Source: Planctomycetota bacterium
GTDB taxonomy: Bacteria; Planctomycetota; Phycisphaerae; Phycisphaerales; SM1A02
DNA: 64,000 bases
Direction of reading: 5' to 3'
Assembly: GCA_009926625.1 (NCBI GenBank)
Contig: RFON01000004.1
Span: 1-64,000 of the forward strand
This document shows, one piece after another, positions 1 through 64,000 of this stretch. The notes under the pieces were generated by a model. It was not told the DNA's origin, made no database searches, and worked only from the letters and a program-made list of their open reading frames with translations. Positions within the stretch are counted from its first letter, which is position 1; the number at the start of each line of letters is the position of its first letter. A program made the translations under genes and the position numbers.

Positions 1-446
1 TGGGCAGCGCGCTGCCCAAGCGGTCCCAAGCACAAAAACGGCGGCGCGCGTGCGGGCTGAGGAGGCAGGGAGAAACCCGCGCGATTTGCCTTGCTCGCGG
101 CAAAATGTGTCCCAAATCGGGACAGTTTTGACCCGGAGCAGCGTCCCGATCGGTCATCGAGCCAAACGGCCCGCATGGAAGGGCGCGGATCAGCCTGCGG
201 CAGCAGAGTGACCCACACGGATTCCTGAAGCGCCTCTTCAGATACCTCAACAAGACAACGCACCCCAACGCCCTTGCAAGGCAACCGCAGTCGGCCAGAA
301 TCTCCGCCACCCCAACCGTGTGAGGCGGCGGCACGATCCTGCTGGGCGAGTTGTTGAGCCTGCGAACGCGGGGCGCCAGCCCCGTGGAGCAGGCGAAACT
401 GTCTGAGCCCCAGCAGGTCCGTGCCGCCGCCCCTGGCGTGGGGAAA
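1..446. other. Intergenic stretch without a recognisable gene
   Basis: All frames are short or interrupted and none looks like a known family. It holds a 16-base perfect palindrome at 2-17 (GGGCAGCG and its reverse complement), a small hairpin with T-runs on both sides at 108-124, a GC hairpin at 369-384 (CGGGGC stem, GCCA loop) and another at 430-443 (CCCC/GGGG) just after the menC stop. The left end may be the tail of a neighbouring unit that lies outside the window. Confidence 0.6.
108..124. terminator. Possible bidirectional terminator hairpin
   Basis: TGTCCC and GGGACA form a six-base stem around an AAATC loop, followed by GTTTTG on the plus strand and by CATTTTG on the minus strand. 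It could end the men operon, whose last stop is about 325 bases away, or a gene entering from the left. The T-runs are short, so the call is weak. Confidence 0.3.
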
Positions 447-1463
447 TCAGTTGGTCGGCAGCCGAAAGTCCTCGACGGCGACGAAGTCCATCTTCGGCAC
501 TGGCAGCGTGGGTGAGATCGCCATGCGGCCGTTGATGATCGGTGTTGGGGGAATGGTGTCGGCCGCGAGCAGGACCGCGGTGCCGAGTCCGTGGTCGCGC
601 TCCGATGCGCCGAGCGCGCGCGCCATGCGAGCGACGAGCGCGATGGTGTAGGAACTATCGACGGCGGTCGAGAGGACCGTTTCCATGCCGTTGATCTTGC
701 CCTGCGTGACGACCGCCTCGACTTCTTCGAGCGCGCCGATGAGCGATGGCTTGACGACTTGGACATCGACGCCTGGCGCGCCGGCCATCTCTTCGGCTTC
801 GAGCCCGAGATGAACGCTTTCGTCGATGGCCATCGACATGCCGACCCGTCGTGAGAGTTCGCTGAGGTCCTTCTCGTCGCGGAGCGCTTCCTCGACATAT
901 TCGATGCGCGTGGCGTCGAGGCGGCTGAGGAGTCGTTCGGCGGCTTGCAGCGTGAGCAGTCGATTGCCGTCGAGGCGGAGGCGCACTTCGGGACCGACGA
1001 GGTCAAGGATGGTGTGGATGGTGCGGAGGTCGTCGACTGGCTTGCCGCGTCCGATCTTGATCTTGATGGTGTTGAAGCCGTTGAAGGCGCCTTGCGCGTG
1101 CGCGGCCTTGGCGTCGCGAACGCCGCCCGAGAAGAATGCGTTCACGCCGATGTCGGTGGATTGGGTTGGGTCGGCGAACCCGAAGCGCGGATTGCGCGCG
1201 GCGGTTTCGACGGCGCAGGAGAGTCCGAAGGCGGCGCTCGGCCACATCGGTGTGGCGTCGTTGCCGACGGATTCGCGGAGCGATTCGACGGCGTTTTCGA
1301 GCGACTCCTGATGGAAGCCTGGGAGCGGTGAGACTTCGCCGTAGCCGTAGGTGCGTCCGCGCTTCACGCGCAGCATGACGCCGCGGCGCGATGGGAGGAG
1401 TTCGCTGCCGACGCGGTACGGCTTGTGGAAGGGCAATTCGAAGTAGGCCAGATCGAGCTTCAT
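447..1463 (-). CDS. menC: o-Succinylbenzoate synthase (MenC), enolase superfamily
   Basis: Dehydrates SHCHC to o-succinylbenzoate in menaquinone synthesis; cytosolic. The 338-residue protein shows the enolase-superfamily layout: a capping N-terminus ending near residue 100, then a barrel with KIKIG (two catalytic lysine positions), the metal ligands in LRLDGN, YVEEAL and AIDES, and a late lysine in VVKPSL. Length fits the family. I start it at the ATG that shares ATGA with the menA stop; an ATG three codons earlier is also possible. It is the last gene of the men operon. The fold family also includes dipeptide epimerases, but the operon decides for MenC. Confidence 0.9.
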   Translation of the reverse strand: MKLDLAYFELPFHKPYRVGSELLPSRRGVMLRVKRGRTYGYGEVSPLPGFHQESLENAVESLRESVGNDATPMWPSAAFGLSCAVETAARNPRFGFADPTQSTDIGVNAFFSGGVRDAKAAHAQGAFNGFNTIKIKIGRGKPVDDLRTIHTILDLVGPEVRLRLDGNRLLTLQAAERLLSRLDATRIEYVEEALRDEKDLSELSRRVGMSMAIDESVHLGLEAEEMAGAPGVDVQVVKPSLIGALEEVEAVVTQGKINGMETVLSTAVDSSYTIALVARMARALGASERDHGLGTAVLLAADTIPPTPIINGRMAISPTLPVPKMDFVAVEDFRLPTN

Positions 1464-2335
1464 GCAACCCATCCCGCCGTGAAGAGCGCACCATACAGCA
1501 GCAGTGCGAAGCCTGTAAGAGCGAGTTCGCGGTTCAGCGGGCGTCCCGCGGCGCCGCGCGCGATGCGCCAGGCGCTCGGCAGCAGGAGCGCTGGTGCGGC
1601 GAGCGCAAGCAGCGTCCAGCGGCGGTCTTGCATCAGTGCCAGTGCGATCGTGACTGCTGCGACGCCGGCGATCGCTGCGCCGTAGAGGGTGCGCATGGCG
1701 GCTGGCCCGAAGCGCACGGCGAGCGTGCGGCGACCTGCGCTGCGATCGGTTGCCTCGTCGCGCAGGTTGTTGACGCAGATGAGCGCGGTCGCGAGCAGTC
1801 CAGGTGCGCAGCCCGCGAGCGCTGCGGTGGTGGTCCACTTGCCCGTCTGCGCGGCGGTGGTGGCGGCGACGGCGATCGGTCCGAAGAAGAGGAACGCGAA
1901 CGGTTCGCCGAGTCCCGTGCGCGAGAGCGCGTATCGGCCGCCCGAGTAGGCGAATGCGAGCGCCGCGGAGATCGCGCCGAGCGGTGCGAAGATCCAGCCG
2001 CCGCTGGACATCAGCACGATGCATGCGGGCAGTGCGACGACCGCGAGCACGATCCAAGTGGCGCGCCACATGGCTTGCGGCGAGATGAGTCCGCTTGCGA
2101 CCGCGCGCCGCGGGCCGAGCCCGGTGTCGGTGCCTTGCACGCCGTCGAAGTAGTCGTTGGCGAAGTTGCACGCGATCTGCACGGCGAGCGCTCCGAGAAG
2201 CGCTGCGAGCGCGGGCTGCCAGGCGAACGCATGCGCGCCGTGCGCGAGCGCACAGCCCATCGCGACGGGCGTGATCGCGGCCGAGAGTGTCTTCGGACGG
2301 GTGGCGGCAATCCAGTTGGAGAGTGTCGAACGCAT
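1460..2335 (-). CDS. menA: 1,4-Dihydroxy-2-naphthoate polyprenyltransferase (MenA)
   Basis: Attaches the isoprenoid tail to 1,4-dihydroxy-2-naphthoate, the membrane step of menaquinone synthesis. The 291-residue protein is a UbiA-type integral membrane enzyme with about eight or nine hydrophobic segments. The first aspartate-rich motif reads NFANDYFD (around residue 58-65) and the second NNLRDEATD (around residue 187-195), both of which bind magnesium and prenyl diphosphate in this family. The N-terminal TRPKTL is typical of MenA. It lies nine bases after menB and overlaps menC by ATGA, so it is read from the operon transcript. Confidence 0.93.
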   Translation of the reverse strand: MRSTLSNWIAATRPKTLSAAITPVAMGCALAHGAHAFAWQPALAALLGALAVQIACNFANDYFDGVQGTDTGLGPRRAVASGLISPQAMWRATWIVLAVVALPACIVLMSSGGWIFAPLGAISAALAFAYSGGRYALSRTGLGEPFAFLFFGPIAVAATTAAQTGKWTTTAALAGCAPGLLATALICVNNLRDEATDRSAGRRTLAVRFGPAAMRTLYGAAIAGVAAVTIALALMQDRRWTLLALAAPALLLPSAWRIARGAAGRPLNRELALTGFALLLYGALFTAGWVA

Positions 2336-2344
2336 GCGGCGCCG

Positions 2345-3193
2345 TTACGGCCGGCGCGTGAACTTCCCGAAGTCAGGCGGACGCCGCTCCATATAGGCGT
2401 GATGCCCTTCCTGTCCTTCCTCAGTCATGTAATAAAGGAGCGTGGCATTGCCCGCCAGTTCCTGCAGTCCAGCCTGACCGTCGCAGTCGGCGTTGAGCGC
2501 GGCCTTCAGGCAGCGGATCGCCAGCGGCGACTTGGCGAGGATTTCGCGCGCCCATTGCACGGTCTCCGCTTCGAGGCGGTCGAGCGGCACCACGCAGTTG
2601 ACGAGCCCCATCTGCAGCGCCTCCTGCGCGCTGTACTGCCTGCACAGGAACCACATCTCGCGCGCGCGCTTCTGCCCGATGAGCCGCGCCATGTACGACG
2701 CGCCGAATCCGCCGTCGAACGATCCGACCTTCGGTCCCGTCTGCCCGAACACCGCGTTGTCCGCTGCGATCGTCAGGTCGCACACCATGTGCAGCACATG
2801 TCCTCCACCAATGGCGAAGCCCGCGACCATCGCGATGACTGGTTTCGGGCAGGTGCGGATCTCCCGCTGCAAGTCGAGCACATTCAGCGACTGCGTGCCG
2901 GAGTCGTCGGCGTAGCCCGCCTCGCGCCGCACGCGCATGTCGCCGCCTGAGCAGAACGCGAGCGGTCCCTCGCCCGTGAGGATCACGACGCCCACCGATG
3001 GGTCGTGCCGCGCTTGCTGCAGCGCGCTGCGCATGGACTCGACCGTCTGCGGACGGAACGCATTGCGCACCTCTGGCCTGCAGATGGTGATCTTCGCGAT
3101 CCCTTCCCAGACTTCGAAGCGGATGTCGGTGAATGTCCCTGCGGACTTCCAATGCGGCGTGCGAGGTTCGAGCGGTGTGGTTGGCGTACTCAT
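2345..3193 (-). CDS. menB: 1,4-Dihydroxy-2-naphthoyl-CoA synthase (MenB)
   Basis: Closes the second ring of the naphthoquinone by a Dieckmann-type condensation of o-succinylbenzoyl-CoA. The 282-residue protein is a crotonase-fold enzyme: oxyanion-hole region [10 protein letters not shown], then [12 protein letters not shown], then [19 protein letters not shown], which carries the MenB-type aspartate and glycines, and a C-terminal YMERRPPDF tail seen in MenB. The start is the ATG that forms ATGA with the menD-menH stop. Its substrate needs MenE, which is absent from the window. Confidence 0.95.
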
Positions 3194-5916
3194 GCGAGAC
3201 CTGTCTGGTGTGTGGAGCCTGTTTCGATCGTTTCGTGTGCGCTGCCGTGCGGCGCAGCCCACGCGGCTGCGAGGCGAGCGAGCGCTTCGGGCTTCTCCAT
3301 CGGCAGCGCATGCCCAGCATCCTTGATCATGCGAGTCGCGATGCCGAGGTGTCCGCTTCGTTGCATGACGGCACAGTATCGCGCATCTTGTTCGCCCGTG
3401 ACCACCGTGCACGCATCGCCCGCCGCCTGCAGTGCGTTCCAGCGCGGTTCGTTCGAGCCCGGCGAACAGCCTGCCACGATCGCTGCCCAGCAGCTCGCGG
3501 TGCCGCTCGACTGCAGGTCCTCGCGGCGCCGCTGCAGGATCAGATTGAACGCAGGCCCCGAAGTCAGTGGCGCGAACATCGGCGTCGAGTACCAGGCATC
3601 GAGCAGCGACGCGATGCGCGCATCCCGCTCGTCGGCGGTGCGGGCTCCGTCGATGGCCGCAAGCTGCTCGGCGAAACGCGCATCCGCGTTCGCGCGCTGC
3701 GACCGTTCCGCCTCGTCGTCGAGCCCTGGGTGCGCCGAGGCGAGCATCACGCGGATGTCGTTCGCGCCCGCCGCGGCTCCCTGCTGCGGCACCATCCACT
3801 CGAGCGCCACGCGCCCGCCCAACGAGTAGCCGAGCACATCGAACCCTCCTTGCAACCGCGGGTCGCGCCGCAGCGCACCAAGCAGTGCGCACGCAAGTTG
3901 CGGCAGGCTGGGCTTCGCGTTGCCTGCAGCGATGAGTGCACGCGCTGCGCCGAGCAAGTCGGCGCGAATGGTTGGCGGCGCGTGCGGGATCTCGCGCAGC
4001 GCACGCTCGAAGGGACACCAGTCGTCAGGCGACCCAAGGAAACCATGCACGAGCACAAGTGGCCTGCACGGCGCAGCGTTCACCCGCGGTTCGTGCAGTG
4101 CTGCGGTCACCTGGGCCTGCAGCGATCGGTGGAATGCGAGGTTTTCTGCGCGGTTGGTGCGCACTTCGATGAGCGTGCAGCGCCCGTTGCGCGCGTCCGC
4201 GAGCGATCTGTCGAGCGCGCCGCGCAGTTCGCCGCGCCGCTGCGGCTGCGCGAAGGACATGCCGAAGATCTTGGCTGCGGCGCTGAAGTCCGCACCCTGC
4301 GGCGCGGTGCTCCAAGGCTCGAGCAGCGCGGGATGCTGCTGCAGCGGCAGGAAGTGGAAGATGCCGCCACCGTCGTTGTTCACCACGACGATCACGACGC
4401 CTGCACCGCTCGTTGACGCGAGCGCAAGCGAAGAGAGGTCGTGCAGCATCGTGATGTCACCGAGCAGTGCGATCGTCGGCTCGCCCGTCGCCTTCGCATG
4501 CCCGACCGCAGTGGCAAGCATCCCGTCGATGCCGCTTGCCCCGCGGCTGACGGCGATGGGAACGCCCTCGTTCATCCATGGTGCGTGCATGTCCGCATCG
4601 CGCACGGGCATGCTGTTGCCAAGCAGCAGCGTGCAGCCGCTCGGCGCGGACTCGCTCACGATGCGCGCGGTCGATGGCTCGTCGATGGGCGCGTCCGCGT
4701 CGCCGTCGAGCGCTGCCCGCAGGACGCCGTCCACCACCTCGTCGGCGCGTTTCCATGCGGCGCTGCTGTGGTGCGGCGCGCGCGCATCGACGGTCGGCAC
4801 CGCCTGCGAATCACGCGCGGCGGCGGGGACATCCGCACGCACATCGACGACCAGTTCTGCGCTCGCTGCGCGGTCTGGGTCGGCGGGTTCGGCGGTCGTT
4901 CGCACGAGCATCAGCCGCGCACCCTGCCCAAGCGCGCTCGACACCCACTCGTTCACGCGGCGACTTGCATGCAGCGCACCGACGCGAACGATCGCATCAG
5001 GCAGTTGCGGCGCCGCATCACGGTCAAGCACGATGAGGTCCGCATGGCGAATGGCGTTCACGCAGGTTCGGACGCTGCGCAGTCCGCTGCCAATGTCGGC
5101 AAGCACGGGCCAGCCGAGTGCCGCTGCGACGCGATCCGCCACCGCACGCATGCCCGGCGAGTACAGGGGTCCCACGCACAGGATCGGCTGCTGCGCACGC
5201 GAGGCGAACGCGCGCGCGCCGTCGATCACTTGCGCGGCGACGGCATCGACGCTGCCTTGCGCGATCGGATCGCGCCACGGGCGGTCGCCGTCCAACCAAC
5301 GCTCGATCTCCCCAAGCGAGGCGCGGTCCCACGGTTGAACGATCGGTGCGAGCGGCTCGCGGAACGCCCAATTGATGTGGACGGGTCCCGCCGCGTGCGA
5401 TGGTGCGTGCGCGCGGTCCCATGCTTCGCCCGCAGTGGCGAGCAGCCAACTGAGCGGCACATCGACTCCCGCGCAGGGCATCTCCACCGACCATGCGGCG
5501 AACGATCCGAAGATCCCCTGCTGACGGATGCACTGGTTGGCGCCGCAGCCGTGCAGTTCGGGCGGTCGATCCGCGGTCACGAACAAGAGCGGCGTTCCCG
5601 TCTTCGATGCTTCCACCGCCGCGGGCAACAGGTTTGCCACTGCCGTGCCCGATGTGGTCACGACCGCTGCCGCGCGTCCCGTTGCGCGCGCAGCGCCGAG
5701 TGCGGCAAACGCGCCACCGCGCTCATCGTGCGCGATGATCGTGGGCACGCCGCGCAGTGCTGCAACGGCCGCGGCAAGCGGTGCGGACCGCGACCCGGGG
5801 CACACCACCGCCATCGACAGTCCCCGCCTTCTCCACTCTTCGAACGCCAGCCGCGCCCACAGCGCGTTCCAGTTGGGTGCATCGGCTGCACCCATCGACG
5901 GTCGCGCTGCGTTCAC
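3190..5916 (-). CDS. menD: MenD-MenH fusion: SEPHCHC synthase and SHCHC synthase
   Basis: One 908-residue frame joins two successive enzymes. Residues 15 to about 590 are MenD, a thiamine-diphosphate enzyme adding 2-oxoglutarate to isochorismate: NWNALWARL and VCPGSRS at the start, TSGTAVANL and TADRPPEL in the middle, and the cofactor motif from [10 protein letters not shown] to NNDGGGIF near residue 480-515. Residues from about 612 onward are MenH, an alpha/beta hydrolase that removes pyruvate: VLVHGFLGS, nucleophile motif LGYSLGGR and late histidine in AGHALPME. No stop separates them. I start it at GTG 5916, which overlaps the menF stop as GTGA and has AGGAGG 11 bases upstream; ATG 5895 is an alternative. 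Confidence 0.93.
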
Positions 5917-7391
5917 TGACCCGCGGCCCTCCTGCGGCCGCTCCATGCACCACTGGTCTCGCGCGGTTGATCGGGTTCGCCGACCCGCGCGCCCTGCTGC
6001 TGCGCCGCCGCGCGCGCCACGAGCGAATCGAACGGCGCAAGCTTGCGTTCGGTTTCGAGCCACTCCGCATCGGGGTCGGATCCGCGCACGATGCCCGCGC
6101 CCGCGTAAGCGGTGATGTCCGAGCCGTGCACGAGCGCGCCGCGGATCGACACCGCGAACTCGCTCAGCCCGCCCGCCACGACCCCGATCACCCCTGAGTA
6201 GAGCCCGCGGTGCATCCGTTCATGCTCACGGATGAACGCACGCGACGCATCGATCGGCAGTCCGCAGACCGCGGGAGTCGGATGCAATTCGCGCAGCAGT
6301 TGTTCGTCGCCGATGCCGTCGCGCAGCACCGCGGAAACCGCCGTCACCAAATGTTGCACATGACGCAGCCGCATGACAGTCGGCGATTCTTCTTGCGTCA
6401 CGCCGACAACGAGCGGCGCGAGCGCGGACTTGATGCGCCGCACGACGATTTCGTGTTCACGCCTGTTCTTGTCGCTGCCGAGCAGTCGCCCCGCGAGCCG
6501 ATCATCGCCGCCACCATCGGGACCGCGCGCGCAGGTGCCAGCGACCGCTTCCGTGCGAACCTGCAGCCCCTCGCGGTGGAAGAGCCGCTCTGGGCTCGCG
6601 ACCACGAACGCACTGCCCGCGCGCGGTTCGACCATGCAGTGGAACGCACTCGGCTCTTCGCATTGCAGCGCGGCGAGCACCGCGCAGGGATCGATGTGCT
6701 GCAGTGCGCTGTAGGTGCGCGTGCGCGCAAGCACGACCTTCTCGAGGCTGCCCGCCGCGATCGAGCCGAGCGCCGCGTCGACTGCGTCCGCCCATCGCGA
6801 GAGGTCCGCGTCACCCGCGATGCGAAGCCCCTGCGGCAGCAGCGGTGCCGCCGCGGGATCCTCCAGCTCCTCGAGCGCAATGCGCGTCTTCCGCGGATCG
6901 CCCGCGACATTCGCAGCCAGCGTCACCTTTGTGCCGACGCGCCGCAGTTCAACGAGCGGCAGCAGCAACTCCGTCCGCTCGAAGCCTGACCACTCCGGAG
7001 CATGCTTGCCCACCGCGCCCGGATCGAAAAACGCTCGGTAATAGAGCGCCGGCCCGCACATGCCACAAGACCCCGAGGCGGTCTGCGATGCCAACAGTTG
7101 CTGCAGCACGGGGTCGTTCCAGTCGCTTCGCCTGAGCGCGCACCCGACGCCCGCGACCGACCAGCGGCCATCACGCGAACGAAAGGCGAACCGCTGCCCC
7201 GCGCGCTGCGCGGCGAGCCAGCGAAGCGACTCGATCGGATTCACCTCCACTTCGAAGCGGAGCACGCGGTTCATCGCACGAGGCTCGTCGCAAGATGAAA
7301 CGAGATCGATCAGTCGGTCGCGAGCCTCGGCAAGCGTCGGGCAGTTGTCGTCGGGCGTGTGGGAGTTTGGCGCAGTGGAAGTGAGTGTCAT
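5913..7391 (-). CDS. menF: Isochorismate synthase (MenF type)
   Basis: Converts chorismate to isochorismate, the entry to menaquinone synthesis. The 492-residue protein carries the chorismate-binding domain in its C-terminal half: SLEKVVLART, FVVASPERLF, TEAVAGTCARG, then SDKNRREHEIVV, LHPTPAVCGLP and the FIREHERMHRGLYSG block with magnesium ligands and AGAGIVRGSDP. The N-terminal 200 residues are the usual poorly conserved MenF/DhbC region. First gene of the operon. Unlike most unit heads here it has no TANNNT box next to its ATG, so its promoter probably lies further up in the 88-base gap shared with rnd. Confidence 0.93.
   Translation of the reverse strand: MTLTSTAPNSHTPDDNCPTLAEARDRLIDLVSSCDEPRAMNRVLRFEVEVNPIESLRWLAAQRAGQRFAFRSRDGRWSVAGVGCALRRSDWNDPVLQQLLASQTASGSCGMCGPALYYRAFFDPGAVGKHAPEWSGFERTELLLPLVELRRVGTKVTLAANVAGDPRKTRIALEELEDPAAAPLLPQGLRIAGDADLSRWADAVDAALGSIAAGSLEKVVLARTRTYSALQHIDPCAVLAALQCEEPSAFHCMVEPRAGSAFVVASPERLFHREGLQVRTEAVAGTCARGPDGGGDDRLAGRLLGSDKNRREHEIVVRRIKSALAPLVVGVTQEESPTVMRLRHVQHLVTAVSAVLRDGIGDEQLLRELHPTPAVCGLPIDASRAFIREHERMHRGLYSGVIGVVAGGLSEFAVSIRGALVHGSDITAYAGAGIVRGSDPDAEWLETERKLAPFDSLVARAAAQQQGARVGEPDQPRETSGAWSGRRRAAGQ
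5928..5933 (-). promoter_or_regulatory. Shine-Dalgarno site of menD-menH
   Basis: AGGAGG lies 11 bases before the GTG at 5916. With the GTGA overlap it supports that start rather than the ATG 21 bases further in. Confidence 0.6.
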
Positions 7392-7463
7392 GGTGGTGCG
7401 CCGCGGCGTGGAATGCCGAAGCGATCAATGATAGGAGCGCCGACCCGCCCCGACCCTGTGCTG

Positions 7464-7469
7464 TAGCCT
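7464..7469 (+). promoter_or_regulatory. -10 box TAGCCT of rnd
   Basis: TAGCCT ends 10 bases before the ATG, giving a leaderless or near-leaderless transcript and supporting the first ATG as start. Confidence 0.45.
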
Positions 7470-7479
7470 CGACATTCCG

Positions 7480-8748
7480 ATGAGCCTGCGCCGCCGAAGA
7501 AGGTCCATGCACCACGCCGAGGCGCACGCCACAGGCGGAACGGTGCGGCGTCCGCAGCTGCAGGATCCGCTCGTCCCGCAGGGCGAGCCAGAGATGCTGT
7601 CCACGCCGAGCGCCCTCGACGAATTCCTCGACCATGTGCGCGCGGCAGGCTCGTTCGCCTACGACACGGAGTTCATCGGCGAAGAAACTTTCTTGCCGCG
7701 CATTTGCCTCGTGCAACTCTCGACCACCGAAAGGGTAGGCCTCGTGGACCCGCTCGAGCTGCCTGACGATGCCATGCGCTGCGTGTGGAAGGCGGTGTGC
7801 GATCCAACGCTGCAGACCATCGTGCATGCGGGTGGGCAGGATGTGTTGATCGCACAGCGCGGCGCCGGCGAGAGCGCATCGGCAGTGATCGACACGCAGA
7901 TCGCAGCGGGCATGACCGGCATGCCCTGGCCGCTCAGCCTCGCCAACCTGGTGGAGTCGCTGTCGGGCGTTCACCTGCCGAAGGGGCACACCTTCACGGA
8001 GTGGGACAAGCGCCCGCTGAGCAAGGCGCAGATTGGCTACGCAGCGGACGATGTTCGCTTCCTGCCGCTGGTCTGGTCCAAGCAGCGCGAGCGACTCGAA
8101 GCGCTTGGCCGCACGGCGTGGGTTGCGGAGGAGACGCGCGAATCCGCACGGCAGAGCGAGGCGTTCGATCCGCAGTCGCAGGTGCGGCGTGCATCGCGTG
8201 GGCTCACGCTTCGGCCGCGCGAGTTGACCGTGCTGCGCGAACTCGTGCTCATTCGCCAGGAGATGGCGCAGGCGCTCAATCTGCCGCCGCGCACGGCGCT
8301 GCCCGACGGCTGCATGCTCGAACTTGCGCGCGTGGGAACCCCGACTGCCGAACGCATCGCACAGGTGCGCGGCATCCCGCGCGCGACCTTGCAGCATTTC
8401 GCGCGCAACATCGAGGAGACCATGGCACGCGCGCGTGCGCTGCCGGCGGATCAGGACGCGCAGTGGACCCCGCGTCCCGAGAGCGCCGAGCAGCGAACGC
8501 AAGTCGATGCGCTCTGGTCGATCCTGTCGATGCGTTCGATCGCACTGGGGATCGCTGCACCGCTCGTCACTTCGCGCGCCGAACTCGCAGGGTGGTTCCT
8601 GTCGGACCGCACCGAGCGCCCACACCTGTTCGCGCCGGGTTCGTGGCGCGAGGAAGCCATCGGATCGTGGCTGGAGTCGTTCCTGCGCGGCGAACGCCAC
8701 CTGAATCTCCGCTGGCACAATGGAGGACCCGCAGCCGATGCAACCTGA
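7480..8748 (+). CDS. rnd: Ribonuclease D
   Basis: 3'-5' exoribonuclease of the DEDDy class, expected to trim tRNA and other stable RNA 3' ends. The 422-residue protein has the exonuclease domain at about residues 40-210: YDTEFIGE (first acidic pair near residue 62), HAGGQD (near 110), and YAADDVRF (near 187, tyrosine-type third motif). An HRDC domain follows at about 225-305 (LRELVLIRQEMAQ), then a second weaker helical domain, as in RNase D. The first 38 residues are Arg- and His-rich and dispensable-looking; ATGs at 7507 and 7594 are alternatives. Its end overlaps coaBC by 11 bases. Confidence 0.9.
   Translation: MSLRRRRRSMHHAEAHATGGTVRRPQLQDPLVPQGEPEMLSTPSALDEFLDHVRAAGSFAYDTEFIGEETFLPRICLVQLSTTERVGLVDPLELPDDAMRCVWKAVCDPTLQTIVHAGGQDVLIAQRGAGESASAVIDTQIAAGMTGMPWPLSLANLVESLSGVHLPKGHTFTEWDKRPLSKAQIGYAADDVRFLPLVWSKQRERLEALGRTAWVAEETRESARQSEAFDPQSQVRRASRGLTLRPRELTVLRELVLIRQEMAQALNLPPRTALPDGCMLELARVGTPTAERIAQVRGIPRATLQHFARNIEETMARARALPADQDAQWTPRPESAEQRTQVDALWSILSMRSIALGIAAPLVTSRAELAGWFLSDRTERPHLFAPGSWREEAIGSWLESFLRGERHLNLRWHNGGPAADAT
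8722..8726 (+). promoter_or_regulatory. Shine-Dalgarno site of coaBC
   Basis: GGAGG inside the end of rnd, 11 bases before the ATG at 8738. It favours that ATG over the one at 8720, which lies just before the site. Confidence 0.5.
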
Positions 8749-10027
8749 CGCACACTGGAATCCGCAGCCGCCCCGCTCGCACGCCATCGGCGATCACGAT
8801 GTGCCGCTCGACTCCGACCACCTCGCGGGCAAGCGTGTTGCACTCCTCGTCACCGGCGGCATCGCCGCGATGAAGTGCCCGATGATCGCGCGCGCCCTGC
8901 GGCGTCATGGCGCGGAGGTGACCGCCATCGCCACGGGCGAGGGGCTTCGCTATGTCACGGAGGACACGCTCGCGTGGAGCACCGACCGTCCAGTGGTGAC
9001 GCAACTCAGTCCGCGCGCGGAACACCTGTCGGGCAGTGAGCCGTTCGATGCGTACCTCGTCGCGCCGGCGACCTACAACACGATCAACAAGATGGCGTGC
9101 GGGATCGCCGATGGAACGGTCACCGCCACGCTCGCATCGGCGCTCGGGCGGCTCGAGCGAGGCGGGTGCGCGGTGCTGCTCTGCCCCACCATGCACGGCT
9201 CGATGCACACGCAGATCCTTGCGGAGAGCCTGGTCCGCCTGCAGAAGCTCGGCGTGCAGGTGATCGCACCGCGCGACGACTACGGCAAGCACAATCTGCC
9301 CGACGAGGAACCGATCGTGCGCGCCGTGTGCCGCGCGCTGTCGCGCTCTCCGCTCCACTCGCGGCGCGCGCTCGTCACGGGCGGTCCCGTTCCTGCACCC
9401 ATCGACGCCGTGCGGCGCATCAGCAGCCGTTTCACGGGCGCGCTCGGCGTTGCCATTGCGCGCGAACTTGATCTGTGCGGCTGCGAGGTGGAACTCGTCC
9501 TCGGCAGCGGGAGCGTCGCAGCACCCGCAGCACCTGCATGGATTCGCCACCAGATCGCGCGCGATGTCACGCACTATCGCTCGCTGGTCCTCGGTGCACT
9601 GGAAATCCCCACGCATGCGGCCGTGCTGTCCGCTGCGGTCGCGGACTTCGCCCCGAGCGAGGTGCGCGCGGGGAAGGTGCCGAGCGCCGAAGGTCCGTGG
9701 CGCATCGAACTGCAGCCCACCGAGAAGGTCATCGATGTCGTGCACCGATTGCATCCTGCGCTTCCGCTCATCGGATTCAAGTACGAGGAGTGCTGCGAGG
9801 TGGATGAACTGCTGAAGGTTGCGTCTGCGCGCGCGTCGCAGCACGGCGCATGCGTCGCGAACCGCGGCGAGGACACGCCCGACGGCGGCGTTCAGACCGC
9901 CTGGTTCGTGGCCGCGGGGCATGACCCCATCCATGTCAGCGGCAAGGCGCTGATCGCGCGCACCATCCGCGAGCACCTCGAGCGCGTTCTCGAGGCGCAT
10001 CCGATGGCACGCGATGCGCCTCGCTGA
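8738..10027 (+). CDS. coaBC: CoaBC-like phosphopantothenoylcysteine synthetase/decarboxylase, divergent
   Basis: Expected to join phosphopantothenate with cysteine and decarboxylate the product in coenzyme A synthesis. The 429-residue protein has both halves. Flavoprotein half: VTGGIAAMK, a histidine in AEHLSG at the place of the catalytic His, and [18 protein letters not shown]. Ligase half from about residue 205: [43 protein letters not shown] and ACVANRGED. Two decarboxylase landmarks deviate: the usual PAMNxxMW reads PTMHGSMH, and the usual ACGxxGxGRMPEP loop with its catalytic cysteine reads [12 protein letters not shown]. The start at 8738 has a GGAGG 11 bases before it. It follows rnd in one transcript. 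Ligase role likely; decarboxylase activity uncertain. Confidence 0.8.
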
Positions 10028-10080
10028 ATCCCCCCGCTGCACCAATCGCACTCCCCGCGCAACAGCGCATCGACCGCGGC

Positions 10081-10086
10081 TATCCT
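10081..10086 (+). promoter_or_regulatory. -10 box TATCCT of the sugar isomerase operon
   Basis: TATCCT ends 8 bases before the ATG at 10095 and excludes the longer upstream reading of this frame. Confidence 0.5.
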
Positions 10087-10094
10087 GCGTTCGA

Positions 10095-11201
10095 ATGCCC
10101 CGCACACTCACCTTGTTTACGGGCCAGTGGGCAGACATGCCGCTCGCGCAACTTGCCCCGAAGGCGCAGTCGATGGGCTACGACGGTCTTGAACTCGCCT
10201 GCTGGGGTGACCACTTCGATGTGCTGCAGGCGGCGGATTCGCCCGCCTACTGTGCGAAGTTGTGGCAACTGCTTGGTGACCACGGGCTGACCTGCGAGGC
10301 CGTTTCGAATCATCTTGTCGGCCAAGCGGTATGCGACCTGATCGATGAGCGCCACCAGAGCATCCTGCCGGCGGATGTCTGGGGCGATGGTGAACCAGAG
10401 GCTGTCCGCGGTCGTGCGGCTGCGCGAATGCAGCGCACTGCCGTTGCGGCGCGCGCTTTCTTCGCTGCCAAGCCCGCGTCGCTTGGCACTGGTCATCGAG
10501 TAGTCGTGAACGGCTTCACGGGGTCGTCCATCTGGCACATGGCGTATGGGTTCCCTGCCACGACGCAGGCGATGTGGCAGCGAGGCTTCGATGACTTTGC
10601 GCGCCGCTGGACACCGATCCTCGATGGCTTCGATGCGGCTGATGTCGACTTCGCGCTCGAGGTTCATCCGACTGAGATCGCCTTCGACACCGCGACCGCG
10701 CAGCGCGCGATCGACGCAGTGCGCGGCCACAAACGATTTGGCTTCAACTTCGATCCGTCGCACTTCGCGTACCAAGGCGTCGATCCCGTTGGATTCATCC
10801 GCCGGTTTGGCGCGCGCATCTTCCACACGCACATCAAGGATGTCTGGTGGAACCGCGGCGACGGCACCGTGGGCACCTTCGGCGGCAACACTTCCTTCGG
10901 CGATCCGCGGCGCACATGGGACTTCCGCTCGCCAGGTCGCGGCGACATTCGCTTTGAAGACATCATCGTGGCGCTGAACGATGTCGGCTACCGCGGTCCG
11001 CTCTCGGTGGAGTGGGAAGATGCGCGCATGGACCGTGAACACGGTGCGGCGGAGGCTGCGGCATTCGTGCGGCGCCTCGACTTTCCCCCCAACGGCGCAG
11101 ACCTCGACAGCAACTTCAATCGCGCGCGGCGCCCCGCGGGCCAATCCGCGAGCGGTCCTGCGACCGCGACCGCGCACATCGGTGCGGGTCCACGCGCATG
11201 A
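10095..11201 (+). CDS. Sugar phosphate isomerase/epimerase family TIM barrel
   Basis: A 368-residue xylose-isomerase-like (AP endonuclease 2 fold) protein. Likely metal ligands are visible at the C-terminal strand ends: glutamate in ALEVHP (near residue 190), aspartate and histidine in NFDPSHF (near 218), HTHIKD (near 245) and glutamate in SVEWED (near 305). Families with this layout isomerise or epimerise sugars and inositols, or degrade 3-keto sugars. ATGA overlap with the next gene, an NAD-dependent Gfo/Idh/MocA protein, suggests that the two act on the same substrate, which cannot be named from sequence. The last 30 residues are low-complexity. No signal peptide. Confidence 0.85.
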
Positions 11202-12442
11202 GCGACACCGCCGCCGCACGCAAGCTTCGCATGGGCATGGTGGGCGGTGGGCGCGGTGCGTTCATCGGTGCTGTCCACCGCAGTGCAGCTGCACTCGATG
11301 GGCGAATCGAACTGGTGTGCGGCGCTTTCAGCTCCGATCCTGATTGCGCGCGCGCGTCGGGGGCGGAACTCTTCCTCCCGCCTGCGCGCTGCTACGAGTC
11401 GTTCGCCGAGATGCTGCGTGTGGAGGCTGCACTGCCGATCGGGCAGCGGATGGACTTCGTGTCGATCGTCACGCCGAACCACCTGCACGCGCCGATGGCA
11501 ACGGCCGCACTGCACGCGGGATTCCCCGTGCTATGCGACAAGCCGCTTGCGCTTTCGCTGCGCGAAGCACTCGATCTCCGCGCCGTCGTCCGCGCATCGG
11601 CACTGCCGTTCGCGCTGACCCACAACTACACGGGCTACCCGCTCGTGAAGGAGGCGCGCGCACTCGTGCGCGGCCGATGCATCGGTGCCGTGCGCAAGGT
11701 CGTGGTGGAGTACCCGCAGGGCTGGCTCGCCACTCGCATCGAGGCAAGTGGGCACCGTCAAGCATCCTGGCGGACTGATCCCGCGCGCGCGGGGCTCGCT
11801 GGATGCGTGGGCGACATCGGAACGCACGCGGAAAATCTGGCGGAGTATGTGACGGGGCTGCGCATCCGCGAACTCGCGGCGGACCTGACTTCCTTCGTCG
11901 ACGGTCGGCCACTCGACGATGACGCGAATGTACTGCTGCGCTTCGAGGGTGGTGCGAAGGGGGCGCTGATCGCTTCGCAGATCGCCGTGGGCGAGGAGAA
12001 CAACTTGAGTCTGCGCGTGTGGGGCAGCAGCGGCGGCATCGAGTGGCATCAGCGAGAACCCAACTCACTCTGGCTGAAGTCCGCAGACCAACCAACGCGA
12101 TTGCTGCGCACGGGCAGCGCGGGGCTTTCCCCCACCGCTGCCGCGGCAACGCGACTGCCGCCTGGGCATCCCGAGGGCTACATCGAAGCGTTCGCGAACA
12201 TCTACCGCGCGTTCGCGGCGCAGGTCGCGGCGCATGTGGATGGCCTCTCGCCTCCATCCGATGCGCTCGACCACCCCACCATCGACGATGGCGTCCGCGG
12301 CATGGCATTCATCGAAGCGGTCGTCGCCAGTTCGCGCGCGAACGCTGCATGGACGCCGCTCGCCGCAGATGCGATGCCATGCGCCGCATCGAGCTTGAAG
12401 TCCGCGCCACCTGTCGCGCCGCAGGCACCTCCCGTTCGATGA
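11198..12442 (+). CDS. Gfo/Idh/MocA-family NAD(P)-dependent oxidoreductase
   Basis: 414 residues. N-terminal Rossmann fold with MVGGGRGAF near residue 15, [12 protein letters not shown] near 90, and the CDKPLA motif (family lysine-proline) near 115. The C-terminal substrate domain has THNYTGYP and the [10 protein letters not shown] segment near 206, where the family places its catalytic histidine. The N-terminus has no Tat signal, unlike many planctomycete relatives, so it should be cytosolic. Coupled by ATGA to the isomerase before it and to the phosphoesterase after it. A sugar or inositol dehydrogenase role is likely; the substrate is unknown. Confidence 0.9.
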
Positions 12443-13071
12443 GCGCGCGCATCTGGGTGACGGCGGATACGCACTTCACGCATGCCGAGGCGATCGGTCT
12501 CTTTGCGCGACCCGTTGCCGCCAACGATGTGTCGGGGATGGATGACCTGCTGATCGAGCGCATCAACGACCGCGTCGGTGCGCGCGATCGATTGATTCAC
12601 CTCGGCGACTTCCTCGGCCCGCGCGATTGGAAGGGCGAAGGTCGTGACAAGACATGCGCGGATGCGCAGTCGCTGCGTGAACGCATCCGCTGCCGGCACA
12701 TCGAACTGGTCCGCGGCAACCACGACCCTGGTCCGAAGCGACTGCGCGGGCTCTTCGAGGAAGTGCATCAGATCCTCTCCATCAAGGGTTGGGGCGGCGG
12801 CGACGATCGCATCGTCTGCTGCCACTATCCACTGCGCACATGGCAGGGCATCTTCAGCGGTGCGTTCCATCTCTACGGACATGCGCACGGCGCGATGCCG
12901 CAGCAGGGTCGCAGCTGCGATGCCGGCGTCGACTGCTGGGCGTATGGCCCCGTGCTGCTCGACGAGATCATCGGATCGCTCGCGCAGGTCGAGCCGCCTT
13001 CCCTCGCGCGGGTCGCGCCGCGCGCGCAGCCGATGCGCACGCCGCGCAGCGGACTTGTCGAGCGCCGATAG
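12439..13071 (+). CDS. Metallophosphoesterase, calcineurin-like
   Basis: A 210-residue soluble protein with all dimetal motifs in order: TADTHFTH (residues 8-15), HLGDFLG (near 54), RGNHD (near 93), CCHYPL (near 128) and YGHAHG (near 146). The pattern matches small bacterial phosphoesterases of unassigned substrate. The start is the ATG in the ATGA overlap with the oxidoreductase gene. The shared operon hints at a phosphorylated sugar or nucleotide, but this is only inference. The C-terminal 35 residues are Arg/Pro-rich and outside the domain. Confidence 0.87.
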   Translation: MSARIWVTADTHFTHAEAIGLFARPVAANDVSGMDDLLIERINDRVGARDRLIHLGDFLGPRDWKGEGRDKTCADAQSLRERIRCRHIELVRGNHDPGPKRLRGLFEEVHQILSIKGWGGGDDRIVCCHYPLRTWQGIFSGAFHLYGHAHGAMPQQGRSCDAGVDCWAYGPVLLDEIIGSLAQVEPPSLARVAPRAQPMRTPRSGLVERR

Positions 13072-13074
13072 CAT
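13069..13074 (+). promoter_or_regulatory. -10 box TAGCAT of the small lipoprotein gene
   Basis: TAGCAT starts at the stop codon of the phosphoesterase gene and ends 9 bases before the ATG at 13084. Confidence 0.4.
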
Positions 13075-13083
13075 CACCGCCGC

Positions 13084-13389
13084 ATGCCGTTCCCACCAAA
13101 GTTTCCCGTTGCCTCCGACTTGCGGCGCACCGCATGCGGGGTTGCAGTGACGGCGCTCATCTCGGCCACTGGCTGTGTGTCGGACGACCCGATGAACACC
13201 ACGGGCGGAAGTGCGCGCCTCTCGCAGGCGGCAAACAATTCGTCGCAGTACACAGGTTCGTGGGACTTGCAGACGACGAACATGGATGAACGATGGAGCG
13301 AGGATCCAACGGTGATGGAGCCTGACTACCCGTACGCGGGCCTGCAGCCCGGCTTCGGTTCGTCGGCGTTCACCCAGTACGGTTCCTGA
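13084..13389 (+). CDS. Small putative lipoprotein, unknown function
   Basis: 101 residues. A short basic start (residues 1-15), a hydrophobic stretch and then ATGC followed by VSDDP give a plausible lipobox with the modified cysteine near residue 31. The mature part, about 70 residues, is rich in Ser, Thr, Asn, Tyr and Gly and has no recognised domain. It faces the lipoprotein gene at 13419 tail to tail. I do not recognise a family. Confidence 0.6.
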   Translation: MPFPPKFPVASDLRRTACGVAVTALISATGCVSDDPMNTTGGSARLSQAANNSSQYTGSWDLQTTNMDERWSEDPTVMEPDYPYAGLQPGFGSSAFTQYGS

Positions 13390-13418
13390 CGCAGGTCACG
13401 GACCGCGCGCCGTTCCAT

Positions 13419-14153
13419 TCAGCGAACGACCTTGCGCACCTTGCCCGATGCGGTCGGCATGTCGGTCGGTGGCATCCCAGGTCGCCATACGCGGTAGAAC
13501 CACTCCTCGCTGTCGGCGCGCTCAAGCGTGCTGCGCCAGCCGTCGGCCCACACGATCGTCGCCACACCATCGCTGACGCGCCAAGTCCCTGAGTCGAACG
13601 AATCACATGTCTTCATCGCCATGCCATCGCTTCGCAGCGCCAGCGTGACTTCGTACTGCGTTGTCTCGCCGCCACTCGGTACGGTCCAGATGCCCACGAA
13701 CGGCAGTCGATCGCCCATCACCTTCACCGCGCCGCCGTCGTTCTCAGGCTGATCCTGCGGACCAGATCCCTTCGCGAGCCCCGGCGGATAGCCGAGCTTT
13801 CGGTAACCGAGCGTGCGGCGCGAGATGAGATCGCGCCACCCACTGCTGTAGCGGATGTCGAGGCAGCCGTTGACCAACTCCCACCGACCGCGTTCACCTT
13901 TCGCACCATCGGGACCCTTCCAATAGGTGTCGACCGCGGAGCCATCGGGTGCAACGATGACATTGAAGAGTTCATTGTCGCTGTCGGTGAGGCTCCAGGT
14001 GCCCACCGCCTCTTCGCGCGAGAGGCCTCCGGCGCTTGGCATGCCGCCGCCTGCACCAGTCGCGCATCCTGCATGCAGCAGGCTCGCCGTGACCAGCAGG
14101 GCGGCGGTCGTGATCGGCGAGAGGGTGAGTCGCGTGGAGCGTCCGTGCTTCAT
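13419..14153 (-). CDS. Putative lipoprotein, unknown function
   Basis: 244 residues. Signal sequence with AGC lipobox-like site near residue 29-30, then a mature domain with two similar halves: [11 protein letters not shown] with [19 protein letters not shown], and later [11 protein letters not shown] with [18 protein letters not shown]. These look like a duplicated lipocalin-like or small beta-barrel unit of about 80 residues. Its promoter box TAGCGT lies seven bases before the ATG, diverging from purE. No partner in the neighbourhood reveals a function. Confidence 0.65.
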
Positions 14154-14160
14154 GCTTGGA

Positions 14161-14166
14161 ACGCTA
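14161..14166 (-). promoter_or_regulatory. -10 box TAGCGT of the lipoprotein gene
   Basis: TAGCGT ends 7 bases before the ATG at 14153 on the minus strand. Confidence 0.45.
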
Positions 14167-14181
14167 CCACGCGGCAGTTCT

Positions 14182-14187
14182 TACCAT
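14182..14187 (+). promoter_or_regulatory. -10 box TACCAT of purEK
   Basis: TACCAT ends 6 bases before the purE ATG, the spacing expected for a leaderless transcript. Confidence 0.45.
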
Positions 14188-14193
14188 GCCGCC

Positions 14194-14763
14194 ATGCCAA
14201 AGCAGCGCGCGCTTGTCGGCGTCATCATGGGTTCCCGAAGCGACTGGGAAACGATGCGCCACGCGTGCGACATGCTCGCGCTCCTGGGAATCCCCTTCGA
14301 GAGGTCCGTTGTCAGTGCGCATCGAACGCCTCGTCGACTCTTCCGATTTGCGGAAGCCGCGCGCAGTCGCGGCATCCGCGTGATCATCGCCGGCGCTGGC
14401 GGCGCGGCGCACCTGCCAGGCATGACCGCAGCCCTCTCACCGCTGCCCGTGCTTGGCGTTCCAGTCGAGAGCAAGTCGCTGCGCGGACTCGACTCGCTGC
14501 TATCGATCGCGCAGATGCCAGCGGGAATCCCAGTGGGCACGCTCGCCATCGGCAAGGCAGGCGCGGTGAACGCCGCACTGCTCGCTGCGGCGATCCTTGC
14601 ACTGGACGACAGCCGCATCCGCGCGGAACTCGATTCGTTCCGTGCGGCGCAGACCGATGCGGTGCTCGCGAACATCGATCCAGCCGAGGCTCCCCCTGCG
14701 CGCAGTTCGCGTGCAGCGAAGAAAGCGCCGCGGCGCGCGGCGCGCCGAAAGGCGTTGCGGTGA
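14194..14763 (+). CDS. purE: N5-carboxyaminoimidazole ribonucleotide mutase (PurE)
   Basis: Moves the carboxylate of N5-CAIR to give CAIR in purine synthesis. The 189-residue protein has [11 protein letters not shown] at residues 10-20, SAHRTPRR near 44, and the GGAAHLPGM substrate loop near 75, followed by GVPVESKSL. PurK next door means it is the class I (mutase) form. The last 30 residues are Lys/Arg/Ala-rich and extend beyond the usual PurE end. The GTGA overlap couples it to purK. Confidence 0.95.
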
Positions 14764-15884
14764 AGGTCGGGGTCGTGGGGGGCGGGCAGCTTGGACGGAT
14801 GCTCGGACTCGCGGGCATTCCGCTGGGCATGCAGTTCCGCTTCCTCGAACCCGCGGCGGAATGCCCCGCTGCACGGCTCGGCGAGATCATCCGCACGCCG
14901 TACGACGATCCCGACGGGCTTGAACGCTTCGCGCAGGATCTCGGCTTCGCCACATACGAGTTCGAGAATGTCCCCGTGCAGACGGCGCGCTGGTTGGAGG
15001 AGCGCGTTTCGCTCGCGCCCAATTCCCGCGCGCTCGAAGTGGCGCAGGACCGCGTTCGCGAGAAGTCCATGCTGCGGGATCTCGGCATTCCCGTGCAGGC
15101 GTTTGCATCGATCAGCAGCGTGGGCGAGATCGCCGCTGCGGTCGAGCGCGTGGGACTGCCGGCAGTCCTCAAGACGCGCCGCATGGGTTACGACGGCAAA
15201 GGGCAGCATGTGCTGCGCGAAGGCAGCGATGCGGCAGCCGCCGTGCAACACGCATGGGAAGCACTCGGGCGCGTGCCCTGCATACTTGAGGCGTTCGTGC
15301 CCTTCGATGCCGAAGTGTCGCAAGTCGCCGTTCGCACGCGCCGCGCCGGCGGCGGCGCGCACCACGCGTTCTGGTCGCTCACGCAGAACGAACACCGAAA
15401 CGGCATCCTGTGGAAGAGCGAGGTGCCCGCTCCGTGCGACAGCGACGGCTCGCTTGGGGAACTCGCGCGCACGCATGTGGCGCGTCTCATGGACGACCTC
15501 GACTATGTCGGCGTGATCGCCGTCGAATTCTTCGTGTCACGCGGAACGCTGCTTGCGAACGAGATCGCACCTCGCGTCCACAACTCCGGGCACTGGACCA
15601 TCGACGGCGCGGAGACCAGCCAGTTCGAGAACCATCTTCGTGCGGTCACTGGTTTGCCGCTTGGGTCAACGGCAGCGCACGGTGCGAGCGTGATGTTCAA
15701 CCTCGTCGGGAAGTTGCCGCTGTCATCGCGCGTGCTGTCGCAGTCTGGAGCGCACCTGCACCTGTACGGCAAGAGCGCGCGCACGGGGCGCAAGGTGGGT
15801 CATGTCACGCTGACCGCGCAAGACCCTGCTGGCCTGCAGCAGTCTGCCGCCGAACTCGCGGCTGCGCTGCCGTGGGATGCGTGA
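14760..15884 (+). CDS. purK: N5-carboxyaminoimidazole ribonucleotide synthase (PurK)
   Basis: ATP-dependent carboxylation of AIR to N5-CAIR. The 374-residue ATP-grasp protein begins with [13 protein letters not shown], has [10 protein letters not shown] near residue 65, the ATP-grasp segment [12 protein letters not shown] near 140, and [15 protein letters not shown] near 260-275. The GTG start shares GTGA with the purE stop. Its last 80 bases overlap the end of the DNA methyltransferase gene on the other strand, an unusually long convergent overlap. Confidence 0.95.
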
Positions 15885-16626
15885 CCCGCTGCGCAGCGCC
15901 TTCAAGTCTCCCGCGCGCAATCGCGATGGCCTCCGCACTGATGTCGATGCCAAGTGCCCGCCGTCCGCTGCGGACCGCCGCCACCAGCGTCGTTCCACTG
16001 CCGCAGGTCGGATCAACAACGAGCCCGTTCGGCCGGCAGCAGGCGCGCACGAGCACATCGAGCAGCGCAAGCGGCTTCTGCGTCGGCCAGCCGGTGCGTT
16101 CAATCGCCATGTTGTTGAGCGCGGCGATGTCCAGCACATCGGTGGCCTTCTTCGTGCGCCCGCGCAGGCGCGCGCTGCGTGCTGGAACGCGCGGCGCCTC
16201 GAACCAGTAAGCATCGCTGCGGCCATACAGCAGGATGTCATCGTGCTTGCGAGCGAACGAACGGGGACCCGATCCGCCGAGGCCATACGACCACACGAGA
16301 TGATTCACGAAGTTGTCCGCGCCGAAGATCTCATCGAGCATGAAACGCGCATGGTGACTCGTTCGCCAATCGACATGCAGCAGCAGAGACCCGTCCTCGG
16401 CGAGCACGCGGTGCGCCGCTCGAAGCCGCGGCTCCATGAATGCGCGCCAAGCGCCGATGTCATCGAAACGATCGGCGAACGCGAGCCCGCTTCTCCCCTG
16501 CCGCCGCACCCCCGTGTTGAAGGGAGGATCGAGATAGACGAGGGACGCGACCGCCGATGGAATCGCAGTGAGCGCGGCGAGGCAATCCGCCTGCTCAAGC
16601 CGCCACGACGGCGCATGATCCGTCAT
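15805..16626 (-). CDS. Site-specific DNA methyltransferase, beta-class amino-MTase
   Basis: 273 residues. The catalytic motif IV comes first (YLDPPFNTG near residue 30-38) and the AdoMet motif I comes late (DPTCGSGTT near 205), the order of beta-class N6-adenine or N4-cytosine methyltransferases. AERTGWPTQKP-like text (IERTGWPTQKPLAL) just before motif I is typical. No restriction enzyme gene is nearby, so it looks like an orphan. I start it at the ATG seven bases after the xerC stop; a frame extension of 14 codons is possible. The C-terminal 30 residues overlap purK. Recognition sequence cannot be told. Confidence 0.88.
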   Translation of the reverse strand: MTDHAPSWRLEQADCLAALTAIPSAVASLVYLDPPFNTGVRRQGRSGLAFADRFDDIGAWRAFMEPRLRAAHRVLAEDGSLLLHVDWRTSHHARFMLDEIFGADNFVNHLVWSYGLGGSGPRSFARKHDDILLYGRSDAYWFEAPRVPARSARLRGRTKKATDVLDIAALNNMAIERTGWPTQKPLALLDVLVRACCRPNGLVVDPTCGSGTTLVAAVRSGRRALGIDISAEAIAIARGRLEGAAQRVTHPTAAQPRVRRQTAAGQQGLARSA

Positions 16627-16633
16627 GCGCTGC

Positions 16634-17611
16634 TCAGGACGCCTCGGCGCGCGGATGGGCGCGGTCATACGCCTGCCGCATGCGCGCCGTCGTCAGATGC
16701 GTGTAGACCTGCGTGCTCGACAGCGACTGGTGTCCGAGCAGTTCCTGCACCGCGCGCAGGTCCGCGCCGTTGTCGAGCAGGTGCGTGGCGAACGAGTGTC
16801 GGATGGTGTGGGGCGAGATGTCTGGGTCGAGCCCGGCGATCTTGAGGTACTTCGACACCTTGCGCCGCACCGATCGGCTCGAAAGGCGAGAGCCGAGTTT
16901 GTTCACGAAGAGCGCGTTTTCAGGGCCCATCGGCACCTTTTCCGACTCCGCGCGCAGGATGTATCGCGCCACGGATCCGAGCGCATGCGATCCCACCGGC
17001 ACCGCGCGTTCTCGTCGCCCCTTGCCCTTGACCTTGAGCAAGCCCGCCTCGATGTCGAGGTCGCCGCGATTGATCGCCACGACTTCGCTGACACGGATGC
17101 CCGTGGAGTACAGCATTTCGAGTATCGCGCGGTCACGCGCACCAAGCATGTCGGCATCGCTCGGCGCGGCAAGCAGCTTCTCGACCTGATCAACGGTGAT
17201 CGCCTTGGGCAGGCGGCGCGCCTGCCGCGGTGTCTTCACGAGCGTCATCGGATTGCTCGAGGTGAACCCAGCCTTTTCCATCCACTTGTGGAAGGAGCGC
17301 AGCGTGGCGATCTTCCGAGCCGTGGTTGCGGCGGAGTACTTCTGCTCCGCAAGATGACCGAGAAAGCCGCGGATCGACTCGATGTTGGTGGCGAGCATCT
17401 GCCCGCATACGGTGTCGAGCGCAGTGGCGTCGCGCCGCTCGGTCACCTGTGCCTCGCGCGCATCGTCGACCTTCAGGTCATGTTCGGCGACGAGGAAGTC
17501 GGCGAACTGCCTCAGGTCGAGCCCGTAGCAGCGCGATGTGTACGGGCTGAAACGCCGCTCATCGATGAGGTAGGAGAGGAATCGGTCGATCAGTGGAACT
17601 GTCGCACTCAT
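16634..17611 (-). CDS. xerC: Tyrosine recombinase XerC/XerD
   Basis: Site-specific recombinase expected to resolve chromosome dimers. The 325-residue protein has the SAM-like N-terminal domain (about 1-125) and the catalytic domain with arginine in STGIRVSE, HTIRHSFATHL (His and second Arg), LGHQSLSSTQVYTHL (His and nucleophile Tyr). The N-terminal domain holds an insertion of about 25 residues (after residue 42, around AREAQVTERR) relative to typical XerC/D. The upstream stretch to the tRNA has an AT-rich patch at 17740-17800 that may hold its promoter. XerC and XerD cannot be separated by eye. Confidence 0.88.
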   Translation of the reverse strand: MSATVPLIDRFLSYLIDERRFSPYTSRCYGLDLRQFADFLVAEHDLKVDDAREAQVTERRDATALDTVCGQMLATNIESIRGFLGHLAEQKYSAATTARKIATLRSFHKWMEKAGFTSSNPMTLVKTPRQARRLPKAITVDQVEKLLAAPSDADMLGARDRAILEMLYSTGIRVSEVVAINRGDLDIEAGLLKVKGKGRRERAVPVGSHALGSVARYILRAESEKVPMGPENALFVNKLGSRLSSRSVRRKVSKYLKIAGLDPDISPHTIRHSFATHLLDNGADLRAVQELLGHQSLSSTQVYTHLTTARMRQAYDRAHPRAEAS

Positions 17612-17896
17612 GCTGTTGCCCTCGAGTCTGCGCCACCTGCGTTCTGTCCGCATCGTGCGGACCAACTTCGACTGTTTCGGGGCAGACAGAACGCCCTGTC
17701 CGCCCCCCGACGGATGCATTTATCGGCGTTCCGTGCTCGTGACAATAATGTTCGTCCGATAAAGGAAAATGACGCAGAAATCACGGGAAATCCGATGCTT
17801 TCTGTACCAGGACCGAGCGGCGCAGCCCGCGCCACCGTGTTGCGGCGGCGGGCGGCGATGGCTCGGTACACTTGTCCATCCGCCACACGGACTCTC
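17612..17896. promoter_or_regulatory. Divergent control region between xerC and tRNA-Lys
   Basis: 285 bases without a gene. It holds an AT-rich patch (17740-17800) unlike the surrounding GC-rich DNA, and a TACACT box at 17867-17872 that could drive tRNA-Lys. No dif-like 28-base palindrome was recognised by eye. Confidence 0.35.
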
Positions 17897-17969
17897 GATT
17901 GCGTAGCTCAGCTGGTAGAGCAAGTGGCTTTTAACCTCTAGGTCCTGGGTTCGATCCCCAGCGCAATCA
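17897..17969 (+). tRNA. tRNA-Lys (anticodon TTT)
   Basis: 73 bases. Acceptor stem GATTGCG/CGCAATC with discriminator A, D arm GCTC/GAGC, anticodon loop CTTTTAA giving TTT, T arm CTGGG-TTCGATC-CCCAG. CCA is not encoded. The anticodon stem AGTGG/CCTCT has a T-T mismatch at pair 29-41, where CCACT would pair fully. SNF2 helicase gene starts 26 bases downstream. Confidence 0.93.
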
Positions 17970-17995
17970 CTGCCCTTTCAGACCCGCCGCGTCCC

Positions 17996-20900
17996 ATGTT
18001 TGTCCTGCACGCCAATTGGTCTGGTTCCGCTTTGCACCTCTGGGGCGAATCCCTGAGCGCGGCCCGACTCGGTCACACCGCTTCGCGCACCGCTGCGCAC
18101 CCGTGGGGGACTGCGGCGAAGGATTTGACCGCGGCACTTGATGCGCTCGATGCGGGGCTCGGTTCCGGCACCCCCGACACGCTGCGACTGCTGTTGCCTC
18201 ACCTCGGTGGCGCAGCGCCTCAGGTGCTCCCATCGAGCAAGTTGGCTGCGCTGCTGGGGCGCGTGAGTGACGATGCGGAGACGCTGACGCTTGAGCCGTG
18301 CACGGTGCCGAGCATTCGCGTTGCCGCCTCGCATGCGCTCGATCGAATCCTGAAGATCCGGAGTGCGCTCGCTTCTGCGGACGGCATGATCGCCGCAGGG
18401 CATGACCTGGAGTGGTGGTATTCGCTTGCGGACTTCAGCGTGAACGCCGTCGCGGATCAGCGGGTCGTGCCGACGGTGATTCAGGAACAAGGTGGCGGGT
18501 TCCGAGGGCAATGGCGTCCCTGGTTGAATGACAGCGACACGAACGAGTCGGTGGCGGACCTCATCGCCAGCATGCCGGCGGTGGTGCGCGCGGTGGACGG
18601 TGCCGACGGTCAAGCATGGCCGATCGTCGATGGATTCCTCGCTGCCGCAACGGACTCCCTCGTGCGGGATTCGCTCGTCGCCGAGACATACGAGGATTCG
18701 ATCGAGGCATGCGATCCGACGACGGACCCGCATGTCTCATGGCTCACCGGACTGGTGCGTTCCACGGATGCGATCCGCACTGGACGCGGCGGCGCATTCG
18801 ACCTGCTGCGCGGCGCTCGCGGTTGGCTTGGGCTCCTCGATGAGGCGCGCGAGGCGCGGGCACTTTGCCTTGGCTTGCGGCTCGAAGAGCCCGCGCTCGA
18901 TGCGGCAGACACAGGCATCGACGCGACATGGCGCGTTCACTTCATGCTGGTCGATCCAGAGACCAATGAAACGGTGATCGATGCATCCGCGCTCTTCAGC
19001 CGCGGCGATGCGCGTCGGCGAGGGGCGGCGCAGGCGCGCGACGAGGAACTGTCGGGCATGCTGCTGCAGGAACTCGCGCGGGCAAGCCGCATCTGGACGG
19101 AACTGGACGACGCGCTCGAAGAGGAACGCCCGACGGGCATCGATCTCGATACGCGCCGCGCCTACCAGTTCATGCGGGAGATGCGGCCGATCCTGCTCGA
19201 AGCGGGATTCGTCGTGGAGATCCCCTCGTGGTGGGGCGAGTCGACGAGCCGTATCAATGCGCATCTCCTGATCGATTCACCCGATGAACTTCCGCCGATG
19301 ATGTCGCAAGGCGCGCGTGGTGCCGCGCTCGGCGGCGGACTGCAGTCGCTGGTGGGCTACCGCTGGCAGGTGACGCTCGGTTCGCAGGTCGTTTCCGTGG
19401 ACATGCTGGAACGCCTTGCTGCGAACAAGGCGCCCCTCGTGCGAATCGGCGGACAGTGGATCGACCTGCGCCCAGAGGACATCGAATCGGCACTGCGTTT
19501 CTTGCGCGGGCACCCTGGCGGCACGATGACGCTGATCGAAGCACTGCGCATGGCCAACGGCATCGATGGACCGCCCGAGGCGCTGCCGGTCGCGGGCATC
19601 CAGGCGACGGGCTGGGTTCGCCAACTCATCGCGGGCGATGACGGCTCCGAATCGTTTCGGCTCACGGAAGCGCCGAGTGCGTTCAAGGGAACGCTCCGTC
19701 CCTACCAATTGTCGGGACTCAGTTGGCTCGCATTCCTCGATCGGCTCGGGCTCGGTGGCTGCCTCGCGGATGACATGGGCCTTGGCAAGACGATCCAGTT
19801 GATTGCGCTCCTTCAGCATGAGCGCGCCGTGAGTGGCGGGCAACCCGTCGGGCCAACGCTGTTGGTGACGCCTATGTCCGTGATGGGGAACTGGCGACGG
19901 GAACTGCAGCGGTTTTCACCTGAGCTTCGCGTGCACATCCAGCATGGGCTCGACCGCCCCGCGGGCGAACGCCTGCGAAGCGCGGCAGAGTCGGCCGATG
20001 TCGTCCTCACCACCTATGCGATCACCGTTCGCGACAAGGACGACCTGCAGTCCATTCCGTGGCGCCGCGTGGTGCTCGATGAAGCGCAGTACATCAAGAA
20101 CCCGCCGACCAAGCAGACCGCCGCGATCCGCGCCATCCAGTCGCAGTCGCGCATCGCGCTCACGGGAACGCCAGTCGAGAATCGACTCGCGGAACTCTGG
20201 TCGATTCTCGAGTTCTGCTGCCCCGGCTACCTCGGCAGCCAGCCGGACTTCCGCCGTCGCTTCGCAGTGCCGATCGAACGCAACCGCGATCCGAAGTCGG
20301 GCGAACGACTTCGCCATCTCGTTCGCCCATTCGTGCTGCGACGGCTGAAGACAGACCGCACGGTCATCTCGGATCTGCCGCCGCTCGTGGAAGCGCGTCA
20401 GCACATCACGCTTTCCGACGAACAGACGCGCCTGTACGAGCAGGTGGTGAAGACGATGCTGCAGCAAGTCGATCAAGCCGAGGGAATCCGTCGGCGCGGA
20501 CTCATTCTCAGCGCACTCGTCAAACTCAAGCAGATCTGCAATCACCCCTCGCACTACCTCGGCGAAGTGGCCCCAGTGGCAGCGGCCAAGGAGGCGAACG
20601 CTGCCGACGGGGGGAAGAAGATCGACAGGAAGAAGCCCGCCGGCAAGCGTGGGGCGCAGCAGGCGACCGCGAAGCCCGCAGCGCTGCCGAGCGATGAGAC
20701 GCTTGATCCGCTTGATGCGATTGATGCCCAGGAGAACCTTGCGGCACCCATCGTGCTGCCTCCCGCTGCGCTCGAGCCCGCGCGCAGCGGCAAGACGCAA
20801 CGGCTCATGGAGATGCTCGATGAGATCGTTGCGGCGGGTGACTCGGCGCTGGTGTTCACCCAGTACCGCGCGATGGGACACCTGCTCGTCGCCATGATCC

Positions 20901-21334
20901 GTCAGGTGCTTGATGTGGATGCGCTCTTCCTCCATGGCGGCACAGCGCAGGGGCGCCGCGACGAACTGGTCGAGCGATTCCAGCGCGGCGACGGGAGCAC
21001 GCCGATCTTCGTGCTCAGTCTCAAGGCGGGTGGCGTCGGACTCAACCTCACCGCCGCCAATCATGTCATCCACTTCGATCGCTGGTGGAATCCCGCGGTC
21101 GAGAATCAGGCGACGGATCGTGCGTTCCGAATCGGGCAGACGCGCACCGTGAATGTGCACAAGTATGTCTGCACAGGGACGCTGGAGGAGCGCATCGATC
21201 AGATGATCGAACAGAAGACGGAACTGGCGGCGAACATCATCGGCGCGGGCGATGCATGGCTGACCGAACTGTCGACCGGCCAGTTGAAGGACCTGCTGTC
21301 GCTGCGCCGAACCGGCATGGAGGGCGGTGAATGA
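17996..21334 (+). CDS. SNF2-family DNA-dependent ATPase/helicase
   Basis: 1112 residues. The C-terminal half is a SNF2 motor: Walker A DMGLGKT near residue 594, DEAQ near 695, LTGTPVENRL near 722, VFTQYR near 957, and SLKAGGVGLNL through AFRIGQ near 1005-1045. The N-terminal 550 residues match the bacterial SNF2-associated domain found in Rad54-like helicases (opening LHANWSGSALHLWGE). A Lys/Ala/Pro-rich insertion of about 65 residues (from about 860) interrupts the second lobe. It has no TANNNT box or SD site and starts just after tRNA-Lys, so it may be read from the tRNA promoter. The ATGA-coupled next gene is a SWIM-finger protein, the usual companion. Probably remodels protein-DNA complexes; targets unknown. 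Confidence 0.93.
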   Translation: MFVLHANWSGSALHLWGESLSAARLGHTASRTAAHPWGTAAKDLTAALDALDAGLGSGTPDTLRLLLPHLGGAAPQVLPSSKLAALLGRVSDDAETLTLEPCTVPSIRVAASHALDRILKIRSALASADGMIAAGHDLEWWYSLADFSVNAVADQRVVPTVIQEQGGGFRGQWRPWLNDSDTNESVADLIASMPAVVRAVDGADGQAWPIVDGFLAAATDSLVRDSLVAETYEDSIEACDPTTDPHVSWLTGLVRSTDAIRTGRGGAFDLLRGARGWLGLLDEAREARALCLGLRLEEPALDAADTGIDATWRVHFMLVDPETNETVIDASALFSRGDARRRGAAQARDEELSGMLLQELARASRIWTELDDALEEERPTGIDLDTRRAYQFMREMRPILLEAGFVVEIPSWWGESTSRINAHLLIDSPDELPPMMSQGARGAALGGGLQSLVGYRWQVTLGSQVVSVDMLERLAANKAPLVRIGGQWIDLRPEDIESALRFLRGHPGGTMTLIEALRMANGIDGPPEALPVAGIQATGWVRQLIAGDDGSESFRLTEAPSAFKGTLRPYQLSGLSWLAFLDRLGLGGCLADDMGLGKTIQLIALLQHERAVSGGQPVGPTLLVTPMSVMGNWRRELQRFSPELRVHIQHGLDRPAGERLRSAAESADVVLTTYAITVRDKDDLQSIPWRRVVLDEAQYIKNPPTKQTAAIRAIQSQSRIALTGTPVENRLAELWSILEFCCPGYLGSQPDFRRRFAVPIERNRDPKSGERLRHLVRPFVLRRLKTDRTVISDLPPLVEARQHITLSDEQTRLYEQVVKTMLQQVDQAEGIRRRGLILSALVKLKQICNHPSHYLGEVAPVAAAKEANAADGGKKIDRKKPAGKRGAQQATAKPAALPSDETLDPLDAIDAQENLAAPIVLPPAALEPARSGKTQRLMEMLDEIVAAGDSALVFTQYRAMGHLLVAMIRQVLDVDALFLHGGTAQGRRDELVERFQRGDGSTPIFVLSLKAGGVGLNLTAANHVIHFDRWWNPAVENQATDRAFRIGQTRTVNVHKYVCTGTLEERIDQMIEQKTELAANIIGAGDAWLTELSTGQLKDLLSLRRTGMEGGE

Positions 21335-22245
21335 CGCAGCTCCCCGATCAGAGCCGACAGCGGCAGTCGGAAAATCCGCGCCGCGTCATCGGAGGCTTCC
21401 GCTTCAAGCGCAAGGGAGGCATCGAGAACTTCCCCTGGCACGCGGATCCCCTGCTGCGTTCCATCTTGATGGCTGCAGCCCCAGAGGCTGCCGAAGAAGG
21501 AAACCGATACGCCATCTCTGGACAGACCGCCACGATGATCGTGGCCGCGGGCAAGGTGAGTGCGTCCGTTCTCGGTCGGGCCTCGCGACCCTATCAACTG
21601 GAGTTCCACTTCAGCACATGGAGCCCCGAGGAGTGGGAGCGCCTCATCGGTGCGCTGAGCGCGGAGGCGCTGTACTCGGCGCGCTTTCTCGTGGATGAGA
21701 TGCCGCCGACCGTTGCCACGCTTGCCGAGTCGTTGTCGCTCGGTGCACCGCTCGTGCCGTCGAAGCCAGGCGGCAAGTCGGCGAGCGACCCACGCACCAC
21801 ATGCACCTGCGGTGGACAGCAACCCTGCAAGCACGCTGTCGCCGCGATGCACATCCTTGTCGAGCGACTTGAGACCGAGCCCCTGCTGCTGTTCACGCTG
21901 CGGGGCATGCCGCCCAAGCAGGTCATCGAACGCATCCAGGAACGCCGCACACTTTCGGCGCGCGGCGAGAGCCACGCACATCCGCTGCCGAGCGCGGCAT
22001 CGGACCATTCGCTCGCGCCGCCGCTGGCATCGCAGTTGGAGGACTTCTGGCGACCTGGCCGTCGGCTGCACGACTACGCGGCGCGACCCGCGCATCCGCA
22101 TGTGCCGTATGCACTGCTGCGGAGGCTCGGTGCGAGTCCGCTCGGAGGCAAGTTCCCGCTCGTGGGACTGCTTGCGAGCATCTACGATTCGCTTCGCACG
22201 CGTGGACTCCGCGCTCGTGACGGTGATCCGCCGAACGGCACCTGA
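21331..22245 (+). CDS. SWIM zinc-finger protein, SNF2 partner
   Basis: 304 residues. A CxCx5CxH SWIM motif (CTCGGQQPCKH) sits near residue 155-165 after an N-terminal region containing FPWHADPLLR and a YQLEFHF strand. The C-terminal 120 residues are Pro/His-rich and weakly conserved. The gene overlaps the SNF2 gene by ATGA, and SNF2-SWIM pairs are a known bacterial arrangement, so a joint role in binding DNA or proteins for the helicase is likely. A short frame starting at 21327 in another phase is a shadow. Confidence 0.85.
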   Translation: MTQLPDQSRQRQSENPRRVIGGFRFKRKGGIENFPWHADPLLRSILMAAAPEAAEEGNRYAISGQTATMIVAAGKVSASVLGRASRPYQLEFHFSTWSPEEWERLIGALSAEALYSARFLVDEMPPTVATLAESLSLGAPLVPSKPGGKSASDPRTTCTCGGQQPCKHAVAAMHILVERLETEPLLLFTLRGMPPKQVIERIQERRTLSARGESHAHPLPSAASDHSLAPPLASQLEDFWRPGRRLHDYAARPAHPHVPYALLRRLGASPLGGKFPLVGLLASIYDSLRTRGLRARDGDPPNGT

Positions 22246-22259
22246 GAAGCGGGCACAAC

Positions 22260-22265
22260 TACCAT
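22260..22265 (+). promoter_or_regulatory. -10 box TACCAT of the serine acetyltransferase gene
   Basis: TACCAT ends 6 bases before the GTG at 22272. The 13-mer CTACCATCTCTCT containing it occurs again, on the minus strand, in front of ribH. Confidence 0.45.
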
Positions 22266-22271
22266 CTCTCT

Positions 22272-23222
22272 GTGGCGGTTCCTGGACAATCGAATCGAGT
22301 TCGAAAGGCGAGCGAGCGCGCGGCACGCGTGCTCACGGCGCAACTCATCATGGAACTTCGGCGGCAGCGCCGATTGCCAAGCGATGTCGCCGTGGCTTGG
22401 GCGGGCAGCCGCCTGTGTGGCGCCCTGCTTGGGCTTCACGGCTTGGCCGGCGAATCGCGCGCAGAGGTGATCGACGATTGCGTCGACCTCTTTGAGCCGG
22501 AACTGTGTGCGGCGTTCGAGGCGAGCGGACATGGCGAACGCACAGCGCTCGCGAAGGCTCGCCGCGGCGTTCGATCGTTGATCGCGGCGCTGCCGGCGAT
22601 CCAGCGCACGCTGATGCTCGACCTTCATGCGGCGTATGAGCGTGATCCTGCCGCGACCAGTCGCATGGAGATTGCGCTGGCGTATCCAGGGATCCGCGCA
22701 CTGTGCACCCACCGCATTGCCCACCATTTTCATGGGCGCGGCGTGCCGCTGGTGCCGCGCATGCTCGCGGAATCTGCGCATGCATCAACGGGAATCGACA
22801 TTCATCCTGGTGCCAAGATCGGCGCAGGCTGCTTCATCGACCATGGCACAAGTGTCGTGATTGGCGAAACCACCGTGATTGGTCGCGACTGCACGCTCTA
22901 TCAGGGGGTGACGCTCGGTGCGCGCCGCTTTGACCGCACAGGCGACGGATCGCTGCGCCGAGGATCGAAGCGGCACCCCACGCTGCGCGATGGCGTGACT
23001 GTTTACGCCAATGCCACGATTCTCGGAGGCAAGACCATCATCGGCAGCGGATCCACGATCGCTGCGGGCGTGTTGGTGCAAGAGAGCGTGCCTCCGCGAT
23101 CGGTGGTGCGTCCTGGCAAGAACGAGATCGTCGTCGCACGCAGCGCGCCAAGCAGCAAGTCCAAGGCGAAGCCGCGCACAAAGCGCCGCGGCTCAACGCG
23201 CAGCTCAAACAGCGAACGGTGA
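22272..23222 (+). CDS. cysE: Serine O-acetyltransferase (CysE/EpsC type)
   Basis: Makes O-acetylserine for cysteine synthesis. The 316-residue protein has an alpha-helical N-terminal domain (about 20-160, with LAYPGIRALCTHRIAH) and a left-handed beta-helix from about residue 176: DIHPGAKIG, DHGTSVVIGE (catalytic Asp-His pair), TLYQGVTLG and ILGGKTIIG hexapeptide repeats. The C-terminus carries a Lys/Arg/Ser-rich tail of about 35 residues. The start is GTG, chosen because TACCAT lies six bases before it and the residues after it look coding; ATG 22350 is an alternative. No cysK follows. Confidence 0.92.
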   Translation: MAVPGQSNRVRKASERAARVLTAQLIMELRRQRRLPSDVAVAWAGSRLCGALLGLHGLAGESRAEVIDDCVDLFEPELCAAFEASGHGERTALAKARRGVRSLIAALPAIQRTLMLDLHAAYERDPAATSRMEIALAYPGIRALCTHRIAHHFHGRGVPLVPRMLAESAHASTGIDIHPGAKIGAGCFIDHGTSVVIGETTVIGRDCTLYQGVTLGARRFDRTGDGSLRRGSKRHPTLRDGVTVYANATILGGKTIIGSGSTIAAGVLVQESVPPRSVVRPGKNEIVVARSAPSSKSKAKPRTKRRGSTRSSNSER

Positions 23223-23228
23223 CCGAAG

Positions 23229-25052
23229 TCAGTTGGCTCCAGACGGGGAGCTTGGCGGGGAACTTGGCGGGCCACCCTGCGGCGAGTTTCGATCGCCACG
23301 ACCGCCACCTGGTCCGCCGCCACGACCGCCGCGCATGTTGCGGAACACCGCCTCACGCTCGTCCTCGTCGATCACGCCGTCCTTGTTCTTGTCCGCCGCC
23401 TTTGCAGCCTCTTGAAACTGCGGCGGCAGGTCGGTGATCTTGCCGGTACCGAACGCACCCGCATTGCGCCCACCATCGCGCCCCTTCGGGAGTTGCTCTT
23501 GCTGCGTTGCAGTCAGCAGACCTCGCAACTGCTCGAGGTACTTGGTGCCCATCGTGCCACGCTCGTCCATGAGATCGCCCACGGGATCAGATGTTGCACC
23601 CATGAAGCGCCCCATCATCATGGTGGGCGGCATTGTTCCAGCCATCACACCGATCATCCTTCCCGACTCTTCCAGGCGTTGCACAGGCTCGTCCTTGCGG
23701 GTCGTTGTGACGATCTTCTCGTTCATCGCTGTCAATCGACCTTCGTACTCAGCCTGCAGCGCAGCGACTGCGATTTGCTGCTCAGGGCTGAGGTCCGTCA
23801 TCTGCATGGCCTTCTCGAATGCCTCCGAGGTCCGCGTTTGACGGAAGACTCGGCGATACGCCGCGAGCAACGCCGCCTTCTTGAACTTCGCGCCCTCGTC
23901 GGGGGACATCGAGTCGGCGATCTGCGTGATGAAACGGTCGTTCACATCACGCACCGACTTCCGCAGCGCGATCTGCCGTTCTGCCATGGCCCGCGCGGCA
24001 TCGGCGTTGCCATCGAGCGTCAGCCGCATCATCTTCGGTTCGCTCTGCTCGACGAACGTATCGCGCGCAACGAGTGCTGAATCGAGTTCCACCTCGTACA
24101 GGTCAAGGATCTTCACCGCGCCGTCGATCGACGGCTGCGACAGCTCCGCCTCATCGATCACCAGGAACAGGTTGGTGCCCTCGCCCGAAAGCGCTTCGTT
24201 GCCAAGCGACTTCTCACGACGCAGGAACCGCTCAAACTTCGGGAAGTTGGCCTTCTGGGCGTCCGTCAGAAGGATCTCGATGGAGGTGACAAGTTCCTTC
24301 CGCATGCGCGCCTTCTCCGCCGTCCACCGATTCACTTCAGCGACAATCTCCTCCAAAATCGCCTTCGTCTCGACATCAGCGCCCGTCGCCTTGCGCTCTT
24401 CCATGATCTCGTTGCCGACCTTCTCCATTCGCTGACGCATGAAAGTGCGTCGCGCCTCTTCGGTCAGCGGACCACCGTTCTCGATCTCCATCTGCTCGAG
24501 GTCCGTTTCGATCGACTCACGGATCCCGCGCATGCGCTCCCGCATGTCACCTTGCATGTAGGTCTGGAACATGCGCATGCCAGCCTCTTGGATCTTGCCT
24601 TGCGACGCCTCCGCGGCTGGACCGAACGCGAGGTCGTAGTCGTTCACCAACGACTCGATCACTTCCATCTGCTGGTCATCGAAGTTGAGCTGCTCGCGGA
24701 AGAGGGGCACATCACGCCGCATGAAGTCTGGCTGGAATCGCGTCATGAACGAGGCGAACGCTCCCATGCCGCCGCCTGGTCCGCGCCCGCCACCGCCCCA
24801 TCCGCCGCCACCGCCGCCACCCATCCCGCCGCCTCGGCGTTCGCGCCCACCTTCGCCACCACCCTCACGACCACCCGCTCCACCTCGCTCACCCTGCGGC
24901 GGCGGCGCAGTCCGATCAGCCGCGCTTGCACCTTGCGGAGCTGCAGGTGCAGCGGGCGCCTGCGCGGCGGCGTTGCATGTCAACATCGCGGCGAATCCAA
25001 TGGCAATGGCGGAGACACCTACGCGGACGGACTTGCATGAAATGGCTTGCAT
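23229..25052 (-). CDS. Secreted Gly-rich protein with C-terminal EF-hand
   Basis: 607 residues. Signal peptide at 1-31 ending NAAAQA, then a Pro/Gly/Arg-rich low-complexity region (about 32-95), a long helical, charged region (about 100-540) with several RMEKVGNEI-like and QLNFDDQQMEVI stretches, and one clear EF-hand calcium loop DKNKDGVIDEDE near residue 554-565. It ends in a Gly-Arg-Pro-Ser tail. A GGAG six bases before the ATG supports the start, which is not leaderless. The region upstream has an eight-base tandem array. Function unknown; a calcium-binding periplasmic or surface protein is the best guess. Confidence 0.75.
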   Translation of the reverse strand: MQAISCKSVRVGVSAIAIGFAAMLTCNAAAQAPAAPAAPQGASAADRTAPPPQGERGGAGGREGGGEGGRERRGGGMGGGGGGGWGGGGRGPGGGMGAFASFMTRFQPDFMRRDVPLFREQLNFDDQQMEVIESLVNDYDLAFGPAAEASQGKIQEAGMRMFQTYMQGDMRERMRGIRESIETDLEQMEIENGGPLTEEARRTFMRQRMEKVGNEIMEERKATGADVETKAILEEIVAEVNRWTAEKARMRKELVTSIEILLTDAQKANFPKFERFLRREKSLGNEALSGEGTNLFLVIDEAELSQPSIDGAVKILDLYEVELDSALVARDTFVEQSEPKMMRLTLDGNADAARAMAERQIALRKSVRDVNDRFITQIADSMSPDEGAKFKKAALLAAYRRVFRQTRTSEAFEKAMQMTDLSPEQQIAVAALQAEYEGRLTAMNEKIVTTTRKDEPVQRLEESGRMIGVMAGTMPPTMMMGRFMGATSDPVGDLMDERGTMGTKYLEQLRGLLTATQQEQLPKGRDGGRNAGAFGTGKITDLPPQFQEAAKAADKNKDGVIDEDEREAVFRNMRGGRGGGPGGGRGDRNSPQGGPPSSPPSSPSGAN

Positions 25053-25058
25053 GAGTTG

Positions 25059-25062
25059 CTCC
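25059..25062 (-). promoter_or_regulatory. Shine-Dalgarno site of the EF-hand protein gene
   Basis: GGAG six bases before the ATG at 25052; this gene therefore has a leader, unlike most unit heads here. Confidence 0.5.
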
Positions 25063-25120
25063 AATTGGGGGCCTGCACCAGCGGAGGTGCAACGGCACAC
25101 ATGGGTTTCTTCGGACAATT

Positions 25121-25173
25121 GAACGCTCGAAAGCTCGAGACCTTGAAACCTCGAAACCTCGAAACCTCGAAAC
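25121..25173. repeat. Tandem array of an 8-base unit
   Basis: About 6.6 copies of GAAACCTC (TTTCGAGG on the other strand): the three units at 45-68 are exact and those at the left edge are diverged. It lies in the 232-base gap upstream of the EF-hand gene, about 70-120 bases from its start. The rest of the gap shows no gene. Confidence 0.85.
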
Positions 25174-25284
25174 AATGAACGGAACGAGCCGTGAGGATAC
25201 GGCGGAGAGCGGGGTTTCAAAGACGCTCCGTCAGCATTTCTGCCGCTCGAAGGCAATCGGGGACGCGGAACTGCGACGCGAGAT

Positions 25285-26523
25285 TCAGTCGGCGGCGACA
25301 ATCTTGAAGATCATGCCAGGCCCGTCGGCACCCGGGGAAGTTCCGCAAACGAACAGCGTTCCATCATTCGCCTCCCCAAAGCTTGCTGGGCAGAAACCAC
25401 GCTTGGTCATCACGACCTTTGGCTGCGATTTGAGGACACCGCCCTCGGCGCGCAAGCCCCAAAAAGTCCCAAAGGCGTAGTCCGCGTAGAGATACACGCC
25501 CGCAAGCGAGGGATACTCGCTGCCTCGGTACACGAATCCTCCCGTGACCGAGACGCCGTCGTTGTGCGGGTACTCGGCGATCGGCTCGATGAATCGCTCG
25601 CTCGCCTCGCTCGCATCTGGCACACCGTTCGTCGCGTGGAACCCCTCGCGCGGACGCCAACCGTAGTTGCCGCCCTTCACGATGATGTCGATTTCCTCAA
25701 AGGCATTTTGCCCAACATCACCTGCGTACAACTCCCCCGTCTTTCGATCGAAGGACATTCGCCAGACATTTCGCAGTCCATAGGCGTACATCTCGGGCTT
25801 CGCGGCGGGCTTGCCGACGAATGGGTTGTCACTCGGGATCGCGTAGAGCTTGCCATCCGCAGTGCGGTCCACATCGATCCGCATGATGCAGCCGAGAAGG
25901 GTGTTCGTGTTCTGCCCATTGCCCCACGGATCGTTCCCCGAGCCGCCATCGCCGCTCGACACATACATCATCCCATCGGGACCGAACAGCACCGTGCCAC
26001 CGTTGTGGTTCCACTCGGGATCCTCCACCGTCAGCAGCACCTCATGCGTCGCTGGATCGATGGTGCCGTCCGCCGCCATCGTGAGTCGGGCAAGCACCTC
26101 GCGCGCTGGATCCTTTCCGCTCTTGCGCGCCGTGTACCACACGAAGACCTGACGCGTCTCAGCGAAGCGCGGATGGAACGCCAGCGACAGCAGTCCCTGC
26201 TCATTGAACTTGTCATGAACGGGCCCCGTGAGATCGAGCACGAGTCTCCCCTCGTGCTCCGCGTTCGAGAGATCGAGTTCCACGACCCGTCCGGCCTGCT
26301 CCACTGCGTACAGCAGATTCGGCGAGTCGGGGCGCGCCACCACCTGCACTGGGCGCGTGAGCTTCGCCTTCGTCCACAGCCGCTGCAAGCGAATCTGCGG
26401 AATCTTCGCCGCTTCAGCGGGCGCCGCAGTGGACGGTGTCTGCGGCGCGCTGGTCTGCGACGCGCTCGGGGGCGACTGGAGGAACAACGAAAGGAGCACG
26501 GAAGTTGCCGCTGCGATCACCAT
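25285..26523 (-). CDS. Secreted PQQ-type glucose/sorbosone dehydrogenase-like protein
   Basis: 412 residues. An N-terminal signal (VIAAATSVLLSLFLQ) leads into a six-bladed beta-propeller of the soluble aldose sugar dehydrogenase family: EQGLLSLAFHP near residue 100, the catalytic histidine in WNHNGGT near 172, SSGDGG near 190, DVGQN near 267 and NYGWRPREG near 285. Expected to oxidise a sugar in the periplasm with PQQ. I start it at ATG 26523 because TACACT lies seven bases upstream; a GTG seven codons earlier would put that box inside the gene. Divergent from the DUF1080 gene. Confidence 0.87.
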   Translation of the reverse strand: MVIAAATSVLLSLFLQSPPSASQTSAPQTPSTAAPAEAAKIPQIRLQRLWTKAKLTRPVQVVARPDSPNLLYAVEQAGRVVELDLSNAEHEGRLVLDLTGPVHDKFNEQGLLSLAFHPRFAETRQVFVWYTARKSGKDPAREVLARLTMAADGTIDPATHEVLLTVEDPEWNHNGGTVLFGPDGMMYVSSGDGGSGNDPWGNGQNTNTLLGCIMRIDVDRTADGKLYAIPSDNPFVGKPAAKPEMYAYGLRNVWRMSFDRKTGELYAGDVGQNAFEEIDIIVKGGNYGWRPREGFHATNGVPDASEASERFIEPIAEYPHNDGVSVTGGFVYRGSEYPSLAGVYLYADYAFGTFWGLRAEGGVLKSQPKVVMTKRGFCPASFGEANDGTLFVCGTSPGADGPGMIFKIVAAD

Positions 26524-26530
26524 GGAGGGA

Positions 26531-26536
26531 AGTGTA
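26531..26536 (-). promoter_or_regulatory. -10 box TACACT of the sugar dehydrogenase gene
   Basis: TACACT ends 7 bases before the ATG at 26523. Confidence 0.5.
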
Positions 26537-26563
26537 GGCGTCACGCTTCAACGATCGCCCGCC

Positions 26564-26569
26564 TATTCT
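26564..26569 (+). promoter_or_regulatory. -10 box TATTCT of the DUF1080 operon
   Basis: TATTCT ends 7 bases before the ATG at 26577, leaving no room for a ribosome binding site. Confidence 0.55.
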
Positions 26570-26576
26570 GCGTCCA

Positions 26577-27317
26577 ATGCGGGCGTTTCCGATCGTTGTT
26601 TGTGGCTGCTGCGCCGTGCTTGCTGATGCAGCGATGATGCAGTCGTCGCTCTTGCACGGCGCTCTGACTTCGATGCGTGCGATGACTGCGATGCGTGCGA
26701 CCGAACGGGATGATGACGAGCAGCGGGTCGTTGTCCCACCGCAGCGCGATTCGTTCCGCAAGATCTTTGACGGCAAAGACCTGACTGGTTGGCAGGGCGA
26801 CACGGCGGGCTACAGCGTTGTCAACGGCGAACTGCACTGCACGGCGAAGGGCAAGAACCTCTGGACGAAGGATCGTTACGGCGACTTTCACCTTCGCTTC
26901 GATTTCAAGCTGACCCCAGGGGCAAACAATGGACTGGGCATTCGGATGCCAGGCGATGGCGACGCCGCGTATGTGGGCATGGAACTCCAGATCCTCGATG
27001 ACGGCGATCCGCAGTACGCGACACTCCATCCGTGGCAGTACCACGGATCCATCTATGGTGTCGTCGCAGCCAAGCGCGGGCACCTCAAGCCAGTTGGCGA
27101 ATGGAACGCACAGGAGGTGATCGTGCGCGGATCGCGCGTGAAGGTTGTGCTCAACGGTGTGACGATTGTCGACGCGGATGTGCAGCCGTTCGCCGATGGC
27201 GGCACACCAGACGGCAAGGATCATCCTGGGCTGCGGCGGCAAAGTGGGTTCATCGGCTTTCTGGGACACGGGCATGGCGTGTGGTTCAAGGACATCGAGT
27301 TGAAGGAACTGAAGTGA
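26577..27317 (+). CDS. Secreted DUF1080 (3-keto-disaccharide hydrolase-like) protein
   Basis: 246 residues. After an N-terminal signal-like region (about 1-35) the single domain begins FDGKDLTGWQG near residue 64 and runs through NGELHC, GDFHLRFDFKL, NNGLGIRMPG, ELQILDDGDP, EWNAQEVIVRG and ends HGVWFKDIELKEL. This concanavalin-like lectin/glucanase fold is abundant in planctomycetes, and some members hydrolyse 3-keto disaccharides. Its substrate here is unknown. GTGA overlap couples it to an RNase H gene with no obvious functional link. Confidence 0.88.
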   Translation: MRAFPIVVCGCCAVLADAAMMQSSLLHGALTSMRAMTAMRATERDDDEQRVVVPPQRDSFRKIFDGKDLTGWQGDTAGYSVVNGELHCTAKGKNLWTKDRYGDFHLRFDFKLTPGANNGLGIRMPGDGDAAYVGMELQILDDGDPQYATLHPWQYHGSIYGVVAAKRGHLKPVGEWNAQEVIVRGSRVKVVLNGVTIVDADVQPFADGGTPDGKDHPGLRRQSGFIGFLGHGHGVWFKDIELKELK

Positions 27318-28123
27318 TCGAATCGATGGGAGAGGGCGCAGAATCCCGCGCGCACCGCGGCGCGGTCGAGCGGACCCTGCGCGGCGAGATTGCGCGCATC
27401 GAGGGAGCGCTTGCGCAGGGCGGCTTCCTGCTCGGGGCGATCCGCGTGCTCGACGAGGGTTCGTGGGGGCGGTTGGACGCCGAACTCGAGGGCACTGAGC
27501 AGTCTGGGAAACTCCAGATTCACCTCAACAGCAAAGGACTCGTGCGCATCGTGCCGCAAGGGAGTGCGGCCCGGAGCATTGCGCAGGCGCTCGGAACTGT
27601 TGGGATCGACTGCGCTGCCACCACGAACCGCCCCGCGACCCGCGCCACGACAAGCCCCGCGACCCGCGCGCCTTCCCGCCCGCTCGCCCGCGGCAGCGAT
27701 GGCGAACTTGTTGTCGACTGCAGCAAGTTCGGGCAATCGCTGATCGGTCCAACCGAGTGGCGCGGGATGCTGCATCAGGCGGGCGCATGGCGCGAAGTGT
27801 TCCACAGCCCGTGCTTCGAGCGCGGGCACAACAACTTGGGCGAGTTCCTCGCGATCGTGGACGCAGCGCGTCGGATCGAGCGCGGCGAACTCGCATGCAC
27901 ATCCTTGTTGAGCGATTCGCGAACGGCGATCAGCTGGTTCACGAAGGGGCGCATCCGCACATCAATCGCCGTGAACGAAGCATGCGATCCCCTGTTCGCG
28001 CGCGAGTTCTCGGGTGCGCAGCAGTGGCTCGCATCGTGCGACCGCGCCAAGTGGTCGCAGCTGCTGTCGCATTGGTCTGTCAAGTCGCGCGGGGAAAATC
28101 CAGCGGACTTCGGTCGGAAGTGA
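27314..28123 (+). CDS. RNase HI-like protein with an unrecognised N-terminal domain
   Basis: 269 residues. The C-terminal 140 residues align with the type-I RNase H form known from Bacteroidetes: VVDCS (Asp near residue 133), FHSPCFERGHNNLGEF (Glu near 175), LLSDSRTAISWF (Asp near 198) and ENPADFGRK (Asp near 264). It should cut RNA in RNA-DNA hybrids. The N-terminal 95 residues form a separate small domain (LGAIRVLDEG, HLNSKGLVRIV) that is not the viroplasmin domain usually fused to this type, joined by an Arg-Pro-Ala-Thr repeat linker. The GTG start overlaps the DUF1080 stop as GTGA; ATG 27326 is an alternative. Confidence 0.8.
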   Translation: MIESMGEGAESRAHRGAVERTLRGEIARIEGALAQGGFLLGAIRVLDEGSWGRLDAELEGTEQSGKLQIHLNSKGLVRIVPQGSAARSIAQALGTVGIDCAATTNRPATRATTSPATRAPSRPLARGSDGELVVDCSKFGQSLIGPTEWRGMLHQAGAWREVFHSPCFERGHNNLGEFLAIVDAARRIERGELACTSLLSDSRTAISWFTKGRIRTSIAVNEACDPLFAREFSGAQQWLASCDRAKWSQLLSHWSVKSRGENPADFGRK

Positions 28124-28132
28124 TCGAACCAG

Positions 28133-28146
28133 CGCCCTTCGGGGCG
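28133..28146. terminator. Possible terminator hairpin with TTCG loop
   Basis: CGCCC-TTCG-GGGCG, a stable five-pair stem just after the RNase H stop and between convergent genes. No T-run follows. Confidence 0.3.
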
Positions 28147-28150
28147 AGGC

Positions 28151-28195
28151 AACTCCACTCAACTGAACTCAACTGAACTCAACTGAACTTAACTT
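28151..28195. repeat. Tandem array of a 10-base unit (5-base half-units)
   Basis: About 4.5 copies of AACTGAACTC built from AACTG/AACTC half-units. It lies between the convergent RNase H and HD-GYP genes and its last bases overlap the HD-GYP stop region. Confidence 0.85.
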
Positions 28196-29754
28196 GGCGG
28201 CGGCGGCGCGGTGCTGATCAGCGGCGTGAGTTCCCCAGGCGGAATCGACAGGAACGCCCGCCCAAAGGTCGGGTCGAAATGCGTGCCGAGGCAGCGCTCG
28301 ATCTCCGCGAGCACCTGCCCCACCTCGCGCGCTGGCCGGTAGAAGCGCGCACTGGTCATCGCATCGAAGCAGTCCGCGATGCAGAGGATTCGACCAAGTT
28401 TGGAGATGCCCTCGCCCGCAAGTTTGTTTGGGTATCCGCGACCATCCCAGCGCTCGTGATGCTCGACAACGCCGCACATGAGGTCGCGCATCTGCGGGAT
28501 GTCCTGCAGGATCGACGCGCCAATCTGCGGATGCCGCTGGATGCGCGCAAACTCGTTGTCGTCCAGCTTGGATGGCTTCCGCAGGATCTCCTCTGGGATG
28601 CCGATCTTTCCGATGTCGTGCACCAGTCCGCAGAGTCGCACCTGCTCGATCGTGCCTGCATCAAGCTTCATCGCCTGTGCGAGCAGCACGCCGAACGCAC
28701 TCACGCGGTCTGAGTGGCCGCGCGTGTACGGGTCCTTCGCGTCGATGGCTGAAATGAGCGCGCGCATCGTTCCACCGAACATCTGCTGCTGCTCGAGATC
28801 GAAGCGCTGCTGCATGCGGGCGCGCGCGATGTTGGACAGCGAGAGTCCAGCGAGCCGCGCGATCGCCGCGGCAAATCCAGCAACCTCGGCCTCGGGCGCG
28901 GGCTTCGTTCGCCTCGCACCTCGGCGATGATCGAGGTAAATCCATCCGAAGAAAACAGGTCCCGCCTCCACGGGCACGCAGATCGCGTCCTGGATGGAGA
29001 GCGACTCGATGCTCGCGGCCATCGACGCGGCGGCGCCGCCCGAGCGGTGCACATGAATCCCCTGTCGAGCGCGGCGAAGCAGGCTTCGACTCACCTGCAC
29101 CGCACCGTCGCTTCCCGAAATCGCTCCCGCTTGAGCAAGCACTTCCACCTCGGACGGATCCGCGCCCGCCTTCAGCAGAGCGACATTCGAATAGCCGGTT
29201 GCGGAGGCAAGCGCCTCGACGGCTGCCCTCGCGGTCGCCTGTTCATCCACGGCCACCGCCATTGCCTCGCTTGCGGCGAGCAGGCGCACGAGCATGGACT
29301 GCGCGAGTGCCGAGGGATGCTGCACCTCACCAAGCGGAACGAAGTCATCGCGGTCGTCGCCGGCCATCAGCGTCTGACCGACATCGCTGTGCTGCGACAT
29401 GTGTGGCGCTGCCACCGTGAGCACCCACGGCTTGATCTCGATCACATCACCGTGCGCAAGCCGGACCTCCTGCTGCGCAGCCAGTCGAACGCCGTTCAAC
29501 AGCGTTCCCCAAGTGGAACCGCAGTCCCGCAGCCGCCAATGCCCCGGCTCGCCACCCGCGGCAGCCGCCCAGCGCACTTCGGCGTGCAGTCGCGACACCT
29601 TTGCCTGTGGAAGCGAGATGTCCCGATCGGGATCGCGCCCAATGGTCACCGCGTGCGGTTCCTTCAGTGGGAACACACGCTCCGACTCCGCGGAAACTGC
29701 ATGAAGCCGCCAGCCCGAGGTCAAGCCCGAGGTCGATCCCATACTCGGCATCAT
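28189..29754 (-). CDS. FHA-GAF-HD-GYP cyclic-di-GMP phosphodiesterase
   Basis: 521 residues. Domains in order: FHA at about 15-110 (IGRDPDRD, SRLHAEVRW, STWGTLLNG), a GAF-like domain at about 150-290, and HD-GYP at about 325-510 with HDIGKIGIP near 378, HHERWDGRGYP near 433 and DCFDAMTSARFY after it. The complete HD and GYP motifs predict hydrolysis of cyclic di-GMP; the FHA domain should read phosphothreonine and the GAF domain a small ligand. Cytosolic. The start is the ATG sharing ATGA with the end of the CapD-like gene, so it is translated with a polysaccharide gene and may control its output or the same behaviour. Confidence 0.92.
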   Translation of the reverse strand: MMPSMGSTSGLTSGWRLHAVSAESERVFPLKEPHAVTIGRDPDRDISLPQAKVSRLHAEVRWAAAAGGEPGHWRLRDCGSTWGTLLNGVRLAAQQEVRLAHGDVIEIKPWVLTVAAPHMSQHSDVGQTLMAGDDRDDFVPLGEVQHPSALAQSMLVRLLAASEAMAVAVDEQATARAAVEALASATGYSNVALLKAGADPSEVEVLAQAGAISGSDGAVQVSRSLLRRARQGIHVHRSGGAAASMAASIESLSIQDAICVPVEAGPVFFGWIYLDHRRGARRTKPAPEAEVAGFAAAIARLAGLSLSNIARARMQQRFDLEQQQMFGGTMRALISAIDAKDPYTRGHSDRVSAFGVLLAQAMKLDAGTIEQVRLCGLVHDIGKIGIPEEILRKPSKLDDNEFARIQRHPQIGASILQDIPQMRDLMCGVVEHHERWDGRGYPNKLAGEGISKLGRILCIADCFDAMTSARFYRPAREVGQVLAEIERCLGTHFDPTFGRAFLSIPPGELTPLISTAPPPPS

Positions 29755-31673
29755 TGCAGCGATGCGGTGGGCGCGTACCCGCGCACCGTTGTACGCAGGA
29801 GATCGCGAACTTCCGACACATCGTGGCGGTCGATCGCCGCTTCGAAGCGCTGCAAGATGCGCTCGAGATCGTCCCAAGGCATGAACTCCTCGTCCGCACG
29901 CAGGATGCCTGGGTGGTCGGTGGGCTCGCAGTCCTTGCCGATGAGAAGTTCCTCGAACAACTTCTCGCCTGGGCGCAGACCGGTGAACACGATCTCGATG
30001 TCGCCGTGCGGGTGCTCTGCGGTGCGCTCGGTGAAGCCCGTCAGCCGGATCATGCTCCGCGCGAGATCCATGATGCGGACCGGCTCGCCCATGTCGAGCA
30101 CGAACACATCACCGCCGCTGCCCATGGCACCCGCTTGGATCACGAGCGAGGATGCCTCTGGGATCGTCATGAAGTAGCGGGTCATCTCTGGATGTGTCAC
30201 CGTCACTGGTCCACCGCGCCGAATCTGCATGGTGAACTGCGGCACGACGGAGCCGCTTGATCCGAGCACATTGCCAAAGCGAACCATCGTGAATCGGGTG
30301 GTGCGGCTTGCGCTGCCGACACCGGTCGCATCGCTGACCTTGGCGCTGACCCCGCCGCGCTGCGTCTCGGCAAGCGCCTGCAGGATTTTCTCCGCAAGCC
30401 GCTTGCTCGCACCCATCACGCTCGTCGGGCGTACTGCCTTGTCGGTTGAAACCAGCACGAATGACCTCACCCCGCAGCGCATCGCTGCCTGCGCCGTGCG
30501 GAGCGTGCCGAATGCGTTCACCAGCACACCTTCGACTTCGTTCGCCTCGACGAGCGGCACATGCTTGTACGCGGCCGCGTGATAGAGCGTGTCGATCCTG
30601 TGCTCGCGAATCACCTGCTCCATGCGAACTGGATCGGTGACGGACGCCATCACGCTGACGATCTGCGGACCCGACGACGATCCAACGGCGTGGCGCAGTT
30701 CTTCCTCGATCGTGTAGAGGTTGAACTCACAGTTGTCGAGGAGCACCAGCTTGCGCGGGCCCTGCTGCAGCACTTGCCGCGCCAACTCACTTCCGATCGA
30801 TCCGCCAGCGCCCGTGATGAGCACATTCGCCGACGCGGTATTGAGGCTGAGGAGTTCGGTGCGCGGCTCGACTGGCGGGCGTCCAAGCAAATCTTCGATC
30901 CGCACTTGGCGAATCGAATCGACGCGCGCGGAGCCATCGGCAATCTCGGTCAGCGTTGGCACGAGCATCACCCGAACACCCATTGCACTGATCTGGTTGA
31001 ACACCTCGCGGCGGCGGCGGCGCGCATGCTCTGGAAGCGCAAGCAGCAAGGTGTCTGCGCGCAGCGAACGAATCAGTGGCTCGAGCGTCGCCGACGAATG
31101 CACGGGAACGCTGCGGACCATCGATCCCACGCGGGATCGCTCGTCATCGACAAATGCAACGACCTTACTCCGCTGGTCCTGCGCGAGCAGTGCCACGAGG
31201 CCGGCTCCCACATCGCCAGCTCCGTAGATCACGACTCGCGATGCGGCGACGGGCGCTGCGAACCGAAGGAATGTCCGCGCAAAAGCGCGCGCTCCGCCGA
31301 CGCCGATCAGCGCGATCAGCCAGAAGTTGATGAGCGCGGTGCGCGGGAGCCCCTCGGCCCTGTCCACCATGAACCACTCGAACCCGACGAGCAGCGTGGC
31401 GAGGGTGACCGCGGCCGCGACGCGCACCGCAAAGCGCAGTCCGATGTACCTGGTGATCTCACGGTAGAGACCGCACGCCCATGCGCAGACAACGCCAATC
31501 ACCCCAGCCATCAGGGTGACCCGAAGGAGCTTGTCGGAGATGGTCTCGGGCAGGAAGGTGTCGAGCCGCAGCGCCACGGCTCCCCAGATAGCCGCTGCGA
31601 AGATCATGAAGTCGACGGCGACCGCAACAAGTTGCTTTCCCCGCCGCGGCAGCCCCGAAAACCACTGAGTCAT
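29751..31673 (-). CDS. CapD/WbpM-like nucleotide-sugar epimerase/4,6-dehydratase
   Basis: 640 residues. Four N-terminal membrane helices (about 12-130), a first Rossmann domain (YGAGDVG near residue 150), then the catalytic SDR domain: TGAGGSIGSE near 286, HAAAYKHVPLVE near 375, VSTDKAVRPTSVMGASKR near 405-422, where methionine replaces the usual tyrosine as in WbpM and PglF. It should act on UDP-GlcNAc at the inner membrane for capsule, O-antigen or glycan synthesis. The start at ATG 31673 is supported by TACCTT seven bases upstream. No glycosyltransferase genes are adjacent; the coupled next gene is an HD-GYP phosphodiesterase. Confidence 0.92.
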   Translation of the reverse strand: MTQWFSGLPRRGKQLVAVAVDFMIFAAAIWGAVALRLDTFLPETISDKLLRVTLMAGVIGVVCAWACGLYREITRYIGLRFAVRVAAAVTLATLLVGFEWFMVDRAEGLPRTALINFWLIALIGVGGARAFARTFLRFAAPVAASRVVIYGAGDVGAGLVALLAQDQRSKVVAFVDDERSRVGSMVRSVPVHSSATLEPLIRSLRADTLLLALPEHARRRRREVFNQISAMGVRVMLVPTLTEIADGSARVDSIRQVRIEDLLGRPPVEPRTELLSLNTASANVLITGAGGSIGSELARQVLQQGPRKLVLLDNCEFNLYTIEEELRHAVGSSSGPQIVSVMASVTDPVRMEQVIREHRIDTLYHAAAYKHVPLVEANEVEGVLVNAFGTLRTAQAAMRCGVRSFVLVSTDKAVRPTSVMGASKRLAEKILQALAETQRGGVSAKVSDATGVGSASRTTRFTMVRFGNVLGSSGSVVPQFTMQIRRGGPVTVTHPEMTRYFMTIPEASSLVIQAGAMGSGGDVFVLDMGEPVRIMDLARSMIRLTGFTERTAEHPHGDIEIVFTGLRPGEKLFEELLIGKDCEPTDHPGILRADEEFMPWDDLERILQRFEAAIDRHDVSEVRDLLRTTVRGYAPTASLQ

Positions 31674-31680
31674 GGGCGGG

Positions 31681-31686
31681 AAGGTA
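31681..31686 (-). promoter_or_regulatory. -10 box TACCTT of the CapD-like operon
   Basis: TACCTT ends 7 bases before the ATG at 31673. Confidence 0.45.
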
Positions 31687-31773
31687 ACGCATCGCCCCAC
31701 GAGTTGCCAACGCCATGTTGCCGCCCCGATGAAACGCGGGCTCGTAAAGGCGTCGATAACCACCAGCAGCAAG

Positions 31774-31857
31774 TAGGCCCGCTGGGACTCGAACCCAGAT
31801 GAGCGTGAACTCTGCGGATTTTAAGTCCGCTGCGTCTGCCAATTCCGCCACAGGCCT
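31774..31857 (-). tRNA. tRNA-Leu (anticodon TAA)
   Basis: 84 bases with a long variable arm (class II). Acceptor stem AGGCCTG/CGGGCCT with one G-T pair and discriminator A, anticodon stem GCGGA/TCCGC with loop CTTAAAA, T arm CTGGG-TTCGAGT-CCCAG. CCA is not encoded. It sits 100 bases before the CapD-like gene on the same strand. Confidence 0.95.
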
Positions 31858-31866
31858 GCCGCGAGA

Positions 31867-31872
31867 AGGTTA
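31867..31872 (-). promoter_or_regulatory. -10 box TAACCT of tRNA-Leu
   Basis: TAACCT ends 9 bases before the mature 5' end of the tRNA, so transcription would begin almost at the mature end. Confidence 0.4.
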
Positions 31873-31914
31873 CCTGCGCGTTCCGCCGCGAGGCAGTCAT
31901 GCCGCGCCAAGCCC

Positions 31915-31920
31915 TACGCT
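31915..31920 (+). promoter_or_regulatory. -10 box TACGCT of the CoA-transferase gene
   Basis: TACGCT ends 8 bases before the ATG at 31929 and argues against the ATG at 31899. Confidence 0.45.
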
Positions 31921-31928
31921 TCTCAGGA

Positions 31929-33092
31929 ATGTCTTTCCCTCAATCGGGTGCGCCGCTCGCCGGGCTGACGGTCATCGATCTCGGGCGCGTGCTTGCCGCA
32001 CCCTTCGCGACTTCCACGCTGGCTTCGCTCGGCGCTCGCGTCATCAAGGTGGAACACCCCGACCGCGGCGACGATTCCCGCGCGTTCGGTCCGCATGTCG
32101 GCGGGCACAGCGTGTACTTCGCCAGCGTCAACTGCGATAAGGAGTCAATCGCCCTCGACCTCACATGCGCGGCCGACCGCGCCGCGTTCGAAATGCTGCT
32201 GACACATGCAGATGTGCTTGTCGAGAACTTCCGTCCAGGCACGCTCGCTCGCCTCGGCTACCCCTGGGAGCGCCTTCACGCGAGCCACCCGAGGCTCATC
32301 TATGCGGCTGTCTCTGGGTTCGGCACCACGGGCCCCCTCGCCGAGAACCCCGCCTACGACATCATCGCGCAGGCGCTCAGCGGAATGATGAGCATCACTG
32401 GTCACGCGGGCGCTCCTCCGGTCCGCGTGGGTGCATCGATTGGCGATCTCGTGGCGGGGCTGTACCTCGCGCTTGGGATCGTCAGCGCAGTTCACAGGCG
32501 AACGGCAACCGGCGAAGGCTGCATGATCGATGTGGCGATGCTCGACTCGCAGGTGGCGTTCCTTGAAGCTGCCATCACCGCGCACACCGCTGCTGGTACT
32601 GACCCACAGCAGCGCGGCACGCGACACCCCTCCATCGCTCCCTTCCAAGCGTTCGAGTGCGCTGACCGCTGGATCGTTCTTGCGGCGGGAAACGACCACC
32701 TGTTTCACGAACTCTGCGCTGCGATCGGTCGACCAGAAGTCGCCGCTGAACAGAGGTTTGCGACGAATGCGAGCCGCCTCGCCAATGTCGAAGCACTCGA
32801 TGCCCAAATCTCCGCGACACTACGAACCGAGCCAGCCCAGCATTGGATCGCCGCGCTGCACCGCGCCGGCGTTCCGTGCGCGCTGATCCAGACTGTATCA
32901 GAAATGATCCGCATGGAGCAGGTCCGCGCACGGAACATGATCATCCCAATCGACGACCCACAGATGCCGGGCGCGAGCGTTCCGAACACGCCGATCAAGA
33001 TGAGCGGCTTCGATGTTGCGACGACGCGCCGACGACCACCACGACTCGACGAGCACGGCGATGCGCTCCGCCGCGAGTTCGGTCTTGGTTGA
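31929..33092 (+). CDS. CaiB/BaiF family (class III) CoA-transferase
   Basis: 387 residues. Begins with AGLTVIDLGRVLAAPFA, then GARVIKVEHPDRGDDSR, VLVENFRPGTL, and the catalytic aspartate in NPAYDIIAQALSG near residue 143; ends with the usual PRLDEHGD text. Such enzymes move CoA between carboxylic acids, for example formyl-, carnitine- or succinyl-CoA; the substrate is unknown, and no acyl-CoA genes are adjacent. Start chosen by the TACGCT box. Single-gene unit. Confidence 0.9.
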   Translation: MSFPQSGAPLAGLTVIDLGRVLAAPFATSTLASLGARVIKVEHPDRGDDSRAFGPHVGGHSVYFASVNCDKESIALDLTCAADRAAFEMLLTHADVLVENFRPGTLARLGYPWERLHASHPRLIYAAVSGFGTTGPLAENPAYDIIAQALSGMMSITGHAGAPPVRVGASIGDLVAGLYLALGIVSAVHRRTATGEGCMIDVAMLDSQVAFLEAAITAHTAAGTDPQQRGTRHPSIAPFQAFECADRWIVLAAGNDHLFHELCAAIGRPEVAAEQRFATNASRLANVEALDAQISATLRTEPAQHWIAALHRAGVPCALIQTVSEMIRMEQVRARNMIIPIDDPQMPGASVPNTPIKMSGFDVATTRRRPPRLDEHGDALRREFGLG

Positions 33093-33191
33093 ACTTGAAC
33101 ACGGCTCGGCGAGCACTCGCGCGTCATGCCGAGTGATGAAAAATGTTGGCGAACCACTTGCAGAGTTCGTGGCGGAAGTACATTCCCACGC

Positions 33192-33197
33192 AGGAGG
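33192..33197 (+). promoter_or_regulatory. Shine-Dalgarno site of the small acidic protein gene
   Basis: Perfect AGGAGG, seven bases before the ATG at 33205; it decides this start over the in-frame ATG at 33136. Confidence 0.6.
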
Positions 33198-33204
33198 ATC
33201 GACC

Positions 33205-33477
33205 ATGGACGGCGACCTGTCTGTTGATTATCTCGGCGACGGCTACTACGCACTCTTCCGTCAAAGCCAAGATCGGCGAATCATTGAGTGCATCGCACCG
33301 CGAGTCACCGACATCTTCCGCACGGTGGCGCGCCGCTTCGGCAACGACCACCCTGTGGAAATGTCGTACGCGGCGCACCTCATCTTCAAGCTCGAAGCGG
33401 GGATCGACATCTGTGTCGATCTGAGCGAGCCCTTCGAAGCGGACGTCGATATCGACGACACGCCTTCGAGTACTTGA
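33205..33477 (+). CDS. Small acidic protein, unknown function
   Basis: 90 residues, no signal or membrane segment. It reads as one compact domain (GDGYYALFRQSQDRRI, RRFGNDHPVEMSYAAHLIF) with an acidic tail (EADVDIDD). I do not recognise a family. The start rests on the strong AGGAGG site. It stands alone between the CoA-transferase gene and the convergent BI-1-like gene, with small GC hairpins but no T-run in the 62 bases after it. Confidence 0.6.
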   Translation: MDGDLSVDYLGDGYYALFRQSQDRRIIECIAPRVTDIFRTVARRFGNDHPVEMSYAAHLIFKLEAGIDICVDLSEPFEADVDIDDTPSST

Positions 33478-33539
33478 AGGTTCTGGGCGAAACGCGGGGG
33501 GCAAGTCGCGGCGACTGGCGGCAAAAACCGCTCGGGGTG

Positions 33540-34346
33540 TTACTTCCGGCTGCCGAACATCTGCGCGAGGCGGAAGACCAGTTTCAGCGCCTCGAGGTAG
33601 ACCCAGGCAAGGGTCACAACGAGCCCAAACGCGAGATACCACTCCATCGATGCGGGTGCGCCTGCGGCCACCGCATCTTGAATCTGTCGAAAGTCCACGA
33701 CCATCCACAGCGCTGCCACGATGAGGACCAGCGCGTTGATGCCAAGCCCAATCAGCGCTGCGTTCCCGCCCGACTGAGCGCCTTGCAGTGAGAACCACGA
33801 CATGTCGACGCCGAACAGCCCCATGATCATCGCGATCAGGAAGGTGAAGAAGATGCCAAGCGTGGCAACGGACAGGACCGCCGTGAAGGTCTGTCCACCC
33901 TTGAGGATGCCGAAGCGGAAGAGGGTGAGCATCGCGACCATCAGTCCGACCACGATCAGGAATGCCTGCAGCGCGATGCCCCCCGGCACTTGGATGCCCT
34001 GCCGCTCGAGCACATCCTGCAGGATCATCCCGAGCGCGCCGAGCACATAGCCCTGCGCGACCGAGTAGAGCGCAGCGATGGCAGCCGCAACGCGCGGTGA
34101 ACTCCGCACGAGGAAGATCGACGCAATCGACACGAGCATCGACACGATGAACGCCACCATGAGCGACGCGGGGTAGGCCTTCGTCACTGGAATCGAGACC
34201 GCGCCCGACACCACCGCGAGCAAGATCAGTCCCGTGGTCTTGTTGATCACGCCGGTCACGGTGCATGTGCCGCTGCCTGCGCTCTGCTCTGCGGCGGATC
34301 GCACGGCGCTGTCAGCAAGAATGGGGTTGGATGAGACAAGTGACAT
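33540..34346 (-). CDS. Bax inhibitor-1/YccA-like membrane protein
   Basis: 268 residues with about seven hydrophobic segments filling residues 37-250, and hallmark text SVAQGYVLGALG, FRFGILKGGQTF and ALWMVVDFRQIQDAV. This belongs to the BI-1-like family (BaxI_1 branch); members are proposed calcium or ion leak channels. The N-terminal 30 residues are polar and cytosolic. It is the last gene of a six-gene run and starts three bases after the PilZ-like gene. Confidence 0.88.
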   Translation of the reverse strand: MSLVSSNPILADSAVRSAAEQSAGSGTCTVTGVINKTTGLILLAVVSGAVSIPVTKAYPASLMVAFIVSMLVSIASIFLVRSSPRVAAAIAALYSVAQGYVLGALGMILQDVLERQGIQVPGGIALQAFLIVVGLMVAMLTLFRFGILKGGQTFTAVLSVATLGIFFTFLIAMIMGLFGVDMSWFSLQGAQSGGNAALIGLGINALVLIVAALWMVVDFRQIQDAVAAGAPASMEWYLAFGLVVTLAWVYLEALKLVFRLAQMFGSRK

Positions 34347-34349
34347 GGT

Positions 34350-35249
34350 TCAGGGCTCCGAAGCAGGCGCCACGGAAGCTTGTGCGCTTCGCATGGCATG
34401 TGCGACTTGATCTGCCACCGCCTGCTGGTGCGGCAGATGAAAAGTGAAGTCGAATGATAGTCCTGCGTAGGTGCGCTGCGAGCTGTCGAGGTGCGTGTGG
34501 ACGAGCTTGGCGGTCGCGCAGATCGGCAGAGGCAGGTGAGCGCCGAGCGATATCTGCAGCCAGAAAACGCGGTGGCGCCCGAGCGCAGCAGCATCTGCCG
34601 ACTCGACGCGAAGTCCAGCTCCACCGCCACCGATGTTCACGAGGAGCGCCGGAAACTCCGGCCCCACCTGCGGCATCGGCATGGCCGTGGCTGCGGTCGA
34701 TGCCGCGACCGCCGCGCTCCCAACCGCTCCATCGCCGCGATGGAGCGCACTCCACGCCGCATCGCTCGCCTCCTCCGCCGCCACAACACTGCGCGGATCG
34801 AGCAGTGGCCACACGCGAACGAGCGGAAGGTTCAAGCCGCCTGCCTCGAAGCGAGCGAATCGGCGCATGCAGCGCTCGACATCGTCTGGCAGCCGCAGCC
34901 GAAGTGCGGAAACGCGCGCACCTGGCACCGCGCAATCATCGATCTTCTCGGTCTTGAACTGCCACCTGTTCTGTCCGACCGTGATCGCGCCATGCAGTCG
35001 TACGCCATTGCCGATTGGAATGTGCTTGCCGAGCATCGTGGGTGCCTCAACCACCACCGACTCCTCCTCGAGCGACACGATCTTCAGGCGCCACACCAGG
35101 TCGCCGCCAGGGATGGCATCGACCCTATCGATCGCAGGTGCATCCGTCGCACTCGGTGGGGCAACGGCAATCTCCAGCGTTCCTCCACGCTCGAAGATCT
35201 GCTGCATGCTGCGCTTCCACTGCGCGGTTCTTGATCGGGATGCTGGCAT
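34350..35249 (-). CDS. PilZ-like protein, YcgR type
   Basis: 299 residues. A first beta-rich domain (about 15-115: LEIAVAPPS, LEEESVVVEAPTM, IPIGNGVRLHG) resembles the N-terminal domain of YcgR-type flagellar brake proteins. The second has RRFAR near residue 131, matching the RxxxR of PilZ, and NIGGGGAGL near 205 in place of the usual [D/N]xSxxG. About 60 Ala/Ser-rich residues are inserted between these motifs. Cyclic-di-GMP binding is plausible but the second motif is degenerate. The start is the ATG 25 bases after the transglutaminase gene; no clear SD. Confidence 0.6.
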   Translation of the reverse strand: MPASRSRTAQWKRSMQQIFERGGTLEIAVAPPSATDAPAIDRVDAIPGGDLVWRLKIVSLEEESVVVEAPTMLGKHIPIGNGVRLHGAITVGQNRWQFKTEKIDDCAVPGARVSALRLRLPDDVERCMRRFARFEAGGLNLPLVRVWPLLDPRSVVAAEEASDAAWSALHRGDGAVGSAAVAASTAATAMPMPQVGPEFPALLVNIGGGGAGLRVESADAAALGRHRVFWLQISLGAHLPLPICATAKLVHTHLDSSQRTYAGLSFDFTFHLPHQQAVADQVAHAMRSAQASVAPASEP

Positions 35250-35274
35250 CCACGCGATGGTAATGAACCGCGCA

Positions 35275-37560
35275 TCACCGCTGCCCAAGCCGTGCAGCCG
35301 ATGGTGTGAACGCATCAGCGCGTGCAAGAGCCGCGCGCAGCCGTTCCACCAGTGCTGCATCCTGCAATCGGCGGACCGCATCGGGTCGTCGCCCTGCGAA
35401 GCGGATGACGTAGTAGCGGTCGATGATCGCGTGCATGGCTTCGGCCGCGGCCGGGCGCTTGGACCGCAGGCTCTCGGCGAATGCCCGCGGCGACTGCCAC
35501 GCCGGTCGCGCACAGCCGAATGCAGCGAGCAGCGCGAGCGAATCGGCGTAGAACGCGCCGTCGCGCAGCGCGACGCGCGCACGCATGCGTCCCGTGCGCG
35601 AGAGGCCGAGCAGCCGTCGGCGGCGTTGCACGCGGCGCCAGAGCAGCAGCGCGGCCGTGGAGGAAAATGCGATCCCGACCAGCACTGCAGCAATCCACAC
35701 GACGCCGGCTTGCTGGATGCCCGTGCGCTCAGCAAGGGACTCGGCCATGGCACCTGGCCATGCGCGCGCCTGCCGAATGGCGCGAGCGATCCACTCGTTG
35801 AACCCGCGGACAAACTCCTCTTGCGCAAGTGAGTCGAAGCGCTCGATCCGCTCTCGCCATGCATCCTCGAGAGGACCGAGCAGGAATCGCAACACCTGCC
35901 CCCAGACACTCCGCTCCGAGGCAAGCGATGTGTCATCAGCCATCGGCGTTGGATCAAGCACGGTCCACTGCACGCTGCCACTGCGAATCTCCACCCAGGC
36001 GTGCGCGTCCGCTTCACGCACGGAGTAGCGTCGATCACCAGCATCGTACTCATGCACGATGAAGCCCGTCACGATCCGCGCATCGACCCCCACCGACTGA
36101 CAGAGCGCACAGAGCGCGCTCGCGAAGTACTCGCAGTGCCCGAAGCGGTACTCGCGCAGGAAGAGGTCGATCGGATCGCGCCCTTCACCCACGACGAACC
36201 CACGCAGGTCGAGGCTGTAGGTGAATTGCTCCGATCGGAGGCGCTCCTCGAAGGCTCGCCCGATCCGGATGTTCCGCGCCCACCGTTCATCGCTCTCGCC
36301 TGCTGCGGCAACACCAGCGAGTCCACCTTCCTCCATCCACTGCAGAGCCGTGTCGCGGACCGCGTCCACGGGGAACGACGGCGGCGGCGGCAGCCGCTGC
36401 GGATTCCCTTGCAGCGAGTTCAGCGCAGCCTCCGCGGGAAAGGGCTGCACGCGCGTTTCGTAGCCGCGCACCACGCCTGCCGTCTCGATGTCGACGAGTT
36501 GGAGCGAGCAGGTCAGCGGCGAGTACGCAAACACCTGCGGATTCAAGCCTCGAATCGAGATCGTGATCCATGGCGTGAACAAGATGTCCGTGTAGAGACC
36601 TCGGTAGTGGACTCGCAGTGTGTGCGTGTTGATGCGCTCATCGATCGGCGACAGTGCGAGCGGAGATCGGTCGGCGCCGTCATTGATGATGAAGCGCTGG
36701 CTCGGGCCGATGCGCGCGAACCAACGGCATTCCACTGGGTCGTAGCGATCGAGCACCTGCCCGCGCAGTCGCAGCGTCTCCGCAACTGGAGGTGGCTTCC
36801 CATCTGGCCCGAGCCACTCCACCGACAGCAGTTCGCGGTCGCCCGGCTCGATCCACTGCGGAGAACGCAGCGACATGTCAGACGGGAATCCCAAGCGCGA
36901 TCCGCGCCCCGTGCCGAAGAGCGGTCCGCCCGGATTCGGATTGCGCGGGAGGATCACGAAGATCACTGCACTCGTCAGCAGCGTCAGGATGAGCGAAGCG
37001 ATGATCACGCGGCGAAGGTCGCGCTCCGATTGCGGTCGTCCGCGCAGTGGTTGACGGCGCGATGCAGGCGCAGGGCCTGCCAGATCGCGCGGCGTCAGCA
37101 ATCGAAATCGGATGACACAGTCGACCGCGAGCGCGGTGCCGGCAATGATCAGCATGCCGACCGCGAGGTCGATGCTGTGCAGCCCGGCCGCCACGAGAAG
37201 AACGCCCGACAGCAGGACGACCTGTCGTTCATCGCTGATCGACCGCCGCGCCCAGAGTCGCACCAGCATGCCGAAGAAGACACCAAGTCCGATCCAGCGC
37301 GGGATCCGTGCGGGATCGAGTCGGGGCCAAACTTGGCTGATCACCACCGCCGCCACGACGGACACCAGCACCAGCACCGCAGTGGGATGAAGCATGCGAC
37401 GCGTGCACTGGGATGTCACCATCCAACTCGCGGCCGCAACCACGATGGCAACGAGACCGAGCGCGAGGCTGCGCTGGCTCAACGCGAACGCCACCAGAGA
37501 CACCACGGCCAACCACATCGCATGTCGGCGGCAGGTGATCACATCACGCACATCGCTCAT
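35275..37560 (-). CDS. TgpA-like membrane transglutaminase
   Basis: 761 residues. Five or six N-terminal membrane helices (to about residue 145, another near 185) are followed by a periplasmic region with the transglutaminase-core triad: cysteine in FGHCEYFAS near residue 473, histidine in ADAHAWVE near 517 and aspartate in VLDPTP near 535. One helix (WIAAVLVGIAFSS) follows near 625 and then a cytosolic tail of about 120 residues. This is the TgpA/DUF3488-transglutaminase layout. ATGA-coupled to a DUF58 gene, the standard partner; the MoxR ATPase usually found with them is not in the window. Confidence 0.92.
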   Translation of the reverse strand: MSDVRDVITCRRHAMWLAVVSLVAFALSQRSLALGLVAIVVAAASWMVTSQCTRRMLHPTAVLVLVSVVAAVVISQVWPRLDPARIPRWIGLGVFFGMLVRLWARRSISDERQVVLLSGVLLVAAGLHSIDLAVGMLIIAGTALAVDCVIRFRLLTPRDLAGPAPASRRQPLRGRPQSERDLRRVIIASLILTLLTSAVIFVILPRNPNPGGPLFGTGRGSRLGFPSDMSLRSPQWIEPGDRELLSVEWLGPDGKPPPVAETLRLRGQVLDRYDPVECRWFARIGPSQRFIINDGADRSPLALSPIDERINTHTLRVHYRGLYTDILFTPWITISIRGLNPQVFAYSPLTCSLQLVDIETAGVVRGYETRVQPFPAEAALNSLQGNPQRLPPPPSFPVDAVRDTALQWMEEGGLAGVAAAGESDERWARNIRIGRAFEERLRSEQFTYSLDLRGFVVGEGRDPIDLFLREYRFGHCEYFASALCALCQSVGVDARIVTGFIVHEYDAGDRRYSVREADAHAWVEIRSGSVQWTVLDPTPMADDTSLASERSVWGQVLRFLLGPLEDAWRERIERFDSLAQEEFVRGFNEWIARAIRQARAWPGAMAESLAERTGIQQAGVVWIAAVLVGIAFSSTAALLLWRRVQRRRRLLGLSRTGRMRARVALRDGAFYADSLALLAAFGCARPAWQSPRAFAESLRSKRPAAAEAMHAIIDRYYVIRFAGRRPDAVRRLQDAALVERLRAALARADAFTPSAARLGQR

Positions 37561-38564
37561 GGGAATCTCCCCGGCACGATCCGCAGGGTGATCGCGCCAT
37601 CACGCTCCGCGCTGCGCTGCAACACAGCATGTCGCGGCGTGATCAAGTCGATCGCAGCCAGCGCATCGAGCTGCGCCCCGAGCCCCAACACGACCGCTCG
37701 CTCCGACTGCTCCGCCCCGAGCCCCTCGATCGCCAACTGCGCAACCCAGCCATCGGCAATCGCGCGCGCGAGCACGCTCACCGTCCACTCAATCGCACTT
37801 TCCTCCGCGTCCTCCGTGGCGGTGCCTTCCGTGCGGCTCAAGTCGAGTCGCACGCACAGCACAGTGCACGCGGGCACCGACCGCTCGATCACGACAGGCT
37901 CCATCAGCGCGGCGCTTCGCCGCCACGCAACCTGCCGCACGGAGTCGCCGCTGCGGTACTCGCGGAGACCCACGAACTCCTCGTGCCCGCCCGTGCGCTG
38001 CTTCGACGCATGCGCGCCAGGTGCCGCCCCCACAAGCGCACGGAGTACCACCGGATCGACCACATGCTGCCTCGGGTGCACCAGCACATCGCAGGGGTCG
38101 TTCCACTCCACGGACTTCAGGATGAGTCCAAACGGGAAGCCGCTGACACATCGAAACCGCTGCAGTCGCAGGACGCCGCGCCGCGCGGGGGTGATGGTGG
38201 AACGCACCTGTGCGTGACCGCCGCTCGGACAGTGCGCCAGGCGCGTCGGCGACTGCACCGCATCGCTCATTTCGGCGACCTCGACATCGAAGATCGGCCA
38301 GATGCGCGACACGCTCGACACCTCGTAGCACAACTCGAATGGCTCGCCGACACGGGCAACCCGCGGCGCGCGCCGACGCGCGCGCAGCGCCATCATCATG
38401 CCGCCCGAGACAATCCCAGACACCACGATCCACGCCAGCATCGAGGCGAACACCCACACCAGCATGTTCTCCGTGCGCTGCGCGCTCGCGGCACCGATGA
38501 GCAGCGCGAGCGCGGCAAACACCAAGCCCGGCCAACGAATGTGATAGCGGCGACGCGGGCTCAC
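37557..38564 (-). CDS. DUF58 membrane-anchored protein
   Basis: 335 residues. Two N-terminal helices (about 10-70) then a soluble part with PARRGVLRL, SGFPFGL and the DUF58 signature EFVGLREYRSGDSVRQVAWR near residue 195-215, followed by a von Willebrand A-like region. Normally works with MoxR AAA ATPase and transglutaminase proteins in envelope or metal-insertion tasks. The GTG start overlaps the previous stop as GTGA, and its own stop overlaps the transglutaminase start as ATGA. Confidence 0.88.
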   Translation of the reverse strand: MSPRRRYHIRWPGLVFAALALLIGAASAQRTENMLVWVFASMLAWIVVSGIVSGGMMMALRARRRAPRVARVGEPFELCYEVSSVSRIWPIFDVEVAEMSDAVQSPTRLAHCPSGGHAQVRSTITPARRGVLRLQRFRCVSGFPFGLILKSVEWNDPCDVLVHPRQHVVDPVVLRALVGAAPGAHASKQRTGGHEEFVGLREYRSGDSVRQVAWRRSAALMEPVVIERSVPACTVLCVRLDLSRTEGTATEDAEESAIEWTVSVLARAIADGWVAQLAIEGLGAEQSERAVVLGLGAQLDALAAIDLITPRHAVLQRSAERDGAITLRIVPGRFP

Positions 38565-38992
38565 ATGCACTGCCCGAGCATCGCAAGCGCACCCAGCACC
38601 AGCGCGACAATCGCCAGAAGTCGACCCGTTTCCGCGAGCCAACGACCGCTCGTGGTGAACACCCCGCGCGTGCCGAGTTGCCGCGCGGCATCATCTTCCT
38701 CGCCCACATCGACGCTGTCCCAGTCCACGCTGTCCGCGAGGTACTTGTTCGCGCGCAGCAGTCCCTTCGCACGGTCGAGTTCACCCGCACGCACCTGCAC
38801 TGGCACGCCGCCGAGCAGTCGACTTCCAGACCCCGTCAAGCCGAATGCGCCGACAGCCGCACCGAATACCGCCGCATCCACACCGCCATCGCGCAGCACT
38901 GCCGCGATCGTTTGCGCCTCGAAATCGCTCGTGGCGACATGCACGGTCACCAGCGCGGTCGGATCCGCCGTTGCGAATGACTCATCCTGCAT
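38561..38992 (-). CDS. DUF2007-like small protein with C-terminal membrane helix
   Basis: 143 residues. N-terminal half: VHVATSDFEAQTIAAVLRDGGVDA and GGVPVQVRAGELDRAKGLL, the pattern of the DUF2007 domain (a small ferredoxin-like signalling domain). An acidic linker (WDSVDVGEEDD) leads to one helix near residue 118-140. I take ATG 38992, which overlaps the previous gene by 11 bases; ATG 39004 is an alternative. Coupled by GTGA to DUF58. Confidence 0.68.
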   Translation of the reverse strand: MQDESFATADPTALVTVHVATSDFEAQTIAAVLRDGGVDAAVFGAAVGAFGLTGSGSRLLGGVPVQVRAGELDRAKGLLRANKYLADSVDWDSVDVGEEDDAARQLGTRGVFTTSGRWLAETGRLLAIVALVLGALAMLGQCM

Positions 38993-40415
38993 TGCCAGTG
39001 CCATCCTGCGGCTCGTTACCAGATTCGGGCTCCTCCCCCTCGGGCCAGTCGTTCTCGCCGATGGGCATTGCGCGGATTCGGTCCACGGCCTTCAACAACT
39101 GCTCGGAAGCCTCGGGGTCGAACATGAAGCCCACGATCTGCACGCGCCAGTCCGCCACCGACTGCCGCGTGACGGTCAGCAGATCGCCCGGCTTCAGGTC
39201 GGGGCGCGTTGCCGGCTGCTCGAGCACCTTCACCCGCACCTGATCGTGATCGATCGCCTGCACCGCCATCCAGGAGTGCTCGACGCGTCCGCTGTCGCCG
39301 CCATCGAGCGGTGCCTGCACGACGAACGCCTTGCGCGCGAGCGCCAACCACTGCGGCTTGCCCGATCGGACCAGGTTGGTGAACGCCATCGCGAACGAGG
39401 GCCATGTCGCCTGCGCGCGGCGCTCGGCGTTCTGCAGCCAACGCTGGTTCATGTACACGATCGCCCGATCGGAAGCGATGCGGTCGACGACATCGCGCGG
39501 CCAGGACCACACCTTCGTGTACTGCCCGACCGGCGCTTCCCCGCAGATCACTGCCCGCTCGACGCTGAATTCCTCGCAGCCCTGTTGGCGGACCTTTGCG
39601 CGCCAGGCGGCGGAGCCCGCGGTGTTGGGCTCGATGGAAGACTGCACTTCCTCCACGCGCTGCAGTGAAACGGTCAGCCCATCGCCGATCGTGATGCATC
39701 CACCAGGCTGCGGCAGGTCGCCTCCGAGCAGCGTCCCCGCGAGCGTGAAGATGATCACCGACGCCTGATCCGCGAGGTCAACGGGCACTTCATCCATCTC
39801 CAACTCGGGCAGCCCGCAGCGCGCGAGTCCCTGCGTGCCCAGCATCACGCATGACTCGTCGCCGCCCGGCAGCGAACCGTAGCGAGCCAGTTTCCACAGC
39901 GGCCTGTCGGTCGGCGTGGCGGCCTCGGTGATGAACTCGTGTTCAAGTTGCTCGCGCGAACTCACCTCGCCAGTGACGACATCGAGCACGGCAATGATGT
40001 CGGGCAGCGAGCCGCCGAGCAGCCCCATCACCATGAAGTACTCCTCTGCCGCATCTTCCGTGGCGAGGATCAACTGCAATCGGATGACCCACGGCGCTTC
40101 CACGCCGTCTTCGCTGACCTGTTCCTGATCGCGCGCGGACAGCTCGCTTGCGCGTTCACACCACACCACCATCCCCGACTCGATCCCGGGAACCTGCAGC
40201 CGAATGGCCCACAACTCTCCGCGGCTCTCTTCCGACTCCACCGCATCGTGCTCGACGCTGTCTCCCACCCAAGCCTCGACCGCCGCGATGAACTCTGCGC
40301 GCGTGCACGCCTCGTCGTGCGGCCAGAATGCCACGAAGCCGCTCTCCTGCGGCTCGAGATTCCACTCGCGCCGCGATGCGCGCCCCCCGCGCTGATTCGG
40401 CCGATCATCGTCCAT
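38982..40415 (-). CDS. DUF4026/DUF2314-like protein, unknown function
   Basis: 477 residues, soluble and acidic. The N-terminal and middle parts resemble DUF4026 (MDDDRP start, long segment with EEYFMVMGLLGG and FTLAGTLLGGDLP). The C-terminal 110 residues (FVVQAPLDGG, VEHSWMAVQAID, KPGDLLTVTRQSVADW) fit the DUF2314 pattern. No catalytic motif is evident. First gene of the six-gene run that ends with BI-1; its promoter box TAGCGT is seven bases before the ATG. Family names here are from pattern memory, with moderate certainty. Confidence 0.6.
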   Translation of the reverse strand: MDDDRPNQRGGRASRREWNLEPQESGFVAFWPHDEACTRAEFIAAVEAWVGDSVEHDAVESEESRGELWAIRLQVPGIESGMVVWCERASELSARDQEQVSEDGVEAPWVIRLQLILATEDAAEEYFMVMGLLGGSLPDIIAVLDVVTGEVSSREQLEHEFITEAATPTDRPLWKLARYGSLPGGDESCVMLGTQGLARCGLPELEMDEVPVDLADQASVIIFTLAGTLLGGDLPQPGGCITIGDGLTVSLQRVEEVQSSIEPNTAGSAAWRAKVRQQGCEEFSVERAVICGEAPVGQYTKVWSWPRDVVDRIASDRAIVYMNQRWLQNAERRAQATWPSFAMAFTNLVRSGKPQWLALARKAFVVQAPLDGGDSGRVEHSWMAVQAIDHDQVRVKVLEQPATRPDLKPGDLLTVTRQSVADWRVQIVGFMFDPEASEQLLKAVDRIRAMPIGENDWPEGEEPESGNEPQDGTGNAG

Positions 40416-40422
40416 CCCCCCT

Positions 40423-40428
40423 ACGCTA
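40423..40428 (-). promoter_or_regulatory. -10 box TAGCGT of the six-gene run
   Basis: TAGCGT ends 7 bases before the ATG at 40415; the spacer AGGGGGG could also act as a weak ribosome site. Confidence 0.45.
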
Positions 40429-40462
40429 GCCGTTTCCCCCGCGCACTTCCCAACGCGACCGA

Positions 40463-43272
40463 TCACCCCTCCAACACGAGGTTGACCATGCGGCGCGGGA
40501 CCACGATCACTTTGCGCGGGGCTTTCCCACCGAGCAGCGCCTGCACCTTGCCGTCGGCGAGCGCGATGCGTTCCACTTCGCCTGCATCGGCACCCGCGGG
40601 AACGGTGATCCGCGCACGAACCTTCCCCTGGACCTGCACGGGCAGTTCGACCACCTGATCTTCGAGCAGCGACGCATCGACCGTCGGCCACTGCGCCACA
40701 CACACGCTGCCCGACTCTCGCCGAGCCGCTGCCACAACTCCTCGCTCAGGTGCGGTGCGAATGGCGCGAGCACCCGAACGAAACGCTCGAGTTGCTCGCG
40801 CGTGAGCCCACCATCCGCAGGATCCTTCATTTCCGTGGGGCGCGTTGCCGCATTCACGAGCTCGATGAGCGATGCGATGGCCGTATTGAACGCCAGCCGC
40901 TCAATGTCCTGTCCAACCTTGTGGATCGTGCGCGCGAGCTGCCGCTCCACATCCGCATTCGCGGCGCGCGCGAGCAGCAGGCTTCCGTCGCGTTCATCAA
41001 TCGCCAACCGCCACACGCGCTGCAGGAAACGGAACACGCCCGCGATGTCGCGCGTGTTCCAAGGCTTCGATGCCTCGAGCGGACCCATGTACATCTCGTA
41101 CAGGCGGAAGGTGTCCGCGCCGAACTCGGCAATGACATCGTCGGGGTTCACCACATTGCGGAGACTCTTGGACATCTTGGCGACGATTTGCACGACGAGC
41201 CCGCCGGTCGCACGCTCGGTGAATGTGCCATCCCCCCGATCGTCAACCTCATCGACTGGCACGAGCGAACGATCCGCGCGTTGATAGGCGTAACTGGTGA
41301 TCAACCCCTGATGGAACAGGCGCGCCATCGGCTCCCTGCTGCTGACATGCCCGAGGTCGTACAGCAGCTTGTGCCAGAAGCGCGCGTACAGCAAGTGCAG
41401 CACCGCGTGCTCGCTTCCGCCGACATACAGGTCGACGCCGTTCGTTCCCATCCAGTAGCGCTCTGCCTCAGGGTCCACGAACGCGCTCTCGCACTTCGGC
41501 GAGCAGAAGCGCAGGTAGTACCAGCAGCTGCCCGCCCAGCCCGGCATCGTGTTCGTCTCGCGAGTCACGGGCGTATCCGGATGCAGGAGCGATGGATCGA
41601 CGCCCGCCGCTCCCGCCGTCGTGATCACCCACTCACGCGCCTTGGCGAGTGGTGGCTGCGGCGTGTTGCTCTCGATGGGGTTGTAATCGGCAAGCGGCGG
41701 CAGCCGCACGGGGAGTGCGTCGACAGCGACGGGAAAGTGATTGCCATCCGAATCGAAGACCACGGGGAATGGCTCGCCCCAGTACCGCTGCCTGCTGAAC
41801 AGCCAATCGCGAAGCCGATACTGCACGCGAAGCGTGCCAGCGCCGCGCGCTTCGAGCCAAGCAATGACGGCCTTCTTCGCTTCACTCGTCCGCATGCCGT
41901 TCAACTGCAGACCTGAAGCGCTGCTCGAACTGTTCACGCTGGTGCCTTCGCCAGTCGTTGCAGTCTCCCCCGTCCAGGGCGTTCCTTCGATCTCGACGAC
42001 CTGCACGATCGGAAGGGTGAACGCCTTCGCAAACTCGAAGTCGCGTTCATCATGCGCCGGCACTGCCATGATCGCACCCGTGCCATAGCCGATGAGCACA
42101 TAGTCCGCGGTCCAGATCGGGATGCGCGCACCCGTCGCGGGATGAACGGCGAACAGCCCCGTTGCAACGCCCGTCTTCTCCTTCGACTCCTGGCGCTCGA
42201 CATCCGATCGGTTGCGCGCGCGCGCCGTGTATTCGTGGAGTTCCCCGCGCGCGCCGCGCTCGATGGCGCGCTGCACAAGCGGATGCTCGGGGGCGATCAC
42301 CATGTAAGTCGCCCCGAAGATCGTGTCTGGGCGCGTCGTGAACACCGTCAGCGGCTCTTGCTCCCCTTCGACGACGAAGCGGATCTCCGCCCCCTCGCTG
42401 CGCCCGATCCACTCCGTCTGCATCGTGCGGGTCGAGTCCGGCCAGTCCACGGTCGCGAGATCCGCAAGCAGCCGATCCGCATACGCCGTGATGCGGAACA
42501 TCCACTGACGCAGCGGCATGCGAACCACTGGATGCCCGCCGCGCTCGCTGCGTCCATCGATGATTTCCTCGTTCGCGAGGACCGTGCCCAGCTTCGGGCA
42601 CCAGTTCACCGTTTGCGTGCCGAGATACGCGAGGCGGAACGAATCGAGATGCGCTTGTCGTTGCCGCCGCGTGCAGGCGCTCCAGGGCGTCTGCACGCCT
42701 GGCGAAGTCTCGATCATGCGGTCCTCCGCAGTGAGCCGCGATTCCAACTCCGCGATTGGGCGCGCCGCCTGCACCGCTGGATCGAACCAACTGCCGTACG
42801 CGAGGAGCCAGATCCACTGCGTCCAGCGGTAATAGTCAGGATCGATCGTCGCGAACTCGCGCGACCAGTCGTACATGAACCCAAACCGCTGCAACTGACG
42901 GCGGAAGTTGTCGATCGCCTTCGTCGTCGTGACTTCAGGGTGAACGCCCGTGGTGATCGCGTACTGCTCGGCGGGCAGACCGAACGCATCCCAGCCCATG
43001 GGATGCAGCACTTGGAATCCGCGCATCACCTTGTAGCGCGAGAGGATGTCGGTGGCGGTGTACCCCTCGGGGTGCCCGACATGAAGCCCCGCACCCGAGG
43101 GATACGGGAACATGTCGAGCACATAGAACTTTGGCTTGGACGCATCGAACCCTTGGTCGCCTGGATTCGGGACGCGCATGGCGCCACTGCGCTGCCATGC
43201 ATCCTGCCAGCGCAGTTCGATCTCGCACGCGAAACGCGCGTCATAGCGGTGCGGTGTCTGCTGATCAGCCAT
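40463..43272 (-). CDS. leuS: Leucyl-tRNA synthetase, frameshifted near the 3' end in this sequence
   Basis: Charges tRNA-Leu. HIGH motif as HVGHPEG near residue 64, KMSKSLRN near 699, editing domain between. Near base 40719 (about residue 851) the frame breaks. The long frame reads EELWQRLGES, then nonsense to a stop at 40507. The frame shifted by one base carries on correctly: SGSVCVAQWPTVDASLL, VELPVQVQGKVRARITV, ending MVNLVLEG at 40463. One missing base in GGCGAGAGTCGG (GGCGAGGAGTCGG expected) explains it. As the enzyme is essential and this window shows no second copy, a sequencing error is likelier than a true pseudogene. A region of about 35 residues (around IAELESRLTAED) looks inserted compared with the E. 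coli enzyme. Start ATG 43272. Confidence 0.93.
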
Positions 43273-43284
43273 GGAAGACCGCGG

Positions 43285-43290
43285 AGGATA
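43285..43290 (-). promoter_or_regulatory. Possible -10 box TATCCT of leuS
   Basis: TATCCT ends 12 bases before the ATG, slightly further than the 6-10 seen for other heads. Confidence 0.3.
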
Positions 43291-43371
43291 CGGCGCATCG
43301 ACGCGGACACGGAGCAGCGCGTTCAAGCGCGTCACCCGAGGCGCGCAGTGGTGCCTCGCTCCCGACGCGGT

Positions 43372-43995
43372 TCAGAAGCCGACGGAGTTCTTCGTGCCCT
43401 GCTTCGTCATGTCGACGGTCTTGGTCCAGACTTCGACGCCGCTGCGGATGTTCGTCAGGGTGAGGCGGAATGTGTAGGTGCTCTGCTGGGTGTTCCCCGC
43501 CTGCCGCTTCACCTGCGTGATCTTGCCCGAGAGCGAGAAGTCGGGCGCTGGCATTCCTTCGACGGCGTTCCCCTGACGGAACGCCTGCGCGCGAAGTTGT
43601 TCCTGCGCCGTCTTGTCCTCCGCGTTCGCGCCGAAAGTGGTGATCACGGTCGCCTGCCCGCTGTTCACCAGCTGCTCACGCATGCGGTAGAGGAGCTCGC
43701 CGACATCGAACTGTGAACTCGTGTCGTTCACCACCTTGTCGATCACGAGCTGCGCGGGCTTGGCGCTGGCCGTCTTCAGGACGCCCGTCTCGATGAGCGA
43801 CTCGAGCATGCCTGACGACGCCTTCAGGATGTCCTGCATGTCCACCTCGCCGACGCTCACGATCGACTGGGGGCTCCCCGTCTCGACATACTTGGCGGGT
43901 GAACCGCACCCCGACGCAACGAGCATGCCCACGGTGCAGAGGGCAAGTGAACGCGAGAGGATGGCGAGCGAAGTTCGAGCGATGTGGGTTGTCAT
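43372..43995 (-). CDS. lpoB: LpoB-like lipoprotein (penicillin-binding protein activator)
   Basis: 207 residues. Signal with ASGC lipobox-like site near residue 30, then the LpoB domain: QDILKASSGMLESLIETGVL, VIDKVVNDTSSQFD, LYRMREQL, SLSGKITQVKRQAG, TYTFRLTLTN, EVWTKTVDMTKQG. In E. coli LpoB sits in the outer membrane and activates PBP1b, next to ycfL, exactly the neighbour here. It has its own GGAG site six bases before the ATG after a 58-base gap. No PBP1b homolog is in the window. Confidence 0.85.
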   Translation of the reverse strand: MTTHIARTSLAILSRSLALCTVGMLVASGCGSPAKYVETGSPQSIVSVGEVDMQDILKASSGMLESLIETGVLKTASAKPAQLVIDKVVNDTSSQFDVGELLYRMREQLVNSGQATVITTFGANAEDKTAQEQLRAQAFRQGNAVEGMPAPDFSLSGKITQVKRQAGNTQQSTYTFRLTLTNIRSGVEVWTKTVDMTKQGTKNSVGF

Positions 43996-44001
43996 GCGTC
44001 A

Positions 44002-44005
44002 CTCC
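44002..44005 (-). promoter_or_regulatory. Shine-Dalgarno site of lpoB
   Basis: GGAG six bases before the ATG at 43995. Confidence 0.5.
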
Positions 44006-44053
44006 AAATGTGGTTCGTGGCCAAGAGGGAGATTTGGCGTTGAAACAGTTCGG

Positions 44054-44503
44054 TCATTCGTCGGCGCGACGAACCTGCAGGCGGAAGTCCGTCGCCGATT
44101 CGCTCGGCGCGATGGCGCGGATCGTCGTCGAGCCGCCCGACGGGACATTGCTGGTCTTCCAGACAGAGACTTGCGAAGGAATCACGCTGCCGTTGGCGTC
44201 GACCCAATCGAACCTGTAGGAAAAGCCGCGGTAACTGAAGCCGTTGTTGATCACATCGACCTGCACCTCCAGTGGACCGCCCTTGCTCGGGAACATGCGC
44301 ACCTCGCCCGCCCTCAGGAAGATCTGGGTGAGCGCATCGTTCACCTGCGTGTTGGTCGGCACCGCCGTGGCCGATGGAGTGGTGCGTGTGTAAGTCGTGT
44401 TGACGGATCCACACGCGGTCAATGCGGCTGCCACAAGTGCGATCGCGAGAATCGCGGTCGCGGGGACCGCTGCCACCGCGGGGTATCGAGGGAATCGGTT
44501 CAT
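44054..44503 (-). CDS. YcfL-like lipoprotein
   Basis: 149 residues. Signal with LTAC lipobox near residue 28-31, then a single immunoglobulin-like domain: VNDALTQIFLRAG, LEVQVDVINNG, RFDWVDANG, TTIRAIAPSESATDFRLQVR, matching the DUF1425/YcfL family. In enterobacteria ycfL lies immediately before lpoB; the same order is kept here. Starts two bases after the COG3014-like gene. Confidence 0.82.
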   Translation of the reverse strand: MNRFPRYPAVAAVPATAILAIALVAAALTACGSVNTTYTRTTPSATAVPTNTQVNDALTQIFLRAGEVRMFPSKGGPLEVQVDVINNGFSYRGFSYRFDWVDANGSVIPSQVSVWKTSNVPSGGSTTIRAIAPSESATDFRLQVRRADE

Positions 44504-44505
44504 GC

Positions 44506-46104
44506 TCAGGGGTCCAGTTTCAGGTCAGGTTTCACTTCCGGCTTCGGCTCGGGTTCAGGATCCAGTTCCACCTTCGCAGGCGGCTGCGATCCTGATTCCG
44601 CCGACGGAGAGATGGTACGCGGCGCCGCAATCATTTGGGGCTCTGGCGGGACTGCCTCTGCCAACAGGACACGCTGCACCACGGGCGGCGCGCCCGCCGA
44701 CGGCATCGTGACGAACACGATGCTCGGGGACTTCGGCTGCACCGAAACGCTGCACAGCGGCGCGCCGCCTGGTCGCCGCAGTTCGATGTGCCCGTTGTCC
44801 GGCGTTTGAAGCCGCAGCAAATCGATGCGCTTGGGCATCTCCCCCCAGCAGCGCAAGTCAGCTGCCGTTGATGCGGCTTGATAGGCAATGCCTGCGATCT
44901 GCACGAGGAGCCCAACCGTGCTGTCGCTCTGCGCAGCTGCACTGCTTGCCGCATAGGTTGCGGCCGCCTTCGTGGCGGAGCTGATGACTTCTTGCGTCAC
45001 GATGGTGGGCAGGCGGGCATCGAACTCCGCACGCACCATCGCATCGATGTCCGCAAGCGTGACGGACTGCGCCGCACCACCGGCACTCGCCGCCTCGATG
45101 GCACCGAGCGCATCCTCGCGCACCTTGAAGACGGGGAACGCCGCGGACACATAGTTGACAGGTCCCACTGGAATCGGGATGTCGAGTCGGAACTCGTCGT
45201 AGTACGGAGCGAGTCCCGACAGGAAGAACACCCATGTGATCGGCATCGTGCCGGCGGCTGGGTTCTCGTCGATCAGCGCGATGTCGAGTGCCGCCGGTGC
45301 GAATCCCGGGATCATCTCCTCGACCGCGCGCAGATCCGCGCGTGCATTCTGGCGATCGCCGAGATCCGCGGAGGTCGACAGGAGGAAGACGGCGCGCAAG
45401 TAACTCGTGAATGGGTTTGGCAGCACCGCCATGCCGTTCTGCGCGGGCAGGTTCCCCTGCTGCTTCCGAACCTGTGCGATCGCGCCTTCGGCTGCGGACT
45501 CGCTCCACCCCTGCTTTCGCCATGCTGCATCGGCGCCCGCCTGCTGCTTTGCGACTTCCGACTGGAAGCGGCTCTTCGCGTCTTGCTGGAAGTCGCGAGC
45601 ACGGTTCAACTTCAGGCGCGCCGCATCGAAGTCACCGCGTTCAAGGTCATTGATGCTGTCAAGGGTGCACACCATGATGCGTTCGGGCGGCGTGCCGCGG
45701 TAGATGCGAATGGTCTGGTTGACGACCGTCGTCGAAACCGCCTCGGTCACCTTCGCTTCCGCCTTCTCATCGAGGTACGGACGGATTTCGTCGAACGCGC
45801 GCCGATACCACAGATCACTGCGTTCCCACGATCCCGCGATCTGCGCGGTGCGCGCAGCCGCCATGAAGTAGATCAGTCGATCCTGCTCGTCCTTCTGGAA
45901 CTGCGTCGCTGCTTCCGTTGCGAGTGTCTCCGCCTTCGCGTAGTCCCCTGCGATGAGCGCCGCATCGATGCTGCGAGTGGTGCGGCGCAGTTCCTGCTGG
46001 CAACCGAGCGAACCCGCGGCTGCAGCCAAAGCCGCGCCGAGGATCGCAGCGCGCAGCGAACCCAGATTCGAACCCCCACCCTGCGATGCGGATGGCGTGA
46101 TCAC
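44506..46104 (-). CDS. COG3014-like repeat-containing lipoprotein
   Basis: 532 residues. Signal with LGC site near residue 35, followed by helical repeats of tetratricopeptide type (RSIDAALIAGDYAKAETLATEA, DRLIYFMAAARTAQIAGSW, INDLERGDFDAARLKLNRA) to about residue 230, a mixed C-terminal domain, and a Pro/Glu/Lys-rich tail with PEPEPKPE. This is the pattern of COG3014 proteins, which occur beside LpoB-like lipoproteins. I start at GTG 46104, which shares GTGA with the previous stop; a TTG seven codons upstream is the longest frame start. Confidence 0.75.
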   Translation of the reverse strand: MITPSASQGGGSNLGSLRAAILGAALAAAAGSLGCQQELRRTTRSIDAALIAGDYAKAETLATEAATQFQKDEQDRLIYFMAAARTAQIAGSWERSDLWYRRAFDEIRPYLDEKAEAKVTEAVSTTVVNQTIRIYRGTPPERIMVCTLDSINDLERGDFDAARLKLNRARDFQQDAKSRFQSEVAKQQAGADAAWRKQGWSESAAEGAIAQVRKQQGNLPAQNGMAVLPNPFTSYLRAVFLLSTSADLGDRQNARADLRAVEEMIPGFAPAALDIALIDENPAAGTMPITWVFFLSGLAPYYDEFRLDIPIPVGPVNYVSAAFPVFKVREDALGAIEAASAGGAAQSVTLADIDAMVRAEFDARLPTIVTQEVISSATKAAATYAASSAAAQSDSTVGLLVQIAGIAYQAASTAADLRCWGEMPKRIDLLRLQTPDNGHIELRRPGGAPLCSVSVQPKSPSIVFVTMPSAGAPPVVQRVLLAEAVPPEPQMIAAPRTISPSAESGSQPPAKVELDPEPEPKPEVKPDLKLDP

Positions 46105-48293
46105 GGACCGAGCAGTTGCCACCAAATCGATTGTCCCCCAAGGTTGAGATTCTGGACATTGGTGGTGTCGAGACGGATGTTGCTGTTCTTCAGGAACTCG
46201 GCAACTGCCTTCACCCTGATGATCTCTGCCTCGCGGAGCACCGCCCCATTCTTGAGGTCGTTGAAGAACACCGCGTTGCGTTCCCAGTTGGCACGACCCT
46301 CAGGCGAGAACTGCATGGGAATCGAAAGCGCGAGTCCTTCCTTCACATTCATCATGCGTTCGACCGGCTCGAGTCCGGGGCGCTCCATCCGAAGCCTGTG
46401 AAGCCCTGGGCGAATGCGGATCGTGCCGGGAGTCTGTCCCACCACCACGCCGTCCACCATCACGGACACATTCATCGGTTCAAGCTTGTAGAGATTGGGA
46501 ACAATCGTGTAGTCCCCGTTCGCGCCGCGAACTGCGTCCGGCACACTCAGATCCGCAAGCACTGCGGTGATCTGCACATCGACTTCCGCGCCTCCACCGC
46601 TCGCAGCGCGCACGCCGCCCGATGCAGCGACCGCGGACAGCGCTGCACCGATCTGGTTTGCCGCATCCATCAGCAGCGGATTGATCGTGTCGAGCGTCGT
46701 GGCGACTTCGGGCGTGTCGCGGACGGCCAGCCGCGCGGGCGCGGTTCCAGACGCGATGCTCCCGCCGCTGGCTCCATCGAGGATCGAGTAGGTGGCGCGC
46801 AGGTTCCACTCGCGGATGAGCGTCTTGGTGTTGATCGTGGGATCGTCGAATGCCCGCTCGGTCTTGTCGTATGTGGTGATCGCGGCCGTCAGGAGGTAAT
46901 CGGCACCCATCAGCGCAGCGAGCGCGGTCGCTGACGCACGATCCGACTGCAGTCGATCGAAGAGCTGCGACTCTGGCGGTGCAGTCCCAGCGTTCGCGCC
47001 CGATGCCGCGAAACGGTTGACCGCATTCATGACATCCTCGCGGCGAATCAGTTCAAACTGGCTCGTCGGAAGCGCAGCGGCGATGTCATCCTCGAACACG
47101 CTGACTTTGTCCTCTGGGATGCAGAGCGGTCTCTGCTTCACGAAGATGGCGACCTTCCGCGGCGCGGTGGCTGCGGCGCTTGCGAGTCCAGCGGGGCTGC
47201 CAGCCACGGAACCACTCGAAGACCCATTCGGCGCAGCAGGCGCAGACGCCCCCCCTTTCGGCGACGCGCCAAGCGGTGCGGCGCTCGCGCTGCCAGTGGG
47301 CCGCCCATTTGGGTCAACACCACTCGGCAGACCCTGCGGTCGTGCGCGCATGATCGAGCCGCGGTCGATGCCAAGGTCCTCGATCGCTTGCGCAGTCGAG
47401 AAGCGGTTGCCGGCGTCGGTCACGCGCGCCCAACCAATGTGCACCTCCTCCGTTCCGAGCGACTGCCCCGTCTCGGGATCCACCATTGCTTCGCCAGGGG
47501 CGAGCACCTCCCAGATTTGCCCCGCCTCAACCCCCGACTCCTTCGTGCGATTGAATGAGATCTGCCCCATCGTGTAGCCCACCACGCGCGCGGGCATCAG
47601 GCTGTCCGAGATCGCACGCGATGCAGTCGTGGCAAACAGCGAGGTCGCCTTGCCGATCAGCGCATTCGTCTTGCGGCCCGCCTGTTCAACGCCACCAAGG
47701 ATCTCATCCAGCGCCGACTCATTCAGCGCCACCGATGTCGCGCGCAGCAGGACACCCGATGATGAGTCGAAAATCCGCACCGATCCTTGCAGTTGAATCG
47801 TGCGTCGCTCCGCCTTCGAATCGCCGAACTGCCCCTTCAGCACCGTTCGCTCGACCACATCCTGGAAGTTCTCGATCGAAACGGTGGCGAGGTAGCGCGC
47901 ACCCGCCAACTGCAACTGCTTGGCCGTCTGCGGATCGAGCGTGTCGACATTGCCGCTTGCCGAAAGGCTCTGCTCGCGCAGCACGGATGGGAGATCGGCG
48001 CGCGCCACGACATCGAAACGCCCGCCTGCGCTGAGCGCGTTCACCAGTTGAGGATCGGTGCCCTGCGCGATCTGCTCGAGCACATTGACCTGACCATCGG
48101 CGGTCGCCTGCGTCAGCACCGCCCGAGTCACGGCGATGTCACGCACCGCAATGCGCGGCTTTCCGCCAGGAGCAGCCTCCTGCACTTGGGGAGTCGCCGC
48201 GCCAAGGCAGAGGGCAAACGCGGCAACCAGCGAGAGAACGAGAGGTGAGGCGCCCGGGGATCGCCGCGAGCGACGGCGCAAAGTTGTCAGCAT
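46101..48293 (-). CDS. Large secreted protein with two CsgG-like domains and a PEGA domain
   Basis: 730 residues. Signal peptide at about 1-35. First CsgG-like domain (KPRIAVRDIAV, FDVVARADLPSVLREQ, GARYLATVSIENF) at about 43-190; a Ser/Ala/Pro/Gly linker near 320-375; second CsgG-like domain (RKVAIFVKQRPLC, FELIRREDVMNAV, MGADYLLTAAITTYD) at about 380-520; then a PEGA domain near 600-640 (VMVDGVVVGQTPGTIRIRPG) for surface-glycan or protein contact. First gene of the envelope lipoprotein operon; promoter box TAATCT seven bases before the ATG. LpoB itself is CsgG-related, so this may be a paralogous scaffold. Confidence 0.78.
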   Translation of the reverse strand: MLTTLRRRSRRSPGASPLVLSLVAAFALCLGAATPQVQEAAPGGKPRIAVRDIAVTRAVLTQATADGQVNVLEQIAQGTDPQLVNALSAGGRFDVVARADLPSVLREQSLSASGNVDTLDPQTAKQLQLAGARYLATVSIENFQDVVERTVLKGQFGDSKAERRTIQLQGSVRIFDSSSGVLLRATSVALNESALDEILGGVEQAGRKTNALIGKATSLFATTASRAISDSLMPARVVGYTMGQISFNRTKESGVEAGQIWEVLAPGEAMVDPETGQSLGTEEVHIGWARVTDAGNRFSTAQAIEDLGIDRGSIMRARPQGLPSGVDPNGRPTGSASAAPLGASPKGGASAPAAPNGSSSGSVAGSPAGLASAAATAPRKVAIFVKQRPLCIPEDKVSVFEDDIAAALPTSQFELIRREDVMNAVNRFAASGANAGTAPPESQLFDRLQSDRASATALAALMGADYLLTAAITTYDKTERAFDDPTINTKTLIREWNLRATYSILDGASGGSIASGTAPARLAVRDTPEVATTLDTINPLLMDAANQIGAALSAVAASGGVRAASGGGAEVDVQITAVLADLSVPDAVRGANGDYTIVPNLYKLEPMNVSVMVDGVVVGQTPGTIRIRPGLHRLRMERPGLEPVERMMNVKEGLALSIPMQFSPEGRANWERNAVFFNDLKNGAVLREAEIIRVKAVAEFLKNSNIRLDTTNVQNLNLGGQSIWWQLLGP

Positions 48294-48300
48294 GGTGGAC

Positions 48301-48306
48301 AGATTA
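48301..48306 (-). promoter_or_regulatory. -10 box TAATCT of the envelope lipoprotein operon
   Basis: TAATCT (within GGATAATCT) ends 7 bases before the ATG at 48293. Confidence 0.5.
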
Positions 48307-48384
48307 TCCGCAGCCGCACAGCGGCAGTTCCACGAAGCGGCGTTCATCCCCCAAACGCAACGCCAACCGATATCCCAACCGTGG

Positions 48385-49881
48385 TCACACGGGCTGAGAA
48401 CGCCGCATTTGGAAGTGGTTTGGGTGTTCCTGCATGTGCTTCAGCGCATCGCCGACCACATAGAAGCTGCCCGTCACGCACACCAGGTCGTCGGGGCTTG
48501 CGGCGCGTAGCGCCAGCGCGATTGCTTCGCCGGCCGTTCGAGCTACCTGACTCATCTTGCCGCTGCGCTCCTGGAACAGTTTCTGCAACTCGTGCGGGTC
48601 GGCTGCACGCGGGTTGCCGGTCGCGCGCGTGAAGATCACCTTGTCCGCCCCGAGGTTCAGCCGATCAAGCATCTCGCCGACATCCTTGTCCTGGCAGCAG
48701 CCGAACACCGCCACCATGCTGTCGTACGGGACATGCGCGCCCACACATCGCATCAGCGAGTTCAGGCTTGCTGGATTGTGCGCGCCATCCACCAGCACGC
48801 GCGGCCGCTCGCTCACGAGATCCATGCGCCCCACCACGCGCGTCTTCGCCAGACCGGCAGTGACGAGATGCTCTGGGCAGTCGAACCCCGCGGTCCGCGC
48901 CGCATCGATCGCTGCAAGCGCGAGTCCACAATTGGTGGCCTGATGCTCGCCAGGCAGCGGCACGGGCAGGTGCTCGATGCGGGTCTGCTTGGTGTAGAAG
49001 CACACGCGGGTGTGAGGGCCGAGTTCGGGCGAGGTGCAGAATCGGCTCGAGAACTCGATGTCCCGGTTCACGACACGCAGCTCGGCGCCCACGCGTTCCG
49101 CCACCTCGGCGAATGTGCGGTTCACATCAGCCTGCGCATCGAAGGTGATCGCAGGAACGCCGCGCTTGAAGATTCCCGCCTTCTCGCGCGCAATCTTGCT
49201 GACCGTGTCGCCGAGGATCCGCGTGTGGTCGAGGTCGATGGTGGTCACCACGCTCGCGATCGGCGTGATCACATTCGTCGAATCGAGGCGCCCGCCGAGC
49301 CCCACTTCGATGACGGCAATGTCGATCGCCTCACTCGCGAAGTGCTTGAACGCCATCGCCGTGATTGCCTCGAAGAACGTCGGCTCGACCTTCGCGCGCA
49401 CCGCGGCCGACTGCACCTTCTTCGCCATCTCCACGAACGCTGGCTTCGAGATCATCTTCTGATCGACCGTGATCCGCTCGCGCACATCGATGAAGTGCGG
49501 ACTGGTGTACACGCCCACCGTGTAGCCACACTCCTGCAGCATGTGCGCGATCATCGCGCAGGTCGATCCCTTGCCAACCGTTCCAGCCACATGGATGGTC
49601 TTGACCTTATCCTGCGGATCGCCCATGGCCGCAAGCAGCGATCGCATGCGATCCAACTTGAACGCCCCGTCGTCGTAGCGCACGGATCGCATCCGCTCGA
49701 TGTCTGGTCGGTCCGCGAGCCAACGCAGCGCCGCCTGGTAGCCGTCGATCACCGTCTTGCGCGGCTTGGCGCTCTCGACGGCTCGCTGCGGCGTCAGTGT
49801 TGCGGTATTCCCGCCCTTTATCCTGGCGGCGGGGGCATTGGCCTTGCGGACGGGACCCTTTTGCGCTGGCTTGCTCGACAT
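48385..49881 (-). CDS. folC: Bifunctional folylpolyglutamate/dihydrofolate synthase
   Basis: Adds glutamate to folates and dihydropteroate. The 498-residue protein has a Lys/Pro-rich N-terminal extension of about 45 residues, then the Mur-ligase-like core: HVAGTVGKGSTC near residue 97, TSPHFIDVRERI near 128, IEVGLGGRLDSTNVI, HTRILGDT, PGEHQATNCGLAL and VDGAHNPASL in the C-terminal domain. Length and motifs fit FolC. Promoter box TACACT lies nine bases before the ATG. Divergent from the LOG gene with 27 bases between starts. Confidence 0.93.
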   Translation of the reverse strand: MSSKPAQKGPVRKANAPAARIKGGNTATLTPQRAVESAKPRKTVIDGYQAALRWLADRPDIERMRSVRYDDGAFKLDRMRSLLAAMGDPQDKVKTIHVAGTVGKGSTCAMIAHMLQECGYTVGVYTSPHFIDVRERITVDQKMISKPAFVEMAKKVQSAAVRAKVEPTFFEAITAMAFKHFASEAIDIAVIEVGLGGRLDSTNVITPIASVVTTIDLDHTRILGDTVSKIAREKAGIFKRGVPAITFDAQADVNRTFAEVAERVGAELRVVNRDIEFSSRFCTSPELGPHTRVCFYTKQTRIEHLPVPLPGEHQATNCGLALAAIDAARTAGFDCPEHLVTAGLAKTRVVGRMDLVSERPRVLVDGAHNPASLNSLMRCVGAHVPYDSMVAVFGCCQDKDVGEMLDRLNLGADKVIFTRATGNPRAADPHELQKLFQERSGKMSQVARTAGEAIALALRAASPDDLVCVTGSFYVVGDALKHMQEHPNHFQMRRSQPV

Positions 49882-49890
49882 GGGGGGGTG

Positions 49891-49896
49891 AGTGTA
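49891..49896 (-). promoter_or_regulatory. -10 box TACACT of folC
   Basis: TACACT ends 9 bases before the ATG at 49881, with a run of seven C between. Confidence 0.45.
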
Positions 49897-49908
49897 GTCC
49901 TCTCGTTC

Positions 49909-50694
49909 ATGAAGTCCAAACACATCAAGGCGGCGCTGCAGCACGAGGCGTGGCGAACCCTGCGAATCATGAGCGAATTCGTCGACGCCACCGACACGAT
50001 GGTCCGCGTCGGTCCTGGTGTCGCGGTCTTCGGCTCCGCGCGCACGCGCCCCGAGCGCCACGAGTACGCGCAGGCAATCGACTGCGGCAAACAGTTGGTG
50101 CAGCGCGGCTTCGCGGTCATCACGGGCGGCGGTCCCGGCATCATGGAGGCCGCCAACAAGGGCGCGCTTGAGGGCGGCGGCGTCAGCGTCGGGCTGAACA
50201 TCTCGCTGCCGTTTGAACAGAAGCCCAATCCGTACCAGAGCGTCGAACTCACCTTCCGCTACTTCTTCGTCCGCAAGGTGATGTTCGTCAAGCACGCGCA
50301 AGGTTTCATCATCTTCCCTGGAGGCTTCGGCACCATGGACGAGTTGTTCGAGTCCCTGACGCTGATCCAGACGCTGAAGATCGTTCCATTCCCGGTGGTG
50401 CTGATGGGCACCGCGTTCTGGAAGCCGCTGCTCGACTGGATGCGCACCACGCTCGCCGAGGATTTCGGCACGATCTCGCGGGATGACTTCGATCTCTTCC
50501 GTGTCACGGATGATGTCAGCGAAGCGGTCGACATCGTGCACGAGGTTCACGCGGGGCGCAGGCTGTGGGCGCCGAAGCTGCCGCGTTTCGCATCGGATCC
50601 CGCGCCCGCCGAGGAAGAGGGCATTCGTCCTGGTATCCATCCGCGCCGCCACTTCAAGGGCGACGCGTATCTCGGCGTCGACAACCTCGAGTGA
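49909..50694 (+). CDS. LOG-family protein (cytokinin-activating type Rossmann fold)
   Basis: 261 residues. VAVFGSARTRPERHEY, VITGGGPGIMEAANKGA, then PGGFGTMDELFESLTLIQT with the PGGxGTxxE motif that defines LOG phosphoribohydrolases. Such proteins release bases from nucleoside 5'-monophosphates; they are often misnamed lysine decarboxylase. The C-terminal 40 residues extend past the fold. The upstream TAGTCC is only an imperfect form of the promoter box seen elsewhere. Single gene. Confidence 0.9.
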   Translation: MKSKHIKAALQHEAWRTLRIMSEFVDATDTMVRVGPGVAVFGSARTRPERHEYAQAIDCGKQLVQRGFAVITGGGPGIMEAANKGALEGGGVSVGLNISLPFEQKPNPYQSVELTFRYFFVRKVMFVKHAQGFIIFPGGFGTMDELFESLTLIQTLKIVPFPVVLMGTAFWKPLLDWMRTTLAEDFGTISRDDFDLFRVTDDVSEAVDIVHEVHAGRRLWAPKLPRFASDPAPAEEEGIRPGIHPRRHFKGDAYLGVDNLE

Positions 50695-50729
50695 GCGCCC
50701 TGCGCCGCGTCAGCGCCCCGCGTGCAGCG

Positions 50730-53291
50730 TCAGCGCCACTCGTGGCGTGGATAGCGACGGCTCAGTTCGGGGCGCAACTGCGGATACAGCACGCGCCAGA
50801 ATGCGGGAAGGTCGCTCGTCACCTGCAGCGGTCGCCGATGTGGGCCGAGGATCTCGAGCAGCACAGGAACGCGCCCTCCACCAACGCATGGTGATGTCTC
50901 AAGTCCGTACAGGTCTTGGATCTTCGCCGCGCCGCGCACGGGCTGGCCCGGCTCATAGTGCAGCCGCATTCGGAAACCGCGCGGCAGGGTGATCTCGGTG
51001 GGCGCCATCTGCTGAACGAAGCGCCGATCGTCGAACGAGAGCGCCCCCTGCAACACCTCGAGCGATGGACGACCGCGCACTTCGCTCCACCGCGTTGCGC
51101 CCGCAGCGAGTTCCGCGAAGAGGATTCGCAGGTCATCGTCGCCGAAGACATCAAGCCTCCGCTCGGGCGCGAGCGCAGCGACCCAGCGAACGCGCGCGAT
51201 CCACGGGACGCACTTCTCTTCCCAGTCATCGGGGCGCCGCCCATCCGCGACCATCTGCGCGGCGATCACATCCGCCGCCGCCCCCGCATCGCGCGGTGGC
51301 CGCACGGTCGACTCGATCACCACATCATCGAAGCGCCGCTCCTCCACCGACACCACGGCCTCGCGCTCGGCATCCCAGCGTTGCTCGTTCACACGCTCGA
51401 ATCGCTGCGGCAGTGTCGCCTCCACCCAGTGCAGGTGCAGTCCGTTCACCATCGCCAGCACCGTCTGCGATGCATCGCCCTCGCCGACCTGACGCACATC
51501 GAAGGCGATCAGGGGACCAGCTCCCTGATGGAGGCTTGATCGGTCGATCGACACCTTCCGCCGACCGCGCATCGAAGCGTGCGGTCGCTGTGCATCGATG
51601 CGCCAGCCGACCCGATCGGGGAAGCCAAGCATGAACGCCGCCGCAACCTCGGCATCATCGTCGGTGTGCGCGGGAGGGTGCGGCGATGCCGCCTGCACGC
51701 AGGACTCTGCTGCACGCTGCAGGTGCGCCGCGGCGCGCTCCATCTCTCGCGCCGTGACAGCGTCGAGGCGCCCGCGAGCACCGCGCTTCCATGCATGCCA
51801 CGCGCGCTCGCGCGCCGTGAGATCGCCGGGCAGGTCTGCACGCTCAAGCGCGCCGCGAAGCGCCGCAGCCTCTTCGCGCTCAAAGGGATCACGCTCCGCA
51901 AGCAGCGCAGCCCACCATGCCACGCGCGCTGCCACGCCACGCCGTGCGCCCTCGAGCAGCGCCCTCGCAAGCCGCGGATGCGCAGGAACGCGCGCCATCG
52001 CTCTTCCGTCGTCCGTGATCTCGCCATCCTCGCTGAGCGCGCCGCACTGACGCAGCACATCGTTCGACCGCGCAAGCGACGCCGGCGTTGGCGCATCGAT
52101 CCATGGAAACGCCGCGACATCATCCAACCCAGCTGCACGCAGAGCCAGCACCGCTTCCGAGAGGTCGATGCGGTGTACCTCGGGAGCCTCGAACGCCGCT
52201 CGTCGCCCATGCGACGCGCTGCTCCACAGGCGCATGCACGCGCCAGGCCCCGTGCGCCCCGCGCGACCTGCGCGCTGCGCGGCGCTCGCCTGGCTGATCG
52301 GCTCCACACGGAGCGCGTTCAAGTCGCGCTGCATGTCGAAGCGGTGGATGCGCGCCACGCCACTGTCGACCACCCAGCGAATGCCTGGGATCGTGAGGCT
52401 CGTTTCCGCGATGTTCGTGGCGAGGATCACGCGCCGTTTCGCGCTCGGCGCGAAGACGCGGTCCTGCTCCTCGGGCTGTTGACCGCCATGCAGCGGCAGC
52501 AGTTCGACCTCCGCAGCCGAGCGCCCAGCGCGCATCATTTCCAGCGTGCGTGCAATCTCGCCGCGACCCGGCAGGAACACCAACCCATCGCCGCCGAAAC
52601 GATCGATCGCCTCCATCGCCTCCTGCGCCGCACGCGCACACGCATCCTCGCCGCTCCGCGCATCCGAACGGTGTTCGACCGTCACGGGATGAAGCCGCCC
52701 TTCGACCTGCAGCGGATCCACTTCAAGTGAACGCGCCACGCGCGCCGCATCGAGCGTTGCGCTCATGACGACCAGCGCGGGCGATGCGCCGCGCGCGCCG
52801 TTGGGCGCATGCGAGGGCTGCGAGAGCTGCCGCCCCAGCGCTTGCGCGCGGAGCACCAATCCAACCGCCAAGTCCGACGAGAGTCCGCGTTCGTGGAACT
52901 CATCCACGATGACCGTACTGATGTCATCAAGCCCGCCGCGCGAAGTCGCCATTCGCACGAACAAGCCGTCCGTCATGAAGAGGATGCGCGTGCGGGAACT
53001 TTCGTTTCGGTCGAATCGTGTTCGCCATCCGACCAGGTCGCCTTCTCGAACGCCCATCTCGTGTGCCACCCGACGCGCCACCGCACGCGCCGCCAACCGC
53101 CTCGGCTGCAGCACGACGATCCGTCCCTCATCCGCGAACCCAGCGCGCGCCAGCACTTGCGGCACCTGCGTCGTCTTCCCCGAACCAGTCTCCGCCACGA
53201 GCACCAGTCGCCGAGCCTCACGCAACTGGCGAACGATCGACGCCGCGTGCTGAAGCACCGGCAGCGCCGGCGCGTTCGGATCAGAAGGCAT
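50730..53291 (-). CDS. hrpB: ATP-dependent RNA helicase HrpB
   Basis: 853 residues. DEAH/RHA helicase: AETGSGKTTQ near residue 32, DEFHERGLS near 129, SATLD near 177, TNIAETSLTIPG near 300, QRAGRAGR near 337. The C-terminal domain, with HRRPLQVTSDLPAFWRV and the RYPRHEWR end, identifies HrpB rather than HrpA. Role in bacteria is not settled. The ATG at 53291 lies inside the previous gene by 11 bases; a start seven codons upstream is possible. Convergent with the LOG gene. Confidence 0.9.
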   Translation of the reverse strand: MPSDPNAPALPVLQHAASIVRQLREARRLVLVAETGSGKTTQVPQVLARAGFADEGRIVVLQPRRLAARAVARRVAHEMGVREGDLVGWRTRFDRNESSRTRILFMTDGLFVRMATSRGGLDDISTVIVDEFHERGLSSDLAVGLVLRAQALGRQLSQPSHAPNGARGASPALVVMSATLDAARVARSLEVDPLQVEGRLHPVTVEHRSDARSGEDACARAAQEAMEAIDRFGGDGLVFLPGRGEIARTLEMMRAGRSAAEVELLPLHGGQQPEEQDRVFAPSAKRRVILATNIAETSLTIPGIRWVVDSGVARIHRFDMQRDLNALRVEPISQASAAQRAGRAGRTGPGACMRLWSSASHGRRAAFEAPEVHRIDLSEAVLALRAAGLDDVAAFPWIDAPTPASLARSNDVLRQCGALSEDGEITDDGRAMARVPAHPRLARALLEGARRGVAARVAWWAALLAERDPFEREEAAALRGALERADLPGDLTARERAWHAWKRGARGRLDAVTAREMERAAAHLQRAAESCVQAASPHPPAHTDDDAEVAAAFMLGFPDRVGWRIDAQRPHASMRGRRKVSIDRSSLHQGAGPLIAFDVRQVGEGDASQTVLAMVNGLHLHWVEATLPQRFERVNEQRWDAEREAVVSVEERRFDDVVIESTVRPPRDAGAAADVIAAQMVADGRRPDDWEEKCVPWIARVRWVAALAPERRLDVFGDDDLRILFAELAAGATRWSEVRGRPSLEVLQGALSFDDRRFVQQMAPTEITLPRGFRMRLHYEPGQPVRGAAKIQDLYGLETSPCVGGGRVPVLLEILGPHRRPLQVTSDLPAFWRVLYPQLRPELSRRYPRHEWR

Positions 53292-53985
53292 CCGAGTAGC
53301 GCTTGCGCACATCCTGGAGGAAGCGCGAAATCTGCCCCTGCTGTTTCGGCGATGCGGTGACCTCCACCTCGCGCGTCCAGATGCTCATGAACCCAAGCGC
53401 GCCATCCTCGCTCAGCTTCGGCACATCCTCGTCCTTCATCCGCTCCTCGCCGCGCGACGAATCGCGGCGGATGCGCTCCACGCGCTCGCGGTCACTGATG
53501 TCACGCTCCTTGCCGGTCGCGAGGCGTTCGCCCATCTTGCTCCACTCGACGACCCAGCGGTCGATGTAGGCGTCGCGCTCCGCGGGCGCCGTGTTGAAGT
53601 AGCCATCGGCCCCCTGCCACAGGATGTCGCGCGCCAGCACTCGCACATTCTGCGTCATTTGCTCGCGCACCGGCCCCGTGACGCCCGCCATGAAACCGGC
53701 CATCGCCGCGCTCTCCGATGACTCCATGCCGCGGAAGCGGTCACTCAGTTCGCGAAGGAACCGCATGCGCTCTTCGAGCGGCAGTTCGTTGAAGTCATCC
53801 ATCGCGAGATAGCCGAGGACATCGTCGACGGGACTGTCGAAGATCGACGGCGGCGGCTTCCATCGCACGACAGCCCACCAGTACGCACCGCCGCCGACGA
53901 GCAGCAGCAGCACGAGCACGGCTGCACCGCGAAGGATTGCGCCGCGCCGTTCGTTCAGCCAATCGATCAGGTCACGAAGGTTCAT
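53281..53985 (-). CDS. Single-pass membrane protein, unknown function
   Basis: 234 residues. A short cytosolic start (residues 1-17), one membrane helix (about 18-40) and a soluble acidic-basic helical domain to the end with DDVLGYLAMDDFNELPLEERMR and VREQMTQNVRVLARDI. No recognised family. It overlaps hrpB by 11 bases. Upstream is the 90-base gap with a nine-base tandem array and no TANNNT box. Confidence 0.6.
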   Translation of the reverse strand: MNLRDLIDWLNERRGAILRGAAVLVLLLLVGGGAYWWAVVRWKPPPSIFDSPVDDVLGYLAMDDFNELPLEERMRFLRELSDRFRGMESSESAAMAGFMAGVTGPVREQMTQNVRVLARDILWQGADGYFNTAPAERDAYIDRWVVEWSKMGERLATGKERDISDRERVERIRRDSSRGEERMKDEDVPKLSEDGALGFMSIWTREVEVTASPKQQGQISRFLQDVRKRYSDAF

Positions 53986-54051
53986 GGTGTTCGTTCGCGA
54001 GGCACCTGCTGTGCGGCGACTGCGCTCTTGGAAGGTACCCGCCTGTGGTTC

Positions 54052-54078
54052 ATTCGATCCATTCGATCGATTCGATCA
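54052..54078. repeat. Tandem array of a 9-base unit
   Basis: Three units ATTCGATCC, ATTCGATCG, ATTCGATCA just before the stop of the pseudopilin gene and about 70 bases before the membrane protein gene on the minus strand. Confidence 0.8.
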
Positions 54079-54726
54079 TGGCTCCTCCGCATCGAACTCC
54101 ACCTTGATCGCGCGGGCCGATCCGTCGAGATAGACGCCGTTGCGCGGAACGCGCGTGCCGCCAGGATGTCGGTCGGCGCTGTCGAGCAGCAGTGGGAAGA
54201 GCCCCTTGCTGTCGTCTTCGAACAGGGCCAGCACCAGCTTCGACTCCGTCTGCAGCCGAAGCTGTTCGCGCTGCACCGGCGACGCATCCTGCGGCATCGC
54301 GAGCAACACCTGGAGCACTTGGAACTGGATCTCAGGCGTGAAGCGGATCAGCCCTGGAAAATAGGTGTAACTGGTGCCTGTCTCGAGCGACTCGGTGTCG
54401 ATGTCGGACGGGCACAGCCAGGTCGGACTATCAACCGCCATGAACTTCGACAGCAGATTCGGCAGCCCTCCCTCCGTACCGTCGGGCGTCACGACGGGCA
54501 GGAAGTCGCACATCGGCAGCAGCCCCTTGTTGGCGGTCTGATAGGACTGCAGCGCGGAGAAATTCTGGCGCAGGTTGCTGAGGCAGCCGGTGTTCTGGCT
54601 CTCGCGCTGGATCATCTTGTAGGCGGGGACCGTGATGCCAACCAGCAACACGATGATGCCGACCACCACCAGTGCTTCCACCAGCGTGAACGCCCTCGCG
54701 CGGGTCGTGCGCAACCGATGCATCAT
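54076..54726 (-). CDS. Pseudopilin-like protein with N-methylation motif
   Basis: 216 residues. The type IV prepilin/pseudopilin start is clear: TTRARAFTLVEALVVVGIIVLLVG, with the FTLVE processing site at about residue 13-17 and one hydrophobic helix. The globular part has two cysteines (MCDF, WLCPSD) and a C-terminal DRHPGGTRVP...VYLDG segment, like but longer than the H-X9-DG motif of planctomycete pilins. Used by type II or IV-pilus-like secretion. It overlaps ftsY by ATGA, an odd partnership, and no pilus genes are near. Confidence 0.8.
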   Translation of the reverse strand: MMHRLRTTRARAFTLVEALVVVGIIVLLVGITVPAYKMIQRESQNTGCLSNLRQNFSALQSYQTANKGLLPMCDFLPVVTPDGTEGGLPNLLSKFMAVDSPTWLCPSDIDTESLETGTSYTYFPGLIRFTPEIQFQVLQVLLAMPQDASPVQREQLRLQTESKLVLALFEDDSKGLFPLLLDSADRHPGGTRVPRNGVYLDGSARAIKVEFDAEEP

Positions 54727-55673
54727 GCACCAATCGTAGTCGCGGGCACCGCAAAAACCGCGTCGACGAATCGTTTTGGATCGAACGGCTCGACATCTTC
54801 CGGCTGCTCGCCGACGCCGATCAGCTTCACTGGAATCCCCAGCGCATCATGGATCGCCACCGCCACGCCGCCGCGCGCGGTGCCATCCATCTTCGCGAGA
54901 AACAGTCCCGTGACCGCCACTGCCTGGCGGAACGCCGTCGCCTGCACGATCGCGTTCTGCCCGCTCGTGGCGTCGAGCACGAGCAGGACCTCATGCGGTG
55001 CTCCTGGAATCTGCCGCGCGATGACATCGCGGATCTTGGTCAGCTGCCGCATCAGGCTCGCCTCGTTGTGCAGCCGCCCCGCGGTGTCCACCAGCAGCAC
55101 ATCCACGCCACGCTTGACCGCCGCCTGCGCCGCATCGAACGCGACCGCCGCGGGATCGCCGCCAGTCGAACCCTTCACCACTTCCACCCCGAGTCGCTGC
55201 GCCCAGATCCCCAACTGCTGAACGGCTCCCGCGCGGTATGTGTCCGCCGCGGCAAGCAGGACGGAGCGCCCAGACTTGCGGATCGAGTGCGCAATCTTCG
55301 CGACGCTCGTGGTCTTTCCGACACCATTGACGCCAACCACCAGGACCACCGCGGGCTTGCCAACACCCACCGCGATCTCGCGCGACGAATCACCTCCAGC
55401 CGCGAGCCGCTCGGCGAGCACACGCTTGAGGTGATCAAGCGCATCCTCGCCGCGTTCGACGCGTCCCGCCCGAAACTCCGTCCGCAGCGCCTGCACGATC
55501 TCGCGCGCCGCCTTCACCCCGACATCAGCCGCCACCAGTTGCGCTTCGATCTCGTGCAGGAGTTCTTCGCTGAGGCGCCGACCATGCAGCATGCTGCGCA
55601 GCCCCGCGCCAAACACCGAAGCGGTCTTCGCGAGCCCGCGGCGAATCGCATCGAATGTGGAAGCGAAGAGCAT
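54723..55673 (-). CDS. ftsY: Signal recognition particle receptor FtsY
   Basis: Docks SRP-ribosome complexes at the inner membrane. The 316-residue NG-domain protein has GVNGVGKTTS near residue 115, DTYRAGAVQQL near 144, DTAGRLHNE near 195 and KMDGTARGG near 262. It lacks the long acidic A domain of E. coli FtsY and begins almost at the N domain. Starts 10 bases after nusB and ends in ATGA overlap with the pseudopilin gene. Confidence 0.95.
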   Translation of the reverse strand: MLFASTFDAIRRGLAKTASVFGAGLRSMLHGRRLSEELLHEIEAQLVAADVGVKAAREIVQALRTEFRAGRVERGEDALDHLKRVLAERLAAGGDSSREIAVGVGKPAVVLVVGVNGVGKTTSVAKIAHSIRKSGRSVLLAAADTYRAGAVQQLGIWAQRLGVEVVKGSTGGDPAAVAFDAAQAAVKRGVDVLLVDTAGRLHNEASLMRQLTKIRDVIARQIPGAPHEVLLVLDATSGQNAIVQATAFRQAVAVTGLFLAKMDGTARGGVAVAIHDALGIPVKLIGVGEQPEDVEPFDPKRFVDAVFAVPATTIGA

Positions 55674-55683
55674 CAGCGCAGCC

Positions 55684-56160
55684 TCACGACACCGGATCGC
55701 CCGACGCGCCCTGTTCGGCGCGAGTGATCGCGATGCGATCGAGGATCGCATTGATGAACGCGTAGCTGCGCTCGGTGCTGTAGACCTTCGCCAACTCCAC
55801 CGCACCGTTGATGGCGAGTGGCGCAGGAACGCTGCCGTGCACGATCTCCCAGTAGCCGATTCGCAGGATGTTGCGGTCCACTCCCGCCTGGCGATTGGTC
55901 GGCCACTCGGGCGCAAGCGCAGTCACTTCGCGGTCCGCGTCCGCGCGCGCATCCCACGCCGCGCGCGCGAGCGTCATGCCGCCTGGGACAGCCTCGGGCG
56001 GGAAGTCGCACTCCCATTCGATTGGATCGCTCGGGCGCGTCTCACCCGCCCGCGCCTGGAACGAGCGCGCAAGAAGGTCGGAATCCGCGGGACCACCGCC
56101 GAGATCGAACTGAAACAGCGCCTGCAGCGCGCAGCAGCGCTCTTGGTGCGATGCGCTCAC
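55684..56160 (-). CDS. nusB: Transcription antitermination factor NusB
   Basis: Binds boxA RNA with NusE in rRNA antitermination complexes. The 158-residue protein has RCCALQALFQFD at the start and ends with RNILRIGYWEI, APLAINGAVELAKVYSTERSYAFINAILDRI, the NusB signature. A longer loop near residue 25-80 than usual. GTG start in GTGA overlap with ribH. Confidence 0.92.
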   Translation of the reverse strand: MSASHQERCCALQALFQFDLGGGPADSDLLARSFQARAGETRPSDPIEWECDFPPEAVPGGMTLARAAWDARADADREVTALAPEWPTNRQAGVDRNILRIGYWEIVHGSVPAPLAINGAVELAKVYSTERSYAFINAILDRIAITRAEQGASGDPVS

Positions 56161-56681
56161 CGCATCGATCCCGCGCCACGAGGCGATGCGTGTGCCGAAC
56201 TGCCTTGCAGCACGCGAATCGCGGCGACGGCACGAAGCGCAGCACCCATCGCCTCCTCGCCCTTGTTGCCCTTGGCGCCGCCCGCGCGCGCGCGCGCCTG
56301 TTCGATCGTGGCGCATGTCAGGACGCCGAAGCACACTGGCTTGCCACTGTCGAGGCCCACGCGCATCAACCCGTGCGCGACGGCATCGGAGATGTAGCGA
56401 TCGTGGCTGGTCTCTCCCGTCAGCACACAGCCGATGGCCACCACCGCATCCACATCCGCGCGCTGCGCAGCTGCCGCGGCGATCACCGGCAATTCAAACG
56501 CGCCTGGCGCAGTGATCTGCTCGAGCCGTTCTGGACGCCCTCCCGCGACCTCGAACGCGCGCCGAGCGCCCGCCGCGAGCGTTCCACTGATGTCTGCGTG
56601 ATAGCCGCTCACGACCAGCACGACCGACATGTCGTCCGCTCGCAGTGCGGAAGGATCTGATGCGTGATCAAGCGGTTTCAT
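56157..56681 (-). CDS. ribH: 6,7-Dimethyl-8-ribityllumazine synthase (RibH)
   Basis: Makes the riboflavin precursor lumazine. The 174-residue protein has SGYHADISG, APGAFELPV, VAIGCVLTGETSHDRYI with the catalytic histidine and KPVCFGVLT, ending with a short low-complexity tail. Other rib genes are not in the window. First gene of ribH-nusB-ftsY-pseudopilin, an order seen in several phyla for the first two genes. TACCAT lies 11 bases before the ATG. Confidence 0.93.
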   Translation of the reverse strand: MKPLDHASDPSALRADDMSVVLVVSGYHADISGTLAAGARRAFEVAGGRPERLEQITAPGAFELPVIAAAAAQRADVDAVVAIGCVLTGETSHDRYISDAVAHGLMRVGLDSGKPVCFGVLTCATIEQARARAGGAKGNKGEEAMGAALRAVAAIRVLQGSSAHASPRGAGSMR

Positions 56682-56692
56682 GTGGGAGAGAG

Positions 56693-56698
56693 ATGGTA
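56693..56698 (-). promoter_or_regulatory. Possible -10 box TACCAT of ribH operon
   Basis: TACCAT ends 11 bases before the ATG at 56681. It shares two bases with the opposite-strand box of the UbiA-like gene. Confidence 0.35.
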
Positions 56699-56702
56699 GC
56701 CT
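56697..56702 (+). promoter_or_regulatory. -10 box TAGCCT of the UbiA-like gene
   Basis: TAGCCT ends 6 bases before the ATG at 56709. Confidence 0.45.
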
Positions 56703-56708
56703 CGCACC

Positions 56709-57683
56709 ATGGCGGGCGTCGCACGCAAAGTGCTCTCCGCAGTCGAGCTGACGCGCACATCAATGGCTTTCGGAGCCATCACCGACCTGTGGCTCATCGT
56801 CATCCTTTCGCGCTCACAACCTGCGTATCACTACATGCCGGTGGCAACGATGCCGCTGGCGCAGGCGCTTGCGTGCTCTGGCATCACCGCCATCGGGCTG
56901 TTCGCGTTCGGCTCCACGCTGAACGACCTGCTCGACGCGCGCCGCGACCGCATCCTCAGTCGGCAGCGTCCCCTCGCTGCGGGAGACCTCGGCGGCACGC
57001 AGGCGCTCACGCTGGCCCTCGGGTCGCTGCTGATGGCAATCGCCGGTGCCGTGCTGTTCGGCAGCGGCGCTCTGCTGATCACACTGCTCGTGGCGGGCGG
57101 ACTGGTCTTCTACAACGGCGCCGGCAAGTACATCCCCGGCATCGGCATCATGACGATCGGACTGCTGCACGCGGCGCACATGCTGATCCCCAACGATCAG
57201 TTCACCTTCACGCTGCCGGCATGGCTCGCGATGACGCATGCGCTGGTGGTCGCAGGCGCGGTGCACATCCTGCAAGGCAAGCGCCCCGCGCTGTCTCGGC
57301 GCGCGATCGCCTCGGTTGCGGCTGGTTGGATCGCTTGGAGCAGCGTGCTCATCGGCCTCGGCATCGTGCGGTCCTCGGGGTCATTCTGGCCAAGCGATGC
57401 GCCGCCTTGGGGAGCGCTCGTGCCGGTGATCGCAGCCGCCGGCTTCGGCGCGGTCCTGCTGCGCAAGATCCCCCGCGCGCTGACGCCGCAGATCGCCGCA
57501 TCGAAGGTCGCACGCTATGGCGCGCTGTGGCAATCGGTGTACGCGGCCTCCTGGCTCTTCGCGTGGGGGCAGTTCGGGTGGGGCGTGGTCGCGCTCGTCA
57601 TGGCAGCTGCGGCCTTTGGACTCACCATGGCGGTCAAGGAAGCGTCGACCGCCCTGAACGATCCGCTCGGCTTCCGCGGCTGA
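56709..57683 (+). CDS. UbiA-like membrane protein, substrate unknown
   Basis: 324 residues with about eight or nine membrane helices. The first aspartate motif is present (STLNDLLDARRDRIL near residue 68-82), as in UbiA prenyltransferases. The second DxxxD motif, expected near residue 180-210, is not seen: that region reads RRAIASVAAGWIAWS. It could be an inactive or non-prenyl member, or the second motif is too diverged. It is not in an operon with menA, from which it is 54 kb away. Start supported by TAGCCT six bases before the ATG. Confidence 0.65.
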   Translation: MAGVARKVLSAVELTRTSMAFGAITDLWLIVILSRSQPAYHYMPVATMPLAQALACSGITAIGLFAFGSTLNDLLDARRDRILSRQRPLAAGDLGGTQALTLALGSLLMAIAGAVLFGSGALLITLLVAGGLVFYNGAGKYIPGIGIMTIGLLHAAHMLIPNDQFTFTLPAWLAMTHALVVAGAVHILQGKRPALSRRAIASVAAGWIAWSSVLIGLGIVRSSGSFWPSDAPPWGALVPVIAAAGFGAVLLRKIPRALTPQIAASKVARYGALWQSVYAASWLFAWGQFGWGVVALVMAAAAFGLTMAVKEASTALNDPLGFRG

Positions 57684-57698
57684 ATCGTTCCCTCCCGT

Positions 57699-57704
57699 AG
57701 CATC
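57699..57704 (+). promoter_or_regulatory. -10 box TAGCAT of lptD
   Basis: TAGCAT ends 10 bases before the ATG at 57715. Confidence 0.4.
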
Positions 57705-57714
57705 CGCCGCCACG

Positions 57715-60700
57715 ATGGCTGCAGGCGATCGGCGAACGAAACATGCGTTGCACGCTCCCGTGCATCCGCGCGTTGCTGCGCTCGTCCGTCCGTGGTTCGC
57801 GCGCCGATGCGCGCTCCTGTGCGCGATGCTCTTTTCACTGACCTGCGCTGCGCCGAGTGCCGCGCAGGAACTCCGCTCCGTACCCATCACGGGGCAGTCG
57901 CTCGGCGGATTCGTCATTCCCGTCGAGCCCGTGATCGGCGACATCCGCATCGAGGGCGTTCGCGCCTGGACCTGGACGGTTGACGACACGCAGCGCATCC
58001 AACTGCAAGGCGATGTGCAAGTTCGCTTCGGCGGCTACTTCTTCACCAGCACCGATGCGGTCATCTGGATCAATCGCATCCCGAGTGCTGCGGGACTCAT
58101 CAACCAGATTGCCGTTTACTTCCCGGAGGCTGAGGAACCCACGCGACGCGCGGGGCTTGGCGCGAGTGGAAGCGATCTGCTCGTCACCGGCAGCAGCCGC
58201 GGCGATGTGCAACTTTCCGCAGTGGTGGTGGAACGGACGGCGCCGCCAAGCGGTCCGGTGCTCACCGCTGCGACCGATCGCGTGAAGCGTTATCTCGAGT
58301 CGGTCGCGCGCGGTGCGCTGCTGCAGAGGCGACCGCAGGTGGACGCACCACCGCCACCACCGCGGGATCCGCCACTGCGCATCGGTGCGCCGCCCATTCC
58401 TCCGCCCGCAGAGCCAACGCTGCCGACGCCCCTCGTGCGCGCAGCATCGGACACCGCGCAGATCTTCAGTCCGCGCGGCTCGGTCTCGTTTTCAGCGGGT
58501 GATGTTTCGATCGACACCGAACAGAACTGCGTGATGCTCGCGGGCACCGTGCGCGTGGACTACACCAGCCCGCCAGGCGACGGTCCGCTGCGCGAACTGC
58601 AACTTTCCGCTGACCGCGGCGTGGTCTTCCTCAAGCCCGAGTCCACGCGAAGCGCATCGGGCGCGAACGCCATCCTCGATGCGCGCGACATTGCCGGCAT
58701 CTACCTCGAAGGGGATGTGATCGCGACCGACTCCAACTATGTGCTGCGCGGCAAGCGCGTCTACTACGACCTCGAGCGCAACAAGGCGATCGTCCTCGAT
58801 GCGGTCATGCGCACCACGATGCGCAACGGACTGCTTGCCTACGCGCGCGCCGCCGAGATGCGGCAGATCGCAGCAGGCGAGTTCGAGGCAGAGACCGCGC
58901 GCGTATCCACCAGCGAGTTCTTCACGCCGCATCTCTCCGTGGGCGTCTCGAAACTCACCTTCACTGAGGATTCCTCTCCAGGCGGCTCGGGCAGTTTCTT
59001 CACGGGGCAGCACGCCACGCTTCGGGCGAACGGCATTCCCTTTCTTTACTGGCCGTACATCGCAGGGTCGCCCAACCAAGTCCCGCTCAAGTACATCAAT
59101 GTCGGCTTCAACGATTTCCTCGGTGTGATCGTCAAGAGCGACTGGGACCTGCTCGATCTCCTCGGCATCGAAAACGCGGAACCGCTGACGGAAGTGCGGC
59201 TGCTGCAAGAGGCGTATTCGAAGAACGCAGCGGGCTTGGGCTTTTCGGCGCAGGCGAACATCTTCGGCAGCGGCGCCAACATTCGCGCCATGGGCATGTA
59301 CGACTTCGGGAACGAGGAACAGACTGCAGCAGGCAGGACCGTCATCAGCCCGATCCAGTACCGCGGCGATGCAGAGGGCAACTGGCGGGGCAATCTCGCG
59401 AGCGATGTCACGCTCGCCGTCGAGTTTGCGGTCTTCAGCGACTCCACCTACGCGTCCATCTTCAAACAGAACGATTACCTGAATCGCCGCGAGTACGAGA
59501 CGATGGGCTACCTGAACTGGCAGGACGCGAACAACTCGCTCTCGCTGCTGATGAAGTACAACCCGAACAACTTCATCTCGAACGGATCGATCCTCGCCTC
59601 GCGCCCCTACATCACGGACAAGATGCCGGAACTGGCGTACCAGCGCTACGGCGACTCGCTGTTCGGCGATACGGTCACTTGGTCGCAGCAGTACTCGGGA
59701 AACCTGATGCGGCTCGACCTGCAGTCGGGATCGCCATCGCAGCTCGGCATCTCGCCGCTCGCGTTCTCAACCTCGGGGCTCTACCCATCAACGCTGAGCG
59801 TGAAGGATGCGTATGAGTTCGCCGGGTACGACGGACTGACCCGCTCGCGCGTCTACACGAGGCAGGAACTGGCCGTGCCGCTTGCGCTCGGACCGGTGAA
59901 GGCAGTTCCCTTCGTGCATGGGCAGGTGGCCGCGTACATCCTGAACAACTTCAAGGACTACAACCCCGATGCGTCGGATTGGCGTGCCCTCGTCAGCACG
60001 GGAAGCCGATTTTCCACGGAGTGGACAGCCAACTACAACTCCGTGCGCAGTTCGTTCCTGGACCTGAACCGACTGCACCATGTGGTGCAGCCGAGCGCGA
60101 CACTGTGGTACGGCTGGGACTCGCAGAGCGTCCTGAGCATGCCGGTGTACGACCAAGATGTGGAAGCCACATCGGGCGCTGCCGTCGCGCACGCCGCGAT
60201 CGCGAACAAGTTGCAGACGATGCGCGGCGGTCCTGGCAACTGGCGGTCCGTCGACTGGCTCGTGCTGAATGTTGGTGCCGCCATCGACAATCAAGGCAAC
60301 ACGCTGCAGCCAACGACGACCGCGACCGATCCGCTGGGACTGCAATACGCGCAGTCGCCCATGCCGACCTTCTATGCGTGGCGCCCCGAGTATTCGCAGT
60401 GGGGCGATCATGCCTATGCCAACGCAACCTGGCAGCTGAGCGATGCGTTCTCGCTGTACGGGCAAGGCACCTACCTGCTCGAAAACCGCGGCAACTCGAT
60501 CAACAGCTTCGGGCTCACCGACCTCGGGCGCGGCACCATCGGCGGCAGCGTCCAGCAGTCGCCCGATGTCCGCATCTTCGCCGAGTACCGCTATGTGAAC
60601 ACCTTCGGTGTCGCTGGCTATCCAGCGGACGAGTTCCTGCAGGGAGGATTCGCGTATCAACTCAGCAAGAAGTACTCGCTGACCGTTGCGCCGCAATATG

Positions 60701-60918
60701 ACCTTGTGCAGGAGGACTTCCGCGCCTTCTCGGCAGCGCTCACGCGGACCTTTCCAGACTTCTTCCTGACCATCGGCGCTTCGTACAACAAGATCACCGA
60801 CCTGACCACCTTCAACGCCAGCATCCGGATCCCGGGCGCGGGCGGCGCGGGACTCGGGATCGATCCAGAATCGCTTGCGCAAGGCGGTTCATTGGTGCCG
60901 GGGCTCGCGGAGCAGTAG
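57715..60918 (+). CDS. lptD: LptD-like outer-membrane LPS assembly protein
   Basis: 1067 residues. Signal region ends near AAPSAAQ at about residue 45. The N-terminal part (to about 430) contains jellyroll-type OstA/LptA segments: IQLQGDVQVRFGG, SGNDLL-like text (SGSDLLVTG), VMLAGTVRVDY and GIYLEGDVIATDSNYVLRGKRVYYD. The C-terminal 600 residues are the large beta-barrel with many aromatic strand ends (LNWQDANNSLSLLM, YANATWQLSDAFSLYGQG). A Pro-rich spacer near 210-240. Predicted to carry lipopolysaccharide to the outer surface, supporting a Gram-negative envelope. LptE is not adjacent. Confidence 0.82.
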   Translation: MAAGDRRTKHALHAPVHPRVAALVRPWFARRCALLCAMLFSLTCAAPSAAQELRSVPITGQSLGGFVIPVEPVIGDIRIEGVRAWTWTVDDTQRIQLQGDVQVRFGGYFFTSTDAVIWINRIPSAAGLINQIAVYFPEAEEPTRRAGLGASGSDLLVTGSSRGDVQLSAVVVERTAPPSGPVLTAATDRVKRYLESVARGALLQRRPQVDAPPPPPRDPPLRIGAPPIPPPAEPTLPTPLVRAASDTAQIFSPRGSVSFSAGDVSIDTEQNCVMLAGTVRVDYTSPPGDGPLRELQLSADRGVVFLKPESTRSASGANAILDARDIAGIYLEGDVIATDSNYVLRGKRVYYDLERNKAIVLDAVMRTTMRNGLLAYARAAEMRQIAAGEFEAETARVSTSEFFTPHLSVGVSKLTFTEDSSPGGSGSFFTGQHATLRANGIPFLYWPYIAGSPNQVPLKYINVGFNDFLGVIVKSDWDLLDLLGIENAEPLTEVRLLQEAYSKNAAGLGFSAQANIFGSGANIRAMGMYDFGNEEQTAAGRTVISPIQYRGDAEGNWRGNLASDVTLAVEFAVFSDSTYASIFKQNDYLNRREYETMGYLNWQDANNSLSLLMKYNPNNFISNGSILASRPYITDKMPELAYQRYGDSLFGDTVTWSQQYSGNLMRLDLQSGSPSQLGISPLAFSTSGLYPSTLSVKDAYEFAGYDGLTRSRVYTRQELAVPLALGPVKAVPFVHGQVAAYILNNFKDYNPDASDWRALVSTGSRFSTEWTANYNSVRSSFLDLNRLHHVVQPSATLWYGWDSQSVLSMPVYDQDVEATSGAAVAHAAIANKLQTMRGGPGNWRSVDWLVLNVGAAIDNQGNTLQPTTTATDPLGLQYAQSPMPTFYAWRPEYSQWGDHAYANATWQLSDAFSLYGQGTYLLENRGNSINSFGLTDLGRGTIGGSVQQSPDVRIFAEYRYVNTFGVAGYPADEFLQGGFAYQLSKKYSLTVAPQYDLVQEDFRAFSAALTRTFPDFFLTIGASYNKITDLTTFNASIRIPGAGGAGLGIDPESLAQGGSLVPGLAEQ

Positions 60919-60953
60919 CCGCGGCGCCGGCGTTCACCCGCACGAAACCGCGT

Positions 60954-61994
60954 TCACTCGGGGAACAGGCTCGTCCGCTCGTCCGCGCCTGGGTTGAACG
61001 CGAGATGCACATGCTTGGCGCCAGCGGCGGTGATGCGCCGCCCTTGCCGCGTTCGCGCGACGAATCCAGTCTGCAGCAGGAACGGCTCCACCACATCTTC
61101 AAGCGTGCCGCCATCCTCCCCCATCGATGCAGCGAGCGCCTCGACTCCCACAGGGCCACCTTGGTACACACCGCCGAGTGTGGTGAGGTACTTGCGGTCG
61201 AGTGCATCGAGACCCACCGCATCCACCGACTCCAACTCAAGTGCCGCGTCGACCGTGCCGCTGGCGATCGATCCATCGCCGCGCACCAGCGCGAAGTCAT
61301 GCACACGGCGCAGCAGCCGCAGCGCAACGCGCGGCGTCCCGCGACTGCGCGACGCGATCATCGCCAGTGCGTCCTTCGCCACCGAACCCACCTCGAAGAT
61401 GCGCGACGCACGCTCGAGGATCGCCAGCAGATCACCCTCTGGATAGAAGCCCAGATGATGCGTGATGCCGAAGCGCGTTCGCAGCGCCTGCGTGAGCAAC
61501 CCGGGGCGCGTTGTCGCTCCGATGATGGTGAACGGCTTCAGGTTCACCGTCACCACCTTGGCATGCATTCCTGAATCGACCGTGAAGTCGATGCGGAAAT
61601 CCTCCATGGCTGGATAGATGTACTCCTCGACCGCTGCCGGCAGCCGATGAATCTCGTCGATGAACAGCACATCGCGCTCCTGCATCCGAGTGAGCATGCC
61701 CACGAGATCCCCCGCCTTCGTCAGTGCGGGTCCGCTCGTGACCGACGCGTGCGCATCCATCTCGTTCGCGATGACATGTGCGAGCGTCGTCTTCCCGAGC
61801 CCCGGCGGCCCGTGCAGCAGGACATGCTCCATCGGCTTCCCGCGCTGCCGTGCCGCAGCGAGCGCAATGCCGAGGCGCTCCTTCAGCGAGGACTGCCCGA
61901 CATACTCCGTCATGCGCTGCGGACGGATGGAAGGGAGCGCGCTCGCCTCGTCATCCGACTGCGCCGCTGCAGAAACGATTCGTTCCTTGGCCAT
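60954..61994 (-). CDS. ruvB: Holliday junction branch migration ATPase RuvB
   Basis: 346 residues. AAA+ motor of the RuvABC complex: LRPQRMTEYVGQ start, HGPPGLGKTTLAH near residue 62, LFIDEIHRL near 115, GATTRPGLLTQALRTRFG near 165 and a winged helix C-terminus with LLQTGFVARTRQGR. All motifs intact. ruvA and ruvC are not in the window. GGAG lies about 10 bases before the ATG. Convergent with lptD; 35 bases between stops. Confidence 0.96.
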   Translation of the reverse strand: MAKERIVSAAAQSDDEASALPSIRPQRMTEYVGQSSLKERLGIALAAARQRGKPMEHVLLHGPPGLGKTTLAHVIANEMDAHASVTSGPALTKAGDLVGMLTRMQERDVLFIDEIHRLPAAVEEYIYPAMEDFRIDFTVDSGMHAKVVTVNLKPFTIIGATTRPGLLTQALRTRFGITHHLGFYPEGDLLAILERASRIFEVGSVAKDALAMIASRSRGTPRVALRLLRRVHDFALVRGDGSIASGTVDAALELESVDAVGLDALDRKYLTTLGGVYQGGPVGVEALAASMGEDGGTLEDVVEPFLLQTGFVARTRQGRRITAAGAKHVHLAFNPGADERTSLFPE

Positions 61995-62046
61995 CCGTGA
62001 CCGCTCCTCGCCTACGCCACACTCTTCGGCGACCGACTCGTGTCCG

Positions 62047-62643
62047 TCAGAATTTCACGACTGGCACCGCGCGCTCCGATTCGCCGGCCTTGAAGAAGTC
62101 GAACGGTGTGAATCCGAAAAGCCGTCCGACGATGTTGGCGGGGAACTGTGCCAGCGTTGCATTGAACCCCTGCGCGGATCCGTTGAAGCCGCCGCGGGAC
62201 TGTGCAATCCCAGTCTCGAGGCCGGACAACTCGCCTTGCAACTGCAGGAAGTTCTGATTTGCCTTCAAGTCTGGGTACGCCTCGGCGACCGCCATCAGGC
62301 GACCGAGTGCGCCCGTGAGTTGCGCCTCCGCCTCGCCGCGCTCCGCAATGCTGCCGCCCTTCATCGCGGCGGCGCGGGCTTGGATCACCGCCTCGAGCGT
62401 GCCGCGCTCATGCGCCGCGTAGCCCTGCACCGTGCTGACGAGATTCGGGATCAGGTCATGGCGACGCTTGAGCTGCACATCGATGCCGCTGAACGCCGCC
62501 TCGGTCGCGACGCGGAGCCGCTGCAGCGAGTTGTAGACGCCCATGACATAGAGACCCACCACGATGGCGAGTACGACGATGCCACCGACAATGAACACCA
62601 AGATCCCGATTCCGGCTGCCAGTTGTGCAACGAGATTCACCAT
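62047..62643 (-). CDS. lemA: LemA family protein
   Basis: 198 residues. One N-terminal membrane helix (about 6-33) followed by a helical bundle: YVMGVYNSLQRLRV, IDVQLKRRHDLIPNLVSTVQGYA, ANQNFLQLQGELSGLE, FNATLAQFPANIVGRLFGF. Matches LemA in size and pattern. Function in bacteria is unsettled. Start at ATG 62643; a longer frame to 62694 lacks support. Confidence 0.93.
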   Translation of the reverse strand: MVNLVAQLAAGIGILVFIVGGIVVLAIVVGLYVMGVYNSLQRLRVATEAAFSGIDVQLKRRHDLIPNLVSTVQGYAAHERGTLEAVIQARAAAMKGGSIAERGEAEAQLTGALGRLMAVAEAYPDLKANQNFLQLQGELSGLETGIAQSRGGFNGSAQGFNATLAQFPANIVGRLFGFTPFDFFKAGESERAVPVVKF

Positions 62644-62742
62644 CGGATTTCGCACTCCACGCTGCGCCCCCGAGGCCGCTGGGCACGCGCCCACCGAACG
62701 CCACGGATGCTTGGGGCGGATGCTACGCCATCGCGCATGCGT

Positions 62743-63237
62743 TCAGGAGCCGCCGAGTTTCACCACTCGCGCAAACTCCGCCGCGGTGACGGGCGTCACG
62801 GAAAGTCGATTGCCTCGCTGCAGGATCCGCATCCCCTTCAGCGAGCGGTCTGCACGCAGCATCGCCATGGTCACGGGGACCGCGAGGCGCGATCCAAAGC
62901 GCACCGTGACCGCACACCAGCGCGGATCCTCGCGCTTGGAAGCCTCATCGAAGCCCTCGCTGCGCGGATCAAACTGCGTCGGATCGGGCTGCGCCAACCC
63001 CACGACGACTGCCGTGCCGACCACGCCGGTCGGATCGCCGCTCGAGTGGTGGAACAGCACGCGGTCGTTCACCTGCATCGAACGCAGGAAGTTCCGAGCC
63101 TGGTAGTTGCGGATGCCGTCCCACAGCGTCGACCCATCGCGGCGGAGGTCATCGATCGAGTAGACCGAGGGCTCCGACTTGGCGAGCCAGCACTGCCCGA
63201 TTCCATCGCCGTTTTCGTCGTCGGTCCGCCGAGCCAC
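62743..63237 (-). CDS. EVE-domain protein
   Basis: 164 residues. The domain starts near residue 17 with CWLAKSEPSVYS and shows RNYQARNFLRSMQVND, HHSSGDPTGVVG and LKGMRILQRGNRLSV, the EVE fold, related to PUA domains and expected to bind modified bases or RNA. GTG 63237 lies 4 bases after the previous gene; an ATG at 63270 would overlap it by 29 bases and is also possible. Downstream of a Lon-N-domain gene. Confidence 0.83.
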   Translation of the reverse strand: MARRTDDENGDGIGQCWLAKSEPSVYSIDDLRRDGSTLWDGIRNYQARNFLRSMQVNDRVLFHHSSGDPTGVVGTAVVVGLAQPDPTQFDPRSEGFDEASKREDPRWCAVTVRFGSRLAVPVTMAMLRADRSLKGMRILQRGNRLSVTPVTAAEFARVVKLGGS

Positions 63238-63241
63238 GGGA

Positions 63242-63979
63242 TCAGTTCCAGCTGACGCCGCGCGGCGCAACGCGCATCTTCTGCGCCTCCGCCTTCGCGA
63301 TGAATCGATCCATGCGACAGAGGTCTCCCCAGATCAACTTGGCGCGCTCGATCGCATCATGTTCGGCAAGCAACTGGTAGCGGAGCGCCTCGTCGCGCAC
63401 CATCGCGAACGCCACCAACTCGAGCGCCACTTCATTCGACAGTTCCGGTCGCTCGATCCAGTCCACGATGGTGCGCGCAGCATGCATCCGCTGCATGCGC
63501 ATGCCCGACAGCATGGAACGCATCTCCGAGCGCACTCGCCCGAGCCCGCGCACCCGACGCTGCGGGTCCTCGATCGGATGCAGGATCGCCTGTCGATACC
63601 AGCGCGCTGCGGTCGGCTCATCGAGTCGATCAATCGCCGCACGGCAGAGTCCCTGCAGCACGATGTCGTAGCGACCATCGTCCCGCTCCTGGTGCTGCAC
63701 GATGTGCCCAACGCACACCACCTTGCGCAGCGGGGGATTCTTGCGTTCCATCGGCGCGTCGGGGTTGGTGCTCGGCGATGCCCCCGGTTCGATGCTGGCA
63801 ATCGCAATCGGCAGCGGCTGCTTCCCGCGCAACACCGGCTCGAGCGCGCACGCCACCATCTGTCGGTAGCGCGGCTCGAAGATGTGCAGCGGAAGCGCAG
63901 TGTGCGGCAGCAGGCAAACGCCTGGCAGCGGAAACAGCGCGATCGGATTGGAGAAGTTGATCGAGACCGACTGCGTCAC
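63242..63979 (-). CDS. Lon N-terminal-domain (LON substrate-binding) protein
   Basis: 245 residues. IALFPLPGVCLLPHTALPLHIFEPRYRQMV is the classic start of the LON substrate-binding domain; VCVGHIVQHQERDDGRYDIVLQGLCRA follows. There is no ATPase or protease part, so it is a standalone domain protein, common in planctomycetes. Start GTG, with TAGGAT eight bases before it. Likely in one transcript with the EVE gene. Confidence 0.9.
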   Translation of the reverse strand: MTQSVSINFSNPIALFPLPGVCLLPHTALPLHIFEPRYRQMVACALEPVLRGKQPLPIAIASIEPGASPSTNPDAPMERKNPPLRKVVCVGHIVQHQERDDGRYDIVLQGLCRAAIDRLDEPTAARWYRQAILHPIEDPQRRVRGLGRVRSEMRSMLSGMRMQRMHAARTIVDWIERPELSNEVALELVAFAMVRDEALRYQLLAEHDAIERAKLIWGDLCRMDRFIAKAEAQKMRVAPRGVSWN

Positions 63980-63987
63980 GGTGGCAC

Positions 63988-63993
63988 ATCCTA
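63988..63993 (-). promoter_or_regulatory. -10 box TAGGAT of the Lon-N-domain gene
   Basis: TAGGAT ends 8 bases before the GTG at 63979. Confidence 0.4.
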
Positions 63994-64000
63994 TTCCTAT

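What the first reader, a model, noticed from the sequence alone, without database searches (positions are those of the whole stretch)
7464..63993. Most transcription units here appear leaderless, with a TANNNT box 6-10 bases before the start codon
Sixteen genes at the head of units have TANNNT ending 6 to 10 bases before the start: rnd, sugar isomerase, both small lipoproteins, purE, cysE, sugar dehydrogenase, DUF1080, CapD-like, CoA-transferase, DUF4026-like, CsgG/PEGA, folC, UbiA-like, lptD and Lon-N. In DNA this GC-rich I would expect fewer than one such hit among about 25 heads by rough composition. Spacing of 6-7 puts the +1 on the start codon itself. Leaderless mRNA with a TANNNT box is known from Deinococcus and actinobacteria; it is little described for planctomycetes.
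Basis: partly seen in the sequence, partly recalled or inferred. Interest (0 to 1): 0.75.

Follow-up and report, generated by a model that had tools for sequence, protein, structure and literature searches.

The report
Leaderless genes in a planctomycete
In this planctomycete many genes carry what looks like the promoter's -10 box directly in front of the start codon, so their messages probably begin at or very near the start codon itself, a mode known from other bacteria but scarcely described for this group.

Summary
In 764 kb of the 2.58 Mb genome, TANNNT ends 6-10 nt before motif-blind starts in 83 of 373 unit heads (control mean 8.5, maximum 13). Of 64 XXNNNX patterns only TANNNT peaks strongly (62 vs 4.8). 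Gene-free, whole genome: 465 vs 168 at a phase-matched distance. All 16 boxes named exist, 15 of 16 at 6-10 nt; lptD's is at 11. Box position is kept in 67 of 81 orthologue comparisons, controls 13-18. Leaderless or near-leaderless transcription from a -10 box, with no -35 box detected, explains this best; no RNA data were available. "Most units" is too strong: about 28% of heads, about half in this window. The excess reaches z>5 in 67 of 81 genomes of the order and 47 of 136 beyond it; it was not detected in families f26 and f38 or in five class-mates. Added here: 30 of 110 divergent pairs have both starts boxed (controls 2 and 1), 23 with only 17-58 bp between start codons. The mode is known from Deinococcus and Actinobacteria; the lineage and the compact back-to-back layout are the news.

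The parts
7464..7469 (+). TAGCCT box, 10 nt before rnd start 7480
   Evidence: d=10 also in the one relative compared, G015
10081..10086 (+). TATCCT box, 8 nt before sugar isomerase-like gene 10095
   Evidence: no relative found to compare (0/0)
13069..13074 (+). TAGCAT box, 9 nt before small lipoprotein 13084; its TAG is the stop codon of the upstream gene
14161..14166 (-). TAGCGT box, 7 nt before small lipoprotein 14153-
14182..14187 (+). TACCAT box, 6 nt before purE 14194 (40 bp between the divergent starts)
22260..22265 (+). TACCAT box, 6 nt before cysE-like gene 22272 (GTG)
26531..26536 (-). TACACT box, 7 nt before GSDH-type sugar dehydrogenase 26523-
26564..26569 (+). TATTCT box, 7 nt before DUF1080 (3-keto-disaccharide hydrolase) gene 26577
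   Evidence: not found at the orthologue in G015
31681..31686 (-). TACCTT box, 7 nt before CapD-like gene 31673-
31915..31920 (+). TACGCT box, 8 nt before CoA-transferase III 31929
35257..35262 (-).
40423..40428 (-). TAGCGT box, 7 nt before DUF2314 gene 40415-
   Evidence: not found at the orthologue in G015
43285..43290 (-).
   Evidence: box in 8 of 10 relatives
48301..48306 (-). TAATCT box, 7 nt before CsgG/PEGA gene start 48293-
   Evidence: 3 of 3 relatives at d=7
49891..49896 (-). TACACT box, 9 nt before folC start 49881-
   Evidence: 6 of 13 relatives; in 6 of the 7 misses the protein match begins only at residue 34-45
56693..56698 (-).
   Evidence: 13 of 13 relatives
56697..56702 (+). 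TAGCCT box, 6 nt before UbiA-like gene 56709
   Evidence: 13 of 13 relatives at d=6, spacer letters diverged
57698..57703 (+). TAGCAT box, 11 nt before the long-ORF start 57715 of the lptD-like gene
   Evidence: box in 9 of 12 relatives, d 9-12
63988..63993 (-). TAGGAT box, 8 nt before Lon-N-like gene 63979- (GTG)
   Evidence: 6 of 6 relatives, d 8-9

Best explanation
The TANNNT box is the -10 element of a promoter, most likely the housekeeping one, placed so that transcription starts on or within a few bases of the start codon; the leaderless (d=6-8) or very short-leader (d=9-12) mRNAs are translated without a Shine-Dalgarno site. Shown by sequence: the box, its distance peak with an edge at 6, its near-restriction to unit heads, its conservation. 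Inferred: that RNA polymerase uses it, that +1 is the start codon, that ribosomes start there. About 28% of unit heads use it; the others presumably have ordinary 5' UTRs, and the 16S rRNA keeps an intact anti-SD.
For: Motif-blind starts: 83/373 heads at d 6-10, mean 8.5 and maximum 13 in twelve 5-nt control windows, 2 at d 0-4; internal genes 8/163, Fisher p 1.6e-7. Of 64 XXNNNX patterns only TANNNT peaks strongly at d 6-8 (62 vs 4.8; next 29 vs 15.6). Gene-free: TANNNT-N6-ATG 71 against about 16; no peak with TTG, CTG, ATC, AAG or ATT. Whole genome 465 vs 168. Footprints 67/81 vs 15, 13, 13 and 18 of 81 in shifted windows. Both starts boxed in 30/110 divergent pairs vs 2 and 1; 17-58 bp hardly hold two leaders with SD sites. 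The near-empty zone at d 0-5 fits a minimum -10 to +1 spacing. In Deinococcus the same motif at 6-7 bp was shown to act as a -10 region and to interact with RpoD (PMC12340547, four sections read).
Against: No RNA evidence. No -35 box as a class: best TTGACA match at spacer 15-19 averages 2.74 of 6 against 2.56-2.69 at five other spacings, though 4 of 62 reach 5 of 6 there. Footprints fail for DUF1080 (0/1), DUF2314 (0/1), folC (6/13), leuS (8/10), lptD (9/12); the isomerase could not be compared. d=9-12 leaves a leader of a few bases. 8 of 163 internal genes are boxed too. Heads keep some SD-like sites (0.20, control 0.09; internal 0.35).
Confidence: 0.9

Rival explanations
1. The box is a -10 element, but most transcripts start a few bases before the start codon, or are trimmed, so that the mRNAs have short leaders rather than none.
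For: Boxes at d 9-12 are also in excess (29, 31, 19, 28 against about 16), which suits a leader of a few bases.
Against: The strongest class is d=6-7 (71 and 40), with no excess at 0-5.
Confidence: 0.06
2. The box is a translation signal (for example a ribosomal protein S1 site or a low-structure stretch), not a promoter.
For: PMC5397173 gives S1 sites as an alternative cause of base bias before start codons in SD-poor phyla (passages seen).
Against: Three fixed bases are specific; internal genes, which also need translation, mostly lack it (8/163); one TA step can serve two opposite genes.
Confidence: 0.03
3. Chance or start-calling artefact in a G+C-rich genome.
Against: Motif-blind starts, gene-free counts, phase-matched controls and conservation agree.
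Confidence: 0.01

Closest known systems
TA-led leaderless genes (Zheng et al. 2011, PMC3160421; passages and one section read)
   Same: TANNNT core about 12 bp upstream of the start, uninformative middle bases in high-G+C genomes, proportions around 20% in Actinobacteria.
   Different: 'planctomyc' does not occur in the main text, although its Table 2 has an unnamed 'Other Bacteria' row (8 of 20 genomes). Here the signal is counted gene-free across one phylum and is patchy.
-10 motif adjacent to ORFs in Deinococcus-Thermus (PMC12340547; four sections read)
   Same: TANNNT mostly 6-7 bp before the ORF, bases 1, 2 and 6 important, works without a -35 region, coexists with an RBS class, nearly one third of D. 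radiodurans genes.
   Different: Another phylum; no RNA or binding data here. That paper also scanned bacteria at large (its Fig S7); the sections I read do not name Planctomycetes.
Bidirectional promoters with a symmetric shared -10 element (PMC12825309, passages seen; Warman et al. 2021 only as cited there)
   Same: One -10 element read on both strands, divergent start sites close together.
   Different: Here both products would be leaderless. Most of the 23 compact pairs have two separate boxes; only 3 of 30 boxed pairs share one TA step. 'Leaderless' does not occur in that paper's main text.

Membership tests
TANNNT leaderless (TA-led) genes | TANNNT core with fixed positions 1, 2, 6 | tested here: met
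   only one of 64 XXNNNX patterns to peak strongly
TANNNT leaderless (TA-led) genes | box about 6-7 bp before the start, sharp distance peak | tested here: met
TANNNT leaderless (TA-led) genes | mainly on first genes of units | tested here: met
   83/373 heads vs 8/163 internal genes
TANNNT leaderless (TA-led) genes | no -35 element required | tested here: inconclusive
   no -35 element detected as a class; whether it is dispensable was not tested
TANNNT leaderless (TA-led) genes | coexists with SD-led genes and an intact anti-SD | tested here: met
   16S tail holds CCTCC; SD-like sites in 35% of internal genes
TANNNT leaderless (TA-led) genes | mRNA 5' end on the start codon | not testable with these tools
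   no RNA data
TANNNT leaderless (TA-led) genes | box bound by the housekeeping sigma factor | not testable with these tools
   needs binding or in vitro transcription
Bidirectional promoters with shared -10 | one symmetric -10 (ANNNTANNNT) between divergent genes | tested here: met
   ribH/UbiA in 13 of 13 relatives; 3 of 110 divergent pairs in the sample. CAT-N6-12-core-N6-12-ATG: 14 own-genome sites vs 0 at a shifted distance and 5 for the reversed pattern; 19 genus members 379 vs 152. At least one own site (49604) lies inside folC and is false
Bidirectional promoters with shared -10 | divergent transcripts from both strands | not testable with these tools
   no RNA data

The most novel reading that the evidence does not exclude
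In this order of planctomycetes RNA polymerase reads a bare TANNNT as a complete promoter, and a sizeable share of divergent genes are driven by back-to-back leaderless promoters whose whole intergenic DNA is 17-58 bp, some from one TA step read on both strands; in some same-strand pairs the stop codon of the gene before supplies the box. The mode was gained or lost several times within one phylum.
Probability: 0.5. Interest if true: 0.62.

Novelty: new member of a known kind. Interest (0 to 1): 0.5.

Why it matters
It extends leaderless expression to an uncultured planctomycete lineage and shows genomes with and without the signal in one phylum, so gain and loss can be compared. Gene callers that look only for SD sites would probably mis-call starts here: in this window the box and its conservation point to other starts than my motif-blind caller chose for purE, CsgG, folC and the gene at 35249. 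The compact divergent pairs give an anatomical argument for leaderlessness that needs no RNA.

Tried and rejected
A -35 box was looked for and not found as a class. The tool's own control (pattern read backwards) is poor for TANNNT-N-ATG because codon phase differs (465 vs 434 for the own genome), so I used a shift of 9 bases. Gene-based counts from the 13 relatives (160 kb each; G186 140 kb, G141 100 kb) are small: box at 6-10 in 12/88 heads of G015 and 11/112 of G027, 4-6 of 88-102 in four other families of the order, 11/93 in G176 (f30), and no clear excess in the six others; G079 shows 4/97 by genes but 730 vs 434 by whole-genome pattern, so distribution claims rest on the latter. High background hides the signal in some genomes (for example G030, 5157 vs 4926), so non-detection there is weak; it is firmer in G142 (347 vs 317) and G154 (634 vs 636). 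The z values treat counts as independent. For stop codons doubling as boxes, the pattern TAGNNNTN9ATG gave 31 vs 52 for the reversed pattern in the own genome and no usable contrast; the gap-12 case (6 of 6) rests on the own sample. Over gaps 5-20 the own sample has 10 such boxes in 45 pairs and the 13 relatives together 10 in 87, one of them at gap 12. The shared-TA excess is clear in the genus (379 vs 152), modest in the rest of the family (646 vs 522; 260 vs 142 without four high-background genomes) and weak in the other families of the order (728 vs 654). Left out of counts: five contigs of about 1 kb (L005-L009) and L001; genes open at a stretch end; genes without an upstream neighbour in the stretch. 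Genes with gaps of 15-19 are in neither the heads nor the internal class. Names not tested by Pfam: the ten proteins (Lon-N among them) and lipoprotein 1; lptD and lipoprotein 2 gave no match and UbiA is below its cut-off.
Full report
What was checked. The window is the first 64 kb of contig C29 of a 2,577,474-base genome in 105 contigs. One window protein found 13 named loci at 58-91% identity: three titled Phycisphaerales (Baikal isolates), one Phycisphaerae, two Planctomycetia, one Planctomycetota, four Singulisphaera sp. and two 'uncultured bacterium'. So the phylum is clear, while the order (Phycisphaerales) and the lake origin are inferences. I used 764 kb of the genome (window, parts of C1, C2 and C18, twelve 20-kb pieces) and a home-made dicodon caller that knows nothing of upstream motifs; it found 601 genes covering 90%.

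Motif-blind result. Among 373 heads (upstream gap of 20 or more), 83 have TANNNT ending 6-10 nt before the start, against a mean of 8.5 and a maximum of 13 in twelve other 5-nt windows, and 2 at 0-4 nt; internal genes show 8 of 163, Fisher p 1.6e-7. All 64 patterns XXNNNX were counted at d 6-8: TANNNT 62 against 4.8, the next 29 against 15.6; with boxed genes removed no pattern of comparable strength remains.

Gene-free result. TANNNT-N(d)-ATG on both strands of the 764 kb gives 2 at d=0, 10-15 at d=1-5, 71 at d=6, 40 at d=7 and 19-31 at d=8-12, baseline about 16. GTG shows a small excess (24 and 22 at d=6 and 7); TTG, CTG, ATC, AAG and ATT show none; CAT peaks at d=5, as expected if C precedes ATG. 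For the whole genome N6-8 gives 465 and the phase-matched N15-17 gives 168. The excess of 297 compares with about 2,000 genes (my extrapolation from 601 in 764 kb).

How many units. Allowing any in-frame start from -120 to +60 nt, 150 of 409 heads are boxed at 6-10, against 14, 46, 35, 34, 47, 24 and 38 of 409 in the windows 0-4, 11-15, 16-20, 21-25, 26-30, 31-35 and 36-40; in the window 13 of 27 against 0-3. Net, about 28% of heads genome-wide. 'Most' is too strong, although this window is rich.

One search confirms each of the 16 boxes; lptD's is at 11. Three further boxes were found (35249-, ribH, leuS). Pfam supports rnd, the isomerase, purE, a cysE-like gene, GSDH, the DUF1080 family, CapD-like, CoA-transferase III, CsgG/PEGA and folC (Mur ligase domains); DUF4026-like comes out as DUF2314.

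Footprints. For 19 window genes, orthologues in up to 14 genus relatives were examined at any start within 60 nt of the expected one. Boxes at d 5-12 occur in 67 of 81 comparisons, against 15, 13, 13 and 18 of 81 for four shifted windows. UbiA keeps the box at exactly 6 nt in 13 of 13 while the spacer letters differ. Misses: DUF1080 0/1, DUF2314 0/1, folC 6/13, leuS 8/10, lptD 9/12; no orthologue for the isomerase. Eleven of the 19 rest on one relative at most or three (CsgG 3/3). The genes were chosen because they are boxed in the window, so this tests conservation, not frequency.

Divergent pairs. Of 110 divergent pairs in the sample, 30 have boxed starts (d 6-12, start chosen box-aware) on both sides, against 2 and 1 in two control windows; in 23 of the 30 only 17-58 bp separate the start codons, and 3 share one TA step. 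ribH and UbiA (27 bp) share it in 13 of 13 relatives. A gene-free pattern for the shared core gives 14 sites in the own genome, 0 at the shifted distance and 5 for the reversed pattern; at least one of the 14, at 49604, lies inside folC. Over 19 genus members 379 vs 152, over 30 other family members 646 vs 522 (260 vs 142 without four high-background genomes), over 32 other order members 728 vs 654.

Promoter anatomy. Aligned on 62 stringent boxes there is no TTGACA-like element as a class (4 of 62 reach 5 of 6 matches at spacer 15-19); G is enriched two bases upstream of the box (0.50). The 16S rRNA ends with an intact CCTCC; SD-like sites occur in 35% of internal genes and 20% of heads, 9% in a control stretch. 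This is a mixed system.

Distribution. With z=(peak-control)/sqrt(sum), peak exceeds control in all 81 genomes of the order that were searched; z>5 in 17 of 19 of the genus (own genome included), 25 of 30 other family members and 25 of 32 other members of the order, 67 of 81; z>3 in 75 of 81. Beyond the order 47 of 136 genomes have z>5, in 19 of 52 families (for example f22, f30, f45); 0 of 12 in f26, 0 of 10 in f38 and 0 of 5 class-mates (f7-f9).

Interpretation and novelty. The signal has the published properties of the leaderless TANNNT promoters of Actinobacteria and Deinococcus-Thermus (PMC3160421, PMC12340547). It is a new member of a known kind. In the listings of my searches (mostly capped) I saw no start-site map and no report of TANNNT leaderless genes for planctomycetes; PMC5397173 suggests a leaderless or S1 signal from one species (passages). 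The compact back-to-back leaderless layout was not met in the passages read on bidirectional promoters. Everything about RNA is inferred.

Noticed in passing
window 56682-56708: ribH and the UbiA-like gene diverge with 27 bp between start codons; one 10-mer ATGGTAGCCT carries both boxes on opposite strands, with the shared TA kept in 13 of 13 relatives.
   Followed up: yes
window 13069-13074 and five other places in the own sample: The stop codon (TAG or TAA) of the upstream gene forms the TA of the box: all 6 same-strand pairs with a 12-nt gap do so, although such stops end only 80 of 601 genes.
   Followed up: partly
window 49882-49908: folC and the divergent gene 49909+ are also 27 bp apart; the second strand reads TAGTCC over the same TA, a box with C in place of the last T.
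   Followed up: no
upstream of the UbiA box in the window and in L045-L085: A TTCATG-like word, sometimes repeated, lies about 20 nt before the UbiA box in many genus members; it could be an operator or a -35 substitute.
   Followed up: no
G076, G043, G035 (unnamed relatives): The strongest ratios seen in the order: 517 vs 43, 424 vs 79 and 509 vs 93; perhaps better subjects for an experiment.
   Followed up: no
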